Below are positions 1 through 64,000 of a DNA stretch of 64,000 nucleotides, one piece after another. Source of the stretch: Burkholderia sp. MS389 (GTDB lineage Bacteria > Pseudomonadota > Gammaproteobacteria > Burkholderiales > Burkholderiaceae); NCBI RefSeq assembly GCF_016899425.1, contig NZ_CP045995.1, positions 2,666,001-2,730,000 on the forward strand, read 5' to 3'. Position numbers and translations under genes: made by a program. Below the pieces are notes generated by a model that saw only the letters and a list, made by a program, of their open reading frames with translations, had not been told where the DNA came from and did not search any database. Position 1 is the stretch's first letter. Every line of letters starts with the position of its first letter.

Positions 1-1
1 C

Positions 2-286
2 GAGGAAGTGCGCCGCGGGATGCTCGACGTGCAGCAGGTGGGCGGCCAGCTGTCGCAGATCATCGCCGAGGTGCAGACGCTCGCGCCGCGCTTCCAGATG
101 GTCAACGAAGGGATGCAGACGCAGGCGAACGGCGCCGAGCAGATCACGCAGGCGCTGTCGCAACTGTCGGAAGCCGCGCAGCAGACGGCCGAGTCGCTGC
201 GCCAGTCGTCGCAGGCGATCGACGACCTGACGCTCGTCGCGAACCAGTTGCGCACCAGCGTGTCGCGCTTCAAGGTCGACGCGTGA
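2..286 (+). CDS. wspA: Methyl-accepting chemotaxis protein, C-terminal end (WspA-like, partial)
   Basis: This is the 3' end of a gene that begins before the window, so only about 94 residues are visible. The sequence is an alanine/glutamine/serine-rich heptad pattern with no charged membrane boundary, typical of the last helix of the MCP cytoplasmic coiled coil. It is followed at once by CheW, CheR, CheW, CheA-REC and CheB genes, the order of the Wsp surface-sensing operon, so it is read as the WspA receptor. The stop overlaps the GTG start of the next gene by 3 nt, implying translational coupling. The ligand-sensing part is outside the window. Confidence 0.85.
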   Translation, partial: EEVRRGMLDVQQVGGQLSQIIAEVQTLAPRFQMVNEGMQTQANGAEQITQALSQLSEAAQQTAESLRQSSQAIDDLTLVANQLRTSVSRFKVDA

Positions 287-795
287 CGCGCGCCGATCCG
301 CAGAACGGCGCGCACGCGCTGTTCCTGATGTTCGAGCTCGACGGCGAGCGTTATGCGCTCGACGCGGCTGGCATCGACGAGGTGCTGCCGCTCGCCATCA
401 TGAAGGCGGTGCCCGGTGCGCCCGACTGGATCGCCGGGCTGCTGATGCGCGGCGGCCAGCCGGTGCCGGTGATCGACGTGCCGATGCTGGCGCTTGGGCG
501 GCGCGCGCAGGCGCTGCGCTCGACGCGGCTCGTGATGGTCCGTCATCGCTCCGGTCACGCCGATGGCGAGCGCACGATCGGCCTGATCGTCGAGCGTGCG
601 ACGCAGACGATGCGGATCGACCGCGCGGCATTCCGCGCCAGCGGCGTCTCGACCGCGCGCACGCGCTGGCTCGGGCGGGTCGCGAACACGCCCGACGGCG
701 TCGTGCAGCAGCTGTCGGTGTCCGACCTGATCGACGACGTGGCGCGCCTGTATCTGTTCGACGGCCCGTCGGGCCACGGAGAGGAATTCGCATGA
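283..795 (+). CDS. wspB: CheW-family coupling protein WspB
   Basis: A 170-residue single-domain CheW protein that should link the WspA receptor to the WspE kinase. The CheW fold is recognisable from the opening strand (FELDGERYALD), the conserved PxWIAGLLMRGGQPVPVIDV segment around residues 47-66, and the following GLIVE strand. The start is GTG, overlapping the wspA stop, and the end overlaps the wspC ATG. The tight packing indicates a single transcript. In other bacteria WspB and WspD are two non-identical CheW proteins that play distinct adaptor roles; that assignment rests on gene order. Confidence 0.88.
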   Translation: MTRADPQNGAHALFLMFELDGERYALDAAGIDEVLPLAIMKAVPGAPDWIAGLLMRGGQPVPVIDVPMLALGRRAQALRSTRLVMVRHRSGHADGERTIGLIVERATQTMRIDRAAFRASGVSTARTRWLGRVANTPDGVVQQLSVSDLIDDVARLYLFDGPSGHGEEFA

Positions 796-2207
796 ACGCG
801 TCCGAATCGCGCTTTCGCGGCTGGTTGCTGCGCGAGACCGGCATCGACGCCGATTCGCTCGGCAACGATTTCCTGATGCGGGCGCTGACGGATCGCGTGC
901 ATGCATTGCAGGCGGACGGCGAGCGCGTGCCGTCGGCCGCGCGCCCGCCCGTCACGCCGGAAGCGCTCGACGCGTACTGGCAGCAGCTCAACGCGTCGGC
1001 CGACGAACGGCGCGCGCTGATCGAGCTGTTCGTCGTCCCGGAAACGTGGTTCTTCCGCGACCGCGAAGCGTTCGCGACGCTCGCGCGGCAGGCCGCCGAA
1101 CGGGTCGCCGCGATGCCCGGCCGCGTGATCCGCGTGCTGAGCGCGCCGTGCTCGACGGGCGAGGAGCCGTATTCGGCGGCGATGGCGTTGCTGGATGCGG
1201 GGCTCGAGCCGGCGAACTTCGCGATCGACGCGATCGACCTCAGCGCACGCGCGATCGAACAGGCGCGGCTCGGCTGTTACGGGCGCAATGCGTTCCGCGG
1301 GACGGCGACGGAGTTCCGTACGCGGTATTTCACGCCGACCCGCGACGGCTGGCTGCTCGACGAGCGCGTGCGCGCGTGCGTGCAGTTCAGTCACGCGAAC
1401 CTCGTCGAACCGGTGGCCGACAACGGCATTCGCTACGACTTCGTGTTCTGCCGCAACGTGCTGATCTATTTCGACCGCGATGCGCAGGATCGCGCGATCC
1501 GCTCGCTCGACGCGCGTCTTGCCGACGACGGCATGCTGTTCGTCGGGCCGGCGGAGACGGGCGTCGCGATGCGGCACGGGATGCGCTCGGCGCGCGTGCC
1601 GCTCGCGTTCGCGTTTCATCGCGAGCCGGCCGGTGCGGCGGCCGATGCAGGCGCGGCCCGGTCGGTTGCGCCGCTGTCCGCGGCGGCGCCGGACCGGCGC
1701 GCGGAGCGCTTCACGGTCGCACCGCTCGCCGCGCCGCGCCCGGTGGTGGCCGTCGCGCCGCCGGGCTGGCTCGGCGACGTGCGCCAGCCGTTCGCGGCGG
1801 CGCCGGCCTTACAGGCTGCCGCAGTCGACGCGCGGGCCTCTCTGGCGGCGGCGACCGCCGTGGCGGCCGCCCCGGCCTACGACGGGATCGCGCCGACGAT
1901 CGACGATGCGCCGACGCTGGAGGATGCGCAGGCCCTGGCGAACGCGGGCGCGTTCGACGAGGCCGAGCGCGTGCTCGCGCAGTTCTCGGCGCGCGTCGGC
2001 CCGCATGCCGATGCGTTCTACCTGAACGGACTGATCGCGGATGCGCGCGGCCGCGCCGCGGAAGCGAGCGACTTCTACCGGAAGGCGCTGTACCTGCGCC
2101 CCACGCATCACGAGGCGCTGACGCATCTCGCGACGCTGCTCGACGTCGGCGGCGATCGCGCGGGCGCGCAATGGCTGCTCGAACGCGCCCGGCGTTCGGC
2201 CGGCTGA
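792..2207 (+). CDS. wspC: CheR-type MCP methyltransferase with TPR tail, WspC
   Basis: A 471-residue chemoreceptor glutamate methyltransferase using S-adenosylmethionine. The N-terminal CheR domain contains the SAM-binding PCSTGEEPYSAAM motif near residue 115 and the FCRNVLIYFD motif near residue 220. A low-complexity Ala/Pro linker (about 285-360) leads to a C-terminal TPR region (about 375-465, with YLNGLIADARGR and the YRKALYLRPTHHEALTHLA repeat), the arrangement expected of WspC. It starts 4 nt inside wspB. The gene is intact; a transposable element begins about 45 nt after its stop and separates it from wspD. Confidence 0.92.
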   Translation: MNASESRFRGWLLRETGIDADSLGNDFLMRALTDRVHALQADGERVPSAARPPVTPEALDAYWQQLNASADERRALIELFVVPETWFFRDREAFATLARQAAERVAAMPGRVIRVLSAPCSTGEEPYSAAMALLDAGLEPANFAIDAIDLSARAIEQARLGCYGRNAFRGTATEFRTRYFTPTRDGWLLDERVRACVQFSHANLVEPVADNGIRYDFVFCRNVLIYFDRDAQDRAIRSLDARLADDGMLFVGPAETGVAMRHGMRSARVPLAFAFHREPAGAAADAGAARSVAPLSAAAPDRRAERFTVAPLAAPRPVVAVAPPGWLGDVRQPFAAAPALQAAAVDARASLAAATAVAAAPAYDGIAPTIDDAPTLEDAQALANAGAFDEAERVLAQFSARVGPHADAFYLNGLIADARGRAAEASDFYRKALYLRPTHHEALTHLATLLDVGGDRAGAQWLLERARRSAG

Positions 2208-2250
2208 CACGACGACGGGAAATGGGACCGACACCGCGATGACCAGAGGA

Positions 2251-2400
2251 ACCCTTGACGTCCTCCTCCGCCTAAAGGCGGAAGATTCCCACACCTGGCG
2301 ATGCACGTCCGCATCGGAGAATGTTCAGCGCAGCGTTGGTATCTCGATCATGCTCGACACCACAGTCACTGCAGGTCCACTCTCTTATTCTCAGTCCCGC
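2251..2400 (-). ncRNA. Candidate omega-RNA region at the right end of copy A
   Basis: In characterised TnpB elements the guide RNA scaffold overlaps the 3' end of tnpB and runs to the right end, with the guide taken from host DNA just outside. Here the corresponding stretch contains the hairpin TCCGCCT-AA-AGGCGGA at 2267-2282 and the conserved tail that reads AGGAGGACGTCAAGGGT on the minus strand. The guide would then come from the wspC-tnpB junction below position 2251. The upstream limit is a guess; only the terminal hairpin and tail are directly visible. Confidence 0.35.
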
Positions 2401-3324
2401 GATACCTTTCGGCCGCGTCGTGCTGGCTTGCGACCCGCACGCCGAACAGGACTGGGTCGAACCGCTTTCGTCGACTTCCTCGAACGTGACTCCGTGCGCG
2501 ATCGCTTTGTAGCGGAGCTTGTTTCGGAAGGACGACCAGGACGCGTCGTAGACGCTCTTCGCCATCCTGGTTCTGGCAAGTTTGACGGCAGATACGTTGC
2601 CGACCGCGATGTAATCGAAGCGCCACACCAGCTCGAGCGCGAGCTTGTGCTGGAAATCGGCTCGGGCGTTCGCGACCTTGGCGTGCAGCTTCGCGATATG
2701 TCGCTTGTGCTTTCGTGCTCGCTGCGCTTTCGCCAGCTTTTCCGCCGCTCGTCGACCGAACTGGTCATTGGGCAGCTTCTCGCCCGTCGAAAGTGTGGCG
2801 AAGTCTTTCAAGCCGAGATCGATGCCGACGCCGGAACGGATCGGGCGGGCCTGAACATCGGGTATCTCGATCACGATGTTGAGAAACCAGTTGCCACGCG
2901 CATCCTGCGCAAAGTTGGTTCCATCCCTGATCTTGCCTTCGGGAAGCGTTCGGCTGTTGAACACGCGAAACGTGTTGCCAGCGAAACGGAACGCGTCACC
3001 CTCGCGCTTCAGGTCACGGCCCTTCAGCGGCACCCAGCCCAGCGATTTCCTGCCGCGATAGCGCAGGTAGGGCCGACGGTGCTGGCTGCGCGACTTCGCG
3101 TATTGCTCGCACGTCGCGTTGACCGTGCCGGAATGGATGCCAAGCGCCTTGCTGCTCCCCGTCGTCAGCACGTTCAGATCGAATCCCGTCGGCCACTTCT
3201 TGCCCCACTTGAGCGCGTGCTTCTGCGTGTCGTTGCAGAAGTTCCAGACGTAGTTCACCGCACGGCTCTGCTTGTTGAGCAGTCCGTTGAGCGACTTCAC
3301 CCGGTAGCGGTAGACAAGGATCAT
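2272..3324 (-). CDS. tnpB: TnpB RNA-guided nuclease-like protein, copy A
   Basis: A 350-residue IS605 OrfB/TnpB protein. RuvC motif I is GIDLG with Asp169; the zinc ribbon is CSACG (Cys293, Cys296) with CSDCG (Cys318, Cys321); RuvC III is HDRDTNAA (Asp326/Asp328). The usual second catalytic glutamate in the IVxEDLN-like strand is replaced: the strand reads YIAVGNVS with Gly242. A glutamate occurs 44 residues later in EVDES (Glu286), resembling the rearranged site described for Fanzors and a TnpB subset. The stop TAG lies in the loop of the right-end hairpin. About 16 residue differences separate it from copy B. Known TnpB proteins cut DNA using an omega-RNA from the element's right end. Confidence 0.92.
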   Translation of the reverse strand: MILVYRYRVKSLNGLLNKQSRAVNYVWNFCNDTQKHALKWGKKWPTGFDLNVLTTGSSKALGIHSGTVNATCEQYAKSRSQHRRPYLRYRGRKSLGWVPLKGRDLKREGDAFRFAGNTFRVFNSRTLPEGKIRDGTNFAQDARGNWFLNIVIEIPDVQARPIRSGVGIDLGLKDFATLSTGEKLPNDQFGRRAAEKLAKAQRARKHKRHIAKLHAKVANARADFQHKLALELVWRFDYIAVGNVSAVKLARTRMAKSVYDASWSSFRNKLRYKAIAHGVTFEEVDESGSTQSCSACGSQASTTRPKGIAGLRIREWTCSDCGVEHDRDTNAALNILRCGRASPGVGIFRL

Positions 3325-3378
3325 GCCGGTGATCCTAACTCGTGGAAGAAGCTGCCTGTCAACAGCACGCCTTTCCTT

Positions 3379-3396
3379 CCCGCCATCAATGGCGGG
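3379..3396 (-). repeat. Left-end subterminal hairpin of tnpB element copy A
   Basis: CCCGCCA / TGGCGGG form a 7-bp stem with a TCAA loop, 8-12 nt inside the left end. Copy B has a hairpin in the same place with a different stem sequence (31083-31102). Such imperfect hairpins are the TnpA recognition sites of IS200/IS605 elements. Confidence 0.7.
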
Positions 3397-3416
3397 GTCT
3401 CTCGGAGAAAATTCTG

Positions 3417-4127
3417 ATGAACCGCGCCGCTGCCACTGACGACGCGACGCTCGACGTCGACGATTGCTGGAACCGGATCGGCACGCGCGGCGACCGCTCG
3501 TGCGAGCGGCTGAACGACTGCCTGCGCTGCCTGAACTGCCCGGTCTACGCGTCGCACGCGGCGAAGCTGCTCGAGCGTCCGCTCGACGTGGCCGAGATGG
3601 CGGACGTCACGCGCCGTATGAGTGCGCTCGGCACGGCGCGCGCGGGCGACGACGACGGCGATACGCGCCATGCGGCGCTCGCGTTCCGGGTGGCCGACGA
3701 ATGGCTCGCGCTGCCGATCGGCGTGCTGCGCGAGATCGCCGGCACGCGCCCGATCCACTCGCTGCCGTATCGCCGCCATTCGGCCGTGCGCGGCGTGGTC
3801 AACATCCGCGGCACGCTGCGCATCGCGATCTCGATCGGCGCGCTGCTCGGCCTCGATGCCGGCAAGGCCGGCAACGGCGGGGGCGGAGGCGACGGCCGTT
3901 TCACGCGGCTGCTGGTGGCCGCGCATCAGGGCGAACCGGTCGTGTTTCCGGTCGACGAAGTCGAGGGCGTGCTGCGCTTCGGCGCGTCCGACTGGGTGCC
4001 GGTGCCTGCGACGGTCGGGCGCGCGAGCGCCGGCCTGTCGCGCGGCGTGCTGTCGTGGCGCGGCAAGTCGGTGGGGCTGCTCGACGACGATCGTCTGTTC
4101 GATGCCGTGACGCGGAGCATGCGATGA
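3417..4127 (+). CDS. wspD: CheW-family coupling protein WspD
   Basis: A 236-residue second CheW protein of the Wsp complex. It opens with the cysteine-rich stretch CWNRIG...CERLNDCLRCLNCPVY characteristic of WspD N-termini, followed by a CheW domain (about residues 75-235; FRVADEWLALPIGVLRE and VRGVVNIRGTLRIAI). The ATG at 3417 is chosen because it has GGAG 9 nt upstream and because upstream in-frame codons lie inside the transposable element. The element end directly abuts this ribosome-binding site, so translation should persist while transcription from wspA-C may be affected. The stop overlaps the wspE ATG. Confidence 0.9.
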   Translation: MNRAAATDDATLDVDDCWNRIGTRGDRSCERLNDCLRCLNCPVYASHAAKLLERPLDVAEMADVTRRMSALGTARAGDDDGDTRHAALAFRVADEWLALPIGVLREIAGTRPIHSLPYRRHSAVRGVVNIRGTLRIAISIGALLGLDAGKAGNGGGGGDGRFTRLLVAAHQGEPVVFPVDEVEGVLRFGASDWVPVPATVGRASAGLSRGVLSWRGKSVGLLDDDRLFDAVTRSMR

Positions 4128-6439
4128 GCGGCGATGACGACCTGAGCCACCTGTCGCTGCTCGAGCTGTATCGCGAGGAGACGCGTACGCAGACCCAGGC
4201 GCTGTCGGAGCGGCTGCTCGCGCTCGAATCGGGCGAGCCCGATTCCGTCGCGCTCGAGGCGTGCATGCGCGCCGCGCATTCGCTGAAGGGCGCCGCGCGC
4301 ATCGTCGGCGTGCCGCTCGGCGTCGAGATCGCCGGGCGGATGGAGGAATGCTTCGTCGCCGCGCAGGCCGGCACGATCGCACTGACGGCCACGCACGTCG
4401 ACGTACTGCTGGCCGGCGTCGATTTGCTGGTGCGCGTCGGCGATCCGCAGGGGCAACCCGTGTCGCAGGCCGAGATCGACGTGTTCGCGGCGGCGCTGAC
4501 GGGCGCCGACGGCGCGCAGACGATGCAGGCGCCGGCCGCCGTGCCGCCGCCGGTGCCGATGCCGCCGTCGTTCGTGCCGTATCGCGATCACGACGGCGCC
4601 GCGAACGAGCCGGTCGGCGCGAGCGCCGCGGTGCCGCCGCTCGCCGTGTCGAGCCCGGTGCCCGATCCGGTCCAGGCCGGCCGGGTGGCGGGCGCCGGCG
4701 CGATGCGCCGCGTGCGCGCCGATACGCTGAACCGGCTGCTGAGCCTGTCCGGCGAATCGCTGGTCGAATCGCGCTGGCTCAAGCCGTTCGCCGAATCGAT
4801 GCTGCGCGTGAAGCGCGCGCAGCGCGACGCGGCCCGTTCGCTCGACCTGATGGTCGAGCAGTTCGCCGACGAGCTCGACGACGGCATGCTCGCGTCGATG
4901 AACGAAGTGCGGCACATGCTCAACGACCTGCAGCGCTCGCTCGCCGAGCGCATGGACGAATTCGACCGCTTCGAGCGGCGCAGCACGCATATCGCCGAGC
5001 AGCTGTACGACGAGGCGCTGCAGTGCCGGATGCGGCCGTTCGGCGACGCGACGCGCGCGTATCCGCGCATCGTCCGCGATCTCGCGCGCTCGCTCGGCAA
5101 GCAGGTGCGTTTCTCGATCGTCGGCGAAGGCACGCAGGTCGATCGCGACATCCTCGACCTGCTCGACGCGCCGCTCGGCCACCTGCTGCGCAACGCGATC
5201 GACCATGGCGTCGATTCGCCCGACGCGCGGCGCGCGCGCGGCAAGCCGGCCGAGGCGAGCGTCACGCTCGAGGCGCGCCACAGCGCCGGCTCGCTGCTCG
5301 TCAGCGTGATCGACGACGGGCCGGGCGTCGACATGGACGCGCTGCGCGCGGCCGTCGTGCGCCAGCGCCTGACCGACGACGAGACGGCCGCGCGGCTGTC
5401 CGACCCCGAACTGCTCGAATTCCTGCTGCTGCCGGGCTTCTCGATGCGCGATGCGGTGACCGACGTATCGGGGCGCGGCGTCGGCCTCGACGCGGTGCAG
5501 GAGATGGTGCGCGGCGTGCGCGGCGCGGTGCGGATCTTCAACGAGCCGGGCGCCGGCATGCGCTTCGTGCTGCAGTTGCCGCTCACGCTGTCGGTGATCC
5601 GCAGCCTGCTCGTCGAGGTCGGCGGCGAGCCGTATGCGTTCCCGCTCGCCCACGTGCGCCGCACGCTCGAGCTTTCGCACGACGACATCGACGTGCTCGA
5701 AGGGCAGCCGCATTTTCCGTTCGACGGCCGGCGCGCGGGCCTCGTCGCCGCGCACCAGCTGCTCGACGCGGGCGAACCCGACGTGACCCGTGCCAGCACG
5801 GCGGTCGTGGTCGTCGGCGCCGAACCCGAGCTGTACGGCGTCGCGGTCGACCGCTTCCTCGGCGAACGGATGCTCGTCGTGCAGCCGCTCGACAGCCGCC
5901 TGCACAAGATCCAGAACATCGCGGCCGGCGCGTTGCTCGAGAACGGCGACCCGGTGCTGATCGTCGACGTCGAGGACCTGATCCGCTCGGTCGACAAGCT
6001 CGTGCGCGGCGGCCAGCTCGCGCGGGTCACGCGCGATCCGCAGCTCGCGCTGGCCGACCGGCGCCGCCGCGTGCTCGTCGTCGACGATTCGCTGACGGTG
6101 CGCGAGCTCGAACGCAAGCTGCTGGAAAAGCGCGGCTACGACGTGACGGTCGCGGTCGACGGGATGGAAGGGTGGAACGCGGTGCGCAGCGATGCGTTCG
6201 ATCTCGTCGTGACCGACGTCGACATGCCGCGCATGGACGGGATCGAACTCGTCACGCTGATCAAGGGCGACCCGATGCTCAAGCGGGTGCCGGTGATGAT
6301 CGTGTCGTACAAGGATCGCGACGAGGATCGCCGCCGCGGGCTCGATGCCGGCGCCGACTACTACCTCGCGAAGAGCAGCTTTCACGACGAAGCGCTGCTC
6401 GACGCCGTGCACGACCTGATCGGGGACGCACGCGCATGA
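4124..6439 (+). CDS. wspE: Hybrid CheA histidine kinase with receiver domain, WspE
   Basis: A 771-residue kinase of the Wsp pathway. Order: Hpt domain with phospho-accepting His52 in AHSLKGAAR; a Pro/Ala linker (about 125-185); dimerisation helices; HATPase with HLLRNAIDHG, DDGPGVD and GRGVGLD; a CheW-like regulatory domain; and a C-terminal receiver with VVDDS and the phospho-acceptor Asp in VVTDVDMPRMDG. In Pseudomonas WspE phosphorylates WspR (a diguanylate cyclase) and WspF. No WspR gene follows here, so the output partner must be encoded elsewhere. The start overlaps the wspD stop (ATGA) and the end overlaps wspF. Confidence 0.93.
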   Translation: MSGDDDLSHLSLLELYREETRTQTQALSERLLALESGEPDSVALEACMRAAHSLKGAARIVGVPLGVEIAGRMEECFVAAQAGTIALTATHVDVLLAGVDLLVRVGDPQGQPVSQAEIDVFAAALTGADGAQTMQAPAAVPPPVPMPPSFVPYRDHDGAANEPVGASAAVPPLAVSSPVPDPVQAGRVAGAGAMRRVRADTLNRLLSLSGESLVESRWLKPFAESMLRVKRAQRDAARSLDLMVEQFADELDDGMLASMNEVRHMLNDLQRSLAERMDEFDRFERRSTHIAEQLYDEALQCRMRPFGDATRAYPRIVRDLARSLGKQVRFSIVGEGTQVDRDILDLLDAPLGHLLRNAIDHGVDSPDARRARGKPAEASVTLEARHSAGSLLVSVIDDGPGVDMDALRAAVVRQRLTDDETAARLSDPELLEFLLLPGFSMRDAVTDVSGRGVGLDAVQEMVRGVRGAVRIFNEPGAGMRFVLQLPLTLSVIRSLLVEVGGEPYAFPLAHVRRTLELSHDDIDVLEGQPHFPFDGRRAGLVAAHQLLDAGEPDVTRASTAVVVVGAEPELYGVAVDRFLGERMLVVQPLDSRLHKIQNIAAGALLENGDPVLIVDVEDLIRSVDKLVRGGQLARVTRDPQLALADRRRRVLVVDDSLTVRELERKLLEKRGYDVTVAVDGMEGWNAVRSDAFDLVVTDVDMPRMDGIELVTLIKGDPMLKRVPVMIVSYKDRDEDRRRGLDAGADYYLAKSSFHDEALLDAVHDLIGDARA

Positions 6440-7455
6440 ACATCGGCATCGTCAACGACCTGCCGCTGGCCGTCGAGGCGCTGCGCCGCGTGATCGCGCT
6501 GCGCGCGGACCATCGCGTGCTGTGGGTCGCGACCGACGGCGACGAGGCGGTGGATTTCTGCGTCGCGCATCCGCCCGACGTCGTGCTGATGGATCTCGTG
6601 ATGCCGAAGGTCGACGGCGTCGCCGCGACGCGCCGGATCATGGCGCGCGCGCCGTGCGCGATCCTGATCGTGACGGCGAGCGTCAGCGCGAACACGTCGT
6701 CGGTGTACGAGGCGATGGGCGCCGGCGCGCTCGACGCGGTCGATACGCCGACGCTCGCGCTCGGGCTGTCGACCGACGCGTCGCCGCAGGCGCTGCTCGC
6801 GAAGATCGACCAGATCGGCCGGCTGCTCGAAAGCCGCAGCGCGGCACTCGTGCCGCCGGGGCCGACGCCCGCGCGCGGACAGCCGACGCTCGTCGCGATC
6901 GGCGCGTCGGCGGGCGGGCCGACCGCGCTCACCGCGCTGCTGCGCGCGCTGCCGGCGGATTTTCCGGCCGCGATCGTGATCGTCCAGCACGTCGACCAGG
7001 CCTTCGCGTACGGGATGGCCGAATGGCTCGACGGCTATACGCGGCTGCCGGTGCGCGTCGCGCGGCAGGGCAGCATGCCGGAAGCCGGCACGGTGCTGCT
7101 CGCGGCGACCAACGACCATCTGATGCTGTCGCCGCGCGGTGTGCTCGGCTATACGCGGCATCCGGTCGAAACGCCGTACCGGCCGTCGATCGACGTGTTC
7201 TTCAACAGCGTCGCGGACGGCTGGCAGGGTGACGCGCTAGGCGTGCTGCTGACGGGCATGGGACGCGACGGCGCGCTCGGCCTGAAGGCGATGCGGGCGA
7301 AGGGCTGCTACACGATCGCGCAGGACGAGGCGACCAGCGCCGTGTACGGGATGCCGAAGGCGGCCGCGGCGGTCGGCGCGGCGTCGGCGATCCTGCCGCT
7401 CGAACAGATCGCGCCGCAGTTGATCGCGCGGATCGCGCTCGCGCCGCGCGACTGA
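6436..7455 (+). CDS. wspF: CheB-type receptor methylesterase WspF
   Basis: A 339-residue response-regulator methylesterase that removes methyl groups from WspA and damps signalling. The receiver holds the phospho-acceptor Asp53 in LMDLVMPK; the C-terminal esterase has the catalytic Ser in GASAGGPTA, His in VQHVDQ and Asp in LLTGMGRDGA. It is the last gene of the visible operon. Loss of WspF in other species locks the pathway on and gives wrinkly colonies. Downstream there is no GGDEF gene but a fluoride riboswitch unit on the same strand. Confidence 0.93.
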   Translation: MNIGIVNDLPLAVEALRRVIALRADHRVLWVATDGDEAVDFCVAHPPDVVLMDLVMPKVDGVAATRRIMARAPCAILIVTASVSANTSSVYEAMGAGALDAVDTPTLALGLSTDASPQALLAKIDQIGRLLESRSAALVPPGPTPARGQPTLVAIGASAGGPTALTALLRALPADFPAAIVIVQHVDQAFAYGMAEWLDGYTRLPVRVARQGSMPEAGTVLLAATNDHLMLSPRGVLGYTRHPVETPYRPSIDVFFNSVADGWQGDALGVLLTGMGRDGALGLKAMRAKGCYTIAQDEATSAVYGMPKAAAAVGAASAILPLEQIAPQLIARIALAPRD

Positions 7456-7540
7456 CCGCGCATCGGGCAGGCGCCGTCGTTGCGTGGTGCGCCGGCGCTG
7501 CATTGCATGCGTGGCGCGGCGTCGCGTACAATTGCGGCCT

Positions 7541-7635
7541 GCGGAGATGGCATGCCTCCCTGCGGTCGTTCCCGGCGCGTGGCGCGCGGTGCGGCCCTCA
7601 ACCGCCGGTTTGCCCGGCTGATGATGCCTGCGTGT
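7541..7635 (+). promoter_or_regulatory. Fluoride riboswitch (crcB motif)
   Basis: The stretch starts GGAGATGGCATGCCTCC, continues through a variable GC-rich arm, then AACCGCC and GGCTGATGATGCCTGCG. These are the recognised conserved blocks of the crcB/fluoride riboswitch, including the pseudoknot-forming GGCAT...ATGCC pairing and the GCTGATGATGCCT 3' block. It lies 80 nt before a CLC-type channel gene, a known target of this riboswitch. Fluoride binding should turn expression on. I judged this by motif memory, not by a covariance model. Confidence 0.88.
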
Positions 7636-7716
7636 TCCTGGGTCGTCAGGAGGTCGCAGGCCGTCCATCCGGTATTCTGCCGCCCAGGTTTTGATGTTCT
7701 GTCGAATCTGGAAATC

Positions 7717-8958
7717 ATGTTCTTCACCACTTCTGCCGATCTTTTCGCGACCGTGCGCTACGTGTGGCGCTGGCTCGCGCTTTCCGCGCTGCTCGGCGCG
7801 CTCGCCGGCACGGCTTCCGCGCTGTTCCTGATCGCGCTCGACTGGGCGACCGGTACGCGCGTTGCGCATCCGTGGCTGCTGTGGGGGCTGCCGGCCGCCG
7901 GTTTCGCGACCGGCTGGGTCTACCATCGCTTCGGCCAGTCGGTCGCGCGCGGCAACAACCTGCTGATCGACGAGATTCACGACCCGAAGGCGCTCGTGCC
8001 GAAGCGGATGGCGCCGCTCGTGCTCGTCGCGACCGTCGTCACGCACCTGTTCGGCGGGTCGGCCGGCCGCGAGGGCACGGCCGTGCAGATGGGCGGCGCG
8101 CTCGCCGATCGCGTCACGCACCTGTTTCGGCTTGATCGCGAGCATCGCCGCGTGCTGCTGATGGGCGGCATCGCGGCCGGCTTCGCGTCGGTGTTCGGCA
8201 CGCCGCTCGCGGGCGCCGTGTTCGGGCTCGAGGTGCTCGCGATCGGGCGCGTGCGGTACGACGCGCTGCTGACCTGCGTCGCGTCGGCGATCGTCGCGGA
8301 CGTCGTGTGCCGCGCGTGGGGCGTCCATCACACGGCCTATGCGATTCCGTTCGTGCCGGCCGTATCGGCGACCGGGCTGGCCGTGACGGTCGTTGCGGGC
8401 ATCGCGTTCGGCGTGGTCGGGCGGCTGTTCGCGTTCGCGACGCATGCGCTGACCGCGTGGTTTCGCCGCGTGATCCGCTATGCGCCGCTGCAGCCGGTGC
8501 TCGGCGGCCTGCTGGTTGCGGTGGCCGCGACCGTGCTGAACGTGCCGCAGTATCTCGGCCTCGGCATCCCGACGATCGAGGCCGCGTTTCACGGCCCGCT
8601 GCCGCTTTACGATTTCGCGGGGAAGTTCGCGTTCACCGTCGTCACGCTCGCGTCGGGGTTCAAGGGCGGCGAGGTGACGCCGCTGTTCTACATCGGCGCG
8701 ACGCTCGGCAATGCGCTCGGCCAGGTCCTGGCGCTGCCGGTGCCCGTGCTCGCGGGGCTCGGCTTCGTCGCGGTGTTCGCGGGCGCGGCGAACACGCCGA
8801 TCGCGTCGACGATCATGGCGATCGAACTGTTCGGCGCGGATATCGGCGTGTATGCGATCGTCGCCTGTGTCGTCGCGTATCTGTTTTCCGGGCACGCGGG
8901 GATTTATCGCGCGCAGCGCGTGGCGGTGGGGAAGGGGGCGCGGGTGGAGGCGGAGTGA
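7717..8958 (+). CDS. CLC-type fluoride/proton antiporter (CLC-F)
   Basis: A 413-residue CLC membrane protein, shorter than the roughly 470-residue CLC-ec1 chloride exchanger and in the size range of CLC-F exporters. The selectivity region reads GGSAGREGTAVQMGG, with the gating glutamate in GREGT, followed by the GTPLAGAVFGLE and GFKGGEVTPLFYIGA signatures. About ten hydrophobic segments are present. The ATG at 7717 is chosen because earlier in-frame codons fall inside the riboswitch. Role: expulsion of cytoplasmic fluoride; the riboswitch upstream supports fluoride rather than chloride as substrate. Confidence 0.88.
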   Translation: MFFTTSADLFATVRYVWRWLALSALLGALAGTASALFLIALDWATGTRVAHPWLLWGLPAAGFATGWVYHRFGQSVARGNNLLIDEIHDPKALVPKRMAPLVLVATVVTHLFGGSAGREGTAVQMGGALADRVTHLFRLDREHRRVLLMGGIAAGFASVFGTPLAGAVFGLEVLAIGRVRYDALLTCVASAIVADVVCRAWGVHHTAYAIPFVPAVSATGLAVTVVAGIAFGVVGRLFAFATHALTAWFRRVIRYAPLQPVLGGLLVAVAATVLNVPQYLGLGIPTIEAAFHGPLPLYDFAGKFAFTVVTLASGFKGGEVTPLFYIGATLGNALGQVLALPVPVLAGLGFVAVFAGAANTPIASTIMAIELFGADIGVYAIVACVVAYLFSGHAGIYRAQRVAVGKGARVEAE

Positions 8959-9035
8959 GGTGGGGGGCGCGGTCGATGTCGTTCGATCGCGGCGGCGCGA
9001 TGCGATACCCGGGACGCTAAAAAGAGAGGCATCCA

Positions 9036-9620
9036 ATGACGTCGGACGATTTCCTGACCGAAGCCAGGCGGCTTGCGAGGCCGTGCCGTCAGTACCGCTT
9101 CGCGGCTGACGGCGAACCCGTCACCGGCTACTGGCATGGGGTCGATGCCGGCGAGTTGTGCATTTCCACCGAACGCGACGGTGTCTGGCTGAACGTCCAT
9201 CTCGAAGATAGCGGCACGTCAGGCCGCGTGGAGACTTCCACGCAACCTGTCCGTTCCGGCCGCCCGCTGTGCCGATCCGACACGCTGTCGCTTCCGCCGG
9301 TCGACGCGGTGTTTCGCTTCGGCTCCGCCGCGATCGGCGCGTACCTCGACACACACGGATGGCAGCGCGACTGGGGATTCAACGGCAACTTCAAGGGCGC
9401 GGCCGCGCACGACTACGAGCGCGAGTGGATGGCGCAATGCCCGCTCTACACGGGTGGCGTGGTGGCCGTCGCGGGCGGATGGCACATGCCATGGCCCGAC
9501 GACGACTGGAATGAACTGATCGACCTCGAACTCGTCCTCTGGACGTTCGAGGAATCGGAACCGTGGGTCGAGGTGTTTTCGGACGGCGGCCGTTACTCGG
9601 TGATCCAGCGGATCACCTAG
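9036..9620 (+). CDS. Hypothetical protein, 194 residues
   Basis: I do not recognise a family. The gene has a plausible ribosome-binding site (AAGAGAGG 8 nt before ATG) and Burkholderia-like codon use. The protein is soluble, with no signal peptide or membrane segment, and is rich in Trp, Asp and Glu (for example WHMPWPDDDWNEL near residue 150). It stands alone between a fluoride exporter and the convergent riboflavin synthase. It may be a recently acquired or lineage-specific gene; no function is proposed. Confidence 0.7.
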   Translation: MTSDDFLTEARRLARPCRQYRFAADGEPVTGYWHGVDAGELCISTERDGVWLNVHLEDSGTSGRVETSTQPVRSGRPLCRSDTLSLPPVDAVFRFGSAAIGAYLDTHGWQRDWGFNGNFKGAAAHDYEREWMAQCPLYTGGVVAVAGGWHMPWPDDDWNELIDLELVLWTFEESEPWVEVFSDGGRYSVIQRIT

Positions 9621-9638
9621 CACGCGCTTAATCAGCCT

Positions 9639-10352
9639 TTACTGCTTCGGCAGCCGCGCGACGTTCCGCGCCAGCAGTTCCTCGATATCGATGCCTTTTT
9701 CCGCCAGCAACGCGGTGACGACGCCGTTCAATTCGCCGAGCGTTTCCTTGACCGACTCGCGGATCGTATCCACGACGACCTGCGTGCTGCGCTCGATCTC
9801 GATGTTGACCTTGTCGTTGACGCCCTTCGCGTCGAACGTGGTCGCGCGGCGCGTTTCGGGAATCAGCCAGACGTCGAACCAGCCTTCGTCGCGGTTGACG
9901 TCGGACACCGTCAGGCTGCAACCGTTGATCGCGATATAGCCCTTCGCGAACACATACCGCTTGAACGCCTCCGGCACGCCGATGCGCACCATCCGGTTGT
10001 GTTCGGACATCGCGATGTGCCGGATGGTCCCGGTGAAATCCACGTGGCCGGACAGCGGATGACCGCCGATCTCCGCGCCGTCCTTCGCGGCCCGCTCGAC
10101 GTTGACGCGCGCGCCGGTCGCGAGGTCGGCGAGCGTCGTGATCCGCAGGCTCGGCAGCATCACGTCGAAGTCGATCAGCGCCGGCGAATGGATGGTCGTC
10201 ACGGTCAGGCACACGCCGTCGACCGACACGCTCGCACCGATCTCGATCTCGTCGGTGAACCGTTCGGGGAACTCGATGCTGAACGTCCTCAGTTCGCCGT
10301 GATCCTTGATGGCGTTGATGACGGCAACACCCTGAACAATGCCTGTAAACAT
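9639..10352 (-). CDS. ribE: Riboflavin synthase alpha subunit
   Basis: A 237-residue enzyme converting two 6,7-dimethyl-8-ribityllumazine molecules into riboflavin. Two lumazine-binding barrels are visible: the N-terminal one begins MFTGIVQG and carries SVSVDGVCLTV; the second carries GHVDFTGT and IAINGCSLTVSDV. A roughly 35-residue extra C-terminal tail (after IEIER) is longer than in E. coli. The start is fixed by the invariant MFTGIV opening. No FMN riboswitch motif is seen upstream. It stands apart from other rib genes, so it could be a second paralogue. Confidence 0.92.
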   Translation of the reverse strand: MFTGIVQGVAVINAIKDHGELRTFSIEFPERFTDEIEIGASVSVDGVCLTVTTIHSPALIDFDVMLPSLRITTLADLATGARVNVERAAKDGAEIGGHPLSGHVDFTGTIRHIAMSEHNRMVRIGVPEAFKRYVFAKGYIAINGCSLTVSDVNRDEGWFDVWLIPETRRATTFDAKGVNDKVNIEIERSTQVVVDTIRESVKETLGELNGVVTALLAEKGIDIEELLARNVARLPKQ

Positions 10353-10563
10353 GATCGATCCCTCGTCGCAAATTTCCTGGTCGACATGATAAGTGATCCC
10401 GCTGCCGGACATGCCGCGGCGCGCGGGCCGGCGCCGGCGAGCCCGTGCCGCAGATACAGAAAAGGCCGTGCACGTGGCACGGCCTCGATCCGGATCCGCT
10501 GGCTCGCCGACACGGCCCGGCGGCGATGACCGCGCCGCCAGGCTGCATCGCGCCATGCTTGCA

Positions 10564-12426
10564 TCAAACCTCAGCCGGCTCCCCCAGCGCCCCGGCATCG
10601 CGATCCGCCACGCGCCGAGGCGAATCGGCGAGCCCCTTCGCGAGCTCCAGCGCTTGCCGTTCGAACAGCCGGCGATAGATGCCGCCGTCGATGCGGATCA
10701 GCGCGTCGTGGTTGCCTTCCTCGATCACCTTGCCGCGATCGAGCACCAGCAGCCGGTCGAGCGCGCGCACGGTCGACAGCCGGTGCGCGACGACGAGCGT
10801 CGTGCGGCCGACCATCAGCCGCTCCATCGCCTGCTGGATCAGCAGCTCGCTTTCGCTGTCGAGGCTCGACGTCGCTTCGTCGAGGATCAGGATCGGCGCA
10901 TCGGCGAGGAACGCGCGCGCGATCGCGACGCGCTGGCGCTCGCCGCCCGACAGCTTGATCCCGCGTTCGCCGACGAGCGTGTCATAGCCGTCCGGCAGCG
11001 CGGCGATGAAGTCGTGCGCACTCGCCAGACGCGCGGCGCGCTCGATGTCGGCGCGGCTCGCATCGGGGCGCGCATACGCGATGTTCTCCGCGAGCGTGCG
11101 GTGGAACAGCACGGGCTCCTGCTGGACGATCGCGATCTGGCTGCGCAGCGAATCCTGCCGCACCTGCGCGATGTCCTGGCCGTCGATCGTGATGCGGCCG
11201 CCCGACACGTCGTACAGGCGCTGAATCAGCTTGATGAACGTCGTCTTGCCCGACCCCGAATGACCGACGAGGCCCACGCGTTCGCCGGGCGCGATCCGCA
11301 TCGAGAAATCGTCGTACAGCGGCACCGGATGGTTGCCGTAGCGGAACGTCACGTGCTCGAAGCGGATCTCGCCTTGCCCGATCCGGATCGCCGGCGCGCC
11401 GGGGCGATCGTCGATGCCAAGCGGCTGCCGTTCGAGCGCGACGAGCTCTTCCATGTCGTTCACCGAGCGCTGCAGGTTGCGGATGTGCATGCCGACGTCG
11501 CGCAGGTAACCCTGCAGCATGAAGAACATCGTCAGCGCGAACGCGATGTCGCCGACGCTCGCCTCGTCGTTCATCCACAGCCGCAGCGCGACGCCGATCA
11601 TCGCGGCCTGCATCGCGACGAGCATCGCGCCTTGCAGCCCGCCGTTGAACGTGCCGCGCACCCACGTGCGGCGCGTGCGCTGCCGCCATTTGCCGATCAC
11701 GCGCGCGAGCCGCGCTTCCTCGCGCGTTTCCGCGCCGAACGCCTTGACGACCGCGTTGCAACTCACGGCGTCGGCCAGCGCGCCGCCCATGCGCGTGTCC
11801 CACAGGTTGCCGAGCCGGGCGGCCGGCGCGACGATGCCGAGCGACACCGCGACCGTCACCGCGATGTACAGCAGCGAACCCGCGCCGACGACGAGCCCCA
11901 TCACCGGCCAGTGCGTGCCGAGCAGCACGGTCGCGCCGACCAGCATCGCGACCGACGGCAGCAGCGCGATCAGCACGGTGTCGTTGAGCAGGTCGAGCGC
12001 CCAGATCCCGCGCGTGATCTTGCGCACGGTCGAGCCCGCGAAGCTGTTCGCGTGCCAGTCGGTCGAGAAGCGCTGCACGCGGTGGAACGACGCGGCGGCG
12101 ATCTCGCTCATCATCTTCAGCGTGAGCGTGATGATGTTCAGGTAGACGCCCTGGCGCAGCACCGTCGCGCCGATGCCGAGCGCGGCGAGCGTGCCGAACG
12201 CGACGAGGGCCGAATGCCACGCCGCGGCGCGGTCGGTGAGGCCGGTCGACAGCGCGTCGACGAGGCGGCCGGCGAACAGCGGCGTGAGGACGTCGGCGAG
12301 CGCGGCGAGCAGCGCGAGGCTCGCGACCGTGGCGATGCGCGCCGGCTGCTTGCGCCAGTAACGGATGGTGAAGCCGAAGACGGCCTGGAATGCGTGGCCG
12401 CCCAGATGGGAGCTTTTTCTGGTCAT
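10564..12426 (-). CDS. ABC exporter, fused permease and ATPase
   Basis: A 620-residue half-transporter. An N-terminal six-helix ABC membrane domain (about 25-310) precedes an ATPase domain with Walker A GHSGSGKTT, signature LSGGERQR, Walker B ILILDEATSSLDSES and switch His in VVAHRLSTV. It should work as a homodimer exporting lipid, peptide or drug; the substrate cannot be told. The ATG at 12426 is preferred because the earlier in-frame part has atypical composition. A 16-codon open reading frame with a strong ribosome-binding site lies 170 nt upstream on the same strand. Confidence 0.9.
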   Translation of the reverse strand: MTRKSSHLGGHAFQAVFGFTIRYWRKQPARIATVASLALLAALADVLTPLFAGRLVDALSTGLTDRAAAWHSALVAFGTLAALGIGATVLRQGVYLNIITLTLKMMSEIAAASFHRVQRFSTDWHANSFAGSTVRKITRGIWALDLLNDTVLIALLPSVAMLVGATVLLGTHWPVMGLVVGAGSLLYIAVTVAVSLGIVAPAARLGNLWDTRMGGALADAVSCNAVVKAFGAETREEARLARVIGKWRQRTRRTWVRGTFNGGLQGAMLVAMQAAMIGVALRLWMNDEASVGDIAFALTMFFMLQGYLRDVGMHIRNLQRSVNDMEELVALERQPLGIDDRPGAPAIRIGQGEIRFEHVTFRYGNHPVPLYDDFSMRIAPGERVGLVGHSGSGKTTFIKLIQRLYDVSGGRITIDGQDIAQVRQDSLRSQIAIVQQEPVLFHRTLAENIAYARPDASRADIERAARLASAHDFIAALPDGYDTLVGERGIKLSGGERQRVAIARAFLADAPILILDEATSSLDSESELLIQQAMERLMVGRTTLVVAHRLSTVRALDRLLVLDRGKVIEEGNHDALIRIDGGIYRRLFERQALELAKGLADSPRRVADRDAGALGEPAEV

Positions 12427-12596
12427 GTATTGTTGCCCGGCGCATCGCGCGACGGGACTTTCCGGTTCGGAGAACGTCGAAAACGCAACAGCCGGGCCGC
12501 GCGACACACGCGGGGCGGAACGAAACGGGCTGTCGGGAAAAGCGCGGCTGACGGGTTAGCGGAAAACTCGGGAGCCGGCGCGGACGGCGGGCTGGA

Positions 12597-12647
12597 TCAG
12601 CTGCGCCGCGAGACCACGTTCGGGAAGGTTGCTGGCATTCGGAACAT
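12597..12647 (-). CDS. Possible leader peptide, 16 residues
   Basis: On the minus strand GGGAGG lies 6 nt before an ATG that opens a 16-codon frame, MFRMPATFPNVVSRRS, ending in TGA. The ribosome-binding site is one of the best matches to consensus in the neighbourhood. The peptide precedes the ABC exporter gene by about 170 nt and could be a regulatory leader or a secreted or modified peptide. No family is recognised, and chance occurrence is possible. Confidence 0.3.
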   Translation of the reverse strand: MFRMPATFPNVVSRRS

Positions 12648-12915
12648 CTGCACCTCCCTGAAGTGAACGGTTGAATGAAAGGACGCCGAAAAGACGTGCA
12701 GCGATTTTATCAGGACAGTCGCGCGCGCCGCAACGTCTGACGAATACGGCGTTGCTGCGTCGATACGGTGAGTATTCCGGGTTTTGGCCCCTTTTCGCGT
12801 ACGTTGCGCGATGGCGGGTGCGGAGCCGGCGCGCGCATCGATTACACTTCCGCGTCCGCGGCGCGCGACGACGCGCGGCCGCCCGGATTCACTCCGAACC
12901 ATTCCCGAGGAAACG

Positions 12916-13797
12916 ATGAGCGACGTTCAGCAAGGCATCCTGGCTCCGATCGATACGGTAGCCCGATACCTCACTTTCACGATGTCGAACGACGGCAATA
13001 TCGCCGCGGCGCTGGCCGCGCTGCGCGAGATCGTCGACGGACGCGACACGGTGGTCGGTTTCGGACACGCGCTGGCCGCCTGGCTCGGGCACCCGGTGCC
13101 GGGCCTGACCGACTATCCGGCGTTCTCGGTGAACGACCGTACGCTGCCGATGACGCCGGCCGACGTGTGGGTCTGGCTGCGCTCGGACGACCGCGGCGAG
13201 ATCGTGCTGCGCGCGCGGGCGATCGAACGCGCGCTCGCGCCGGCGTTCGCGCTGCAGGAGGCCGTCGACGGCTTCCGCTATTCGAACGATCGCGACCTGT
13301 CCGGCTACGAGGACGGCACCGAGAACCCGGAAGGCGACGACGCGGTGGCCGCGGCGATCGTCACGGGGCAGGGCGCGGGGCTCGACGGCTCGAGTTTCGT
13401 CGCGGTGCAGCAGTGGGTGCACGACTTCGACCAGATGGAGCGCATTCCGTCGGGCGACATGGACCACATCATCGGGCGTCGCCGTTCGGACAACGAGGAA
13501 CTCGACGACGCGCCCGAATTCGCGCACGTGAAGCGCACCGCGCAGGAAAGCTTCGCGCCCGAGGCGTTCATGCTGCGCCGTTCGTCGCCGTGGTCGGACA
13601 CGCGCCGGGCGGGCCTGTACTTCGTCGCGTTCGGCTGCTCGTTCCGCGCATTCGACGTGCAGATGCGCCGGATGAGCGGCGAGGAAGACGGGATCGTCGA
13701 CGGCCTGTTCCGCTTCACGCGGCCGCTGACGGGCGCGTATTTCTGGTGCCCGCCGATGAAGGACGGCAAGCTGGACCTCGCCGCGCTCGGACTGTAA
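12916..13797 (+). CDS. Dye-decolourising (Dyp-type) haem peroxidase
   Basis: A 293-residue Dyp peroxidase, cytoplasmic because no signal peptide is visible. The family GXXDG motif appears as GYEDG (about residue 134) with the distal Asp, the proximal His is in EFAHVKRT, and the conserved distal Arg is in MLRRSSPW. The length and the opening (GILAPIDTVARYL) resemble the YfeX-like subgroup. The ATG has GAGGAAACG upstream. It is probably monocistronic, since a strong terminator follows 20 nt after the stop. Likely role: peroxide detoxification or porphyrin oxidation. Confidence 0.93.
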   Translation: MSDVQQGILAPIDTVARYLTFTMSNDGNIAAALAALREIVDGRDTVVGFGHALAAWLGHPVPGLTDYPAFSVNDRTLPMTPADVWVWLRSDDRGEIVLRARAIERALAPAFALQEAVDGFRYSNDRDLSGYEDGTENPEGDDAVAAAIVTGQGAGLDGSSFVAVQQWVHDFDQMERIPSGDMDHIIGRRRSDNEELDDAPEFAHVKRTAQESFAPEAFMLRRSSPWSDTRRAGLYFVAFGCSFRAFDVQMRRMSGEEDGIVDGLFRFTRPLTGAYFWCPPMKDGKLDLAALGL

Positions 13798-13817
13798 GCG
13801 CCGGGCGGGATCGACGA

Positions 13818-13863
13818 ACGGGCGGGTCGCGCCGGAATGCGCGGCCCGCCCGTTTCGTTTTTC
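13818..13863 (+). terminator. Rho-independent terminator after Dyp peroxidase
   Basis: ACGGGCGGG (13818-13826) pairs with CCCGCCCGT (13845-13853), extended inward by CGC/GCG, followed by a T-rich run to 13863. It separates the convergent peroxidase and OsmC-like genes. Confidence 0.8.
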
Positions 13864-13902
13864 AAGCTTTCAAGCGGCAGTGCGTGCGGACTGCCGCGTG
13901 CG

Positions 13903-14304
13903 TCAGTTCAGCGTCGTGTCGATCCGCGTGCCGCGCTTGATGAACTGCGTCACCGGGGTTTTCTCGCAGATTTCCGCGAGACGCTGGCGTTGCGCGTCGT
14001 CGAGCGGGCCGTCGAGCGTCACGACGCGGCGCACGTACTGCACGCCTTCGCGATCGGCATGCAACTCGGTGCGCACCGCGATGCGCGCGGCCGGCCACGT
14101 CTTGCGCTGCATGTACATACGCAGCGTCGCGGCCGTGCATTGCGCGAGCCCGGCCAGCACGAACTCGTACGGCGCCGGCCCGCGATCCTGGCCGCCTTCG
14201 CGCGGCGCTTCGTCGCCGGTCAGCGCATGCGTGCCGGCCTGCAACTGGACGACGTAGTCGGGCGCGTCGGCATCGAGGACGGCGGCGGCGTGGATCAGGG
14301 ACAT
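13903..14304 (-). CDS. OsmC-family protein
   Basis: A 133-residue OsmC/Ohr-fold protein, usually a thiol peroxidase acting on organic hydroperoxides. The first active-site cysteine is seen in LAGLAQCTAATL. The second is not in the usual CPV position: the segment reads ICEKTPVTQFI, with Thr before Pro and a Cys three residues earlier. Activity may therefore differ from classical OsmC. The ATG at 14304 is chosen for the conserved opening strand; the upstream in-frame extension is low-complexity Arg/Ala. Confidence 0.82.
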   Translation of the reverse strand: MSLIHAAAVLDADAPDYVVQLQAGTHALTGDEAPREGGQDRGPAPYEFVLAGLAQCTAATLRMYMQRKTWPAARIAVRTELHADREGVQYVRRVVTLDGPLDDAQRQRLAEICEKTPVTQFIKRGTRIDTTLN

Positions 14305-14797
14305 GGCAGGGCTCCGGGAAGCAAATAAAGGAAAGCGGGCGCCGCGTGGCGGCGTGCAGCCGTCAGCATACCGTTCCGGCCGCGCGGGCGCGCGCGACGC
14401 GCTACGCGTCGGCGATGCCGGCGCTGCTGCGCACGCGCGCGGCGATGCGTTCGCACGCGTTCGATGCACGTCGATGCCGTTCGCGCCGATACGCGAGCGT
14501 TCGCTTTGTCGATGTAACGCAATCAAACACGCACGTCATTAAGCATGACGGCTGCAATAATCGGCCGCATCGCATACGCGATTCTGTATCGGCATACCAG
14601 CGGTATGCGGCAGCCTGTAGTAATCCGCCATCATGCTGTCCCCGTCGGCCATTTCGCGCCAAAGGCACGACCCGTTCGGCTAAGATGCCGTCGCTTCATA
14701 TTTCGGGATAGCCGTCCTGTCGCACGCATTCAAACCAAATATAAGCCTGACAGTTCGACGGTATTAGAAGAAGTCGAACAAGTCGGGGGCTTGGCCA
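14305..14797. promoter_or_regulatory. Divergent intergenic region with a GCATACC/GGTATGC palindrome
   Basis: No gene is seen in these roughly 490 bases between the divergent OsmC-like and AraC-type genes. The stretch 14510-14770 is AT-richer than its surroundings and should hold both promoters. An inverted repeat GCATACC-AGC-GGTATGC lies at 14592-14608 and may be an operator. The bound protein is unknown; the adjacent AraC-type regulator is one candidate. Confidence 0.4.
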
Positions 14798-15916
14798 GTG
14801 AATGCAGCAGATCAGCGGTGGGTCATTATCTATTTGAGTACGGGGTTTTCGTTGGCCCAGGCCGCGCGTCTCGGCGAGGCCTTCAACCTGGCGAATCGCC
14901 TGCATGGGTACGGCGTGGATTACCAGCTCAAGTACGTATCCGAAAGCGGAGGACTGTTGCAGTCGTCGTCCGGCGTGAGAATCGCGGCCGATCCGCTCGG
15001 CGACGAACACAGCCGCCGCGCGCTCGCGTTCTTTCATCTTCATGGCGACCGCGCGGCCGTCAACTGGGACGACGCATTGCAACGGCGCCTGGCCGACATT
15101 CGCCAGCATGCGCGCTGGATCGTCGACGCGATGGACCTGCCCGCGCTCGCCGCCACGCAGCGGCCGTCGTCGTCGATCGACGTGCGGCCGGGCAGCGCCC
15201 GGCGCCGCGCCGCCACGACCATCGAATCGCGGGCCGGCGAGACCGACGTGTTTGCCGCCGCGCTCGACATGTTCCGCGCGGACCTCGGCGATGGCGCCGC
15301 GCGGGAGATCGCCAGCAACATGGCGCGGCCGGTCGAGCAGCGCTATGTTCAGTCGATGTGGGCGTTCCGCGAACTGAGCGCGAGCCCGTCGATCCGGATG
15401 TCCGCGCAGCGGCTGCGCGCGCAGAGCGTGAACCGCATCTCGATCGCGAACGCCGCGCAGGCGGCCGCGATGAGCGAGCGCAATTTCCTGCGGCGCTTCA
15501 AGAAGGAAATCGGCGTGACGCCGACCGAGTTCGTCCAGCACGTGCGGCTCGAACGGGCGTGCCACATGCTGATCCATACGACGCTGCCGGCCGACAAGGT
15601 CGCGCGGCGCACCGGGTTCGGCAGCGGCGAGCGGCTCGCGAAGCTGTTTCGCCAGCGCCTGCTGATGTCGCCGACCGAATTTCGCGTCGCCGAGCGGGAA
15701 AAAATCCTCGCGCACGACGCGGCGTCGCCCGACCCGGATGACGGGCAGGCCGCCGCGTGCTGCGACGGCGAGGGGGCGGAATGCGACGCGTGCGCGACCG
15801 CGCGCGGGAAAACGGGACGGATACCCGTAGAATCGTCGTGTCGCGACCTCGATTCCCGGTTTCCATGCCCTTCCTCCCCTCTACCGCCACCGCCCCTTTC
15901 TGCCCGTCGGAAGTAA
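14798..15916 (+). CDS. AraC-family transcriptional regulator (GlxA-like)
   Basis: A 372-residue regulator. The N-terminal part (about 1-190) has the size of a DJ-1/PfpI-type ligand domain but lacks clear catalytic residues. The C-terminal part carries two helix-turn-helix motifs: AAQAAAMSERNFLRRFKKEIG and the VARRTGFGSGERLAKLFRQ segment. It starts at GTG with GGGGG upstream. The tail after about residue 325 is low-complexity Ser/Pro/Cys and overlaps the start of mntH by 52 nt, so the true C-terminus may be shorter in function. Target genes are unknown; mntH directly follows. Confidence 0.82.
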   Translation: MNAADQRWVIIYLSTGFSLAQAARLGEAFNLANRLHGYGVDYQLKYVSESGGLLQSSSGVRIAADPLGDEHSRRALAFFHLHGDRAAVNWDDALQRRLADIRQHARWIVDAMDLPALAATQRPSSSIDVRPGSARRRAATTIESRAGETDVFAAALDMFRADLGDGAAREIASNMARPVEQRYVQSMWAFRELSASPSIRMSAQRLRAQSVNRISIANAAQAAAMSERNFLRRFKKEIGVTPTEFVQHVRLERACHMLIHTTLPADKVARRTGFGSGERLAKLFRQRLLMSPTEFRVAEREKILAHDAASPDPDDGQAAACCDGEGAECDACATARGKTGRIPVESSCRDLDSRFPCPSSPLPPPPLSARRK

Positions 15917-17181
15917 AGGGCAGCATCACGATCGACGCGGCCGCGCCGCGCTGGCAGAAGCTCAAGCGTTTCTTCGGCCCCGGCCTGCTGGTCGCGATCG
16001 GCTACATGGATCCCGGCAACTGGGCGACCGATATCCAGGCGGGCTCGCAGTTCGGCTATTCGCTGCTGTGGGTCGTCGCGTTCTCGAGCCTCGCGGCGAT
16101 CTTCCTGCAGATGCTCGCGGCGCGGCTCGGCCTCGTCGCGGGCAAGGATCTCGCGCAGGCCAGCTACGAGCGCTACGGCCGGGTCGGCCGCGTCGTGCAG
16201 TGGATCACCGCCGAAGTGTCGATCATCGCGTGCGACATCGCGGAAGTGCTCGGCTGCGCGCTCGCGTTCAAGCTGCTGCTCGGCGTGCCGCTCGCGTGGG
16301 GCGTCGTGCTCACCGCGCTCGACACGGTGATCGTGCTCGGCCTGCAGGGCAAGGGGTTCCGGCAGATCGAGGCGATCGTGCTCGGGCTGATCGCGACGAT
16401 GGCGTTCTGCTTCGTCGCGCAGGTGGCGATCACGCCGCCCGACTGGCACGCGGTGATCGGCGGGCTCGTGCCGGGCGACCCGGGCCACGATCGCAAGGAC
16501 GCGATCGTGCTCGCGCTCGGCATCGTCGGCGCGACGATCATGCCGCACAACCTGTATCTGCATTCGTCGGTCGTGCAGACGCGGCATGTGGTCGGCGGCG
16601 CGCGCGGCGTGATCCGCGACACGCTGGGGCTCGTGCGCATCGATACCTGCGTGTCGCTGTTCGTCGCGATGCTCGTCAACGCGGCGATCCTCGTCGTCGC
16701 GGGCGCCGCGTTTCATGCGACGGGCCAGCACAACGTGACCGACATCGAACAGGCGTACCGGCTGATCACGCCGATCGCCGGCGGCGCGGCCGCGCTGTTG
16801 TTCGGCATCGCGCTGCTCGCGTCGGGGCAGAGCTCGACGCTGACCGGCACGATCGCCGGCCAGGTCATCATGGACGGTTTCCTGCATACGAAGATCCCGT
16901 GCTACCAGCGCCGGCTGATCACGCGCGGGCTCGCGCTCGTGCCGGCGCTGATCGGCGTGCTGTGGCTCGGCGACGGCTCGGTCGGGCAACTGCTCGTCTG
17001 GAGCCAGGTGCTGCTGAGCCTGCAGTTGCCGTTCGCGATGTGGCCGCTGATCCGCTCGGTCAGCGACCGCAACACGATGGGCGACCACGCGATCGGCCGC
17101 GGGATGCAGGCGGCCGCATGGGCGCTGTTCGCCGTGATCACCGGCACGAACCTGCTGCTGATTACCGGTGTCGCGGGCTGA
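15865..17181 (+). CDS. mntH: Nramp-family manganese/proton symporter MntH
   Basis: A 438-residue Nramp transporter with 11 or so membrane helices. The metal-binding DPGNWATD motif of helix 1 (about residue 50) and the MPHNLYLHSS motif of helix 6 are intact. It imports Mn2+ (and possibly Fe2+) with protons, helping oxidative-stress resistance. The chosen ATG lies inside the 3' end of the AraC-type gene; an in-frame start further upstream is less likely because that part is Arg-rich. I see no clear MntR or Fur box, and no yybP-ykoY (Mn) riboswitch fits in the overlap. Confidence 0.92.
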   Translation: MPFLPSTATAPFCPSEVKGSITIDAAAPRWQKLKRFFGPGLLVAIGYMDPGNWATDIQAGSQFGYSLLWVVAFSSLAAIFLQMLAARLGLVAGKDLAQASYERYGRVGRVVQWITAEVSIIACDIAEVLGCALAFKLLLGVPLAWGVVLTALDTVIVLGLQGKGFRQIEAIVLGLIATMAFCFVAQVAITPPDWHAVIGGLVPGDPGHDRKDAIVLALGIVGATIMPHNLYLHSSVVQTRHVVGGARGVIRDTLGLVRIDTCVSLFVAMLVNAAILVVAGAAFHATGQHNVTDIEQAYRLITPIAGGAAALLFGIALLASGQSSTLTGTIAGQVIMDGFLHTKIPCYQRRLITRGLALVPALIGVLWLGDGSVGQLLVWSQVLLSLQLPFAMWPLIRSVSDRNTMGDHAIGRGMQAAAWALFAVITGTNLLLITGVAG

Positions 17182-17183
17182 TA

Positions 17184-17200
17184 CAGCCTGTCACAGGCTG
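17184..17200. repeat. Short inverted repeat downstream of mntH
   Basis: CAGCCTGT and ACAGGCTG form an 8-bp inverted repeat with a single-base gap just after the mntH stop, followed by a further ACACAGGC copy. No T-run follows, so termination is uncertain. Confidence 0.4.
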
Positions 17201-17261
17201 ACACAGGCGTGCGGCGCGCATGCGGTAAACTGCGGCCTTTCGATCGACCCCGAAGTCCGTT

Positions 17262-17852
17262 ATGTGGAGTGAAATCAGCAATATCGGCGATGCCGCGCTG
17301 ACCTTGCCGATCGCGCTGACCTGCGCGGCATGGCTCGTGCTGACCGACTGGCGCCTCGCCGTTCGCTGGGGCGTGCTGCTGGCCGCCGGCATGGGCGTCG
17401 TCGGCGCGACGAAGATTCTCTATGCCGGATGCGGGATCGAGCTTCCGCAATTCGATTTCCGCGTGATCAGCGGCCATACGATGCTGTCGACGTCCGTGTG
17501 GACGGTCGCGCTGTCGATGCTGTGGCAGGCGTTCCGGCCGGGCAGGGCGCCCGGCATCGCGGCCGGGCTGGCCGTCGGCGCGATCACGGCCGTGGCGCGC
17601 GTGTTCGATCATTCGCACACCGTGCCGGAAGTCGTCGCCGGCTGGATGCTCGGCGCGCTGGTCGCGCTGGTGTTCCTGCGCGGCTACGACGGCGCGCGGC
17701 AGCGCGCGTTCTCGCCGCGCGTCGCGGCGGCCTGCCTGCTGCTGGTGTCGGGCATCGCGTACGGGCACCGCGCGCCGTTCCAGCAGATGATCGACACGCA
17801 TTCGCCGCAGCTCTGCGCGTTCGTGCGCGCGCCGTCGGGCGACCGGTTCTGA
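17262..17852 (+). CDS. PAP2-family membrane phosphatase
   Basis: A 196-residue integral membrane protein with about five hydrophobic segments. The phosphatase motifs are SGHT (motif 2, His near residue 72) and RVFDHSHTVPEVVAGWMLG (motif 3, with the catalytic His). Motif 1 (KxxxxxxRP) is not clear. Family members dephosphorylate undecaprenyl-pyrophosphate, phosphatidate or related lipids. It is monocistronic with its own ATG 80 nt after mntH. Substrate assignment is not possible from sequence alone. Confidence 0.82.
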   Translation: MWSEISNIGDAALTLPIALTCAAWLVLTDWRLAVRWGVLLAAGMGVVGATKILYAGCGIELPQFDFRVISGHTMLSTSVWTVALSMLWQAFRPGRAPGIAAGLAVGAITAVARVFDHSHTVPEVVAGWMLGALVALVFLRGYDGARQRAFSPRVAAACLLLVSGIAYGHRAPFQQMIDTHSPQLCAFVRAPSGDRF

Positions 17853-18373
17853 CCGGTGCCGATGGCGGGTGCGCCGGCGCCGCCTTTCTGCCGCTGGGGT
17901 TCGTCCGGCGTTTTCCGGTTTTTCCGGCGGGTCGCACGATGCCACGCCGGTTCATTTCCCCGATTGCCTTCCCCGGTTGTGCGGACGCAACGCCCGGCAT
18001 CCCGAAAATCGACCCGCTCGCCAGTCCGCTCGACCGGCGCGCGTGGACTCGCACATCGGTGCCGGTATGCGCGAGTCATCAACGCTGTCTATGACCGGGC
18101 ATAACGAATATTCATTTCATCGATCGGGTGCATTCGCGTACGCTGGCCGTCGTTCAACCGCGGACAGCCTGCCCGGCCGGGCACGCGTGCGTCGCGTGCG
18201 TCGCGTTCGTCGCGTTCGTCTCGATATACTCGCGGAAACCGTGTGGCGCGTCGTCATGTCGGCGCACCGGCCATCGGCGCACGTCGGCCGGCAGCGGCAC
18301 TGAAGGCGCGGAAAGCACGCACACCCCGTCGCAGCAGCGTTCCGCGACGACGATTCAAGACAGGAGCAGACAC
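17853..18373. other. Gene-free interval of about 520 bases
   Basis: No convincing gene is seen. Open frames here have no ribosome-binding site or family features. It contains the 9-bp tandem repeat at 18185-18220 and presumably the promoter of the SDR gene near 18100-18360, where AT content rises. Confidence 0.5.
18185..18220. repeat. Tandem repeat, 4 x 9 bp (GCGTKCGTC)
   Basis: Four contiguous 9-bp units: two GCGTGCGTC followed by two GCGTTCGTC. It is not in a supported gene and lies about 150 nt upstream of the SDR start. Slippage-prone repeats may vary between strains. Confidence 0.75.
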
Positions 18374-19162
18374 ATGACAATCGTTTCTCCGCGCCTCGCC
18401 GGCAAGTGCGCATACATCACGGGCGCCGCGGGCGGCCTCGGCCGGGCGATCGCGCGCCGGATGGTCGAGCAGGGCGCGCGCGTGTTCGTGACCGATATCG
18501 CGGAAGCGGCGGTGCTCGACGCGTTCGCGCAGGAGCTCAACGCGGGCCACGCGACGCCGGTCGCGTTCGCCGCGACCCAGGACGTGCGCGACGAAGCGCG
18601 CTGGCAGGCGCTGCTCGTGCAGGCGACCGATGCGATGGGCGGCCTGTCGGTGCTCGTCAACAATGCGGGCGTCGGCTCGATCGGCTCGCCCGCGCAAATC
18701 GAGCTGGACGAATGGCGCCGCGTGATGGCGATCAACGTCGAGAGCATCGTGCTCGGCTGCAAGCATGCGCTGTCGTATCTGGCCGAGAGCCATCCCGCAT
18801 CGATCATCAACATTTCGTCGGTCGCCGCGTTCAAGGTCGAACCGGATTTCACCGCGTACAACGCATCGAAGGCGGCGGTCGCGTCGCTGACGAAGTCGGT
18901 CGCGATCGATTGCGCGCGCCGCGAGATCGACGTGCGCTGCAATTCGATTCATCCGGCGTTCATCCGCACGGGGATCGTCGAGCCGCTGTTCCAGTCGCTC
19001 GGCGAACGCGACGCGACGCGCAAGCTCGCGCGCGGCATTCCGCTGCGCCGGCTCGGCGAGCCGGACGACGTCGCGCATGCGGCCGTGTATCTCGCGTCCG
19101 ACGAGAGCCGCTTCGTGACGGCCGCCGAACTCGTGATCGACGGCGGCATGTGCGCGGTCTGA
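18374..19162 (+). CDS. Short-chain dehydrogenase/reductase
   Basis: A 262-residue classical SDR. The nucleotide-binding TGAAGGLG motif is at about residues 16-23, NNAG at about 95, and the active-site Ser...YNASK (Tyr and Lys) near residues 143-162. An acidic residue in VTDIA after strand 2 suggests NAD(H) preference. The substrate cannot be told from sequence. A ribosome-binding AGGAG lies 9 nt upstream. It is followed after 37 nt by an MDR oxidoreductase on the same strand, probably one operon. Confidence 0.9.
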
Positions 19163-19199
19163 CGCGCATCCCGAACCACAACGATTGGAGGAGAACAGC

Positions 19200-20216
19200 A
19201 TGTCGACACCCGTGAACCGCCAGCTGCTATTGAAGACGCGCCCGGAAGGGCGGGTCGGCCGCGAACATTTTTCGCTCGTCGAGACGCCGGTGCCGGCGCT
19301 CGCCGACGGCGAGGTGCTCGTGCGCGTGCTGTATCTGTCGATGGACCCGACCAACCGCGTATGGATGAGCGACGTGCCGCAGTACCTGCCGCCCGTCGCG
19401 ATCGGCGAGGTGATGCGCGCGCTCGGGATCGGCCGCGTGATCGCGTCGCGTAACGCGGGGTTCGCGGAGGGTGACCTCGTGCAGGGGCTCGTCGGCTGGC
19501 AGGACTACGCGGTGGTGCCGGCCGAGCAGGCCGCGCAGCTCGTGAAGCTGCCCGCGCACTCGGGCCTGCCGCTGCCGACGCTGCTCGGCGCGTGCGGGAT
19601 GAGCGGGTTGACCGCGTACTACGGGCTGACCGACATCGCGCCGGTGCAGCCGGGCGAAACGCTGGTCGTGTCGGCGGCGGCCGGCTCGGTCGGCTCGATC
19701 GCCGGGCAGATCGGCAAGATCCACGGCGCACGGGTGGTCGGCATCGCGGGCGGCGCGGACAAGTGCCGCTACCTGACCGAGACGCTCGGCTTCGACGCGG
19801 CCGTCGACTACAAGGCCGACGACTTCCGCCAGCAACTGAAGGCGGCGACGCCGGACGGCGTGCACGTGAACTTCGAGAACGTCGGCGGCGAGGTGATGCG
19901 CGCGGTGTTGTCGCGGATGGTGATCGGCGGGCGCGTCGCGCTGTGCGGCGTGATCTCGAACTACAACAGCGGCCGCGCGGCCGACGACGTCGGCGTGCTG
20001 ATCTCGAAGCGGCTGACGATGCGCGGCTTCCTGATCCTCGACTACCGCAAGAGCCGCGAAGCCGTGCAGACGCTCGCGGGCTGGCTGCGCGACGGCCGGC
20101 TCAAGGCCGAGGAAACCGTGGCCGACGGTCTCGAAAACGCGCCCGACGTGCTGAATCGCCTGTTCGACGGCGACCATCGCGGCAAGCTGGTGCTGCGCGT
20201 CGATCCGGACGCGTGA
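19200..20216 (+). CDS. NADP-dependent medium-chain oxidoreductase (CurA/leukotriene-B4 dehydrogenase type)
   Basis: A 338-residue zinc-free MDR enzyme. The NADP-binding motif SAAAGSVGSIAGQIGK lies near residue 160, with the family signature MSGLTAYYGL just before. Homologues reduce alpha,beta-unsaturated ketones or aldehydes. The start has GGAGGAG 7 nt upstream. Pairing with the preceding SDR suggests a joint role in carbonyl metabolism; that is inference from context. Confidence 0.88.
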   Translation: MSTPVNRQLLLKTRPEGRVGREHFSLVETPVPALADGEVLVRVLYLSMDPTNRVWMSDVPQYLPPVAIGEVMRALGIGRVIASRNAGFAEGDLVQGLVGWQDYAVVPAEQAAQLVKLPAHSGLPLPTLLGACGMSGLTAYYGLTDIAPVQPGETLVVSAAAGSVGSIAGQIGKIHGARVVGIAGGADKCRYLTETLGFDAAVDYKADDFRQQLKAATPDGVHVNFENVGGEVMRAVLSRMVIGGRVALCGVISNYNSGRAADDVGVLISKRLTMRGFLILDYRKSREAVQTLAGWLRDGRLKAEETVADGLENAPDVLNRLFDGDHRGKLVLRVDPDA

Positions 20217-20369
20217 CGGGCGCGTCTCGCCTGTCGGATCGGGCCGCGGGCGCGTATCGAGCGAGCCGAGTTCGATCAATCCGGCCGCAGTTGCACATGG
20301 CTGACGCCGGGCCGCGCGCATCGCGTCGGCCCGTATGGCGGCGTGATGACGGATGCGGCGGATGAAGCA

Positions 20370-20389
20370 ACGGGCGCCGTGGCGCCCGT
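20370..20389. terminator. Possible terminator hairpin between convergent genes
   Basis: ACGGGCGCC-GT-GGCGCCCGT is a perfect 9-bp stem in the gap between the MDR gene and the convergent AI-2E-type gene. No T-run follows on either strand, so it is only a candidate. Confidence 0.4.
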
Positions 20390-20457
20390 CGTGATCCATA
20401 TCCGTCATCCTTGACCGGCGAGGTCCGCACGCATGCGGATCGCCGGCCGGCCGCGCG

Positions 20458-21510
20458 TCATTCGCCCTGTTCGGCGCGCGCGTAGATGTCCCAGCTCGCC
20501 ATGAACAGCGCGGCGACGAGCGGCCCGATCACGAAGCCGTTGATGCCGAACAGCGCCATCCCGCCGAGCGTCGAGATCAGCACGACCCAGTCGGGCATCT
20601 TCGTGTCCTTGCCGACGAGGATCGGGCGCAGCAGGTTGTCGACGAGGCCGATCACGCCGACGCAGAACGCGACGAGGATCACGCACTTCCATACCGCGCC
20701 GATCATCAGGAAGTAGAGCGCGGCCGGCACCCACACGAGGCTCGCGCCGATCGCGGGCAACAGCGACAGGAACGCCATCAGCGCGCCCCACAGCACGACG
20801 CCCTCGATCCCGAGGATCCAGAAGATCAGCCCGCCGAGCGCGCCCTGGACGAGCGCGACCGCGATGTTGCCCTTCACGGTCGCGCGCACGACCGTCGTGA
20901 ATTTCGCGAGCAGCAGGTTCTTGTGCTCTTCGTCGAGCGGCAGCGCGCGGCGCACGCGGCGGCCGATCTCGCCGCCATCGCGCAGCAGGAAGAACACCAT
21001 GTACAGCATCACGCCGAAGCTCACGACGAACTGGAACGTGTTCTGGCCGATGCTGAGCGCCTGGGTGGCCGCGAACTGGCTGATCTGCGCGGCGCCGTCG
21101 GTCAGCTTCTTCTGGATGCCCGGGATGTTGGTCAGCCCGTATTTCTGCAGCAGGTTCTGGATCGACGTCGGCAGCGCGTGGATGATGTCATGGAAGTACT
21201 GCGAATAATTCGGCTGCGCATCCTTGAGTTCCTGGTACACGTACGCGATTTCCTGTACGAGCGTCGCCGTGACGAACACGAGCGGCAGGATCACGATCAG
21301 GATGATCAGCGACATCGTGACGAGCGCGGCCAGATTGCGCCGCTTGCCGAAGCGTGCGGCGAGCCAGCGCTGCACGGGCTGGAACAGGATCGCGAGAATG
21401 GTGCCCCAGAAGACGGCGCCGGAGAATGGCGCGAGGATCCAGCAGAGTCCGACGGTGACCGCGAACAGCAGGAAGTAGAAGAATTTTTGGTGATCGTGTC
21501 CGCTATCCAT
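20458..21510 (-). CDS. AI-2E-type (PerM/DUF20) membrane transporter
   Basis: A 350-residue member of the AI-2 exporter superfamily with about eight membrane helices: two N-terminal helices, a long soluble segment (about 95-160), then six helices. The conserved LLPAIGASLVWVPAAL, DNLLRPILVG and GGMALFGINGFVIGP segments are present. Some relatives move autoinducer-2 or act as Na+/H+ antiporters; many are uncharacterised, so no substrate is claimed. It stands alone on the minus strand. Confidence 0.88.
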   Translation of the reverse strand: MDSGHDHQKFFYFLLFAVTVGLCWILAPFSGAVFWGTILAILFQPVQRWLAARFGKRRNLAALVTMSLIILIVILPLVFVTATLVQEIAYVYQELKDAQPNYSQYFHDIIHALPTSIQNLLQKYGLTNIPGIQKKLTDGAAQISQFAATQALSIGQNTFQFVVSFGVMLYMVFFLLRDGGEIGRRVRRALPLDEEHKNLLLAKFTTVVRATVKGNIAVALVQGALGGLIFWILGIEGVVLWGALMAFLSLLPAIGASLVWVPAALYFLMIGAVWKCVILVAFCVGVIGLVDNLLRPILVGKDTKMPDWVVLISTLGGMALFGINGFVIGPLVAALFMASWDIYARAEQGE

Positions 21511-21674
21511 GGGTACATTCGCGCAGATTGATGCGTGGTTTGATTGAATCTCGTTGCCCCGCGCGCGATCGGTTCGCGAACGTCAGGTTCGCGGCGCAAT
21601 GCGCGGCCGGGCGGCCCATGCGGAGTATGCCCGCAAAGGTGCCGCCATCATAGCCGCTGCGTGAGACACATGCG

Positions 21675-21700
21675 AAAACGCCGCGGCCGGGGCCGCGGCG
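21675..21700 (-). terminator. Rho-independent terminator of the SYLF lipoprotein gene
   Basis: Read on the minus strand, CGCCGCGGCC-CC-GGCCGCGGCG is followed by TTTT (AAAA at 21675-21678 on the plus strand). It lies about 40 nt beyond the stop of the lipoprotein gene. Confidence 0.75.
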
Positions 21701-21742
21701 CTGCCGGGAAGCGAACGCGGCGCGAGGCCGCGTGCCGGATCG

Positions 21743-22327
21743 TCAGATGTTGAGCTTGGTGACCTTCGTGCCGTTCACCGACAGGTCGCCCATCAGGCCC
21801 GCGTTGGTCAGGACCAGCACTTCCACCGGTGCGGTAGCCGTGTTGGAGTCGACCGCGCCGTTCGCGCCGACCTTCACGACCGCGACCGACGCGTCGGCGC
21901 CGGCCGACCAGCCGTCCGACTTGCGGAACGAGTCGAGCGCATCCTGCGTCATGAACAGGAACACGACCGCCTTCGATTGCGCGCCGGCCTGCAGGCCGAC
22001 CGACAGCGACGACGTGTTGTAGTAGCCGACGGTGCTGCCGCCGACGCGCAGCGCGCCGTTGCCGGACTGGGCGCCGACGATGAAGCCGGCTTGCAGCACA
22101 TTCGGGAACACGAGGACGCCGCGTGCTTTCGAGACCAGGTCGCGCGAGCCGGGCACCGTCGAATACAGGCGCGACAGCGTCGCATTCACGCTGGCGTCGA
22201 TCGACTCGCGCTTCGACGCGCTGGCCGCGGCGCTATCGGGTTTGCCGGACGTGGTCGTGCAACCGGCGAGGGCGAGGCTGCCGAGCATCACGGCGGCGGC
22301 GGCTTTCATGGCGAGGGATTTCTGCAT
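21743..22327 (-). CDS. SYLF-domain (YSC84-type) lipoprotein
   Basis: A 194-residue secreted lipoprotein: a Lys-containing hydrophobic signal ending in the lipobox LALAGC, then Cys22 as lipid attachment site. The rest is a SYLF/YSC84 domain with the conserved KARGVLVFPNV and GYYNTSSLSVGLQAGAQSKA stretches. In eukaryotes the domain binds phosphoinositides; bacterial members are envelope proteins of unclear role. It is in tandem with the DUF883 gene upstream, both on the minus strand with a 64-nt gap. Confidence 0.88.
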   Translation of the reverse strand: MQKSLAMKAAAAVMLGSLALAGCTTTSGKPDSAAASASKRESIDASVNATLSRLYSTVPGSRDLVSKARGVLVFPNVLQAGFIVGAQSGNGALRVGGSTVGYYNTSSLSVGLQAGAQSKAVVFLFMTQDALDSFRKSDGWSAGADASVAVVKVGANGAVDSNTATAPVEVLVLTNAGLMGDLSVNGTKVTKLNI

Positions 22328-22391
22328 GGCGTTTCTCCTTCGTTGTCTGATGGGTGACGGGCGAGGCGGGCGGCGGTACACGCCGCCCCGT

Positions 22392-22778
22392 TCAACGGCG
22401 GGAAAGGAGCAGGCCCGCAACGAACGCAAGGCCCGCGACGACGCCGGCGGTTTGCCACGGGTTCTCGTGCACGACTTGCGACACGCGTTCGGCCGAATCG
22501 CGCAGCCGGGCGGCCGCGCTGCCCGACGCATAGTCGAGCGCGCCGCGTGCTTCATCGAGGCGGGATTGCACGCGCTTGCGCAGCGTGGCGATATCGCCAT
22601 CGCCATCGTTTTTCAGCAGATCTTCCAGTTCGTCGACTAGCCCGCGCAGATCGTCGGTCACGTCGGCATGCAGATCGCGGGCAGCCGCGCGCGTCGTGCG
22701 GCCCACGCGTCGGCCGGTGCGACGGATATCGGACAGCCCGCGGTCCAGCTTGTGTTCGATCGAGTCGGTAAGCGCCAT
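22392..22778 (-). CDS. DUF883-family (ElaB/YqjD-like) membrane-anchored protein
   Basis: A 128-residue protein with a long amphipathic helical body and a single C-terminal membrane helix (about residues 108-125, ending LLLSRR). This is the layout of ElaB/YqjD proteins, which in E. coli bind ribosomes in stationary phase and tie them to the inner membrane. The conserved ENPWQTAGVVAGLAF opening of the anchor is present. Likely a stationary-phase or stress protein; regulation is not visible beyond an AT-rich upstream stretch (22790-22880). Confidence 0.85.
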   Translation of the reverse strand: MALTDSIEHKLDRGLSDIRRTGRRVGRTTRAAARDLHADVTDDLRGLVDELEDLLKNDGDGDIATLRKRVQSRLDEARGALDYASGSAAARLRDSAERVSQVVHENPWQTAGVVAGLAFVAGLLLSRR

Positions 22779-23063
22779 GGTGTTTATCCTCCTTTGATTC
22801 CAGGCAATTTGAAGATAAGACGAATCGCTGCAACTGATGTGATTCACTTGATCCGATTGAGTTTCGAGACAAATTTTCAATTCGTCGGCAGGATCGCCGG
22901 GAAACCCCGTCGCGCGGGGCGGCGCTGCGGTTGAAAAAATTTCGCGCGTCGGGGCGATACGGCGTGTCGAGCAGCGGATCGCAGTGAAGGTGCGGTAAAT
23001 ATGGCGCCGCCACCGGCATCAGGTAAATAGTGCCGTTGCAGGTTGAGCGCTGATGCAAATGCA

Positions 23064-24947
23064 CTACTCGACGCCCGGTCGAGGCGCACGATTCGTGCCT
23101 GATGCCGGCTGCGGGCCGGTATCGTTCAGTGCGACGTCGATGACGACGGGATCGTGGTCCGACGAGCGGTAGGCGTCCGGTGCGTAATAAGCCGACCGTC
23201 GCGTGCGCGTTTTGTAATCGGGCACGGATTGCAGCGCGACCGGTTCGTCCGCATTGATGTGCCAGAACCGCACGGCCTTCACGCGCGCGGCGAGCGGCGG
23301 CGTGGCGAGCGCGTGGTCGAGATTGCCGGCTTCGCCGCGAAATACGTAGCTGTACGCAGCATCGCCGACGAAGTGCGCAACCAGGTTCGCGTAGCCGCGC
23401 GCTTCGAGCGTGCGGACCGGGTCTTCCTTTGCATAACTGTTCAGATCGCCGATCAGCAGCACGCCGTCGGCCGCGACGCCCGTCGGCGACGTGGCGAGCC
23501 AGTCGGCGACGCGTGCGGCCGCCCGCGTGCGCGCCGCGTTCCAGCAGCCCTGGCCGTCCGACTGGTCGAGATCGGCGCCGCTCGCGTGCGGGCAGTTCTT
23601 CGACTTCAGGTGATTGACCGCGACCGTGAACGCACGCGTGCCGCCGATGCGCCGGAACGTCTGCGCGAGCGGCGGGCGGTGTCGGCCGCCGAGCGAGACG
23701 GTGGCGGCGCGCCCGACCGGCTCGATCGTGCGGCTGTCGTACAGCAGCGCGACCGCGATCGCGTCGCGGCCCAGGCGCGCGGTGCCGGGATCGACCGCGC
23801 GCCAGCCGTCGCCGAGTTGCGCGGCGAGCCGACGGATGGCGCTCGCGTCGCCGTGGCCGTTGTTCGCGATTTCCATCAGCCCGATCACGTCGGCGCGCAG
23901 CGCGCGCAACGCCGCGACGATCTTCGCTTCCTGCCGCGCGAACGCGGCGGGCGTTTTCGCGCCGCGGTTGGCCGGCGCGTCGAATCCGCCGCCACGGCCG
24001 TCGCCGTTGAAATAGTTGAAGACGTTGAACGACACGATGCGCACGTCGGCATCGGGATGCCGGGCCGGCGCCGCGGTGCGCGCGTTCGCGGCGGCATTGA
24101 ATACGGGCGCCGCGCCGGCCACCGGTTGCAGCCGCCATGTACCGTAGCGCAACTCGAGCACGCCTTCGACGCCGCGTACCGTGTAGCCCGCGCGCAGCGT
24201 GTTGGCGGCGTTCAGCGCGGGCGGCGGATAGCGGACGGTCGCCGGGTCGCGGCGGTTCGAACCGTCGTCGAGCACGAGGCGATTCAATGCGTTGGCCGCT
24301 GCCTGCGCGGCAGCGTCGGCCGGCGGCGCGACCTGGGTCGGCACGCGCAGCCGGCCGTTGCTCAGCACGATGCTGCCGTAGCGGCCGAGTTCGTAGGTAT
24401 CGCTGACCGTCAGCGTTTGCGGCAGGCGTACGCGCATGGCTTCGTGCGCGGCGAGGACGGCGGGCGACGCAACCGGCAGCGCGAGCGCGGCCGGCGTGAC
24501 CGTCTGCCCGCGTGCGCAGACGGCCACGCGGCCCGACAGCGTGAGCTGCGTCCGGCCGTATTTCTCGTCGACCTTGCCGGTCAGACGCACGAGATCGCCG
24601 GGTTCTGCGCGCGCATTCGGTGCGTAGACGAACAGGCCTTCCGGAACGCCCGGCCGGTGTTGCCGTTGCGCGTCGGCCTGCTGGACGAAGAAGCCGCCGA
24701 GGCCGTCTGCGCCGCCGAACGCCGCGGTGACGACCGCTTCGATCGACGTCGTTTGCCCGGCGAGCCGCGACGGACCGCCGGCGCGGCGGATCTCGGCGAT
24801 CGCCGTGGCGGGGCCGCCGCAACCGCTGCCGACCGGCAGCGCGGCGGGGGGCGGCCGCGCGCAGAAGGCCACGGACAGCACGGCGGACAACACGACGAAC
24901 AGCGCGACGAACAGCGCGACGGCAAGCAGGGGGAGCGGGCGTGACAT
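23064..24947 (-). CDS. Secreted endonuclease/exonuclease/phosphatase family nuclease (ExeM/NucH-like)
   Basis: A 627-residue exported protein. It has an N-terminal signal or anchor helix (about 4-29), an OB-fold-like domain (about 55-290), and a C-terminal endonuclease/exonuclease/phosphatase domain. Catalytic landmarks in the latter are RIVSFNVFNYF, DVIGLMEIANNG (metal-binding Glu), VNHLKSKN, LIGDLNSY and the closing SSDHDPVVIDV (catalytic His). Cysteines in KNCP and GQGCW match the paired cysteines of extracellular nucleases. Likely role: degradation of extracellular DNA, in biofilm turnover or phosphate scavenging. Regulation is unknown. Confidence 0.9.
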   Translation of the reverse strand: MSRPLPLLAVALFVALFVVLSAVLSVAFCARPPPAALPVGSGCGGPATAIAEIRRAGGPSRLAGQTTSIEAVVTAAFGGADGLGGFFVQQADAQRQHRPGVPEGLFVYAPNARAEPGDLVRLTGKVDEKYGRTQLTLSGRVAVCARGQTVTPAALALPVASPAVLAAHEAMRVRLPQTLTVSDTYELGRYGSIVLSNGRLRVPTQVAPPADAAAQAAANALNRLVLDDGSNRRDPATVRYPPPALNAANTLRAGYTVRGVEGVLELRYGTWRLQPVAGAAPVFNAAANARTAAPARHPDADVRIVSFNVFNYFNGDGRGGGFDAPANRGAKTPAAFARQEAKIVAALRALRADVIGLMEIANNGHGDASAIRRLAAQLGDGWRAVDPGTARLGRDAIAVALLYDSRTIEPVGRAATVSLGGRHRPPLAQTFRRIGGTRAFTVAVNHLKSKNCPHASGADLDQSDGQGCWNAARTRAAARVADWLATSPTGVAADGVLLIGDLNSYAKEDPVRTLEARGYANLVAHFVGDAAYSYVFRGEAGNLDHALATPPLAARVKAVRFWHINADEPVALQSVPDYKTRTRRSAYYAPDAYRSSDHDPVVIDVALNDTGPQPASGTNRAPRPGVE

Positions 24948-25153
24948 GGGACGGTCCACAGGATGAAAATCCGACAGTTCGGGACCGCATCTTGAAGGCA
25001 AAATGTCAGGCTGCGGCCGAAATGGCCGTTCGGCCATTGCCGGTTGGCCAACGATGCGGCAAGCCGCCCCGCGGCTGTTACGCTTTCGCACCGGGCGTCG
25101 TGTGCCGCTCGGCCGCTGCATGTCGCCGCACCCCGTTCCCACAGGAGAAATCC

Positions 25154-25507
25154 ATGTCTTACATGCTGTTGATTGTCGAACCGACCGAGCAGCGCGTCGA
25201 GCGCACGCTCGACGAAGGCCAGGCGCTCTATGCGCGGATGGTCGATTTCGCCGAGTCGCTGAAGGCGCGCGGCGTGCTGCGCGGCGTCGAGTCGCTGGAA
25301 CGGTCCGAGCGCGGCACGCGCGTGCAGGTGCGCGACGGCGAGACGCGTCTGCTCGACGGGCCGTTCGCGGAGGCGAAGGAGATGGTCGGCGGCTTCTTCC
25401 TCGTCGACGTCGACACGCGCGAGGAAGCGATCGAAATCGCGCGCCAGTGCCCGGCCGCGCAATGGTGCACGGTCGAGGTGCGCGCGGTCGGCCCGTGCTT
25501 TCTGTGA
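25154..25507 (+). CDS. YCII-related (DGPF) protein 1
   Basis: A 117-residue single-domain protein of the YCII/DGPF family. It has the opening MSYMLLIVEPTE and the hallmark LLDGPFAEAKEMVGGFFLVD segment. It begins a same-strand run of four genes: this one, a second YCII gene, a VOC gene and an ECF sigma factor. Such genes cluster with ECF42-type sigma factors in many bacteria and may be targets or modulators. The biochemical function is unknown. GGAGAAATCC precedes the ATG. Confidence 0.9.
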   Translation: MSYMLLIVEPTEQRVERTLDEGQALYARMVDFAESLKARGVLRGVESLERSERGTRVQVRDGETRLLDGPFAEAKEMVGGFFLVDVDTREEAIEIARQCPAAQWCTVEVRAVGPCFL

Positions 25508-25632
25508 GCGTCGCGACTCGGTATTTACCCTGATTTGTCGTGGCGCGTGTCGATCCGGCCGTCTTCCGCCCGTCGTCCGGGTAAGGCGCCACGGAACGGG
25601 CGCCGCTTTCCACCGACGACAAGGAGTGAACG

Positions 25633-26052
25633 ATGCGATTCATGATCATGATCCGGGCGAATGCCGTCAGCGAATCCGACGCGTTGCCGGACAACCGGCT
25701 GGTCGAGGCGATGACGGTCTATCACGAGGAACTGGCGAAGGCCGGCGTGCTGCTCGACGCCAACGGCCTGAGGCCGAGCGCCCACGGCTGGCGCGTGCGC
25801 TACACGGGCGGCAAGGGCACGGTGATCGACGGCCCGTTCGCCGAAACGAAGGAACTGATCGCCGGCTACACGCTGATCCAGGTGCGCTCGCGCGACGAGG
25901 CGCTCGAATGGACGCGCCGGTTCCCCGCGCCGTTCGGCGCCGAGCTCGATTGCGAGATCGAGGTGCGGCCGCTGTTCGAGCTCGACGACCTGACGCCGAG
26001 CGACGCGGTCGAGCGGTTCCGCGATCTCCACGTCGGCCGCAGCCACGCCTGA
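25633..26052 (+). CDS. YCII-related (DGPF) protein 2
   Basis: A 139-residue YCII protein with MRFMIMIRAN at the start and VIDGPFAETKELIAGYTLI as the DGPF motif. It differs enough from the neighbouring paralogue that a recent duplication is unlikely. AAGGAG lies 7 nt before the ATG. The 125-nt gap before it could contain a separate promoter responding to the sigma factor encoded downstream. Confidence 0.9.
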   Translation: MRFMIMIRANAVSESDALPDNRLVEAMTVYHEELAKAGVLLDANGLRPSAHGWRVRYTGGKGTVIDGPFAETKELIAGYTLIQVRSRDEALEWTRRFPAPFGAELDCEIEVRPLFELDDLTPSDAVERFRDLHVGRSHA

Positions 26053-26078
26053 ATCCAATCTCACCGGGAGCACCCGTC

Positions 26079-26495
26079 ATGCACAAGATGGTTTTCATCA
26101 ACCTGCCGGTAGCCGACCTGCCGCGCGCGAAGACGTTCTACCAGGCGCTCGGCTTCGAGGTCGTGCCGGCCTATACCAACGAGCAGGCCGCCTGCATCAA
26201 GATCAGCGATGCGATCTTCGCGATGCTGCTCGTGCGGCCGTTTTTCCAGACCTTCACCGACAAGACCATCATCGATCCGGCGACGCACATCCAGGTGCTG
26301 TCGTGCCTGTCGTGCGATAGCCGCGCCGAAGTCGACACGCTCGTCGCGAAGGCGCTGGCGGCCGGCGGGGCCGCGCCGCAGGCGCCGCGCGAGTACCCTA
26401 ACATGTACGGCCACGGGTTCACCGATCCGGACGGCCACACGTGGGAACTGATGGCCATGCCGCTGGAGGCGTCCGCCCAGGGGCAGGCGTCGTGA
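26079..26495 (+). CDS. VOC-family (glyoxalase-like) protein
   Basis: A 138-residue vicinal-oxygen-chelate protein. Two beta-alpha-beta-beta-beta units are suggested by MVFINLPVADLPRAKTFYQALGF and the C-terminal GHGFTDPDGHTWELM, which supplies a metal-ligand-like Glu. Relatives act on antibiotics, glutathione adducts or have no known substrate. Its TGA overlaps the GTG start of the sigma factor gene, so the two are translationally coupled and likely act in one response. Confidence 0.88.
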   Translation: MHKMVFINLPVADLPRAKTFYQALGFEVVPAYTNEQAACIKISDAIFAMLLVRPFFQTFTDKTIIDPATHIQVLSCLSCDSRAEVDTLVAKALAAGGAAPQAPREYPNMYGHGFTDPDGHTWELMAMPLEASAQGQAS

Positions 26496-27760
26496 CGCAT
26501 GAGGCGACGCATCGTGCGATCGAAGCGGTCTGGCGAATCGAGGCGCCGAAGATCATCGCGCGCGCCGCGCGCGTGGTGCGCGACGTCGGCGTGGCCGAGG
26601 AACTGGCGCAGGACACGCTCGTCGCGGCGCTCGAGCACTGGCCCGTCGACGGCGTGCCCGACAACCCGGCCGCCTGGCTGATGACGGCCGTGAAGCGTCG
26701 CGCGCTCGACCGGGTCCGGCAGGAGTCGCTTCATTCGGCCAAGCGCGACCAGCTTGGCCACGAGATGGACGCGCTCGAAGCGCACGTCGTCCCCGACATC
26801 GCCGATGCGCTCGCCGACGCGCGCGACGACGACATCGGCGACGATCTGCTGCGGCTGATCTTCACGTCGTGCCACCCGGTGCTGTCGACCGACGCGCGCG
26901 TCGCGCTAACGCTGCGGCTGCTCGGCGGGCTGACGACGGGCGAGATCGCGCGCGCATTCCTGACGCCGGAGCCGACGATCGCGCAGCGGATCGTGCGCGC
27001 GAAGCGCACGCTCGCGGCCGCGCACGTGCCGTTCGAGGTGCCGGCCGCCGATGCGCGGCCCGCGCGGCTCGCGTCGGTGCTCGAAGTGATCTATCTCGTG
27101 TTCAACGAAGGCCATGCGGCGACGGCGGGCGACGACTGGATGCGCCCGGCGCTGTGCGACGAGGCGTTGCGGCTCGGCCGCGTGCTGGCCGGCCTCGCGC
27201 CGGACGAAAGCGAAGTGCTCGGGCTCGTCGCGCTGATGGAGTTGCAGGCGTCGCGCATGCATGCCCGCGTCGACGCGCAGGGCCGGCCCGTGCTGCTGCT
27301 CGACCAGGACCGCAGCCGCTGGGATCCGTTGCTGATCCGGCGCGGCCTCGCGGCGCTGGAGCGGGCGACGAAGCTCGGCGGCGTGCGCGGGCCGTATGCG
27401 CTGCAGGCCGCGCTTGCCGCGTGCCACGCGCGGGCGCGGCACGCGGCGGACACGGATTGGGCGCAGATCGTCGCGCTGTATGACGCGCTCGCCGAAGTCG
27501 CGCCGTCGCCGGTCGTCGAGCTGAATCGCGCGGTCGCGGTGGGGATGGCGTTCGGGCCGGCCGCCGCGCTCGAACTCGTCGACGTGCTGCGCGACGATCC
27601 GGCGCTCGCGCGCTATCACTGGCTGCCGAGCGTGCGCGGCGATCTGCTCGCGAAGCTCGGCCGCGCCGACGAGGCGAAGCTGGAATTCCGCCGCGCGGCG
27701 GAACTGACGCGCAACGAGCGTGAGCGCGAATTGCTGCTGAAGCGCGCGATGGATGCGTGA
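26492..27760 (+). CDS. ECF sigma factor with long C-terminal extension (ECF42-like)
   Basis: A 422-residue extracytoplasmic-function sigma factor starting at GTG. Region 2 carries VAEELAQDTLVAALEHWP and the NPAAWLMTAVKRRALDRVR helix; region 4 carries LGGLTTGEIARAFLTPEPTIAQRIVRAK. A roughly 200-residue helical, TPR-like extension follows, as in ECF42 proteins, which lack a linked anti-sigma factor and neighbour DGPF genes. Both traits hold here: two DGPF genes upstream and no anti-sigma gene. It probably drives transcription of the YCII genes in its own operon. Confidence 0.9.
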   Translation: MTHEATHRAIEAVWRIEAPKIIARAARVVRDVGVAEELAQDTLVAALEHWPVDGVPDNPAAWLMTAVKRRALDRVRQESLHSAKRDQLGHEMDALEAHVVPDIADALADARDDDIGDDLLRLIFTSCHPVLSTDARVALTLRLLGGLTTGEIARAFLTPEPTIAQRIVRAKRTLAAAHVPFEVPAADARPARLASVLEVIYLVFNEGHAATAGDDWMRPALCDEALRLGRVLAGLAPDESEVLGLVALMELQASRMHARVDAQGRPVLLLDQDRSRWDPLLIRRGLAALERATKLGGVRGPYALQAALAACHARARHAADTDWAQIVALYDALAEVAPSPVVELNRAVAVGMAFGPAAALELVDVLRDDPALARYHWLPSVRGDLLAKLGRADEAKLEFRRAAELTRNERERELLLKRAMDA

Positions 27761-27804
27761 CGCGTGACGAGCGCGGCGCCGCCGCGCACCGCACACTACC
27801 CGCC

Positions 27805-27838
27805 GTCCCGTCCCGTCCCGTCCCGTCCCGTCCCGTCC
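27805..27838. repeat. Pentanucleotide tandem repeat (GTCCC, about 6.8 copies)
   Basis: Six perfect GTCCC units and a partial seventh lie in the 289-bp gap between the sigma factor gene and rubrerythrin. They are outside any supported gene. Copy number may vary by slippage between strains and could affect the rubrerythrin promoter region. Confidence 0.8.
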
Positions 27839-28049
27839 GCTCCCGCGCACCGCATGGCGCCCGTCTTCCCGCCATCCGCCGCACACCGCCCCCCGACACT
27901 ATCGCCCGCATTGAAAAAGCCTATTGGGGGATGCGAACGCGAGCGCCTAGATTGAAGAGCACGACGCGCGCCCGGCGCACGCATCGTTCCCCACATATCT
28001 GATCGGCCCGGCGTCGCACGCGGCCGCGCCGACTCGAACGGAGGCGCAA

Positions 28050-28472
28050 ATGGCTCAACTCAAGGGCAGCAAGACCGAAGAGAACCTGAAGGCCGCATTC
28101 GCGGGCGAATCGCAGGCGAATCGGCGCTATCTGTATTTCGCGTCGAAGGCCGACGTCGAGGGGCAGAACGACGTCGCCGCGCTGTTCCGCTCGACCGCCG
28201 AAGGCGAAACCGGTCATGCGCACGGCCATCTCGAATACCTGGAAACCGTCGGCGATCCGGCCACGGGCCTGCCGTTCGGTTCGTCGCGGCTGAATCTCGA
28301 ATCGGCGATCGCTGGCGAAACGCACGAATACACCGACATGTATCCGGGCATGGCGAAAACCGCGCGCGACGAGGGGTTCGACGAAATCGCGAACTGGTTC
28401 GAGACGCTCGCGAAGGCCGAACGCAGCCACGCGAACCGCTACACGAAGGCGCTGGACAGTCTCGTCGACTGA
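28050..28472 (+). CDS. Rubrerythrin-family diiron protein (no rubredoxin domain)
   Basis: A 140-residue four-helix ferritin-like protein with diiron ligands in [32 protein letters not shown] and [12 protein letters not shown]. The C-terminal rubredoxin domain of classical rubrerythrin is absent, which is the short form. Role: reduction of hydrogen peroxide with electrons from a partner. The following Fe-S oxidoreductase gene, 122 nt downstream, is a likely partner. GGAGG lies 8 nt before the ATG. Confidence 0.92.
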
Positions 28473-28594
28473 CGGGCCGCCGCGGGCCGCCCGGCATCGC
28501 CGTGCGACCGGCACGCGGCCGGCTGTTCGTTCATCGCCGCCCGCATCGTGCGGGCGGTGCGCTTGCGCACATGCGCGCCATGCGGGAGCGCCCC

Positions 28595-29932
28595 ATGCCC
28601 CACAAGGAAGGCAGTCTCGAAGCGCCGACCCGGCATCCGCTCGACTGGCAGTCCGAAGCGTTCTACGACCAGGCCGAGATCGATGCGGAAATGACCCGCG
28701 TATTCGACATCTGCGCCGGCTGCCGGCGCTGCGTGTCGCTGTGCGGCGCGTTTCCGGCGCTGTTCGACCTGGTCGACGACACGCCGATGGGCGACGTCGA
28801 GGACGTGCCGAAGGAAGCATTCGGCAAGGTCGTCGACCAGTGCTATCTGTGCGACCTCTGCTACATGACGAAATGCCCGTACGTGCCGCCGCATGCATGG
28901 AACGTCGACTTCCCGCACCTGATGTTGCGCGGCAAGGCCGCGCGTTACAAGCGCGGCGAAGCGACGCTGCGCGACAAGGTGCTGTCGAATACCGATGCGC
29001 TCGGCCATTTCGCCGGCATTCCGGTCGTCACGCAGACGATCAACGCGGTGAACCGCACGCCGCCCGCGCGGCACGCGCTCGAAGCGGCGCTCGGCGTCGA
29101 TCGCCATGCGTGGCTGCCGGAGTTCGCGCCGCGCACGTTCCGGCGCGCAGCCGAGCGCTCGGCGAACCCGCCCGTGCGCGACGGCGAACGCACGCCCGGC
29201 AAGGTCGCGATCTACGCGACGTGCTACGTGAATTTCAACGAGCCGGGGATCGGCCACGACCTGCTCGCGATCCTCGCGCACAACGAGATCCCGTACGAAC
29301 TCGTCACGCGCGAAGCGTGCTGCGGGATGCCGCTGCTGGAGCAAGGCAACCTCGCCGGCGTCGCCGCGAAGCAGGCGGTGAACATCCCGGTGCTCGAACG
29401 CTACGCACGTGAAGGCTATGCGCTGATCGGCGCGATCCCGAGCTGCGTGCTGATGTACAAGAGCGAGCTGCCGCTGATGTTTCCCGCCGACCCGGCCGTG
29501 CGCGCGGTGGCCGACGCGTTCTGGGACCCGTTCGAATACGTGATCGCGCGCCATCGCGACGGGCTGCTGAAGACCGATTTCAAGACCGGCCTCGGCAGTG
29601 TGTCGTATCACGTGCCGTGCCATGCGCGCGTGCAGAACATCGGCCGCAAGACGGCCGATGCGCTGTCGCTCGTGCCCGATACGCGCGTGACCGTCGTCGA
29701 GCGTTGCTCGGGCCACGCGGGCACGTTCGGCGTGAAGAAGGAATTTCATGCGGACGCGATGCGGATCGGCACGCCGGTGTTCAAGGCGATGGCCGAGCCG
29801 CGGCCGGACGTCGTGTCGTCCGACTGCGCGCTCGCCGGCCATCACATCGTGCAGGGCATCGACGAGAACGGGCTGCCGCCGGCGCCGCTCGCGCATCCGC
29901 TGACGCTGCTGCGGCGCGCGTACGGCATCTGA
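28595..29932 (+). CDS. Heterodisulfide-reductase-like Fe-S oxidoreductase
   Basis: A 445-residue protein with two N-terminal 4Fe-4S motifs (CAGCRRCVSLCG and CYLCDLCYMTKCP) and two C-terminal cysteine-rich CCG-type domains (CYVNFNEP...ACCGMPLL and VPCHARVQ...ERCSGHAG). This is the GlpC/HdrD layout, suggesting electron transfer from a soluble or quinone donor. Standing next to rubrerythrin and DUF3501 it is probably the electron supplier for peroxide reduction. The ATG at 28595 is the best of several in-frame starts, as earlier ones lie in Arg-rich sequence. The DUF3501 gene that should follow is separated by a tnpB element. Confidence 0.88.
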   Translation: MPHKEGSLEAPTRHPLDWQSEAFYDQAEIDAEMTRVFDICAGCRRCVSLCGAFPALFDLVDDTPMGDVEDVPKEAFGKVVDQCYLCDLCYMTKCPYVPPHAWNVDFPHLMLRGKAARYKRGEATLRDKVLSNTDALGHFAGIPVVTQTINAVNRTPPARHALEAALGVDRHAWLPEFAPRTFRRAAERSANPPVRDGERTPGKVAIYATCYVNFNEPGIGHDLLAILAHNEIPYELVTREACCGMPLLEQGNLAGVAAKQAVNIPVLERYAREGYALIGAIPSCVLMYKSELPLMFPADPAVRAVADAFWDPFEYVIARHRDGLLKTDFKTGLGSVSYHVPCHARVQNIGRKTADALSLVPDTRVTVVERCSGHAGTFGVKKEFHADAMRIGTPVFKAMAEPRPDVVSSDCALAGHHIVQGIDENGLPPAPLAHPLTLLRRAYGI

Positions 29933-29946
29933 GCGGCGGCCGGCCA

Positions 29947-31029
29947 TCACGAGGACACCCTTGACGTCCTCCTCTCCCTAAAGGGAAGGATTCCCACACC
30001 TGGCGATGCACGTCCGCATCGGAGAATGTTCAACGCAGCGTTGGTATCTCGATCATGCTCGGCACCACAGTCACTGCAGGCCCACTCTCTTATTCGCAGT
30101 CCCGCGATACCTTTCGGCCGCGTCGTGCTGTCTTTCGATCCGCACGCCGAACAGGACTGGGTCGAACCGCTTTCGTCGACTTCCTCGAACGTGGCCCCGT
30201 GCGCCATCGCTTTGTAACGGAGCTTGTTTCGGAAGGACGACCAGGACGCGTCGTAGACGCTTTTCGCCATCCTGGTCCTGGCGAGTTTGGTTGCCGACAC
30301 GTTGCCGACCGCGATGTAATCGAAACGCCGCACCAGATCGAGCGCGAGCTTATGCTGGAAGTCGGCACGCGCATTCGCGACCTTGGCGTGCAGCTTCGCG
30401 ATATGTCGCTTGTGCTTTCGTGCTCGCTGCGCTTTCGCCAGCTTTTCCGCCGCGCGTCGACCGAACTGGTCATTGGGCAGTTTCTCGCCGGTCGAAAGTG
30501 TGGCGAAGTCTTTCAGGCCGAGATCGATGCCGACACCAGAACGGATCGGACGAGCCTGAACATCCGGCATCTCGATCACGATGTTGAGAAACCAGTTGCC
30601 GCGCGCATCCTGTGCAAAGTTGGTCCCATCCTTGATCTTGCCTTCGGGAAGCGGTCGACTGTTAAACACCCGAAAAGTATTGCCGGCAAAGCGAAACGCG
30701 TCGCCTTCGCGCTTCAGGTCGCGGCCCTTCAGCGGCACCCAGCCCAGCGATTTCCTGCCGCGATAGCGCAGGTAGGGCCGACGGTGCTGGCTGCCCGACT
30801 TCGCATATTGCTCGCATGTTGCGTTGATCGTGCCGGAGTGAATACCGAGTTCCTTGCTGCTGCCGGTTGTCAGCACGTTCAGGTCGAATCCTGTAGGCCA
30901 CTTCTTGCTCCACTTGAGCGCGTGCTTCTGCGTGTCGTTGCAGAAGTTCCAGACGTAGTTCACCGCACGGCTCTGCTTGTTGAGCAGTCCGTTGAGCGAT
31001 TTCACCCGGTAGCGGTAGACAAGGATCAT
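29947..31029 (-). CDS. tnpB: TnpB RNA-guided nuclease-like protein, copy B
   Basis: A 360-residue protein about 95% identical (counted by eye) to copy A, with the same RuvC Asp in GIDLG, the same Gly in YIAVGNVS in place of the usual Glu, the same EVDES glutamate 44 residues on, the zinc ribbon and the DRDTN motif. Changes in the right-end hairpin shift the reading frame compared with copy A. Translation therefore continues through the element end and stops at a TGA (29947-29949) in host DNA, adding a tail that ends RTSRVSS. It appears intact. Confidence 0.9.
   Translation of the reverse strand: MILVYRYRVKSLNGLLNKQSRAVNYVWNFCNDTQKHALKWSKKWPTGFDLNVLTTGSSKELGIHSGTINATCEQYAKSGSQHRRPYLRYRGRKSLGWVPLKGRDLKREGDAFRFAGNTFRVFNSRPLPEGKIKDGTNFAQDARGNWFLNIVIEMPDVQARPIRSGVGIDLGLKDFATLSTGEKLPNDQFGRRAAEKLAKAQRARKHKRHIAKLHAKVANARADFQHKLALDLVRRFDYIAVGNVSATKLARTRMAKSVYDASWSSFRNKLRYKAMAHGATFEEVDESGSTQSCSACGSKDSTTRPKGIAGLRIREWACSDCGAEHDRDTNAALNILRCGRASPGVGILPFRERRTSRVSS
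29957..30100 (-). ncRNA. Candidate omega-RNA region at the right end of copy B
   Basis: It covers the 3' part of tnpB, the hairpin at 29975-29986 and the conserved terminal sequence, by analogy with characterised TnpB systems. The guide would derive from host DNA below 29957, at the end of the Fe-S oxidoreductase gene. The 5' limit is not visible. Confidence 0.35.
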
Positions 31030-31082
31030 GCCGGTGATCCTAACCCGTGGAAGAAGCTGCCTGTCAACAGCACGCCTTTCCT

Positions 31083-31102
31083 CCCCGTCCTGAAGGACGG
31101 GG
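31083..31102 (-). repeat. Left-end subterminal hairpin of tnpB element copy B
   Basis: CCCCGTCC (31083-31090) and GGACGGGG (31095-31102) form an 8-bp stem with loop TGAA. The stem differs in sequence from that of copy A but pairing is kept. Confidence 0.7.
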
Positions 31103-31118
31103 TTTCTCGGAGCAACTG

Positions 31119-31700
31119 ATGACGCTGACCCGCGACTCCCTGCTGACGCTCGAAGCGTACGCGAAGATCCGCAAGGCCGAACACGCGCGACTCGTCGCGT
31201 ACAAGCGCCGCCGCGCGGTGGCGCTCGGCAACCACCTGCGTTTTCTGTTCGAGGACGAGACGACGATCCGTTATCAGATCCACGAGATGCTGCATATCGA
31301 GAAGATCTTCGACGAAGCCGGCATCGAAGGGGAACTGGAAGCGTATCTGCCGCTGGTGCCCGACGGCACCAACCTGAAGGCGACGATGCAGATCGAGTAC
31401 GAGCACGAGATCGAACGGCGCGCGGCGCTCGCGCGGCTGATCGGTGTCGAGGATCGCGTGTACCTGCGGGTCGACGGGCACGCGAGCGTCTACGCGATCG
31501 CCGACGAGGATCTCGAGCGCGACAACGCGGAGAAGACGTCGGCCGTGCACTTCGTCCGCTTCGAGTTCGATGCGCCGATGCGCGCGGCGCTCAAGGGCGG
31601 GGCGGCGCTGTCGATCGGCTGCGATCATCCGGCCTACACGATGCCCGCGCAGCGCATCGACGCGGACGTGACCGCGTCGCTGGCAGGCGATCTGCGCTAG
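31119..31700 (+). CDS. DUF3501 family protein
   Basis: A 193-residue soluble protein of the DUF3501 family (opening MTLTRDSLLTLEAYA; KRRRAVALGNHLRFLFED; RVDGH). Members are typically found beside rubrerythrin and a heterodisulfide-reductase-like protein, the same trio as here, so it is probably part of that peroxide-defence unit. No catalytic motif is known to me. The ATG at 31119 is chosen because GGAG lies 6 nt upstream; further upstream the frame runs into the transposable element. Separation from its operon by the element may change its expression. Confidence 0.87.
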   Translation: MTLTRDSLLTLEAYAKIRKAEHARLVAYKRRRAVALGNHLRFLFEDETTIRYQIHEMLHIEKIFDEAGIEGELEAYLPLVPDGTNLKATMQIEYEHEIERRAALARLIGVEDRVYLRVDGHASVYAIADEDLERDNAEKTSAVHFVRFEFDAPMRAALKGGAALSIGCDHPAYTMPAQRIDADVTASLAGDLR

Positions 31701-31912
31701 CGCCGCCGTCGTCGCGAGCCGCGCAAGCCGGCTTCCCCCTTTCCGTTCGGACCCGAAACAGCCGCGTCGCAGCCCTGCGGCGCGGCCGCTTGCCGGTTGC
31801 GGCGAAAATGTAACAAGCGTGACGGATTTGCATGCGGGGACAGAGTGGGCGCGCCGCGTCAGCGTATTTTCATTCCTCGCAGCGAAACAATAAAAAGATT
31901 GTGCATCGAGAT

Positions 31913-31932
31913 AATTTGATTCAGGTCAAATT
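31913..31932. promoter_or_regulatory. FNR/CRP-family type palindrome
   Basis: AATTTGA-N6-TCAAATT is a perfect 7-bp inverted repeat; its core TTGATTCAGGTCAA matches the FNR consensus TTGAT-N4-ATCAA at nine of ten positions. It lies in an AT-rich stretch about 490 nt upstream of the first gene of the exopolysaccharide locus. In B. cenocepacia a c-di-GMP-binding CRP/FNR-family protein is reported to control the equivalent locus; whether it binds this site is inference. Confidence 0.5.
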
Positions 31933-31935
31933 GAA

Positions 31936-31990
31936 TGATTTACCGATTCGTGAATAACTTGTTACGAATTTTTCCCTGATTTACCGATTC
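31936..31990. repeat. Two 14-bp direct repeats (TGATTTACCGATTC)
   Basis: Perfect copies at 31936-31949 and 31977-31990 start 41 bp apart, close to four helical turns. They flank a weaker inverted repeat, TTCGT...ACGAA (31947-31968). Their position just downstream of the FNR-type palindrome suggests a composite binding region. Confidence 0.6.
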
Positions 31991-32425
31991 CCCGTAACCC
32001 TTCCGGAAGAGCTTGCCGGCTAGGGTCGGAGCAGGCGGAAACTGCCGTTTCAGCGCATTCTTCAGACGCTGCGGAGCCCCGCCAGACGGGCCTTTGCAGC
32101 CATCGGCATAAAGATCCCGCAAAAAAATTCAAGCGTAAATGGATTGCTCGCCGATGGCAGGTTGTTTCAGTGCGTAACATTAAGTCATTGTCATATTGAG
32201 ATAAACCCTGAGGATGGTATGCTTCGTGCACAAAAATTCCCACATTGGAGTGAGACCGCGATTTGTGCGCCATTGCCGGGAATCGCGGCACCGTGAAAGT
32301 GCGGTGTCGCCCGGTATGCACAACGCCGGATAACCATAATGTGCAACCTGGCCGCCCCGCGACGCGATGTGTCGTGACGGCGCCGCCAATCGCAGCCCCG
32401 GCCTGGCTGCGTGGAGAGATTGACT

Positions 32426-33367
32426 ATGTTCTTCGATGAGCTTAACGATGAAGAGTGGTTTCGCCTTTCAGCGCTGATCGCCGATGAACCCATCAGGCTG
32501 AACCGTCGTGGGCGTCCACGTGCCGAACCGCGCGTCGTCGCGAACGCGGTGCTCTGGATCCTGACGACCGGCGAAGCCTGGTCCAAGCTGCCCGGCCGCT
32601 ATCCGTCCGGGCCGACGTGCCGCCGTCGCTACGAGGAGTGGCTCGCGAACGGCACGCTGCTGAAGATGATCGACGTGCTGACCCAGTTCAGCGGGCGCAC
32701 GTTCGCGTATATTCCGCCGCCGCCGGAGGCCGTCGTGCCGGCCCGCCGCGCGGAGCCCGCGCCCGACAACGACCGTCTGCGCGGCGTGTTCTGGCAGAAC
32801 CCCGAGTCGTGGCAATTGCCAGGCGCGCAGGCAAACGTTTGGCAGGGCGAGGGTGCGTCGCTGAGCGCGATGGCGGACGACCCGATGGACGGCCGCGCCG
32901 ACGTGTCGTTTACCGTGCCCGGTGCGCCGGCCGCGGAGTTGCGGCATGCGCGGGCGTCGGCCGCGAGCTTCGCCGCGGCCGAGCCGCAGGTCGACGAGTA
33001 TCGCGGCTATACGATCAGCGGCATCGCGCAGCCCGTGCAGAACCTGATGTATCGCGCGTGGGCCGAGATCTCGCAGGACGACCGTCGGGTCGAACGCTCG
33101 GGCCTGATCGGCCCGCGCTTCACCGACGCCGAGGCGGCCGAGCAGTACGCGCTCGACTGGGCGCGCCAGTGGATCGATCGCCACGGTGCGAGCGACGCAC
33201 CGGCGCGCGAGCCGCAGGGCGAAGTGCTGGCCGGCTTGTCGGCGCTGGCGCGCGCGGAATCGGACATCAAGCGCTTCATCGCCGAGCGTCGCGCGGGCGC
33301 GTTGTCGGAAAGCCGCAACGATCCCGTGCAGGCGGAGCGTCGCGAGTACGCGTACCGCGTGGGCTGA
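32426..33367 (+). CDS. Transposase-derived DNA-binding-domain protein at the exopolysaccharide locus
   Basis: A 313-residue protein. Residues 1-85 match the IS402-like (IS5-family) transposase N-terminal domain: LNDEEWFRLSALI, RRGRPRAEPR, VLWILTTGEAWSKLPGRY and the RRRYEEWLANG helix. The catalytic DDE domain is absent. After a Pro/Ala-rich linker (about 95-170) comes an unrelated C-terminal part with DEYRGYTISGIAQPVQN and two helical stretches. This looks like a domesticated transposase fragment, perhaps a transcription factor. GGAGAG lies upstream of the ATG. It precedes a convergent manC and is flanked by a large AT-rich control region. Function is not known to me. Confidence 0.75.
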   Translation: MFFDELNDEEWFRLSALIADEPIRLNRRGRPRAEPRVVANAVLWILTTGEAWSKLPGRYPSGPTCRRRYEEWLANGTLLKMIDVLTQFSGRTFAYIPPPPEAVVPARRAEPAPDNDRLRGVFWQNPESWQLPGAQANVWQGEGASLSAMADDPMDGRADVSFTVPGAPAAELRHARASAASFAAAEPQVDEYRGYTISGIAQPVQNLMYRAWAEISQDDRRVERSGLIGPRFTDAEAAEQYALDWARQWIDRHGASDAPAREPQGEVLAGLSALARAESDIKRFIAERRAGALSESRNDPVQAERREYAYRVG

Positions 33368-33445
33368 TCGCCGTTGCCGTGTCACGCGCGGGCCGTCGTG
33401 TGCCACGACGCCCGCGCGGAAGTCTCGTGTCTCCATGTCTGCTTA

Positions 33446-33468
33446 GGGCGCCGCGCGAAGCGGCGCCC
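33446..33468. terminator. Hairpin between convergent genes
   Basis: GGGCGCCGC and GCGGCGCCC form a 9-bp stem with a 5-nt loop between the transposase-derived gene and convergent manC. T-tracts are weak on both sides. Confidence 0.5.
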
Positions 33469-33484
33469 TGTGTTGCATGACGCG

Positions 33485-35026
33485 TTACTGCCGGCCGTAG
33501 GTATCGTCGAAGCGGACGATGTCGTCCTCGCCGAGATACGCCCCTGATTGCACTTCGATCAGCTCGAGCGGCATCTTGCCCGGGTTTTCCAGGCGGTGCG
33601 ACACGCCGAGCGGAATGTACGTCGATTCGTTTTCGGACAGCAGGAACGTTTCGTCGCCGCGCGTGATGCGCGCGGTGCCGCGCACGACGATCCAGTGTTC
33701 GGCGCGGTGGTGGTGCATCTGCAGCGACAGTTGCGCGCCCGGCTTCACGACGATGCGTTTCACCTGGAAGCGCTCGCCCGTGTCGACCGAGTCGTAGTGG
33801 CCCCACGGACGATGCACCTTGCGGTGATCGGTCGCTTCGGTGCCTTGTCGCGCCTTGATGTGCCCGACGATCTTCTTCACGTCCTGCACGCGCGATTTAT
33901 CCGCGACGAGCACGGCGTCGGGCGTTTCGACGACGACCAGGTTTTGCGTGCCGACGCACGCGACGAGCCGGCTTTCCGAATGCGCGAACGTCGAGTCGGC
34001 GCCTTCGAACAACACGTGCCCGCGGCCGACGTTCCCGGCGTCGTCCTTCGGCGAGATCTGCCAGATCGCGTCCCACGAGCCGACGTCCGACCAGCCTGCG
34101 TCGAGCGGCACGACGACGCTTTCGCACAGTTGCGGCAGGCTCGCGAGCGGTTCCATCACCGCGTAGTCGATCGAGTTCGACGGCGACGCGGCGAACGCAT
34201 CGCGATCGACGCGGAAGAAATCGCCGTCTTCCTTGCCCTGTGCGACCGCCTGTTCGCAGGCCGCGTAGATCTCGGGTTCGAGCTGCCGGATCGCCTTGAG
34301 CCAGACCGACGCGCGCACGATGAAGATCCCGCTGTTCCACCAGTATTCGCCCGACGCGACGTACTGCTGCGCGAGTTCGAGATGCGGCTTCTCGACGAAA
34401 CGGTCGAGGCGGCGTACGTCGAGGCCGCCCGTGCCGGCGTCGCCGAGCGGCGCGCCGACGCGGATATAGCCGTAGCCGGTTTCCGCGTGCTTCGGCACGA
34501 TGCCCATCGTCGCGATCTTGCCTTGCGCCGCGCAGTGCACGCCGGCCGCGACGGCCGCGTGAAAGCGCGGCACGTCCGCGACCGCATGGTCGGCGGGCAT
34601 CACGGTCATCACCGCGTCGTTGCCGCCGGCGACGAGCCGCAACGCGGCGAGCGTCAGCGCGGGCGCGGTGTCGCGGCCGAGCGGCTCGAGCATGATGGTC
34701 GCGTGCTTGGCCGTCAGGCGCAACTGTTCGGCGGTCGTGAAGCGGTGATCCTCGCCGCACACGATCAGCACGTCGTCGTTCAGCGGGTGATCGGCGATCA
34801 GGCCGTCGAGGCGCAGTGCGGTGGACTGCAGCAGCGAATGATCGCCGAGCAGGCCGATCAGCTGTTTCGGAAAGCGCTCGCGCGACATCGGCCACAGGCG
34901 CGTGCCGGAACCGCCGGCGAGAATCACGGGCTGCACGGCGAGGCGGGTACCGACGGCGGGCGTGCCGACGATGGGGGCGGCGGAAGAAGAATGGCGCGTT
35001 TCGGCGACCACTGCCGGAGCATTCAT
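33485..35026 (-). CDS. manC: Mannose-1-phosphate guanylyltransferase / mannose-6-phosphate isomerase
   Basis: A 513-residue bifunctional type II enzyme making GDP-mannose for polysaccharide synthesis. The N-terminal nucleotidyltransferase holds GGSGTRLWPMSRERFPKQ and the FVEKP motif; the C-terminal cupin isomerase holds QMHHHRAEHW and PWGHYDSVD. The ATG at 35026 has GGAGAG upstream. It is divergent from the main exopolysaccharide operon and shares its control region, implying that GDP-mannose or a derived sugar is part of the polymer. Confidence 0.93.
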   Translation of the reverse strand: MNAPAVVAETRHSSSAAPIVGTPAVGTRLAVQPVILAGGSGTRLWPMSRERFPKQLIGLLGDHSLLQSTALRLDGLIADHPLNDDVLIVCGEDHRFTTAEQLRLTAKHATIMLEPLGRDTAPALTLAALRLVAGGNDAVMTVMPADHAVADVPRFHAAVAAGVHCAAQGKIATMGIVPKHAETGYGYIRVGAPLGDAGTGGLDVRRLDRFVEKPHLELAQQYVASGEYWWNSGIFIVRASVWLKAIRQLEPEIYAACEQAVAQGKEDGDFFRVDRDAFAASPSNSIDYAVMEPLASLPQLCESVVVPLDAGWSDVGSWDAIWQISPKDDAGNVGRGHVLFEGADSTFAHSESRLVACVGTQNLVVVETPDAVLVADKSRVQDVKKIVGHIKARQGTEATDHRKVHRPWGHYDSVDTGERFQVKRIVVKPGAQLSLQMHHHRAEHWIVVRGTARITRGDETFLLSENESTYIPLGVSHRLENPGKMPLELIEVQSGAYLGEDDIVRFDDTYGRQ

Positions 35027-35457
35027 GATGACACTCTCCACGGTTGAAGTCAGTGCCTGTCGTTGTAGCATGAAGTAAATCGACAATAAAACCGGACCCA
35101 ATGCCGGATATCCGCCGAGCCGTCATCTGGAAGAACTTTCCGCGGTAGCACTGGCCGCAAATAAAAAAATAAAAAATAATTCCCGGCGCCAGCCTGCCGC
35201 GCCCGCCCGCAAAGGGCGAGCGGAAAGCGTAAAGATTCAGAAAAAATCCCCGATCGAGCCCGATTCGGGAAATCCTGCCGATTTAATTAAAAAAGATCGC
35301 GGCAAGAATTTCCGATTATTTTTCGAAATACTTGTGCGCTTGAGGATGAATTTTCTTGTCGCTTCAATAGCGTCATGCAACGTTTGAATCGAATGTGCGG
35401 CACGGGTCGCGCAAGGCGCTGTTCGGCAAACGCCTGTTCAAAGAAGAGGAAACAGAC
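35027..35457. promoter_or_regulatory. Divergent control region manC / exopolysaccharide operon
   Basis: A gene-free, AT-rich stretch with A-tracts (35158-35185, 35282-35296) between the divergent manC and sugar-transferase genes. It should carry both promoters. A sigma-54-like element at 35397-35413 is the only recognisable promoter. No FNR-type palindrome like that at 31913 is seen here. Confidence 0.55.
35397..35413 (+). promoter_or_regulatory. Candidate sigma-54 promoter of the exopolysaccharide operon
   Basis: GCGGCACGGGTCGCGCA holds the essential GG and GC doublets exactly 10 nt apart, and the GGCACG block of the -24 consensus is complete. The -12 element is weaker (GCGCA against TTGCA). 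Transcription would start near 35424, about 34 nt before the ATG. A sigma-54 activator gene lies at 53527. The site also lies within an AT-to-GC transition, so chance is possible. Confidence 0.4.
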
Positions 35458-36831
35458 ATGTTGAGCGTGCTGGCGAGAGTCATCGATATCGCGATGGTCG
35501 TGACGGGCGCGCTGATCGCGGCTGCGCTGCACGACGGCAGCATCGGGCTCAGCGACCTGCAGCGCACGACGGTGCTGTTCGACTGCCTGCTGGTCGTCGT
35601 GTTCTTTCCGGCCATCGGCATCTACCAGTCGTGGCGCGGCAAGCGTCTCGTCGGGCTGGTGGTGCGCGTGGCGTTCGCGTGGCTCGCGGTCGAGCTCGCG
35701 GGCATCCTGATGAGTTTCAGTTTTCACCAGTCGGGCGATCTGTCGCGGCTGTGGCTCGGCTACTGGGCGCTCGTGACGATGGCGCTGCTCGCCGGCTCGA
35801 AGACCTGCGTGCACGTCGTGCTGCGGCAGTTGCGCCGCGGCGGCTACAACCTGAAGGCGGTCGCGATCGTCGGCGGCACGCCGGCGGCGCGGCGGCTGAT
35901 CGCGCAGATGCGGGCGCGGCCGGAAGCCGGCTTCAACCCGGTGTGCGTGTACGACGAAAGCGAGGCGCCGGGCGAAGTCGCGCTCGACGACGTGCGCATC
36001 GAGCGGCAGTTCGAATCGCTGGTGTGGCTGGTGCGCAGCCGCGCGATCAGCGAGCTGTGGCTCACGCTGCCGATCACGGAGGAGCGCCGGATTCACCAGA
36101 TCGTGACGGTGTTCCGCCACGACTTCGTGAACATCCGCTTCATCCCGGACGTGCGCACGCTGTCGTTCTTCAACCAGGAAGTGGTCGAGGTGCTCGGCGT
36201 GCCGGCGATCAACCTCGCGGCGTCGCCGATCACCGACGTGCGGATCCTGCCGAAGTTCGTGTTCGACCGGCTGTTCGCGCTGGCGGCGCTCGCCGCGCTC
36301 GCGCCGGTGATGGTGCTGATCGCGGCGCTGATCAAGCTGACCTCGCGCGGGCCGGTGTTCTTTCGGCAGAAGCGCAAGGGCATCGACGGGCACGAGTTCG
36401 AGATCTACAAGTTTCGCTCGATGAAGGTGCACCAGGAAGTGGCCGGGCAGGTCACGCAGGCGACCAAGAACGACTCGCGCGTGACGCCGGTCGGCCGGTT
36501 CCTGCGGCGCACGAGCCTCGACGAGCTGCCGCAGTTCATCAACGTGCTGAAGGGCGAGATGTCGGTGGTCGGCCCGCGCCCGCATGCGCTCGCGCACGAC
36601 GACATCTACAAGGATCTGGTCAAGGGCTACATGTTCCGCTACCGGATCAAGCCCGGCATCACCGGGTGGGCGCAGATCAACGGCTATCGCGGCGAGACCG
36701 ACCAGATCGAGAAGATGATGGGCCGCGTGAAGCTCGACCTGTACTACATGCAGAACTGGTCGTTCTGGCTCGACATCAAGATCGTCGTGCTGACGCTGTG
36801 GAAAGGCTTCACCGGCAGCAACGCGTACTGA
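35458..36831 (+). CDS. Undecaprenyl-phosphate glucose phosphotransferase (WcaJ-type)
   Basis: A 457-residue initiating sugar-1-phosphate transferase. Four N-terminal membrane helices (about 5-120), a CoA-binding-like Rossmann domain ([14 protein letters not shown] near 135), a further helix, then the catalytic bacterial sugar transferase domain with KRKGIDG, YKFRSMK, SLDELPQ and VVGPRPHA motifs. It attaches the first sugar phosphate to the lipid carrier at the inner membrane and so starts repeat-unit assembly. It is the first gene of the operon that runs to position 48275. Confidence 0.93.
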
Positions 36832-36905
36832 CACCGACGCGCTGCGTCGCACAGGCATTCGGGTTTTCCGAATTTCGAATCATTGGTCAAGGGGTCCGAC
36901 ACATC

Positions 36906-38318
36906 ATGAATCTGACTATCATCGGCAGCGGTTACGTAGGGCTTGTCACCGGCGCCTGTCTCGCCGACATCGGGCACGACGTGTTCTGTCTCGACGTCGA
37001 CCAGGCAAAGATCGACATCCTGAACAACGGCGGCGTGCCGATCCACGAGCCGGGCCTGAAGGAAGTGATCGCGCGCAACCGCTCGGCCGGCCGCCTGCGC
37101 TTCTCGACCGACGTCGAGGCCGCGGTCGCGCACGGCGACGTGCAGTTCATCGCGGTCGGCACGCCGCCCGACGAGGACGGCTCGGCCGACCTGCAATACG
37201 TGCTCGCGGCGGCGCGCAACATCGGCCGCTACATGACCGGCTTCAAGGTGATCGTCGACAAGTCGACGGTGCCGGTCGGCACGGCCGAGCGCGTGCGCGC
37301 GGCGGTTGCCGAGGAGCTCGCGAAGCGCGGCGGCGACCAGATGTTCTCGGTCGTGTCGAATCCGGAATTCCTGAAGGAAGGCGCGGCTGTCGACGATTTC
37401 ACGCGGCCGGACCGCATCGTGATCGGCTGCGACGACGACGTGCCGGGCGAGCGCGCCCGCGAGCTGATGAAGAAGCTCTACGCGCCATTCAACCGCAATC
37501 ACGAGCGCACGCTGTACATGGACGTGCGCTCGGCCGAGTTCACGAAATACGCGGCGAACGCGATGCTCGCGACGCGCATCTCGTTCATGAACGAGCTGGC
37601 GAACCTCGCCGACCGCTTCGGCGCGGACATCGAGGCCGTGCGCCGCGGGATCGGCTCCGATCCGCGCATCGGCTACCACTTCCTGTACGCCGGCTGCGGC
37701 TACGGCGGCTCGTGCTTCCCGAAGGACGTCGAGGCGCTGATCCGCACGGCCGACGAGCACGGCCAGTCGCTGCAGATCCTGAAGGCCGTGTCGTCGGTCA
37801 ACGCGACGCAAAAGCGCGTGCTCGCCGACAAGATCGTCGCGCGTTTCGGCGAGGACCTGAGCGGCCGCACGTTCGCGCTGTGGGGCCTGGCCTTCAAGCC
37901 GAACACCGACGACATGCGCGAGGCGCCGAGCCGCGAGCTGATCGCCGAGCTGCTGTCGCGCGGCGCGCGCGTCGCCGCGTACGACCCGGTCGCGCAGCAG
38001 GAAGCGCGCCGCGTGCTCGCGCTCGATCTCGCCGATCACCCGAGCTGGCTCGAGCGCCTGTCGTTCGTCGACGACGAGGCGCAGGCTGCGCGCGACGCCG
38101 ACGCGCTCGTGATCGTCACCGAATGGAAGGCGTTCAAGAGCCCCGACTTCGTCGCGCTCGGCCGCCTGTGGAAGGCGCCCGTGATCTTCGACGGCCGCAA
38201 CCTGTACGAGCCGGAGACGATGAGCGAGCAGGGCATCGAGTACCACCCGATCGGCCGGCCGGGCTCGCGCCAGGCCGTCGCCGCGCGCGTGCCGGGCGCC
38301 GCGCGCGCGAGCGCGTAA
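36906..38318 (+). CDS. ugd: UDP-glucose 6-dehydrogenase
   Basis: A 470-residue NAD-dependent enzyme producing UDP-glucuronate. NAD-binding [10 protein letters not shown] is at residues 7-16, the catalytic Cys in [12 protein letters not shown] near 263, and the C-terminal UDP-binding part has [16 protein letters not shown]. It is the second gene of the operon, 74 nt after the transferase. It implies a glucuronic-acid-containing acidic polymer, as in cepacian and related Burkholderia polysaccharides. Confidence 0.95.
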
Positions 38319-38348
38319 CCCGTTTTTCGTCACTCGTTACGAGACGCC

Positions 38349-38792
38349 ATGTTCCGGAACATCCTGATCGTCTGCCACGCGAACGTCTGCCGCAGCCCGG
38401 CGGCGGAAATGCTGTTCAAGTCGCACGCCGCGTCGCGCGGCGGCCCGCGTCCGACGTTTCATTCGGCCGGCGTCCACGCGAACGACGGCGACGGCATCGA
38501 TCCGGTGATGCGGCAACTGCTGGCCGAGCGGGGCGTCGATGCGACGACCCATCGCTCGCGGCGGCTGTCGCGCCGGATCGTGCGCGACGCCGACCTGATT
38601 CTCGTCAGCGAGCGCCGACAGATCGCGGCCGTCGAAGCGGTCGATCCGTTCGCACGCGGCAAGGTCCACCTGCTCGGCAAGTGGGAAGGGGCCGAGATCG
38701 CGGACCCGCACGGCGGCCCCGAGGCCGACTACCGCGAGAGCTACTCACTGATCGAACGTCTGGTTCAAGGATGGCTACAGAAACTATGCTGA
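38349..38792 (+). CDS. Low-molecular-weight protein tyrosine phosphatase (Wzb type)
   Basis: A 147-residue phosphatase that dephosphorylates the Wzc-type kinase encoded two genes downstream. The active-site loop reads CHANVCRS (Cys9 through Arg15), and the acid Asp is in ADPHGGPEADYRESY. It overlaps the wza start by about 20 nt. The cycle of phosphorylation and dephosphorylation between the two proteins is known to control chain length and export. Confidence 0.93.
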   Translation: MFRNILIVCHANVCRSPAAEMLFKSHAASRGGPRPTFHSAGVHANDGDGIDPVMRQLLAERGVDATTHRSRRLSRRIVRDADLILVSERRQIAAVEAVDPFARGKVHLLGKWEGAEIADPHGGPEADYRESYSLIERLVQGWLQKLC

Positions 38793-39964
38793 AACGCCCG
38801 ATGCGCCCGGTGGCGCTTGCCGTCGCGCTGACGACTTTCCTGTCAGCCTGTGCAACCGCGCCCGGCAACTACCTCGACTCGTCGAACCTGAAGGACGAAG
38901 GCCGGCAGGAAGCGGCCGAAACCTATCCGGTTCATTACATCGACGCCAAAGTGGTGATGGACCAGCTGCAGAAAGCACAGGTCGATCATCCGCTGCCGCC
39001 CGGGCGCTATACCGATCCGTCGCAGTACACGTATCGCGTCGGCCCGCAGGACATCCTCGGCGTCACCGTGTGGGACCACCCGGAGCTGACGACGCCGCAG
39101 GGCCAGTCGTTCTCGAGCGGCGGCAACACGACGCAATCGGTCGCGGGCGCGTTGCAGCAGCCGTATACGACCGCGCTGCCGGGCCAGGCCGATCCGTACG
39201 GCCAGACGGTTGCCGCCGACGGCACGATCTTCTTCCCGTTCGTCGGCCGCATTCGCGTGGCGGGCAAGACGGTCGCGCAGATCCGCGACGAGATGGCGTC
39301 CAGCCTGTCGCGCTACGTGAAGAATCCGCAGCTCGACGTGCGCGTGCTGTCGTTCCGCAGCCAGAAGGTGCAGGTGACGGGCGAGGTGAAGCAGCCGGGC
39401 CCGCTCGCGGTGAGCGACGTGCCGCTCACGCTCGTCGACGCGATCTCGCGCTCCGGCGGCTCGACCGCCGAAGCCGACCTGCAGCGCGTGCGCCTGACGC
39501 GCGACGGCAAGCTGTACACGCTCGACGCGAACGGCGTGCTCGATCGCGGCGAGGTGAAGCAGAACGTGATGCTGCAGCCGGGCGACATCGTCAACGTGCC
39601 GGATCGCAGCGACAGCCGCGTGTTCATCATGGGCGAGGTCAAGACGCCGGTCACGGTGCCGATGCTCAAGGGCAGGCTGACCATCGCCGACGCGCTGACC
39701 GCGGGCGGCGGGATCCTCGACACCGATGCGAACCCGCGCAAGATCTACGTGATGCGCGGCATGCGCGACAACCCGACGAAGCCCGAAGTGTTCCGCCTCG
39801 ACATGACGCAGCCCGATGCGCTGATGCTGTCGAGCCGCTTCCCGCTTCAGCCGCTCGACGTCGTCTACGTCAGCACGGCCGGCTCGGTGCAGTTCAACCG
39901 TGTGCTGCAGCAGGTGCTGCCGACGATCCAGACGATCTTCTACATGCGGCAAATCACGCGCTGA
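38771..39964 (+). CDS. wza: Outer-membrane polysaccharide export lipoprotein (Wza type)
   Basis: A 397-residue exported lipoprotein with a Lys/Arg-rich signal and lipobox TFLSAC. The poly-export domain (YRVGPQDILGVTVW near residue 80) is followed by SLBB repeats (VQVTGEVKQPGPLAVSD and VFIMGEVKTPVTV). It should form the octameric export channel. Two starts are possible, 38771 and 38786; either gives a usable signal peptide, and 38786 would shorten the overlap with the phosphatase gene to 7 nt. Confidence 0.93.
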   Translation: MATETMLKRPMRPVALAVALTTFLSACATAPGNYLDSSNLKDEGRQEAAETYPVHYIDAKVVMDQLQKAQVDHPLPPGRYTDPSQYTYRVGPQDILGVTVWDHPELTTPQGQSFSSGGNTTQSVAGALQQPYTTALPGQADPYGQTVAADGTIFFPFVGRIRVAGKTVAQIRDEMASSLSRYVKNPQLDVRVLSFRSQKVQVTGEVKQPGPLAVSDVPLTLVDAISRSGGSTAEADLQRVRLTRDGKLYTLDANGVLDRGEVKQNVMLQPGDIVNVPDRSDSRVFIMGEVKTPVTVPMLKGRLTIADALTAGGGILDTDANPRKIYVMRGMRDNPTKPEVFRLDMTQPDALMLSSRFPLQPLDVVYVSTAGSVQFNRVLQQVLPTIQTIFYMRQITR

Positions 39965-40014
39965 TAGCCCGCCGGGGCGGCGTCCGCCCCCCGGCACCAC
40001 TCAAGCGGGAACGA

Positions 40015-42240
40015 ATGGTGAACACGCAAGCGAAACACTCCTACGCGGACCTGACCGCGAAGACCGAGGAAGAGGACTTCGTTCTCGGCCAGTTGCTCCA
40101 GGTGATCATGGACGACATCTGGCTGCTGATCGGCATCGCGGTGACGGTCATCGCGCTCGCCGGCCTCTACTGCTTCATCGCGAAGCCGGTCTACCAGGCG
40201 GACGTGCACGTGCGGGTCGAGGGCAACGACAACACGTCGCAGGCGCTCACGCAGACGCAGACGGGCGCGTCGATCAACAGCGGCCCGCAGCAGGCGCCGA
40301 CCGACGCGGAAATCGAGATCATCAAGAGCCGCGGCGTGGTCACGCCGGTCGTCGAGCAGTTCAAGCTGAACTTTTCGATCGCGCCGAAGACGCTGCCGGT
40401 GCTCGGCAGCCTCGCCGCGCGCCTCGCGACGCCGGGCGAGCCGTCGCGGCCGTGGCTCGGCCTGAAATCGTACGCGTGGGGCGGCGAGCTCGCCGACGTC
40501 GACTCGATCAGCGTCGTGCCGGCGCTCGAAGGCAAGAAGCTGACGCTGACGGCCGGCCCGAACGGCACCTATTCGCTGGTCGACGAGAACGGCACGCGGC
40601 TGCTGGCCGGTCGCGTCGGCGAAGCGGCGCAGGGCGGCGGCGTGACGCTGCTCGTGCAGAAGCTCGTCGCGCGCCCCGGCACGCAATTCACGGTGGTGCG
40701 CTACAACGATCTCGACGCGATCAGCGGCTTCCAGGCCGGCATCCAGGTGAGCGAGCAGGGCAAGCAGACGGGCGTCGTGCAGATTTCGCTGGAAGGCAAG
40801 GACCCGGACCAGACCGCCGCGATCGCGAACGCGCTCGCGCAGTCGTACCTGAACCAGCACGTGGTCGCGAAGCAGGCGGAAGCGACCAAGATGCTCGACT
40901 TCCTGAAGGGCGAGGAGCCGCGCCTGAAGGCCGACCTCGAACGCGCGGAAGCCGCGCTCACGCAATACCAGCGCACGTCGGGTTCGATCAACGCGAGCGA
41001 CGAGGCGAAGGTCTACCTCCAGGGCAGCGTGCAATACGAACAGCAGATCGCCGCGCAGCGCCTGCAGCTCGCATCGCTCGCGCAGCGCTTCACCGATTCG
41101 CACCCGATGGTGATCGCCGCGAAGCAGCAGCTCGCGGAGCTGCAGGGCGAGAAGGACAAGTTCAGCAACCGCTTCCGCAGCCTGCCGGCGACCGAGGTGA
41201 AGGCCGTCCAGCTGCAGCGCGACGCGAAGGTCGCCGAGGACATCTACGTGCTGCTGCTGAACCGCGTGCAGGAGCTGTCGGTGCAGAAGGCCGGCACGGG
41301 CGGCAACATCCACCTGATCGACTCGGCGCTGCGTCCGGGCGCGCCGGTCAAGCCGAAGAAGGTGCTGATCCTGTCGGCCGCCGTGTTCCTCGGGCTGATC
41401 CTCGGCACGGGCGTCGTGTTCCTGCGTCGCAACCTGTTCCAGGGCATCGAGGATCCCGACCGCATCGAGCGCACGTTCAACCTGCCGCTGTACGGGCTGG
41501 TGCCGCAAAGCGCCGAGCAGGTGAAGCTCGACGCGGCCGCGGAGAAGGGCGGCAGCCGTGCGCGGCCGATCCTCGCGAGCCTGCGTCCGAAGGACCTGAG
41601 CGTCGAAAGCATGCGCAGCCTGCGCACCGCGATGCAGTTCGCGATGATGGATGCGAAGAACCGCGTGATCGTGCTGACCGGCCCGACGCCGGGCATCGGC
41701 AAGAGCTTCCTGACGGTCAACCTCGCGGTGCTGCTCGCGCATTCGGGCAAGCGCGTGCTGCTGATCGACGCCGACATGCGCCGCGGGATGCTCGACCGCT
41801 ACTTCGGCCTGACCGTGCAGCCGGGCCTGTCCGAGCTGCTGAGCGATCAGTCGCCGCTCGAGGAAGCGATCCGCGAGACGCCGGTGCAGGGCCTGTCGTT
41901 CATCGCGGCCGGCACGCGCCCGCCGAATCCGTCGGAGCTGCTGATGTCGACGCGCCTGCCGCAATACCTCGAAGGGCTCGGCAAGCGCTACGACGTCGTG
42001 CTGATCGATTCGCCGCCGGTGCTGGCGGTGACCGACGCAACCATCATCGGCCGCATGGCCGGCTCGACGTTCCTCGTGCTGCGCTCGGGCATGCATACCG
42101 AAGGCGAGATCGCCGATGCGATCAAGCGCCTGCGCACCGCGGGGGTCGACCTGGAAGGCGGGATCTTCAACGGCGTGCCGCCGAAGGCGCGCGGCTACGG
42201 CCGCGGCTATGCGGCCGTGCACGAATACCTGAGCGCTTGA
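40015..42240 (+). CDS. wzc: Polysaccharide co-polymerase and tyrosine autokinase (Wzc type)
   Basis: A 741-residue inner-membrane kinase. Two membrane helices (about 40-62 and 440-465) flank the periplasmic Wzz domain. The cytoplasmic BY-kinase carries Walker A GPTPGIGKS and the A' motif LLIDADMRR. The C-terminal tyrosine tail is short, with only three tyrosines in GYGRGYAAVHEY, fewer than in E. coli Wzc. It works with Wza in export and is regulated by the phosphatase encoded upstream. The gene starts 51 nt after wza. Confidence 0.94.
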   Translation: MVNTQAKHSYADLTAKTEEEDFVLGQLLQVIMDDIWLLIGIAVTVIALAGLYCFIAKPVYQADVHVRVEGNDNTSQALTQTQTGASINSGPQQAPTDAEIEIIKSRGVVTPVVEQFKLNFSIAPKTLPVLGSLAARLATPGEPSRPWLGLKSYAWGGELADVDSISVVPALEGKKLTLTAGPNGTYSLVDENGTRLLAGRVGEAAQGGGVTLLVQKLVARPGTQFTVVRYNDLDAISGFQAGIQVSEQGKQTGVVQISLEGKDPDQTAAIANALAQSYLNQHVVAKQAEATKMLDFLKGEEPRLKADLERAEAALTQYQRTSGSINASDEAKVYLQGSVQYEQQIAAQRLQLASLAQRFTDSHPMVIAAKQQLAELQGEKDKFSNRFRSLPATEVKAVQLQRDAKVAEDIYVLLLNRVQELSVQKAGTGGNIHLIDSALRPGAPVKPKKVLILSAAVFLGLILGTGVVFLRRNLFQGIEDPDRIERTFNLPLYGLVPQSAEQVKLDAAAEKGGSRARPILASLRPKDLSVESMRSLRTAMQFAMMDAKNRVIVLTGPTPGIGKSFLTVNLAVLLAHSGKRVLLIDADMRRGMLDRYFGLTVQPGLSELLSDQSPLEEAIRETPVQGLSFIAAGTRPPNPSELLMSTRLPQYLEGLGKRYDVVLIDSPPVLAVTDATIIGRMAGSTFLVLRSGMHTEGEIADAIKRLRTAGVDLEGGIFNGVPPKARGYGRGYAAVHEYLSA

Positions 42241-42302
42241 TCGCATTTCACGACACCGGGCCGGCGCGAGCGGCGCCTGACCGGCCGACTGGAGAATCCT
42301 TG

Positions 42303-43262
42303 ATGAAAATTTCCGTGCTCGTTCCGACCTATCGGCGTCCCGCCGACCTCGCGCGCTGCCTGCTGGCGCTGCAGCGGCAGCAGCGGCTGCCCGACGAGGT
42401 GATCGTCGTCGCGCGCCCGGAGGACGACGCCACGCACGAACGGCTCGCCGATCCGGCGGTCGGCGGCGCGCTGCCGCTACGCATCGTGCCGGTCGAGGTG
42501 GCCGGCCAGGTCGCCGCGCTGAACAAGGGGCTCGACTCGGTGAACGGCGACATCGTCGCGATCACCGACGACGATGCGGCGCCGCACGCGGACTGGCTCG
42601 CGCGCATCGAAGCCGCGTTCCTGTCCGACCCGCGCGTGGGCGCGGTCGGCGGGCGCGACTGGGTGCACGAGAAGGGCCGCTTGCTCGACGAATCGCGCGA
42701 GCTCGTTGGCCAGCTCACGCTGTCGGGCAAGATCATCGGCAATCATCACCTTGGCGTCGGCGGTGCGCGCGCCGTCGACATGCTCAAAGGCGCGAACATG
42801 AGCTACCGCCGCGCGGCGATCGAACGGCTGCGCTTCGACACGCGGCTGCGCGGCGCCGGCGCGCAGGTGCACAACGACATGGCGTTCAGCATGGAGGTGC
42901 AGCGCTCGGGCTGGACGCTGCTGTACGACCCGGCGATCGCGGTCGACCATTTCCCGGCCGAGCGCTTCGACGACGACCGGCGCGATGCGGCGTCGCTGAA
43001 CGCGATCAGCAACGGCGCGTACAACCTGCAACTGACGCTGCGGGAGCATCTGCCGCCGGTACGGCGCGAGATCGCGTGGTGGTGGTGGACGCTGGTCGGC
43101 ACACGCGTCTATCCGGGCTTTGCGCACGTGCTGCTGGCGCTGCCGACCGCGCGGCGTGCCCGCGTGCTCGCGCACTGGCGCGCGGTGCGCCGCGGCGCGC
43201 GCGATGCGCGTCGCACCGATCTTGCCCCCCATCGTGCGGCGATGCCGCCGGTGACGTCTTGA
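42303..43262 (+). CDS. Family 2 glycosyltransferase
   Basis: A 319-residue cytoplasmic glycosyltransferase with GT-A fold: opening MKISVLVPTYRRPADLARCL, a DDD metal-binding triad in IVAITDDDAAPH near residue 90, and an acceptor-site segment with HNDMAFSMEVQRSG. A weakly hydrophobic stretch near residue 255-280 may touch the membrane. It adds one sugar of the repeat unit; donor and acceptor cannot be told. Confidence 0.88.
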   Translation: MKISVLVPTYRRPADLARCLLALQRQQRLPDEVIVVARPEDDATHERLADPAVGGALPLRIVPVEVAGQVAALNKGLDSVNGDIVAITDDDAAPHADWLARIEAAFLSDPRVGAVGGRDWVHEKGRLLDESRELVGQLTLSGKIIGNHHLGVGGARAVDMLKGANMSYRRAAIERLRFDTRLRGAGAQVHNDMAFSMEVQRSGWTLLYDPAIAVDHFPAERFDDDRRDAASLNAISNGAYNLQLTLREHLPPVRREIAWWWWTLVGTRVYPGFAHVLLALPTARRARVLAHWRAVRRGARDARRTDLAPHRAAMPPVTS

Positions 43263-43305
43263 ACGGCCTGCGCGCCTCGCGCGCGGCCATGCCCGGAGGG
43301 CTCGC

Positions 43306-44451
43306 ATGACCACGAAGGCTGCAACGAACGTTCACGTCCATCTGTTCTACGGCGCCGATCCGCGTACCTACCGGAAAGGCGACGACATCGGCTGCCTGTA
43401 CGGCTATCACCACGCCGAATCCGACGAATTCCGGCTGACCTATTCGCAGGACGGCCGCGAGAACCGCGTCGTGAGCGTCGCGCGCCGCGCGCTGAAGGCG
43501 GCGCTCGGCTTCGATATCGTGCATGCGTGGCGCAACCGCGCGACGTTGCTCGCGACCGACGTGATCTGGACGCATACCGAGCAGGAGCATCTGGCCGCCG
43601 CGCTGATCCTCAAGCTCGCCGGCGCGCAGGGCAAGCGCCCGCTGCTGCTCGCGCAGAGCGTGTGGCTGTTCGACAAGTGGGGCAGCTTCGGCGGCCCGCG
43701 CCGCTGGCTGTACCGCAAGCTGCTCGCGCGCGCCGACGCGCTGACCACGCTCGCCCGCGACAACGCCGACCTGTGCCGCCGCATCCTCGGGCGCGAAGCC
43801 GAGTTCGTTTATTACGGGCTGAACACGCAGGATTTCCCGCCGGTCGAGCCGCGGCAGTGGCAGCCGAACCGGCCGCTGCGGATCGCCGCGATCGGCAACG
43901 ACCGCGATCGCGACTGGCGCACGTTCCTCGCCGCGTTCGGCGGCGACGAACGCTACGACGTGCGGCTCGCGACGCGCCGCCGCGTGCCGCGCGAATGGCA
44001 TGCGCCGAACGTGAAGATCGGCCCGGCGTCGGGGCTCGCGAAGCAGCACGAACTGTACGCGTGGGCCGATGTGATCGTCGTGCCGCTGCGGCCGAATTTC
44101 CATGCGTCGGGCATCACCGTGATGCTCGAGGCGGCGGCCGTCGGCAAGCCGATGATCGTGTCCGACGTGGGCGGCCTGAGCGACTACTTCCCGCACGATA
44201 CGGCCGCCTATGTGCCGGCGTTCGACGCGCAGGCGATGCGCCAGGCCGCCGATCGCTTCGTCGCCGATCCGGCGGCGGCGCTCGACTGCGCGCGGGCCGC
44301 CGCCGCCTGCCTGCGCGAGCGCGACCTGACCACGCAGGCGTTCGCCGAGCAGCACGTGCGGATCACGCGCGACATGCTGCGCCGGCGCCGCACGCCCGCG
44401 GCGGCCGGCGTCGCGATGCCGCTCGCCGATTCGCACCCTTCGTCGCAGTGA
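43306..44451 (+). CDS. Family 4-type glycosyltransferase
   Basis: A 381-residue GT-B glycosyltransferase. The C-terminal half shows the retaining GT4 pattern: ASGITVMLEAAAVGKPMIVSDVGGLSDYF, with the catalytic-type Glu before the GKP turn. The N-terminal half opens VHVHLFYGADP and is less typical. CGGAGGG lies 7 nt before the ATG. Part of the repeat-unit assembly set; sugar specificity is unknown. Confidence 0.85.
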   Translation: MTTKAATNVHVHLFYGADPRTYRKGDDIGCLYGYHHAESDEFRLTYSQDGRENRVVSVARRALKAALGFDIVHAWRNRATLLATDVIWTHTEQEHLAAALILKLAGAQGKRPLLLAQSVWLFDKWGSFGGPRRWLYRKLLARADALTTLARDNADLCRRILGREAEFVYYGLNTQDFPPVEPRQWQPNRPLRIAAIGNDRDRDWRTFLAAFGGDERYDVRLATRRRVPREWHAPNVKIGPASGLAKQHELYAWADVIVVPLRPNFHASGITVMLEAAAVGKPMIVSDVGGLSDYFPHDTAAYVPAFDAQAMRQAADRFVADPAAALDCARAAAACLRERDLTTQAFAEQHVRITRDMLRRRRTPAAAGVAMPLADSHPSSQ

Positions 44452-44461
44452 GCGCGGATCG

Positions 44462-45928
44462 ATGAGTACGATTGCCGCCGAACGCGCGCCGTCGCGCACC
44501 CGCAGCTGGTTCGCCGAACCGAAGCACTGGGCCGGGCAGGCCGGGCTGTGGACGTTGACCGCCGCGCTGATCGCGATCCACCAGGGCAAGGTGCTGACGC
44601 TCGCGTTCCCGGTGCTGGCCATCGGGGTCGGCATCTGGCTGTATTTCAAGAGCCCGGCGCGCTATGTCGGCTTCATGTGGTGGGTGTGGTTCCTGAGCCC
44701 GGAAGTGCGGCGTCTGGCCGACTGGTCCAAGGGCGCGTTCACGCCGACGAGCCTGATCCAGGTCGCGCCGCTCGCGGTGACGATGATCGCCGGCCTGGGG
44801 CTCATCAGGCATTACCGCGTGCTCGCGCAGCGACGCGGGATTCCGGTGCTGCTGATCCTGTTCGGGCTCGTGTATGCATACCTGGTCGGGATCGTGTCGA
44901 GTGGCGTGATGGCCGCAACCTACGACCTCGCGAACTGGCTGTACCCGATCCTGATCGGCTTTCACATCATGGTGAACGCGCGCAACTATCCGGAGTATCG
45001 CGACGTGCTGCTGTCCACCTTCATGTGGGGCATGCTCGTGATGGGCGTGTACGGCGTCGTGCAGTACTTCGTGATGCCGCAGTGGGACGTGCTGTGGATG
45101 GTCGGCTCGCAGATGGGCTCGCAGGGTGAGCCGGTGCCGTACGGCGTGCGCGTGTTCAGCACGATGAATTCGTCCGGGCCGTTCGCGTTCGCGATGATGG
45201 GTGCGCTGGTGTTCGTGCTGGTCGCGCCGCAGAAGATCCGCTGGTTCGCGGGCGCGGCCGGTTTCGTGTCGTTCGCGCTGTGTCTCGTGCGCTCGACCTG
45301 GGGCGGCTGGGTGATCGCGCTCGCGATCCAGCTCGTGCAATCGAGCAACCGCGTGCGGATGCGGATCCTGATCAGCGGCGTCGTGCTGGTCGGGCTGTGC
45401 GTGCCGCTCTTGACCGTCGGGCCGGTGGCCGACCGGCTCGGCGCGCGCCTGCAGTCGATCACGAACCTGAAGGACGACCGCAGCTACGACGACCGCAACA
45501 AGTTCTACGCGACCTTCGCGCAGACGGCGTTCACCGACGTCGCCGGCGAAGGGATGGGCGCGACCGGCGCGTCCACGAAGCTGTCGAGCGACAGCGGCGA
45601 GCTCGGCAAGTACGGCAGCTTCGACAGCGGCGTGATGAACGTGCCGTTCGTGCTCGGCTGGCCCGGCACGCTGCTGTATCTCGCCGGCGTCGTGATGCTG
45701 TTCGGCCGCACGCTGCGCGCGGCGTTCAAGCTGCGCCAGGACAAGTTCGTCGGCGCGTGCCTGAGCCTGTGCCTGTCGACCTTCGCGATGCTCGTATTCA
45801 CGAACTCGCTGATCGGCACCGGCGGCCTGCTGATGTTCACAGCCATTTTTTCGATACTTGCCGCGGCGCACTGGCAGAAGGCGCAACGCCTGCTGGCCGC
45901 CGCGCGTTCACGGGGAGGCGACCATTGA
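44462..45928 (+). CDS. wzy: O-antigen ligase/polymerase-like membrane protein (Wzy type)
   Basis: A 488-residue protein with about 11 membrane helices and a large periplasmic loop late in the sequence (residues 330-385, RLGARLQSITNLKDDRS onward), the layout of Wzy polymerases and O-antigen ligases. In this operon it is the expected repeat-unit polymerase. It begins 10 nt after the previous gene. The stop overlaps the TTG start of the next gene. Confidence 0.85.
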   Translation: MSTIAAERAPSRTRSWFAEPKHWAGQAGLWTLTAALIAIHQGKVLTLAFPVLAIGVGIWLYFKSPARYVGFMWWVWFLSPEVRRLADWSKGAFTPTSLIQVAPLAVTMIAGLGLIRHYRVLAQRRGIPVLLILFGLVYAYLVGIVSSGVMAATYDLANWLYPILIGFHIMVNARNYPEYRDVLLSTFMWGMLVMGVYGVVQYFVMPQWDVLWMVGSQMGSQGEPVPYGVRVFSTMNSSGPFAFAMMGALVFVLVAPQKIRWFAGAAGFVSFALCLVRSTWGGWVIALAIQLVQSSNRVRMRILISGVVLVGLCVPLLTVGPVADRLGARLQSITNLKDDRSYDDRNKFYATFAQTAFTDVAGEGMGATGASTKLSSDSGELGKYGSFDSGVMNVPFVLGWPGTLLYLAGVVMLFGRTLRAAFKLRQDKFVGACLSLCLSTFAMLVFTNSLIGTGGLLMFTAIFSILAAAHWQKAQRLLAAARSRGGDH

Positions 45929-47109
45929 GAATCGCGATCGTCACGCACGTCGTGCGACATAACGACGGGCAGGGCCGCGTCAATTACGAAATCGCGCGCG
46001 CGGCGCTGGCCGAACACTACGAGGTCACGCTGGTCGCGTCGCATGTCGCGCCCGAGTTGCTGGCCGATCCGCGCGTGCGCTGGGTGCCGGTGAAGGTCGG
46101 CGGCTTCTGGCCGTCGAATCTCGTCAAGCAGCAGGTGTTCGCGCTGAAAAGCGCGGCGTGGCTGCGCGCGCACCGTGGCGAATACGACGTGCTGCACGTG
46201 AACGGCTTCATCTCGTGGATCAAGGCCGACGTGAATACCGCGCACTTCGTGCACGGCGGCTGGTTCAAGAGTCCGTACTATCCGTTCGGACCCACCAAGG
46301 GGCTGTGGTCGGCCTACCAGTACGTCTATACGCGTGTGAATACCGTGCTCGAGCGCTGGGCGTACAAGCGTTCGCGCGCGATCACGGCGGTGTCGCAGAA
46401 GGTGGCCGACGAGATCGCCGGGCTCGGCATCGACAGCGGCAAGATCAGCGTGATCTACAACGGCGTCGACGGCAGCGCGTTCGCGGGCGCGCAGGCCGAT
46501 CGCGCGGCGTTCAAGCTGCCGGCCGACGCGTTCCTGCTGCTGTTCGTCGGCGACCTGCGCACGCCGCGCAAGAACCTCGGCACCGTGCTGAAGGCGCTGA
46601 CGAAGCTGCCGGCGAACGTGCATCTGGCGGTGGCAGGCTATCTGCCCGGCAGCCCGTATCCGGAAGAAGCGCGCGCGCTCGGCATCGATTCGCGCGTGCA
46701 TTTCCTCGGGCTCGTGAAGAACATGCCGACGCTGATGCGCTCGGTCGACGCGTACGTTTTTCCGTCGCGCTACGAAGCGATGAGCCTGTCGCTGCTGGAG
46801 GCGATGGCGGCCGGTCTGCCGGTCGTCACCGCGCGCACGGCGGGCGGCGCGGAAATCATCACGCGCGAATGCGGGATCGTGCTGGAGGATCCGGACGATC
46901 CGGCCGCGCTCGCGCAGGCGATCGGCGCGCTCGCGGCATCGCGCGACACCTGTCGCGCGATGGGCGACGCGGCCCGCGAACTGATGACCCGTTTCGGCTG
47001 GGCGCACATGGGCGCCCAGTACGTCGCGCTTTACCGGCGCATCGGCCAACCCACGCAGCCGTCCGCGTTCGAGCGGGTCGAGCATGCAATCACGCAGGAG
47101 CAACCGTGA
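45925..47109 (+). CDS. Family 4 glycosyltransferase (TTG start)
   Basis: A 394-residue GT4 glycosyltransferase. The likely start is TTG at 45925, overlapping the wzy stop as TTGA, with GGGGAGG about 5 nt upstream; translation would then begin RIAIVTHVVRHNDGQGR. The C-terminal donor-binding half has VFPSRYEAMSLSLLEAMAAGLPVVTARTAGG with the EX7E-type glutamates. Rare start use suggests tuned, coupled translation. Sugar specificity is unknown. Confidence 0.88.
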   Translation: MRIAIVTHVVRHNDGQGRVNYEIARAALAEHYEVTLVASHVAPELLADPRVRWVPVKVGGFWPSNLVKQQVFALKSAAWLRAHRGEYDVLHVNGFISWIKADVNTAHFVHGGWFKSPYYPFGPTKGLWSAYQYVYTRVNTVLERWAYKRSRAITAVSQKVADEIAGLGIDSGKISVIYNGVDGSAFAGAQADRAAFKLPADAFLLLFVGDLRTPRKNLGTVLKALTKLPANVHLAVAGYLPGSPYPEEARALGIDSRVHFLGLVKNMPTLMRSVDAYVFPSRYEAMSLSLLEAMAAGLPVVTARTAGGAEIITRECGIVLEDPDDPAALAQAIGALAASRDTCRAMGDAARELMTRFGWAHMGAQYVALYRRIGQPTQPSAFERVEHAITQEQP

Positions 47110-48275
47110 TGTCCCACTCTTCCCGGCCGATCAAATCGTTGCAGATCGGCATGCACTGGTTCCCCGAACGCGCGGGCGGCCTCGACCGGATGTACTACTC
47201 GCTCGTCGGCGCGCTGCCCGGCGCGGGCGTCGAGGTGCGCGGGCTCGTCGCCGGCTCGCCGAAGGTCGCCGACGACACGGGCGGCGCGATCCAGGGCTTC
47301 GGGCCCGCGTCGCAGCCGCTCGCGCGCCGGATGCTCGCCGCGCGGCGCGCGCTGCGCGACGAGATCCGCAGCGAACGGCCGGACGTGATTTCGTCGCACT
47401 TCGCGCTGTACACGTTCCCGGGCCTCGACGTGACGCGCGGGATTCCGCAGGTGTCGCACTTCCAGGGGCCGTGGGCCGACGAAAGCCAGGTCGAGGGCGC
47501 CGCGTCGCTCGGGCAGCGCGCGAAGCGCTATCTCGAACAGGCCGTCTATACGCGCTCGTCGCGGTTGATCGTGCTGTCGCAGGCGTTCGGCCAGATCCTG
47601 ACGCACCGCTACGGGATCGATCCGTCGCGGGTGCGCGTGATTCCCGGCTGCGTCGATACCGCGCAGTTCGACACGCCGCTCACGCCGGCCGAGGCGCGGC
47701 ACAAGCTGCAACTGCCGCAGGACCGGCCGATCGTGCTCGCCGTGCGCCGGCTCGTGCGGCGCATGGGGCTGGAGGACCTGATCGACGCGATCGGCATCGT
47801 CAAGCGCCGTCACCCGGACGTGCTGCTGCTCATCGCCGGCAAGGGCAAGATCGGCGAGGAACTGCAGCAGCGCATCGACGAAGCGGGGCTGCAGGACAAC
47901 GTGAAGCTGCTCGGCTTCGTGCCCGATCATCATCTCGCGGCGCTGTACCGCGCGGCGACGGTCAGCGTCGTGCCGACGGTCGCGCTCGAGGGCTTCGGGT
48001 TGATCACCGTCGAATCGCTGGCATCCGGCACGCCGGTGCTGGTGACGCCGGTCGGCGGGCTGCCGGAGGCGGTCGCCGGGTTGTCGAACGATCTCGTGCT
48101 GCCGTCGACGGGCGCCGATGCGATTGCCGAAGGGCTCGGCGGTGCGCTGTCAGGGGCGATCACGTTGCCCGACGAGGTCGCGTGCAAGCGCTATGCGCGC
48201 GATCATTTCGACAACGCGGTGATCGCGCGACGCGTGGCTGGCGTGTACGAAGAGGCGATTCAGGCGGCAGGCTGA
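47109..48275 (+). CDS. Family 4 glycosyltransferase, last gene of the operon
   Basis: A 388-residue GT4 glycosyltransferase opening with a GMHWFPERAGGLDRMYY glycine loop and carrying VVPTVALEGFGLITVESLASGTPVLVTPVGG with the EX7E motif. Overlap with the previous stop is 1 nt. A terminator follows about 75 nt downstream, so it closes the operon. No flippase (Wzx) or acyltransferase gene follows. Confidence 0.9.
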   Translation: MSHSSRPIKSLQIGMHWFPERAGGLDRMYYSLVGALPGAGVEVRGLVAGSPKVADDTGGAIQGFGPASQPLARRMLAARRALRDEIRSERPDVISSHFALYTFPGLDVTRGIPQVSHFQGPWADESQVEGAASLGQRAKRYLEQAVYTRSSRLIVLSQAFGQILTHRYGIDPSRVRVIPGCVDTAQFDTPLTPAEARHKLQLPQDRPIVLAVRRLVRRMGLEDLIDAIGIVKRRHPDVLLLIAGKGKIGEELQQRIDEAGLQDNVKLLGFVPDHHLAALYRAATVSVVPTVALEGFGLITVESLASGTPVLVTPVGGLPEAVAGLSNDLVLPSTGADAIAEGLGGALSGAITLPDEVACKRYARDHFDNAVIARRVAGVYEEAIQAAG

Positions 48276-48348
48276 ACGCTCGCGGCGCGCAGCGGAGCCG
48301 CAGCGCGACCGAAAGCCGGACCGGCGCGCGTGCGCGGCCGGTTCGCAT

Positions 48349-48380
48349 GCCGGCCGCCCGTCTGGGGCGGGCCGGCTTTT
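48349..48380 (+). terminator. Terminator of the exopolysaccharide operon
   Basis: GCCGGCCGCCC pairs with GGCGGGCCGGC (one bulge) and is followed by TTTT at 48377-48380. It lies between the last glycosyltransferase gene and the convergent MFS gene. Confidence 0.65.
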
Positions 48381-48408
48381 CCCATTCCATCCGCACGACC
48401 GGTGCGCA

Positions 48409-49644
48409 TCATGCGCGCCGCAGCGTCGCGGCCCATACGCCGAGCGCGGCCACGCTCACCCCCGCGCCGAGCACGCACACGCCTGTCCATCCGGCGCGCG
48501 CATACATCATCGTCGCCGCGATCGCACCGAGCCCGCTGCCGGCCGAATAAAACAGCATGTAGCAGCCGACGAGGCGCGCATGCGCGTCCGGCCGCGCGCC
48601 GAGAATCATGCTCTGGTTGACGACGTGCACGGCCTGTCCGCCGACGTCGAGCAGCACGATACCGACGATCAGCAGCGCAATCGACGTAGTGCCGAATGCG
48701 AGCGGCAGCCACGCGCACGCGAGCAGCGCGAGTGCGGCGCCGGTCGTCGCTTCGCCGCGCCCGCGATCCGCGAGCCGGCCCGCGCGCGCGGCGGCCGCCG
48801 CACCCAGCGCGCCGACGAGGCCGAACGCGCCGATCTGCGTGTGCGACATCGCGTGCGGCGGCGCGCTCAGCGGCAGCACGAGCGCGCTCCAGAAGATGCT
48901 GAACGCCGCGAACATCAGCAGCGCGATCGTGCCGCGCACGCGCAGCACGCGTTCTTCGCGCAGCAGCGACACCATCGAGCGCAGCAGCGCCGCGTAACCG
49001 ATGCGTTCGCGCGGTGCGTGCCGATCCGGCAACAGCCGCGACAGCACGACGAGCATCGCGATCGCGAGCGCACCCGATACGAGATAGACGGCCCGCCACC
49101 CGGCGATGTCGGTGACGACGCCCGCCACCGAGCGCGCGGCCAGCAGCCCGACCACGACGCCGCCCTGCGCAGCACCCACTACGCGGCCGCGTTCGCCTGC
49201 GCCGGCGAGCGCGGCCGCGCACGCGATCAGCCCTTGCGTCATCGCGGTGCCGAGCAATCCGACCGCGACCATCCCGGCCAGCAGCGCGACGCGTGTCGAC
49301 GCGGCAGCCACGCCGATGCAGGCCGCGGTCAGCAGCAGAAGCTGCACGGCGATCAGGCGCTTGCGGTTCAGCAAGTCGCCGAGCGGCACGACGAACAGCA
49401 GCGCGAGCGCGCAGCCGAGCTGCGTCGCGGTGACGACGCCGCCGATGGCGGCCTGCGACACGCCGAAATCCCGCGCGATCGAATCGAGCAGTGGCTGCGC
49501 GTAGTAGACGTTCGCGACGCTCGCCGCGCAGCAGACGGCCAGCAGCGCGACGCGCGCCGACGACAGGCGGCCGCCGTCGGCCGGATGGACCGCGTCGGTT
49601 CGCGCGTTCGATGCAACGGTGCCGGAACGGCAGGATGACTCCAT
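48409..49644 (-). CDS. MFS transporter (YnfM/arabinose-efflux type)
   Basis: A 411-residue major-facilitator protein with 12 predicted helices. The early VANVYYAQPLLDSIARDFG segment and the motif A sequence GDLLNRKR place it in the drug/sugar efflux group. The ATG at 49644 has GAGG 7 nt upstream. It is divergent from a HxlR-type regulator, so it is probably the regulator's target. The substrate is unknown; toxic electrophiles or drugs are common for this arrangement. Confidence 0.88.
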   Translation of the reverse strand: MESSCRSGTVASNARTDAVHPADGGRLSSARVALLAVCCAASVANVYYAQPLLDSIARDFGVSQAAIGGVVTATQLGCALALLFVVPLGDLLNRKRLIAVQLLLLTAACIGVAAASTRVALLAGMVAVGLLGTAMTQGLIACAAALAGAGERGRVVGAAQGGVVVGLLAARSVAGVVTDIAGWRAVYLVSGALAIAMLVVLSRLLPDRHAPRERIGYAALLRSMVSLLREERVLRVRGTIALLMFAAFSIFWSALVLPLSAPPHAMSHTQIGAFGLVGALGAAAAARAGRLADRGRGEATTGAALALLACAWLPLAFGTTSIALLIVGIVLLDVGGQAVHVVNQSMILGARPDAHARLVGCYMLFYSAGSGLGAIAATMMYARAGWTGVCVLGAGVSVAALGVWAATLRRA

Positions 49645-49674
49645 GGTTGCCTCACGCAATGGAGTTGCAATTTG

Positions 49675-49724
49675 AAACTTGTTTGGAGTGTAGGGAAAGT
49701 GGTTTTAAAATGCAACTTGTTGGG
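49675..49724. promoter_or_regulatory. Candidate operator pair in the MFS/HxlR divergent promoter
   Basis: AAACTTGTTTGG at 49675 and CAACTTGTTGGG at 49713 are near-identical direct repeats 38 bp apart in a 152-bp AT-rich divergent region. They are plausible HxlR-type binding sites controlling both genes. Confidence 0.4.
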
Positions 49725-49796
49725 TGACGGGCCAAAGGCCCGCGCACGGATGGTCGGCATGCCTGCGAAGGCGCCGGCGCAATTGTGGAGAGGAAG

Positions 49797-50267
49797 ATGG
49801 CCAGGCAGAAAAGTCTTGCGGATTCGGCGTGCCCGGTGGCGCGCGCGACCGATATCGTCGGCGATCGCTGGGCGTTGCTGATCGTGCGCGATGCGTTCGA
49901 CGGCGTGCGCCGCTTCGGCGATTTCCGCGCGAGCCTCGGCGTCGCGAGCAACATCCTGTCCGACCGGCTGAAGCGGCTGGTGGACGCCGGCGTGTTCGAC
50001 GTCGTGCCGGCGTCCGACGGCACCGCGTATCAGGAGTACGTGCTGACCAAAAAGGGCGAGGGGCTGTTTCCGGTCATCGTGATGCTGCGGCAGTGGGGCG
50101 AGGTCAACCTGTTCGCGCGCGGCGAGCCGCATTCGGTGCTGGTCGACCGCGGCACCGGGCGCGCGATCCGCAAGCTCGCGCTGCGGCACGACGACGGCCG
50201 GCCGGTGAAGGCGGCCGAGACTATCGTGAAGAAGATCGGTGACGAAGCGGGCACGACGCGTCGGTGA
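49797..50267 (+). CDS. HxlR-family transcriptional regulator
   Basis: A 156-residue winged-helix regulator. The HxlR domain shows CPVARATDIVGDRWALLIVRDAF (with the single conserved Cys), then FGDFRASLGVASNILSDRLKRLVDAG as recognition helix and YVLTKKGEGLFPVI as wing. A C-terminal extension of about 45 residues is longer than usual. It is divergent from the MFS gene and likely represses it; the conserved cysteine may sense electrophiles or oxidants. Confidence 0.9.
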   Translation: MARQKSLADSACPVARATDIVGDRWALLIVRDAFDGVRRFGDFRASLGVASNILSDRLKRLVDAGVFDVVPASDGTAYQEYVLTKKGEGLFPVIVMLRQWGEVNLFARGEPHSVLVDRGTGRAIRKLALRHDDGRPVKAAETIVKKIGDEAGTTRR

Positions 50268-50429
50268 GCGCGGTGCGTGGCGACCATCGGCTGGACGCGC
50301 GGCGCGTTCATGCGCGGCACGGCCTCGCACGGAACGGACAGCGGCTGTCGAAGCTCATTCGGCCGTAATGCCACGGCGCGAGCGAGCGCCGCATCCGCTA
50401 TCGCGGGAAAACCGGCGTCGCTGGGCCGT

Positions 50430-51203
50430 TCAGTGCCGTCCGCCACGCCAGCGTCCCGGCGCGACGCCGAAGCGCTTCGTGAACGCATGCGTGAACGTGC
50501 TTTGATCGGCGAAACCGACGCTGCCCGCGATGTCGACGAGCGAATGCCGGCCGTCGGCGAGCAGCACGACCGCTGCGTCGAGCCTCAGCCGCTGCAGGTA
50601 GCGATGCGGCGTTTCGCCGAACGCGTCGACGAACAGCTGATGAAACCGGCGCATCCCGTAGCCGCAGTGCGCGGCGAGATCGGCGATGCGCAGCGGATCG
50701 GCGAGCCGCGCGCGCAGCCAGCGGTCGATGCGCGCGAAATCGAGGCCCGACGCGGGCGCGGCAATGCCGGCATCGTCGAGCAGCGCATCGCACAGGCGTG
50801 CGGCGGCCTGCCACTGGAAACGGTGCGCGGCCGCCTGCCGTGCGTCGCCGGCCGGCGCATCGTGCTGCACGGCGACGGCCGCGACCTGCGCGACGAGCGA
50901 CGTGAGCGCCGGGGCGATCGACACGGCGCGCGCATGGTCGAACAGCCGCTGCGGCACCGCGAGCGATGTGGCGGGCAGGTCGATCACGAGCTGGCGATTG
51001 TCGTCGAGGCCCGCGTAGTCGTGGCGCGCGCCGGCCGGAATCAGCCAGGCCGCGTGCCGGTCGATGCGCCGGCCGACCCCGTCCACCGCCATCACCATCG
51101 CGCCATCGACGCCGAGCACGACCTGGTGGAAGTCGTGCACGTCCGACGCTTCGCACGTGGCGTAGCGGCGCAGCGCGATGGCGGGGGAGGCGATGCGTTC
51201 CAT
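50430..51203 (-). CDS. AraC-family transcriptional regulator
   Basis: A 257-residue regulator with an N-terminal cupin-like ligand domain (HDFHQVVLGVDGAMVM) and a C-terminal AraC domain: IADLAAHCGYGMRRFHQLFVD and IAGSVGFADQSTFTHAFTKRFG. It lies 25 nt downstream of the FKBP gene on the same strand, perhaps by chance. The target is unknown. The 160-nt gap on its left holds no gene. Confidence 0.9.
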   Translation of the reverse strand: MERIASPAIALRRYATCEASDVHDFHQVVLGVDGAMVMAVDGVGRRIDRHAAWLIPAGARHDYAGLDDNRQLVIDLPATSLAVPQRLFDHARAVSIAPALTSLVAQVAAVAVQHDAPAGDARQAAAHRFQWQAAARLCDALLDDAGIAAPASGLDFARIDRWLRARLADPLRIADLAAHCGYGMRRFHQLFVDAFGETPHRYLQRLRLDAAVVLLADGRHSLVDIAGSVGFADQSTFTHAFTKRFGVAPGRWRGGRH

Positions 51204-51228
51204 CCGAAGGAAGCGGCCGGATGCGGGG

Positions 51229-51570
51229 TCAGACGTCGAGCAGTTCGACTTCGAACACGAGCGTCGCGTTCGGCGGAATCACGCCGCCTGCGCCGCGCGG
51301 GCCGTAGCCGAGTTGCGGCGGAATCGTCAGGCGACGCACGCCGCCGACCTTCATCCCTTGCACGCCTTCGTCCCAGCCCTTGATGACCATGCCGCCGCCC
51401 AGCACGAACGCGAACGGGTCGTTACGATCCTTGCTCGAATCGAATTTCTGACCATCGGTCAGCCAGCCCGTGTAGTGGACGCTGACGGTCTTGCCGGCTT
51501 GCGCTTCCGCGCCGGTGCCTTCGGTCAGGTCTTCGTACTTGAGGCCCGATTCGGTCGTGATGACGGACAT
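51229..51570 (-). CDS. FKBP-type peptidyl-prolyl isomerase
   Basis: A 113-residue cytoplasmic FKBP domain protein that catalyses proline cis-trans isomerisation. Conserved FK506-pocket residues are seen in [35 protein letters not shown] and [10 protein letters not shown]. It has no signal peptide. AGGAG precedes the ATG. The AraC gene follows on the same strand. Confidence 0.95.
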
Positions 51571-52157
51571 GATTTCTCCTGAAAGAGCGTGACGTAAAAC
51601 CGCTATTGTAGGCGAGCGCGCAGCGGGCCGGCGCGTGCGGATTTCGCGCCGCCGTACGCGTGTCGGCAAGCGTATCGCCCAGCGTGGCGGAGCGCCGCGC
51701 GCGGGATCGCCCGACACGCCATTGGAACGCGCGTTTGAATTTTTCGCGCGTCGCGGCGCCGAGGTTGCACCACGCGAGGGCGCCGAGTGTATGAATCGAT
51801 GCGACCGGCACGCGTTGCCGCAGGCTGCACGACCGTTGCCGGATTCCACGGCACGCCCGCCACACGAGGCTTGCGGGCGGGCGGCGCGGTGCCGAACCGG
51901 TTCCGGCGCGTCACCCGTACGCCAACCCGCGCGTTCGAATCGCGACCTGTCCGGGCGCCGCTCGCGCGCCGTTTTTTACGCCGTTCCGACCGTGCCCTGT
52001 TTGGAAGCGCGCATCTACCGCGCGGCTTGCGTGCGCCGGCGCGCGCGGCCTATCTTTACATCTGTCGATGTCAGGATTTGGCGGCGCGCGATGTGCCGCC
52101 CGGGCTTGCGCCGGCTGCGTCGGACGATGCGCCGGGCCGCTCCGCAACAGGAGAACG
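51571..52157. other. Gene-free interval of about 590 bases
   Basis: No supported gene is present. It must contain the promoters of the divergent FKBP and hydrolase-like genes. Open frames here are Arg/Ala-rich without ribosome-binding sites. No repeat or riboswitch motif was noted. Confidence 0.5.
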
Positions 52158-53081
52158 ATGAACATGAAGTCAGCCGCTTCCGCCACCGCAGCCGGCATCA
52201 TGCCGGTGCGTCGCGACCTGCGCTTCGACCTGCCGGTCGACCGCGCGAAGGACTGGCATGGCCTCGGGTCGCACGTGACCCATTTCTTCAACGCGCTATC
52301 GCTGCTGTTTCCGGCCGGCGAGCGTTTCTTCATGGATTCGGTGCGCCACTATCGCGACCGGATCGACGATCCGGTGCTGAGGCAGCAGGTGCTCGGCTTC
52401 ATCGGCCAGGAGGCGATGCACACGCGCGAGCACGTCGAATACAACGAGCTGATGCAGGCGAACCGGCTGCCCGCGCGCAAGCTCGACAAGCGCGTGTGGA
52501 CGGTGCTCGGCTACCTGAAGCGCAAGCTGCCGCATTCGATGCAGCTCGCGCACACGGTGGCGGCCGAGCACTATACGGCGATGCTCGCCGACTGGCTGCT
52601 GAGCGACCCGACGCGCCTGGCCGGTTCGGTCGAAGGCTACCGGCAGATGTGGCTGTGGCACGCGCTGGAGGAAACCGAGCACAAGGCCGTGTCGTTCGAC
52701 GTGTGGAATGCCGCGATGAAGCCGGGGCTGCGCCGTTACCTGATCCGCATCGGCGTGTATCTGCTGACGACGCTGACGTTCTGGCCGACCGTGTTCCTGA
52801 TCCATGTGACGCTGCTGTGGCGCGATCGCCGCGCCGGCCATCACGTGCGCGGCCTGCTGCGGGTGCTCGCGTTCCTGTACGGGCCGCGCCGCGGGCTGTT
52901 CCCGCGCATCGCCGGCGAATGGCTGAGCTTTTTCCGGCCGGGCTTCCACCCGTGGGATCACGACAATCGCCACCATCTCGCGCGGGTCGACGCGCTGGCC
53001 GCCCGCTACGGCCAACACGGCGGCACGCCGGCCGGCCGCGGCCGCGCGAACGCGCCGGCGCCGCTCGCGTCGGGCCGCTGA
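52158..53081 (+). CDS. Predicted metal-dependent hydrolase (COG3687-like)
   Basis: A 307-residue protein of the predicted metal-dependent hydrolase family often annotated in Proteobacteria. Helices supply His/Glu-rich clusters: FIGQEAMHTREHVEYNEL, AEHYTA and WHALEETEHKAVSFDV, which resemble a ferritin-like diiron site. A hydrophobic pair of helices near residues 195-220 suggests membrane contact. The reaction is unknown. AACAGGAG lies 7 nt before the ATG. Confidence 0.8.
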   Translation: MNMKSAASATAAGIMPVRRDLRFDLPVDRAKDWHGLGSHVTHFFNALSLLFPAGERFFMDSVRHYRDRIDDPVLRQQVLGFIGQEAMHTREHVEYNELMQANRLPARKLDKRVWTVLGYLKRKLPHSMQLAHTVAAEHYTAMLADWLLSDPTRLAGSVEGYRQMWLWHALEETEHKAVSFDVWNAAMKPGLRRYLIRIGVYLLTTLTFWPTVFLIHVTLLWRDRRAGHHVRGLLRVLAFLYGPRRGLFPRIAGEWLSFFRPGFHPWDHDNRHHLARVDALAARYGQHGGTPAGRGRANAPAPLASGR

Positions 53082-53526
53082 CCGGGCCACCCGCCGCACG
53101 GCGGGGCGCCGCGCATGTTGCGTGCGTGCATCATCTGACTGCTTCCGACGATTGACGCAAATCAACCGGAACCGGTTGCCCGGGCGCCCGCTTGCCTGGC
53201 CGAGCGGTTGCGCACGCATGCGCCGGCACGCCGATCAGACGTGCGCCGCGTCGCGCGCAATCGCCGCGCGCCAGCGCCGGCGCGGCTGTGCGCGCACGGC
53301 GCCGGCCCTTTCCACTCGCGCGCCGTGCCCGCCTCCGGGATAACACCCATCCAGCCGCAGGCCGGCCGCATCGATATACCGTTCATGGCAACGTCGACCG
53401 CCGGCGCGATTCATGCGCAGGGGGATTTTATTCGGACGGAAATACGGCCAATATGTCGGTTCGATCGTGTCCGTCGTACGCGGCGGTGAGCCGGCGCGCG
53501 ATACCAACGCCAAGCGGGGAACAACG
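53082..53526. other. Gene-free interval of about 445 bases before the sigma-54 activator
   Basis: No gene is supported. A palindromic AACCGGAACCGGTT lies at 53164-53177 and could be an operator. The activator's promoter probably lies in the AT-richer part near 53425-53465. Confidence 0.4.
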
Positions 53527-55017
53527 ATGGTTGCAAGGTCACCCGACGCAAACGGGCAGGCGGCGCCCGAGATGACGGACGTGTCCGTCACCGCTCCCGA
53601 GGCCGGACGCAAGCTGTTCGTGATCATGCGCACGCCCGACGAGCCGTTGCTCGCACAACTGCGCGGGCTCGGCTGGGAGATCGCGGTCGCGAAGACGGCC
53701 GGCGCCGCGCAGAACATGACCTCCGGCGTGAGCGTGGCCGCCGGGCTGGTCGATTTCACCGGGTTCACGTCGCGCGACTATCCCGCGCTGAAGATGTGCC
53801 TGAGCCAGCCGGCAATCGGCTGGATTTCCATCGCGCAGGCCGGCATCACGATCGGCCCCGCCGTGCGCGAACTGATCCGCAGCTATTGTTTCGACTACGT
53901 GACGCTGCCGCTGCCGTACGAATGGATTTCGCACGTGCTCGGCCATGCGCGCGGGATGGCCGCGCTCGATCGCGTCGACGGCGCCGCCTATGCGGCGTCG
54001 ATCGGCGAACACGGGATGATCGGCAATTGCGAGGCGATGCAGCAGTTGTTCAGCACGATCCGCAAGGTCGCGAAGACCGACGCGAGCGTGTTCATCTCGG
54101 GCGAGTCGGGCACCGGCAAGGAACTGACGGCGCTCGCGATTCACGAGCGCTCCGGCCGCGGCAAGGGGCCGTTCGTCGCGATCAATTGCGGCGCGATTCC
54201 GCATCACCTGCTGCAGTCGGAGCTGTTCGGCTATGAACGCGGCGCGTTCACCGGCGCGAACCAGCGGCGCGCGGGCCGGATCGAATCGGCGAACGGCGGC
54301 ACGCTGTTTCTCGACGAGATCGGCGACATGCCGGTCGAAAGCCAGGCGAGCCTGCTGCGCTTCCTGCAGGAAGGCAAGATCGAGCGGCTCGGCGGGCAGG
54401 AATCGATCGCGGTCGACGTGCGGATCATCTCGGCCACGCACGTCGATCTCGACGGCGCGGTCGAGGCCGGGCGCTTCCGCGCGGATCTCTATCACCGGCT
54501 GTGCGTGCTGCGCATCCACGAGCCGCCGCTGCGCGCGCGCGGCAAGGACATCGACATCCTCGCGCACTACGTGCTGCAGAAATTCAAGGCCGACAGCGGC
54601 CGCAAGATCAGCGGCTTCACGTCGGCCGCGCTCGACGCGATGCGGCGCTACGAATGGCCCGGCAACGTGCGCGAACTGATCAACCGCGTGCGGCGCGCGA
54701 TCGTGATGGCCGAGAGCCGGCTGCTGACGCCGCACGATCTCGGGCTCGAGACGCCCGGGGAAACCGAACCGGTGACGCTCGAACAGGCGCGGTCGCTGGC
54801 CGAGCGCACCGCGATCGAGAACGCGCTGCTGCGCAACGACCACCGGATCAACAAGGCCGCCGCCGAACTCGGCATTTCACGCGTGACGCTCTACCGGATG
54901 ATGATCGAGCACGGGCTGAACGATCACGACAACACCGGCGGCAACGGCGGGAATGGCGACAGCGGCGGGCACGACGGCGCGCCGTCGGACGACGCGGGGC
55001 ATCAGCGGGTCGGATGA
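53527..55017 (+). CDS. Sigma-54 enhancer-binding activator (VpsR/FleQ type)
   Basis: A 496-residue AAA+ activator. The N-terminal part (about 25-145) is a degenerate receiver: AAGLVDFTGF holds the only candidate phospho-acceptor Asp. The central domain has Walker A GESGTGKE, the sigma-54 contact loop GAFTGA and Walker B GTLFLDEIGD. The C-terminus has a Fis-type helix-turn-helix (RINKAAAELGISRVTLYRMM) and a Gly/Asp-rich tail. This layout matches VpsR and FleQ, which bind c-di-GMP and control biofilm polysaccharides. Its closeness to the exopolysaccharide locus supports such a role; it may correspond to the B. cenocepacia activator BerB, which I cannot confirm. Confidence 0.85.
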   Translation: MVARSPDANGQAAPEMTDVSVTAPEAGRKLFVIMRTPDEPLLAQLRGLGWEIAVAKTAGAAQNMTSGVSVAAGLVDFTGFTSRDYPALKMCLSQPAIGWISIAQAGITIGPAVRELIRSYCFDYVTLPLPYEWISHVLGHARGMAALDRVDGAAYAASIGEHGMIGNCEAMQQLFSTIRKVAKTDASVFISGESGTGKELTALAIHERSGRGKGPFVAINCGAIPHHLLQSELFGYERGAFTGANQRRAGRIESANGGTLFLDEIGDMPVESQASLLRFLQEGKIERLGGQESIAVDVRIISATHVDLDGAVEAGRFRADLYHRLCVLRIHEPPLRARGKDIDILAHYVLQKFKADSGRKISGFTSAALDAMRRYEWPGNVRELINRVRRAIVMAESRLLTPHDLGLETPGETEPVTLEQARSLAERTAIENALLRNDHRINKAAAELGISRVTLYRMMIEHGLNDHDNTGGNGGNGDSGGHDGAPSDDAGHQRVG

Positions 55018-55045
55018 GCGGCGCGCGCGATGCGTGCGGCGCGGC

Positions 55046-55432
55046 TCACCGATAGGTCCACAGCCGATGCAGCACGAACGTGACGGGCGGCACGCACAGC
55101 ACGACCGCGACGATGCTCCATGCGCGGGCGAGCCCGAGCGCGTCGGTTGCGTGCGCCAGCAGCATCGTCGCGGCGAGGCCGGCCATCGCGACCGCGAGAA
55201 AGCGCACGAAGTTGCCCCACGTCACCGGCGACGAAAAACTCCACAGCGTGTTGGCGAGATACGAGAACGCGGTCGAACAGACGAACGCGGTCGCGTTCGC
55301 GATGACGGGCGTCGCGTCGAACAGCGCGAACATCGCGGCGGCGATCAGCGCATGCAGCGCGGTCGAGCCCAGGCCCGACACGCCGAAGCGGATCAGTCTC
55401 GCGCGCTCGGCGGCATGGAAGGTACGGATCAT
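55046..55432 (-). CDS. GtrA-family membrane protein
   Basis: A 128-residue protein with four hydrophobic helices and the GtrA opening RFGVSGLGSTALHALIAAAMF plus YLANTLWSF in helix 2. Some relatives flip polyprenyl-linked glucose or other sugars across the inner membrane; many are uncharacterised. It is convergent with the sigma-54 activator gene and could take part in envelope polysaccharide modification, by context only. Confidence 0.85.
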   Translation of the reverse strand: MIRTFHAAERARLIRFGVSGLGSTALHALIAAAMFALFDATPVIANATAFVCSTAFSYLANTLWSFSSPVTWGNFVRFLAVAMAGLAATMLLAHATDALGLARAWSIVAVVLCVPPVTFVLHRLWTYR

Positions 55433-56506
55433 CGTGGGCGGGGGGGCGCGAGGTTGCGTGAAATCGCGTGAAGCGGTGTCGCAGTATAGCCATGCGATCG
55501 GCCGCCGCGTCCAGCGTCCGGCAGCGACGGGCGGTGCGTCTTGCCGCAGCCGGGCATGTAAAGCCCATGAAACATTTCGCGTTGGCCCCCACGCGAATTT
55601 CCGCGACGAACCGGGTCGATCGGCCAGTCCGCCGCCGGTAAAAATTCCGCGCTCCATTGTTCAGCCTTATTCCGCAAGGCCCCGCCGTTGCGCGGCCGGC
55701 GCGTGCCGCGGCGCCGATGTTTCAGTTTCGTAACTTCCGGCATTCCGCGCCCGTTCCGGCCGCCAGCCGGTTCGGTCACCGCCTTGTCCGGCCGGGCTTG
55801 CGCAGCGCTGGCCCGCTCCTTGCGATGAAGGGCATGCGAGAGTCGACGGCGCGAGATCCGTCCGGTCAGGCAGCGAAAGCCGCCGCGATCGACCAGGATG
55901 CAGTCCGCGGGGATGCGGCGGCCGGGCGCGGTGCAGCGGGCCGCGTCACGGCGAGCAGGAAACGTCGTCGCCCGATCGCCGGGGCATCGGCATCGTCCGG
56001 TTGCCGGAACAAACATCAGACAGCAAACGGGGTAGAAAAATGATCGATCATCACACGCCGCGGTCCGCAGGCCGCGATCGCAGTGATTCGGGACATCGCC
56101 GCTCGAGCGTCGCGCTTGCGGCCGACCGGCATGCGACGACAGGCCATCTCTCCGCGCCCGGTGCGAGGCGGATCCGGCTGCTTGCCGGTCATCCGCGCCG
56201 GGTCGGCACTTTCCTGCACGCGAATCCGATCCGCATGGGCATGTGCACACGGGCGCCGATACCGCGACGTCCGATCTTCGCCTATTGACGCGAGCGGCAC
56301 GACGTTCGTTCGCACGGTCATCATTTCCGCGAACGATTGATCCGTTATCCGAACGATGGTCGACGCATCGTGCTGCACGCGATGCAGGAAGACAGGCATT
56401 CGATGCAAGGGCGAACCACGCGCCGCCGTTGCCATCCGGTTGAAGGGGAGGGGCGGTCGGACGCGCGCGACGGAAGCAGTAATCCGTACGCGCGCGACGC
56501 CGTTTT
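55433..56506. other. Gene-free interval of about 1.07 kb
   Basis: No gene with family features is seen on either strand. One open frame, 56040-56288 plus (82 codons; begins MIDHHTPRS), has GGGGTAG upstream but a composition unlike neighbouring proteins and is not called. Base composition is locally more mixed than in nearby genes, so this may be decayed sequence. Confidence 0.5.
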
Positions 56507-57289
56507 TCAACCGCCGTAGATGTCGAAGTCGAAGTACTTCGACGCGAGCCGCTTGTAGGTGCCGTCCTTGACCATGTCGGCGATCGCGCGGTCGATCTTC
56601 GCCTTCAGGTCGGTGTCCTCCTGGCGCAGGCCGATGCCGGCGCCGATGCCGAGCACCTTTTCGTCGACGAGCTCGGGCCCGACGAACGTGTAGTTCGCGC
56701 CGCGCGGCGATTTCAGGAATCCGATCGCGGCCTGCACTTCATCCTGGAGCGCCGCGTCGAGGCGCCCGGCGATCAGGTCGGCATACACGCCGTCCTGGTT
56801 CTGGTACGACACGACGTTCGCGCCTTGCTTGCCCCAGTACGCCTTCGCATACGTCTCCTGCGTCGTGCCCTGCTCGACGCCGATCGATTTGCCCTTCAGC
56901 GATTCGGCGGTCGGCAGCAGCGACGAGCCTTTCTTCACGACGAGCCGCGTCGGCTGGTTGTAGATCTTCGTCGTGAAGCCGATCTGCTGCGCGCGCTGCG
57001 GCGTGATCGACATCGACGACAGCACCGCGTCGAACTTCTTCGCTTTCAGCGCCGGAATCATCCCGTCGAAATCGTTCTCGAGCCACACGCATTTCGCTTT
57101 CAGGCGCGCACAGATCTCGTTGCCGAGATCGATGTCGAAGCCGACGAGCTTGCCGTCCGGCGCCTTCGACTCGAACGGCGCGTAGCTGGCGTCGGTGCCG
57201 AAGCGGATCGTGGTCCAGTCCTTCGCGATGGCGGGGCCTGCGGATACCGCGAGCAGGGCGATCGAAACGGCGGCAATCAGTCTCTTCAT
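56507..57289 (-). CDS. Amino-acid ABC transporter periplasmic binding protein (ArgT/HisJ type)
   Basis: A 260-residue exported family 3 solute-binding protein. A typical signal peptide ends SAGPAIA-K. Ligand-site motifs are FGTDASYAPFESK, GFDIDLGNEIC and ITPQRAQQIGFT, as in Lys/Arg/Ornithine-binding proteins. No permease or ATPase gene is adjacent, so it is an orphan in this window and must share a transporter encoded elsewhere. The ligand is inferred only from family. Confidence 0.9.
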   Translation of the reverse strand: MKRLIAAVSIALLAVSAGPAIAKDWTTIRFGTDASYAPFESKAPDGKLVGFDIDLGNEICARLKAKCVWLENDFDGMIPALKAKKFDAVLSSMSITPQRAQQIGFTTKIYNQPTRLVVKKGSSLLPTAESLKGKSIGVEQGTTQETYAKAYWGKQGANVVSYQNQDGVYADLIAGRLDAALQDEVQAAIGFLKSPRGANYTFVGPELVDEKVLGIGAGIGLRQEDTDLKAKIDRAIADMVKDGTYKRLASKYFDFDIYGG

Positions 57290-57464
57290 GGTGCGTTCCT
57301 TGGCGTGGTGCATCCGGGTTCTGGGCGACACGGTTTCCACGGACACGACCCGCGCCGTGACGCGGTGTCCGCACGGTCATTAACGCAGAAAATAAAATAA
57401 GAGTCCAGAATGGACAAAAAATATCGATTGAGCGGATCGGTGTGACGATCGATGGGTGCGACCC

Positions 57465-57519
57465 TTGCAAAAATACGAGAATGGACTAATCTTGTTAGTA
57501 AATTCGTTTCGAGACTAAC
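57465..57519 (+). promoter_or_regulatory. Promoter and autoregulatory operator of the RES-Xre pair
   Basis: TTGCAA (57465-57470) and TAATCT (57487-57492) are separated by 16 nt and fit a sigma-70 promoter. Three ACTAA-type half-sites follow or overlap it: ACTAA at 57485, GTTAGT at 57494-57499 and ACTAAC at 57514-57519, arranged as inverted pairs. This is the expected layout for repression by the antitoxin encoded 5 nt further on. Confidence 0.55.
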
Positions 57520-57523
57520 GATC

Positions 57524-57943
57524 ATGTCACAGCCCGCGTACGAGTCGCATTCCGCCGTGCCGCACGCTTCGGTCGCGCAGATGTCGGCCGCCGGCCTGCG
57601 CGCGTTTTTCAACATCGCGCGCGACTGGGAACTGACGATCGACGAGCAGATCGTGCTGCTCGGGTCGCCTGGCCGCTCGACGTTCTTCAAGTGGAAGGCC
57701 GCGCCGGAATCGGCCCGCCTGCCGCGCGATACGCTCGAGCGGCTATCGCTGTTGCTCGGCATCTACAAGGCATTGCAGATCCTGCTGCCGCAGCCGGCCG
57801 CGGCCGATGCATGGGTCAAGCGGCCCAACGACGCGGCGCCGTTCGGCGGCAAGCGCGCGCTCGACCGGATGCTGGCCGGCAACGTCGGCGATCTGGTGGC
57901 CGTCCGGCAATATCTCGACGCGATGCGGGGTGGCTGGGCGTGA
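57524..57943 (+). CDS. Xre/MbcA/ParS-type antitoxin of a RES-Xre module
   Basis: A 139-residue antitoxin. It has an N-terminal Xre-like domain (FFNIARDWELTIDEQIVLLG, GRSTFFKWK) and a C-terminal toxin-binding segment (WVKRPNDAAPFGGKRALDRMLAGNVGDLVAVRQYLD), whose conserved PNDAAPFGG loop plugs the toxin's NAD site in related systems. Stop and toxin GTG overlap (GTGA). The operator-like half-sites upstream suggest autorepression. Confidence 0.92.
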   Translation: MSQPAYESHSAVPHASVAQMSAAGLRAFFNIARDWELTIDEQIVLLGSPGRSTFFKWKAAPESARLPRDTLERLSLLLGIYKALQILLPQPAAADAWVKRPNDAAPFGGKRALDRMLAGNVGDLVAVRQYLDAMRGGWA

Positions 57944-58641
57944 CGACACCGATCGAAGTCACCCGGTGGCCCATGACCACCGTCGACTGGGCGCCAGCCT
58001 ATCGCGTGATTCCCACCCGTTTTCCGGCCATCAACCTGTTCGACCGCGTCGCGTCGGCGGACGATTTCGACGCGCTCTACGCACTCGAATCGCTGACCAA
58101 CGACCGCATCCGCAACGAAGTCGGCACGCTCGACCTCGTGCCGCCGGCCGAGCGCCGCTACGGGCAGGGCTGGGGGCCGATCATGGCCGCGTTCACGCAC
58201 CTGAATCCGCTGGGCAGCCGTTTTTCGGACGGCAGCTACGGCGTGTTCTACTGCACGCGCTCGCGCGACACGGCGATCGCCGAAACGCGCTATCACAGCG
58301 GGCTGTTCCTCGCCGCGACGAAGGAGCCGCCGATGCGCCAGCAGATGCGGCTCTATACCGTGTTCGCGCATGGCGACGTCGCCGACGTGCGCACGTGGCC
58401 GCAGCGCGATCCCGCGTTGCTGGACCCGGTCGACTACGGCGCGGGGCAGGCGTTCGGCCGCGCGGTGCGCCATGCCGGCGGCGCGGGGATCATCTATCCG
58501 TCGGTGCGCGATCCGCGCGGCGAGTGTCTGGCCGCGTTCCGCACGACGCTGCTGCGCGACTGCCAGCATGCGGCTTATCTCGAATACAACTGGAACGGCT
58601 CGGCCGTCGATGCGGTGTTCGAACTGAATCAGGTCGGCTAG
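57940..58641 (+). CDS. RES-domain toxin
   Basis: A 233-residue RES toxin, which in studied homologues degrades NAD+. The name-giving residues are seen: Arg in AYRVIP, Glu in AIAETRYH and Ser in IIYPSVRDP. GVFYCTRSRDTAIAE matches the family core. It starts at GTG within the antitoxin stop codon, so it is made in coupled, probably lower amounts. It appears complete. Confidence 0.93.
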   Translation: MTTPIEVTRWPMTTVDWAPAYRVIPTRFPAINLFDRVASADDFDALYALESLTNDRIRNEVGTLDLVPPAERRYGQGWGPIMAAFTHLNPLGSRFSDGSYGVFYCTRSRDTAIAETRYHSGLFLAATKEPPMRQQMRLYTVFAHGDVADVRTWPQRDPALLDPVDYGAGQAFGRAVRHAGGAGIIYPSVRDPRGECLAAFRTTLLRDCQHAAYLEYNWNGSAVDAVFELNQVG

Positions 58642-58660
58642 CGTTCGCTTGGCCGGCGCG

Positions 58661-59392
58661 TCAGGGCAGCGCCCAGTCGCCCGCGTGGCGCTCGCGCGCT
58701 TCGGCCTGCGTCATCGACCACGTGCGGCCGGTGCGCGGCTCGGCGAGCGTGAGCCGCCCGGCCGGCGCGAACGCACCCGTGTCGATGAACCATTGCGCGC
58801 CGATCCGCTGCGGCTCACGCACCGGCGTGTGTCCGGTGCAGGTCAGCGACAGCCCGGCCTGAAGCGCCGGATCGGCGAGCCCCTGGACGAGATCGCGGCC
58901 CCAGATCAGCCGCTCGCGCACGTCGTGCGGATAGCTGCCGGTATCGAGATCCGCGTCCGAGCCGAAGAATTCCGCATGCAGCACGTTGAAGCGCGCGGGG
59001 CCGTCGCCGATCACGCGCACGAGCGGCAGTGCGTCGACGCGCGCCGCATGCGCGCGCAGCCGTTCCGGCGGCAGGTCGGCGCCCCAGTCGCCGCCGATCC
59101 CGCGCCATGCGTCGGGCGGCAGCTTGCCGCGCGCGACGAGGCTCAGCACTTCCTCGTGATTGCCGCGCACGACGTGGCACCACGGCCGGTCGAGCAGGTC
59201 GAGCGCGGTGTCGGAGGCCGGGCCGCGGTCGACGAGATCGCCGACCGAGAACAGCCGGTCGCGGGCCGGATCGAAGCGGACGTCGTGCAGCAGCGCGCGC
59301 AGCACGTCGACGCAGCCGTGCAGGTCGCCGACGACGAAGTCGCGGCCGGCCGTGTTCGCGGGATGGCGGCAGAGCAGGGCGGTGGCGGTCAT
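58661..59392 (-). CDS. PPP-family serine/threonine metallophosphatase (PrpA/lambda type)
   Basis: A 243-residue phosphoprotein phosphatase. Metal-binding motifs are GDLHG (residues 22-26), GDLVDRG and GNHEE, with TGHTPV near the C-terminus. These match bacterial PrpA and phage lambda phosphatases. The physiological substrate is unknown. It is convergent with the toxin gene and has no operon partner. Confidence 0.92.
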
Positions 59393-59529
59393 TCCGTTAT
59401 CTTAGGCGCTCCTTGGGCGCGCGCGCCCATCGCCACGTCACGACGGAATGAGGATAATCGGGGCGCGTTGCGCGCCGGCGCTGCCGCGCGCGCGGCCGAA
59501 CCCTTTCCATCCGCTTTCGGAATCACACG

Positions 59530-60183
59530 ATGACGCTTTATCCGCAGGTATTACGCAACCGGCCGCGCATGGTCGCGGCGTTCGTCGCCGGCGTGCTGTG
59601 CGCGGTGCTGCTGCCGCTTCCGCTGCGAGCCACCGCGCGGGCACTGATCGGCTGGGATTGCGCGGTCTGGTTGTATCTGGTGTTGATGTGGGTGCGCATG
59701 GTCACCGCGCATCATCACAAGGTGCGCGAAGTCGCGATCCGCGAGGACGAAAACGCGACGACCGTGCTGACCGTCGTGTGCCTTGCGACCGTCGCGAGCG
59801 TGGCCGCGATCGCGATCGAACTCGCGACCGCCAAGAGCGTCGGCTTTCGCGCGGGGCTCAGCCACTACGCGATTACGGGCGCGACGCTGTTCGGCGCGTG
59901 GTTCCTGATCCCGACGATCTTCACGCTGCACTACGCGCGGCTCTATTACGGCTCGCCGAGCAGCGACCGCGCGCTCCGTTTCCCGGACCGGAACCCGGAG
60001 CCCGATTACTGGGATTTCCTGTATTTCGCGTTCACGATCGCGGTCGCGTCGCAGACGGCCGACGTGTCGCTCGCGAATCGTTCCGCGCGGCGCTCGGTGC
60101 TCGCGCAATCGATCCTGTCGTTCTACTTCAACATGGCCGTGCTCGGCTTGTCGATCAACGTCGCGGCGGGGCTGCTGAGCTGA
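59530..60183 (+). CDS. DUF1345 membrane protein
   Basis: A 217-residue integral membrane protein with five or six hydrophobic segments and the family signatures [27 protein letters not shown] and [21 protein letters not shown]. The function of DUF1345 is unknown. It has an ATG with weak upstream signals and is convergent with the GST gene, only 6 nt apart. Confidence 0.9.
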
Positions 60184-60189
60184 CGCCGG

Positions 60190-60858
60190 TTATTTGAGCA
60201 GATCGTACCGGCCGCCGCGTTCCAGCGCCCGCTGGTACGCAGGCCGCGCATGGATCGTGTCGAGAAAGCGCGCGATTGCCGGATACCGGCTGCCGCCGCC
60301 GCGCGCGGTCGCGGCTTCGAGCGGAAAGCTCATCTGGATGTCGGCCGCGCTGAAGCCGTCGCCGACGAACCAGCCGCTGCGCGCCAGCGTGCCGTCGACA
60401 TGGCCGAGATGCAGGTCGATCTGCGGATCGACGAATCCCGACTGCAGCGTCGCGGCGATCTTGCGCGCGATCGGCCGCGCGAAGAACGGCATCGGCGCAT
60501 GCGCGATCCGCAGCGCGACGAGCTTGAGCAGCAGCGGCGGCATCGCCGACCCTTCCGCGTAGTGCAGCCAGTACGTGTAGTCGTGCCGCTCGGGCGAGCC
60601 GGGCGGCGGCGCGAGACGCCCGTCGCCGTAGCGGTCGACCAGGTATTCGATGATCGCGCCCGATTCGGCGAAGGTGCGGCCGTCGTCGGTCACGACGGGC
60701 GACTTGCCGAGCGGATGGATCGCGCGCAATTCGGCCGGCGCGAGCATCGTTTTCGGATCGCGTTCATAGCGCACGATCTCGTACGGCGCATCCAGTTCTT
60801 CGAGCAGCCAGAGCACGCGCTGCGAACGCGAGTTGTTCAGGTGATGGACGGTGAGCAT
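60190..60858 (-). CDS. Glutathione S-transferase
   Basis: A 222-residue GST. The thioredoxin-like N-terminal domain has HHLNNSRSQRVLWLLEEL (Ser in the catalytic position) and the GSH-binding LGKSPVV and ESGAIIEYL motifs; the C-terminal helical domain contains GDGFSAADIQMSF. It conjugates or isomerises electrophiles using glutathione. The start is set by the conserved opening strand. It is followed upstream, on the same strand, by a methyltransferase gene ending 97 nt away. Confidence 0.93.
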   Translation of the reverse strand: MLTVHHLNNSRSQRVLWLLEELDAPYEIVRYERDPKTMLAPAELRAIHPLGKSPVVTDDGRTFAESGAIIEYLVDRYGDGRLAPPPGSPERHDYTYWLHYAEGSAMPPLLLKLVALRIAHAPMPFFARPIARKIAATLQSGFVDPQIDLHLGHVDGTLARSGWFVGDGFSAADIQMSFPLEAATARGGGSRYPAIARFLDTIHARPAYQRALERGGRYDLLK

Positions 60859-60955
60859 GTCGAGGCCGGAAGGGGGCGGGAACGACATCATACCGAGCGC
60901 GTCCGTTGCGCACGCAAATAGCGTTGCGCGCGCCGTTTCGTGCCGCGCCGAACCG

Positions 60956-61663
60956 TCATGCGCGCCGCACCGCGATCCACGCGCCCCAGAACAGGCTCGC
61001 GAAAAAACGCAGCGGCGCGTCGAACCCCGCGTCGCGCAGCAGCGCGAACACGGCTTCCTCGGACGCGGGCGGATCGGCGCCCTGCAGGATCTTCGCGAGT
61101 TGCGCACGCACGGCGTCGGGCGTGGCGCCTTTCATGCGCCAGCGCTGCTGCCACGCGTCGAGCAGGCGCGGGTGGTCCGCGTAGCGGCGATGGTTGCCGG
61201 CGAGCACGAGCGGCGCGCCGGGCTTCAGGCGTCGCGCGATCGCGTGCAGCAGCGCGGCCTTCGCGTCGTCGCCCGGCACGTGATGCAGTACGCCGATCAG
61301 CGTCGCGCCGTCGAACGCGGGCACGTTGGGCAACGCGTCGACGCCGTCCTCGACGAACGCCGTACGCGCGCCGAAACCCGCGGCTTCGACGTTCGAGCGC
61401 GCAAGCGCGAGCATCGGCGCGGACGGGTCGACGGCCGTGAACCGCCAGCCCGGTTCGAGCGCGGCCGCGACGCAGATTTCCTGGCCCGTGCCGCCCGCGC
61501 CGGCGACGAGCATCCGCGCATCGGCCGCACCGATCGCCGACGCGAGCATGCATGCGGTGAGTTCGTGGCACGCATCGTAGCCGGCGAGCGCGATGCGCGA
61601 TTGCTCGGCGTATTCGTGTGCGCGTGACGGATCGAATTTCGCGGCGCTGGCGGGAAGCGACAT
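60956..61663 (-). CDS. Class I SAM-dependent methyltransferase
   Basis: A 235-residue methyltransferase with a modified motif I, MLVAGAGGTGQE, followed by FTAVDPSAPML (motif II acid) and FDGATLIGVLHHVPGD. Relatives of this layout are uncharacterised small-molecule methyltransferases. It is in tandem with the GST gene on the minus strand; the two may form an operon. The substrate is unknown. Confidence 0.88.
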   Translation of the reverse strand: MSLPASAAKFDPSRAHEYAEQSRIALAGYDACHELTACMLASAIGAADARMLVAGAGGTGQEICVAAALEPGWRFTAVDPSAPMLALARSNVEAAGFGARTAFVEDGVDALPNVPAFDGATLIGVLHHVPGDDAKAALLHAIARRLKPGAPLVLAGNHRRYADHPRLLDAWQQRWRMKGATPDAVRAQLAKILQGADPPASEEAVFALLRDAGFDAPLRFFASLFWGAWIAVRRA

Positions 61664-61973
61664 GGCAGGTCCTCGGATCGGGGCGGACGACATGTCCGCG
61701 AACAGGACGCAGAGCGTATGTGCGCGCGGCCGGCGCAACAAGACGAGCAATCATTCCGGTATGCAGACTACCCGACTCGTCGGCGCGTGCCGGCCGGTTT
61801 CCCGTGCGATTTTCCAAGGGTCGATTCGCATTTAAAAATGTCTGACTACGATGCATCGACGTGGCGAATCCGGCGCATACTCGGTGCTCTCCCCCCGCCT
61901 GGCCTTCGCATGCCGGGCCCCGATGCGCTGCGCCATCGGCGCGGCCATGCCGCTCGGTACGCACGAGGAGCGC
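61664..61973. other. Divergent intergenic region of about 310 bases
   Basis: No gene is supported between the methyltransferase and TreZ-like genes. AT-richer patches near 61740-61860 probably contain both promoters. No specific operator was recognised. Confidence 0.5.
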
Positions 61974-63629
61974 ATGATGTCCGATTGTCCGCACGATCCG
62001 TACGCGCAGCACTACATCCATTGTTTGCCGTTTGGCGCGCAGCCCTGCGGCGCGCTGTGCACGACGCCGCGCACGCATTTCCGCGTGTGGGCGCCCGGCA
62101 GCACCCACGTCGAGCTCGAACTCGATACCGGCTACGGCCCGATGCTCGTCCCGATGACGAGCGCCGGCCCGAACTGGTTCGAGGTCTTCGTCGACTGCGG
62201 CGCGGGCGCACGTTACCGCTATCGTCTCGACGACACCGTATCGATTCCCGATCCCGCGTCGCGCTCGCAGCCCGACGGGCTCGACGGCCCGAGCGAGGTC
62301 GTCGATCCGCGCGCGTTCACGTGGCGCAATACGTTCTGGCACGGGCGCGCGTGGGAAGACATCGCGCTCTACGCGATCCGCCCGCACGCGGTGGGCGGCT
62401 TCGACGGCGTGCGCCGCCGGCTGCCGCAACTCGCGCGCCTCGGCGTGACCGCGCTGGAGCTGCTCGCGTCGCCGCACGACAGCCTGCCGTTCGCGCCGCT
62501 CGCGGCCGAAGGCGGCCCCGACGCGCTGAAGGCACTGATCGACGCTGCGCACGGCTACGGTCTCGCGGTGCTGCTGGAACTCGACTACGCGCGCTTCGGC
62601 AGCGGCACCGACGCGCTGCGCCACTACGCGGGGCCGTTCTTCCATACGCGCGACGATCCGCTGCAGGCCGCGCCGCTCGCGCTCGATCATCCGGAAGTTT
62701 GCGATTTCTTCTGCGACAACGCGCTGTACTGGATCGACGAATACCGCTGCGACGGGCTGCGCCTGCGCGAAGCCGACCGGATCGGCGTGTCGTGGCTGCG
62801 CGAGATCGCGGATCGCGTGCGCGCCGCCGTGCCGGCCGACCGGCTGATCCACCTCGTGCTCGGCAGCGAGCGGCATCCGGCGCATCTCGCCGATACCCAT
62901 TTCGATGCGCAGTGGAACGGCTGCGGCGAACGCGCGCTGCACCGGCTCACCGGGCGCGACACGTCGGCTCATGAAGGCATTTCCACGCACCAGTCGATTC
63001 ACACGCTCGCCCGCGCGCTGACCGCGGCCGGCGCGGCGTACCAGCCGGCCGCATCGGCGGACGGGATGGCCGCCGACAGCGGACTGTCGCTGACGTCGCT
63101 CGTACTGTCCGACGGCGCATGGCGCGACAGCGGCCCGGGCGATCACGGGCAGGCGGCCGGCTTGGCCGCGCTCGCGCTGTCGCTGCTCACGCCGCAGATC
63201 CCGCTGATCTTCGACGAAACCGCGCGCGACATCGACCGTGCGCATTTCGTGCAGTCGGCGCTCGCGGTGCGCGCGAAGCTGATCGCGCCGAGGCTGTCCG
63301 ATTGCCGGCCACAGGCAGCCCATGCGCTCAAGGCGGACGGCGACGGCGATGCCGACGCGCTGTGCGCATCATGGCGGCTCGCCGACGACGAGACGTTGAC
63401 GATCGCGTTGAACCTGTCGCCCGATGCGGTGCCGTTCGACGCACCGGTCGGGCGGGTGGTGTTCGAGACGCCGGCACGCGCGCGCGACCGGGTCGAGGAA
63501 GGGGAGTTGCCGCCGTATTCGCTCGTCGCGTGGCTGACGGGCGACGTCAATCGCTACGCGCTGACGCACGACGTGCGTCGCCTCGACGACGGTTCATGGC
63601 GCGGCAGGCGTCCGAACCTGAACGCATGA
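61974..63629 (+). CDS. TreZ-like GH13 protein, probably catalytically inactive
   Basis: A 551-residue protein with the order of malto-oligosyltrehalose trehalohydrolase: CBM48-like domain (FRVWAPGSTHVELEL), GH13 barrel and C-terminal sheet (WRLADDETLTIALNLS). The GH13 active-site motifs are altered. Region I, usually DVVYNH, reads ELDYARFG; region II, usually DGxRLDA, reads DGLRLREA, so the nucleophile Asp is lost; region III reads LVLGSERH in place of a Glu-acid motif. It may be a pseudoenzyme or carbohydrate-binding protein. GAGGAG precedes ATGATG. No trehalose genes are adjacent. Confidence 0.8.
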   Translation: MMSDCPHDPYAQHYIHCLPFGAQPCGALCTTPRTHFRVWAPGSTHVELELDTGYGPMLVPMTSAGPNWFEVFVDCGAGARYRYRLDDTVSIPDPASRSQPDGLDGPSEVVDPRAFTWRNTFWHGRAWEDIALYAIRPHAVGGFDGVRRRLPQLARLGVTALELLASPHDSLPFAPLAAEGGPDALKALIDAAHGYGLAVLLELDYARFGSGTDALRHYAGPFFHTRDDPLQAAPLALDHPEVCDFFCDNALYWIDEYRCDGLRLREADRIGVSWLREIADRVRAAVPADRLIHLVLGSERHPAHLADTHFDAQWNGCGERALHRLTGRDTSAHEGISTHQSIHTLARALTAAGAAYQPAASADGMAADSGLSLTSLVLSDGAWRDSGPGDHGQAAGLAALALSLLTPQIPLIFDETARDIDRAHFVQSALAVRAKLIAPRLSDCRPQAAHALKADGDGDADALCASWRLADDETLTIALNLSPDAVPFDAPVGRVVFETPARARDRVEEGELPPYSLVAWLTGDVNRYALTHDVRRLDDGSWRGRRPNLNA

Positions 63630-63707
63630 GCCGATGAACGCGTGAGGCGGCGTGGCGGGGCGGTAAGCGATCGTGCGCGGCCGCGCTGCCGGAAAGCGCC
63701 GAATTAA

Positions 63708-64000
63708 TTACCAGAACCCGCGAATGCCCGCGATGCCGTACGCGCCATGACGGCGCGCATCGTCGAGGTGCGCGCGCGTCATGCCGCCGAGCGCGAACAC
63801 GGGCATCGCGGCCTGTGCGGCCAGCGCGTCGAATCGCGCCCAGCCGAGCGCTGGCGCACCGGGGTGGCTGAGCGTCGGCAGCACCGGCGACAGCGTGACG
63901 AAATCCGCGCCGGCGCGCGCGGCCAGCAGCAGATCGTCTTCCGAGTGGCACGCCGCGGACACCCAGCGTCCGGCCGGCAGCGGCCGCTGCACGGCGGCGC
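63708..64000 (-). CDS. Thiamine-phosphate-synthase-like (TenI) domain protein, partial
   Basis: The C-terminal 94 or more residues of a gene that continues beyond the right edge. CHSEDDLLLAARAGADFVTLSPV and VFALGGMT belong to the ThiE/TenI barrel. The ending YGIAGIRGFW is typical of the Nudix hydrolase-TenI fusion proteins of Betaproteobacteria, so the missing N-terminus may be a MutT-like domain. This cannot be checked within the window. Confidence 0.8.
   Translation of the reverse strand, partial: AAVQRPLPAGRWVSAACHSEDDLLLAARAGADFVTLSPVLPTLSHPGAPALGWARFDALAAQAAMPVFALGGMTRAHLDDARRHGAYGIAGIRGFW

Follow-up and report, generated by a model that had tools for sequence, protein, structure and literature searches.

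Among the ways in which mobile DNA spares host genes are the avoidance of genes and the rebuilding of tRNA gene ends. IStrons are described as making their insertion harmless to the host gene through a self-splicing group I intron (PMC4227781). In the IS200/IS605 family, ISDra2 and IS608 are reported to insert on the 3' side of a short motif, leaving the target unduplicated, to have hairpins at both ends and to encode TnpB; in ISDra2 the motif next to the left end doubles as the TAM, and elements with an isolated tnpB exist in the family (PMC8612924). The elements described here, identified in a 64,000-nucleotide stretch of the Burkholderia sp. MS389 genome (the window), probably (a likelihood of about 0.8) are tnpB-only IS200/IS605-type elements adapted to start codons and bringing their own ribosome-binding site. 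As judged from the sequence, such an element probably inserts without silencing the host gene, thanks to the suitably spaced replacement site that its end carries.

Two tnpB elements beside start codons

The initial annotation had recognized two tnpB elements in the window, both antisense to the host operon. Both are real elements in that orientation, and each has an end that adjoins a start codon. Copy A occupies positions 2255 to 3416 on the minus strand (1162 bp); its right end begins with TTGACGTC at 2255, its left end finishes with CTG at 3416, and its flanks match exactly the unoccupied sites of other members of the genus. The tnpB gene of this copy (2272 to 3324, minus strand) encodes a 350-aa member of the RNA-guided nuclease family (NF040570, 221.8 bits with a cut-off of 100) that has the Pfam domains OrfB_IS605 and Cas12f1-like_TNB. 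On the plus strand, a Shine-Dalgarno (SD) core, GGAG, borne by the element (3404 to 3407) lies 9 nt upstream of the ATG at 3417. The ATGA at 3417 to 3420 (plus strand), assigned from empty sites and Pfam, is the start of a CheW-domain gene and the complement of the target, TCAT. The native leader with its SD (AGAGGAACCC, 2245 to 2254, plus strand) stands 1.16 kb away from its own gene.

Copy B (29961 to 31118, minus strand, 1158 bp) also has flanks that match empty sites exactly. Its tnpB frame, supported by the NF040570 profile search, spans 29947 to 31029 on the minus strand (360 aa) and overruns the right end of the element by 14 bp. The GGAG borne by this copy (31109 to 31112, plus strand) is 6 nt upstream of the ATG at 31119; the ATGA at 31119 to 31122 (plus strand; empty sites and Pfam), again complementary to TCAT, opens a DUF3501 gene, whose native leader and SD (GAGGACACCC, 29951 to 29960, plus strand) lie 1.16 kb away. 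The coordinates agree with the 9- and 6-nt spacings originally noted for A and B. The names given to the neighbouring genes also fit, Pfam placing CheR and CheW domains around copy A and Fe-S/CCG domains and DUF3501 around copy B; "wsp" is the label of the initial annotation, and what Pfam supports is the CheR and CheW domains.

Scanning of the two copies detected no promoter-like site; each copy has two matches of terminator type, where shuffled sequences gave 0.9 and 1.3. Folding of the four ends as single-stranded DNA gave a hairpin in every one, with z values of -2.1, -2.2 and -1.6, the right end of B reaching only -0.6. An Rfam scan of the window at the gathering threshold returned a single match, to a fluoride riboswitch, and no group I intron; identity with an IStron was rejected on this basis.

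Insertion target and origin of the Shine-Dalgarno sequence

The MS389 genome carries 12 near-identical copies of the element, 1158-1189 bp in length, with tnpB as sole gene. Their left end reads TCAT followed by CAG(AAT)TTKCTCC, where TCAT, read on the opposite strand, gives the ATGA at the start codon of the downstream gene. In five of the 12 copies TCAT is followed by CAGTTGCTCC, in seven by CAGAATTTKCTCC; on the host strand the linker CAG...CTCC reads GGAG...CTG. Similarity among the 12 copies extends past CTCC up to the start codon and does not, as had been stated, stop right after CTCGGAG: copies A and B are in different spacer classes, so that comparing just these two misses the similarity there. 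Among 101 copies fetched from 65 Burkholderia genomes, 91 have TCAT at the left end, 90 of them with a spacer of 6 or 9 nt, and the other 10 yielded no anchor with TCAT. The target is mostly YTCAT, the complement of ATGAR. CTCC lies inside the element in all 12 copies of MS389 and in 82 of the 91 genus copies, in a survey that favours copies with an SD because the left-end anchor itself includes CTCC (four changes allowed).

Empty sites from relatives within the genus were compared at four loci. They correspond to the occupied sites base for base, with no base lost or gained and no target duplication (for example, CCAGAGGAATTC joined to ATGAACCGC, and CACGAGGACATCC joined to ATGACG). At these loci, the native SD was left past the far (right) end of the element, and the element's GGAG is separated from the ATG by 6 or 9 nt. 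At the wspD site, 27 of 30 loci are empty and lack GGAG at the junction; in empty relatives an AGAGGA-type leader abuts the ATG, and the same letters are found in L148. Empty relatives at the copy B site have GAGGACATCC immediately upstream of the ATG.

These results refute, at the four loci examined, the earlier proposal that the element targets CTCC as the sequence complementary to the SD and that the host's own SD is kept beside its gene. GGAG is indeed present ahead of both start codons, but it belongs to the element, and in empty sites the native SD lies at the opposite, right-end junction, so that removal of the element does not restore the left-end GGAG. The check put forward with the proposal, looking in empty sites for an SD at the junction, was run at the four sites and went against CTCC, which we consider practically untenable as the target. 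The idea of low-damage insertion just before genes survives in part: a plausible SD is left before the gene, although the element and not the host supplies it.

Gene-start enrichment and the TnpB protein

A classifier placed 66 of 90 copies at gene starts, versus 264 of 1894 ATGA sites in a null sample of 400 kb of the MS389 genome (p = 4e-37), a statistic computed on copies that are in part non-independent, since the 91 left flanks comprise 81 distinct 12-mers. Pfam recovers seven of the 24 copies not classed as gene starts; L072, however, interrupts a gene for a transporter, and L071 is located upstream of the domain-bearing part. In three Burkholderia plasmid records checked for start codons, the stretch lacked any annotated feature. 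Median pairing with the 16S tail was -5.8 kcal/mol at element ends, -3.3 at genome ATGA starts and -2.6 at other ATGA sites. The possibility that insertion makes the start region more accessible was rejected, since the median unpaired probability did not differ (0.411 at 91 inserted starts versus 0.425 at 264 genome ATGA starts). Outside the genus, TCAT is kept in 39 of 40 anchored left ends, 32 of these 39 having CTCC, with spacers of 6, 8 and 9 nt.

It is conceivable, if improbable, that all this reflects the target only, TCAT matching the complement of ATGA by chance, insertions within genes being purged and CTCC being structural with no translational role. No information was detected in the left flank beyond YTCAT, and thus nothing indicates that the transposase seeks starts as such; native leaders with no obvious SD also occur, as at the L011 site, suggesting that genes may do without one. 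Against this, the enrichment of starts also holds relative to other sites outside genes (66:21 versus 264:647 once sites inside genes are excluded, odds ratio 7.7), although the p value overstates how certain the excess over plain purifying selection is, because the null class "other" (647) probably includes misjudged genic sites. Moreover, CTCC keeps a ribosome-binding distance despite changes in the linker, and relatives targeting TTAT, with the same end layout, have CTCC in just one of 18 anchored left ends. Domestication, whereby TnpB or its RNA would regulate the gene behind and the constant placement ahead of the start codon would serve regulation, seems far less plausible still. In its favour, the canonical RuvC-II glutamate of TnpB is replaced (G242), an insertion is shared by two or three species at two of the four sites tested, and for 17 of the 18 copies listed no relative exceeds 0.957, so that recent movement is not visible among these copies. 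However, insertion sites vary widely across genomes, as the number of distinct flanks indicates, most relatives listed at the four sites are empty, and the protein has an alternative glutamate, E286, six residues ahead of the zinc finger.

With E286 present, the nuclease triad looks complete and intact: D169, E286 (alternative position) and D328 are invariant across nine aligned sequences, and the zinc finger is present. A nuclease-dead TnpB was set aside for this reason. TldR-type regulators are nuclease-dead TnpB proteins with an inactivated RuvC triad, and identity with them was likewise dropped in view of the alternative glutamate. The same arrangement, with the canonical glutamate replaced by one that precedes the zinc finger by six residues, is described for TnpB/Fanzor proteins (PMC10711439), from which the present protein differs in that its RuvC-I motif is DLG, versus DPG in pro-Fanzors, and in that it belongs to a bacterial IS200/IS605-type element. 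None of the elements in the MS389 genome has tnpA, and a search of this genome for Y1 transposases found only one fragment of a Y1 gene and a single, weak hit resembling Y1. A relative with both tnpA and tnpB (L312) has a left end of the same kind, and a tnpA-bearing element at L185 has a similar right end. More distant TnpBs (L367-L370; 40-46% identity) are found in two plasmids and two phages.

The dN/dS ratio of downstream genes was 0.08-0.44 in ten pairs with long genes, and 0.99 and 0.94 in two pairs whose frames have just 27 and 23 codons; one of the latter (L012/L046) has the flank 12-mer in common, but not the gene. In 11 of 12 pairs (the exception being L090/L091) the copies are not mutual nearest relatives, which gives no support for shared descent or age. 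Purifying selection downstream was dropped as proof of expression.

Proposed mechanism and relation to known systems

In the proposed mechanism, the target and the anatomy are those seen in the sequences. The left end lies 3' of TCAT, mostly YTCAT; on the other strand this motif reads ATGA(R), with which many genes begin, and an insertion there parts the start codon from the native SD, in antisense orientation. The linker sets the SD at a spacing of 6, 8 or 9 nt from the ATG, giving the severed gene a replacement ribosome-binding site. Ribosomes would then use the element's SD, and this use may be the reason why insertions at starts persist and others are lost. The elements were presumably moved by a Y1 TnpA acting in trans, and TnpB might still cut YTCAT-flanked empty sites with a guide from the right flank. 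We also lean, with less assurance, towards a Burkholderiales-wide lineage with the start codon as its niche, in which selection would have built the SD, together with a TGATG stop-start overlap formed where CTG meets ATGA, into the left end, each insertion swapping the host ribosome-binding site. Where the native SD is weak, the L011 site being an example, translation may rise upon insertion, and the element could serve as a scattered translational control cassette.

If true, swapping in a new ribosome-binding site would add another, simple way of sparing genes, requiring a five-base target and a four-base SD. It would account for elements lying antisense within operons and predict which genes are able to host them, and tnpB insertions could reset translation rates. 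An open literature search found no published description of such SD-carrying, start-codon elements.

One comparison is with the TTAT-targeting tnpB relatives (G706, G817, G820 and others), which share the left-end layout CAG...CGTAAAACCCC and the right-end type and have about 40% protein identity to the TCAT group. They differ in that the complement of TTAT, ATAA, is no start codon and in that no SD is in register in their 18 anchored left ends. With ISDra2 and IS608 the elements share insertion 3' of a short motif, lack of duplication, end hairpins and TnpB, whereas the target is YTCAT here versus TTGAT in ISDra2 and TTAC in IS608 (PMC8612924). Relative to those two elements as outlined there, the present copies stand apart in having no tnpA, in the SD of the left-end linker and in the concentration of insertions at start codons. 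Like IStrons, they would be IS elements carrying what makes insertion harmless: a self-splicing intron in IStrons as described (PMC4227781), a ribosome-binding site in the elements reported here.

Left ends, empty sites and the insertion target

As the initial annotation stated, the window carries two tnpB elements between host genes, both on the minus strand: copy A (2255-3416, 1162 bp), flanked by CheR and CheW domains, and copy B (29961-31118, 1158 bp), flanked by Fe-S/CCG and DUF3501 domains. Both encode members of the TnpB family of RNA-guided nucleases, as judged by NF040570 (221.8 and 216.7 bits; cut-off 100) and Pfam. The MS389 genome gives 13 matches in all: 12 copies whose proteins are 93-100% identical to that of copy A, and one at 38%. 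Antisense to tnpB, on the plus strand, long frames (392 codons, 2239-3417; 354 codons, 30055-31119) stop at a TGA overlapping the downstream ATG; such frames may be a chance product of GC-rich DNA. Immediately upstream of tnpB (minus strand, 3325-3385 and 31030-31090), TTGACA and TTAGGAT can be recognized by eye, the latter about 8 nt from the tnpB ATG, so that the tnpB mRNA would be nearly leaderless; a consensus promoter scan did not report them. Elsewhere on the plus strand are a fluoride riboswitch aptamer (7534-7637; RF01734, 35.7 bits, gathering score 34) and a frame (32411-33367) whose beginning resembles, by eye, the N-terminus of an IS5-type transposase before it runs on into unrelated sequence.

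When the 12 MS389 copies were compared in tnpB orientation, the left end, which abuts the host start codon, read TCAT/CAGTTGCTCC in five and TCAT/CAGAATTTKCTCC in seven (slashes mark junctions); in host orientation this is GGAGCAACTG/ATGA or GGAGMAAATTCTG/ATGA. Eleven of them have YTCAT, and copy B has GTCAT. CTCC, the complement of the Shine-Dalgarno (SD) core, had been proposed as the insertion target; because all 12 copies share sequence right up to the start codon, it falls inside the element.

Empty sites were sought for four MS389 insertions by searching 65 genus genomes for the downstream gene start and inspecting the preceding sequence at 30, 30, 20 and 20 loci; the matching genomes numbered 64, 59, 60 and 63. 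The CheW (wspD) site was occupied in 3 of 30 loci and empty in 27 (one, L154, displayed three bases out of frame and assigned by eye), the DUF3501 site occupied in 2 of 30 and empty in 28, and the sites of copies L003 and L011 each occupied in 1 of 20. In the closest empty relatives, the right-end flank of MS389 meets the ATG directly, with zero bases gained or lost (for example, ATCGGAGACTCC/element/ATGAAAAACCTG in MS389 versus ATCGGAGACTCC/ATGAAAAACTTG at the empty site). Since the junctions match base for base, the element runs CAG...GTCAA, without target duplication, and insertion places it between the start codon and the native leader. At the four sites examined, the suggestion that the host SD stays beside its gene is thus contradicted: the native leader lies at the right-end flank, cut from the ATG. 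No SD is obvious in the native leader of the L011 site (TTTTCGCAGAC/ATG).

Across the genus, 112 matches were found in 34 of the 65 genomes, MS389 included, and 101 were analysed after leaving out 11 partial or decayed ones. TCAT plus the left-end anchor is present in 91/101, representing 81 distinct 12-mer left flanks. The ten exceptions are L034 (TTCGT), L038 and L040 (TTCAC, complement of GTGAA), L097 (without TCAT) and six unanchored copies, two of them legible by eye (L103, TTCAT; L104, TTCGT). The base 5' of TCAT is T in 67, C in 14, G in 5 and A in 5 copies, departing from that at 218 genome ATGA starts called by a stricter classifier (79, 27, 61 and 51, respectively; p 6e-10); hence the preferred target is YTCAT. 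Each of the nine positions beyond it holds at most 0.16 bits. Copies occupying one same site are 0.875-0.946 identical and are mutually nearest relatives only in L090/L091. In a subclass of copies, L008, L021, L027, L049, L057 and L059 among them, the hairpin region of the left end is longer (mostly CCATTTCCCCCAAGGGGACTTCCTTCGGGGCGGATGG).

Position relative to gene starts

A codon-usage classifier was applied alike to the copies and to a null of 1894 ATGA sites sampled in twenty 20-kb stretches of the MS389 genome. It assigned 66 of 90 copies to starts, 21 to "other" and 3 to gene interiors (L101, without a right end, was omitted), versus 264, 647 and 983 null sites, "other" probably including some misjudged genic sites. 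The stricter classifier gave 63/90 versus 218/1894. Among the 24 copies not called starts, 14 lead into a frame of 50 codons or more, and Pfam finds no domain in five of these; Pfam domains are consistent with a real start in seven uncalled copies (L008, L058, L063, L065, L073, L077 and L089), whose inclusion would bring the starts to 73/90. According to Pfam, L072 breaks a transporter gene and L071 lies far upstream of its domain.

An element-borne Shine-Dalgarno sequence

TCAT is separated from CTCC by 6 nt in 37 of the 91 anchored genus copies, 9 nt in 53 and 3 nt in one; CTCC is exact in 82, a figure biased upward because the anchor includes CTCC and tolerates four changes. For 90 element ends, pairing of the 20 nt before the ATG with the 16S tail had a median energy of -5.8 kcal/mol, and for right-end flanks, where the native SD is expected, -4.75; in the MS389 genome the medians were -3.3 for 264 ATGA starts and -2.6 for 1630 other ATGA sites. 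GGAG lies within 18 nt of the ATG in 81/90 element ends, and GGAG, AGGA or GAGG within that distance in 44/90 native flanks. Start-region accessibility did not differ between inserted and ordinary starts. At the sequence level, the element-tip CAG forms with the start codon TGATG, a stop-start overlap.

Beyond the genus, 40 of 51 loci could be anchored (L215/L227 and L221/L222 each appear to be a single site seen in two genomes). Their sources include Paraburkholderia, Cupriavidus, Alcaligenaceae, Malikia and Oxalobacteraceae, with protein identity down to 66%. TCAT is found in 39/40 and YTCAT in 34; the 39 TCAT ends have spacers of 8 (16), 6 (14) or 9 nt (9), CTCC in 32 and, behind 30, a frame of 60 codons or more, by a length criterion alone and with some poor codon scores. 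In L240/L310 (Polynucleobacter, 68%), the letters after TTTCAT differ, and by eye their host strand again includes an SD-like AGGAA. A small ORF within the element overlaps or abuts tnpB from upstream in several copies of Comamonadaceae-like or Alcaligenaceae origin (L302, L303, L305, L306, L308 and others); by eye it resembles a ribbon-helix-helix protein. A more distant group, at about 40% identity and in another family of the class, shares this end layout and has TTAT as its target. Left ends could be anchored at 18 of its 30 loci, several of which come from a single genome, and 16 were flagged TTAT (one, L354, looks spurious). CTCC occurs in only one of the 18 (L342), adjoining the target and out of register. 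This group is the best natural control, showing that the SD accompanies the start-codon target.

Mobility and comparison with IS200/IS605 elements

None of the 12 MS389 elements contains tnpA. Y1 matches above 40 bits occur in 8 of the 65 genus genomes, six of them among the 34 element carriers. Mobilisation of these tnpB-only elements would occur in trans and has perhaps now ended. A frame of about 257-283 aa that matches Y1_Tnp weakly (22-23 bits), such as L015 (G000:C1:415448-415738), is unlike the strong TnpA matches; nearly every genus genome has such a gene, usually one each, possibly a domesticated or REP-associated transposase. L312, on a Candidatus Competibacteraceae MAG contig, is a relative carrying both tnpA and tnpB, with the left end TTCAT/CAGGATTCTCC; its TCAT does not start a long frame, one of which opens a few codons downstream.

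In the titles and abstract openings covered by open-library searches, start-codon targeting or SD-bearing ends of such elements were not found; an earlier mention may exist. The literature compared includes excerpts of PMC8612924, PMC11870625, PMC10711439, PMC7290912, PMC4227781 and PMC11043419. The canonical RuvC-II glutamate of TnpB is replaced here (G242), and a glutamate, E286, stands six residues ahead of the zinc finger, an alternative placement described in PMC10711439. All four ends of copies A and B fold hairpins, one no better than shuffles. Insertion by IS200/IS605 transposases takes place on the 3' side of a short motif and leaves no target duplication; in ISDra2 this motif doubles as the TnpB TAM (PMC8612924). 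The site is recognized via a short guide at the foot of a hairpin (PMC7290912). The anatomy of the present elements is consistent with this scheme, with YTCAT as the target.
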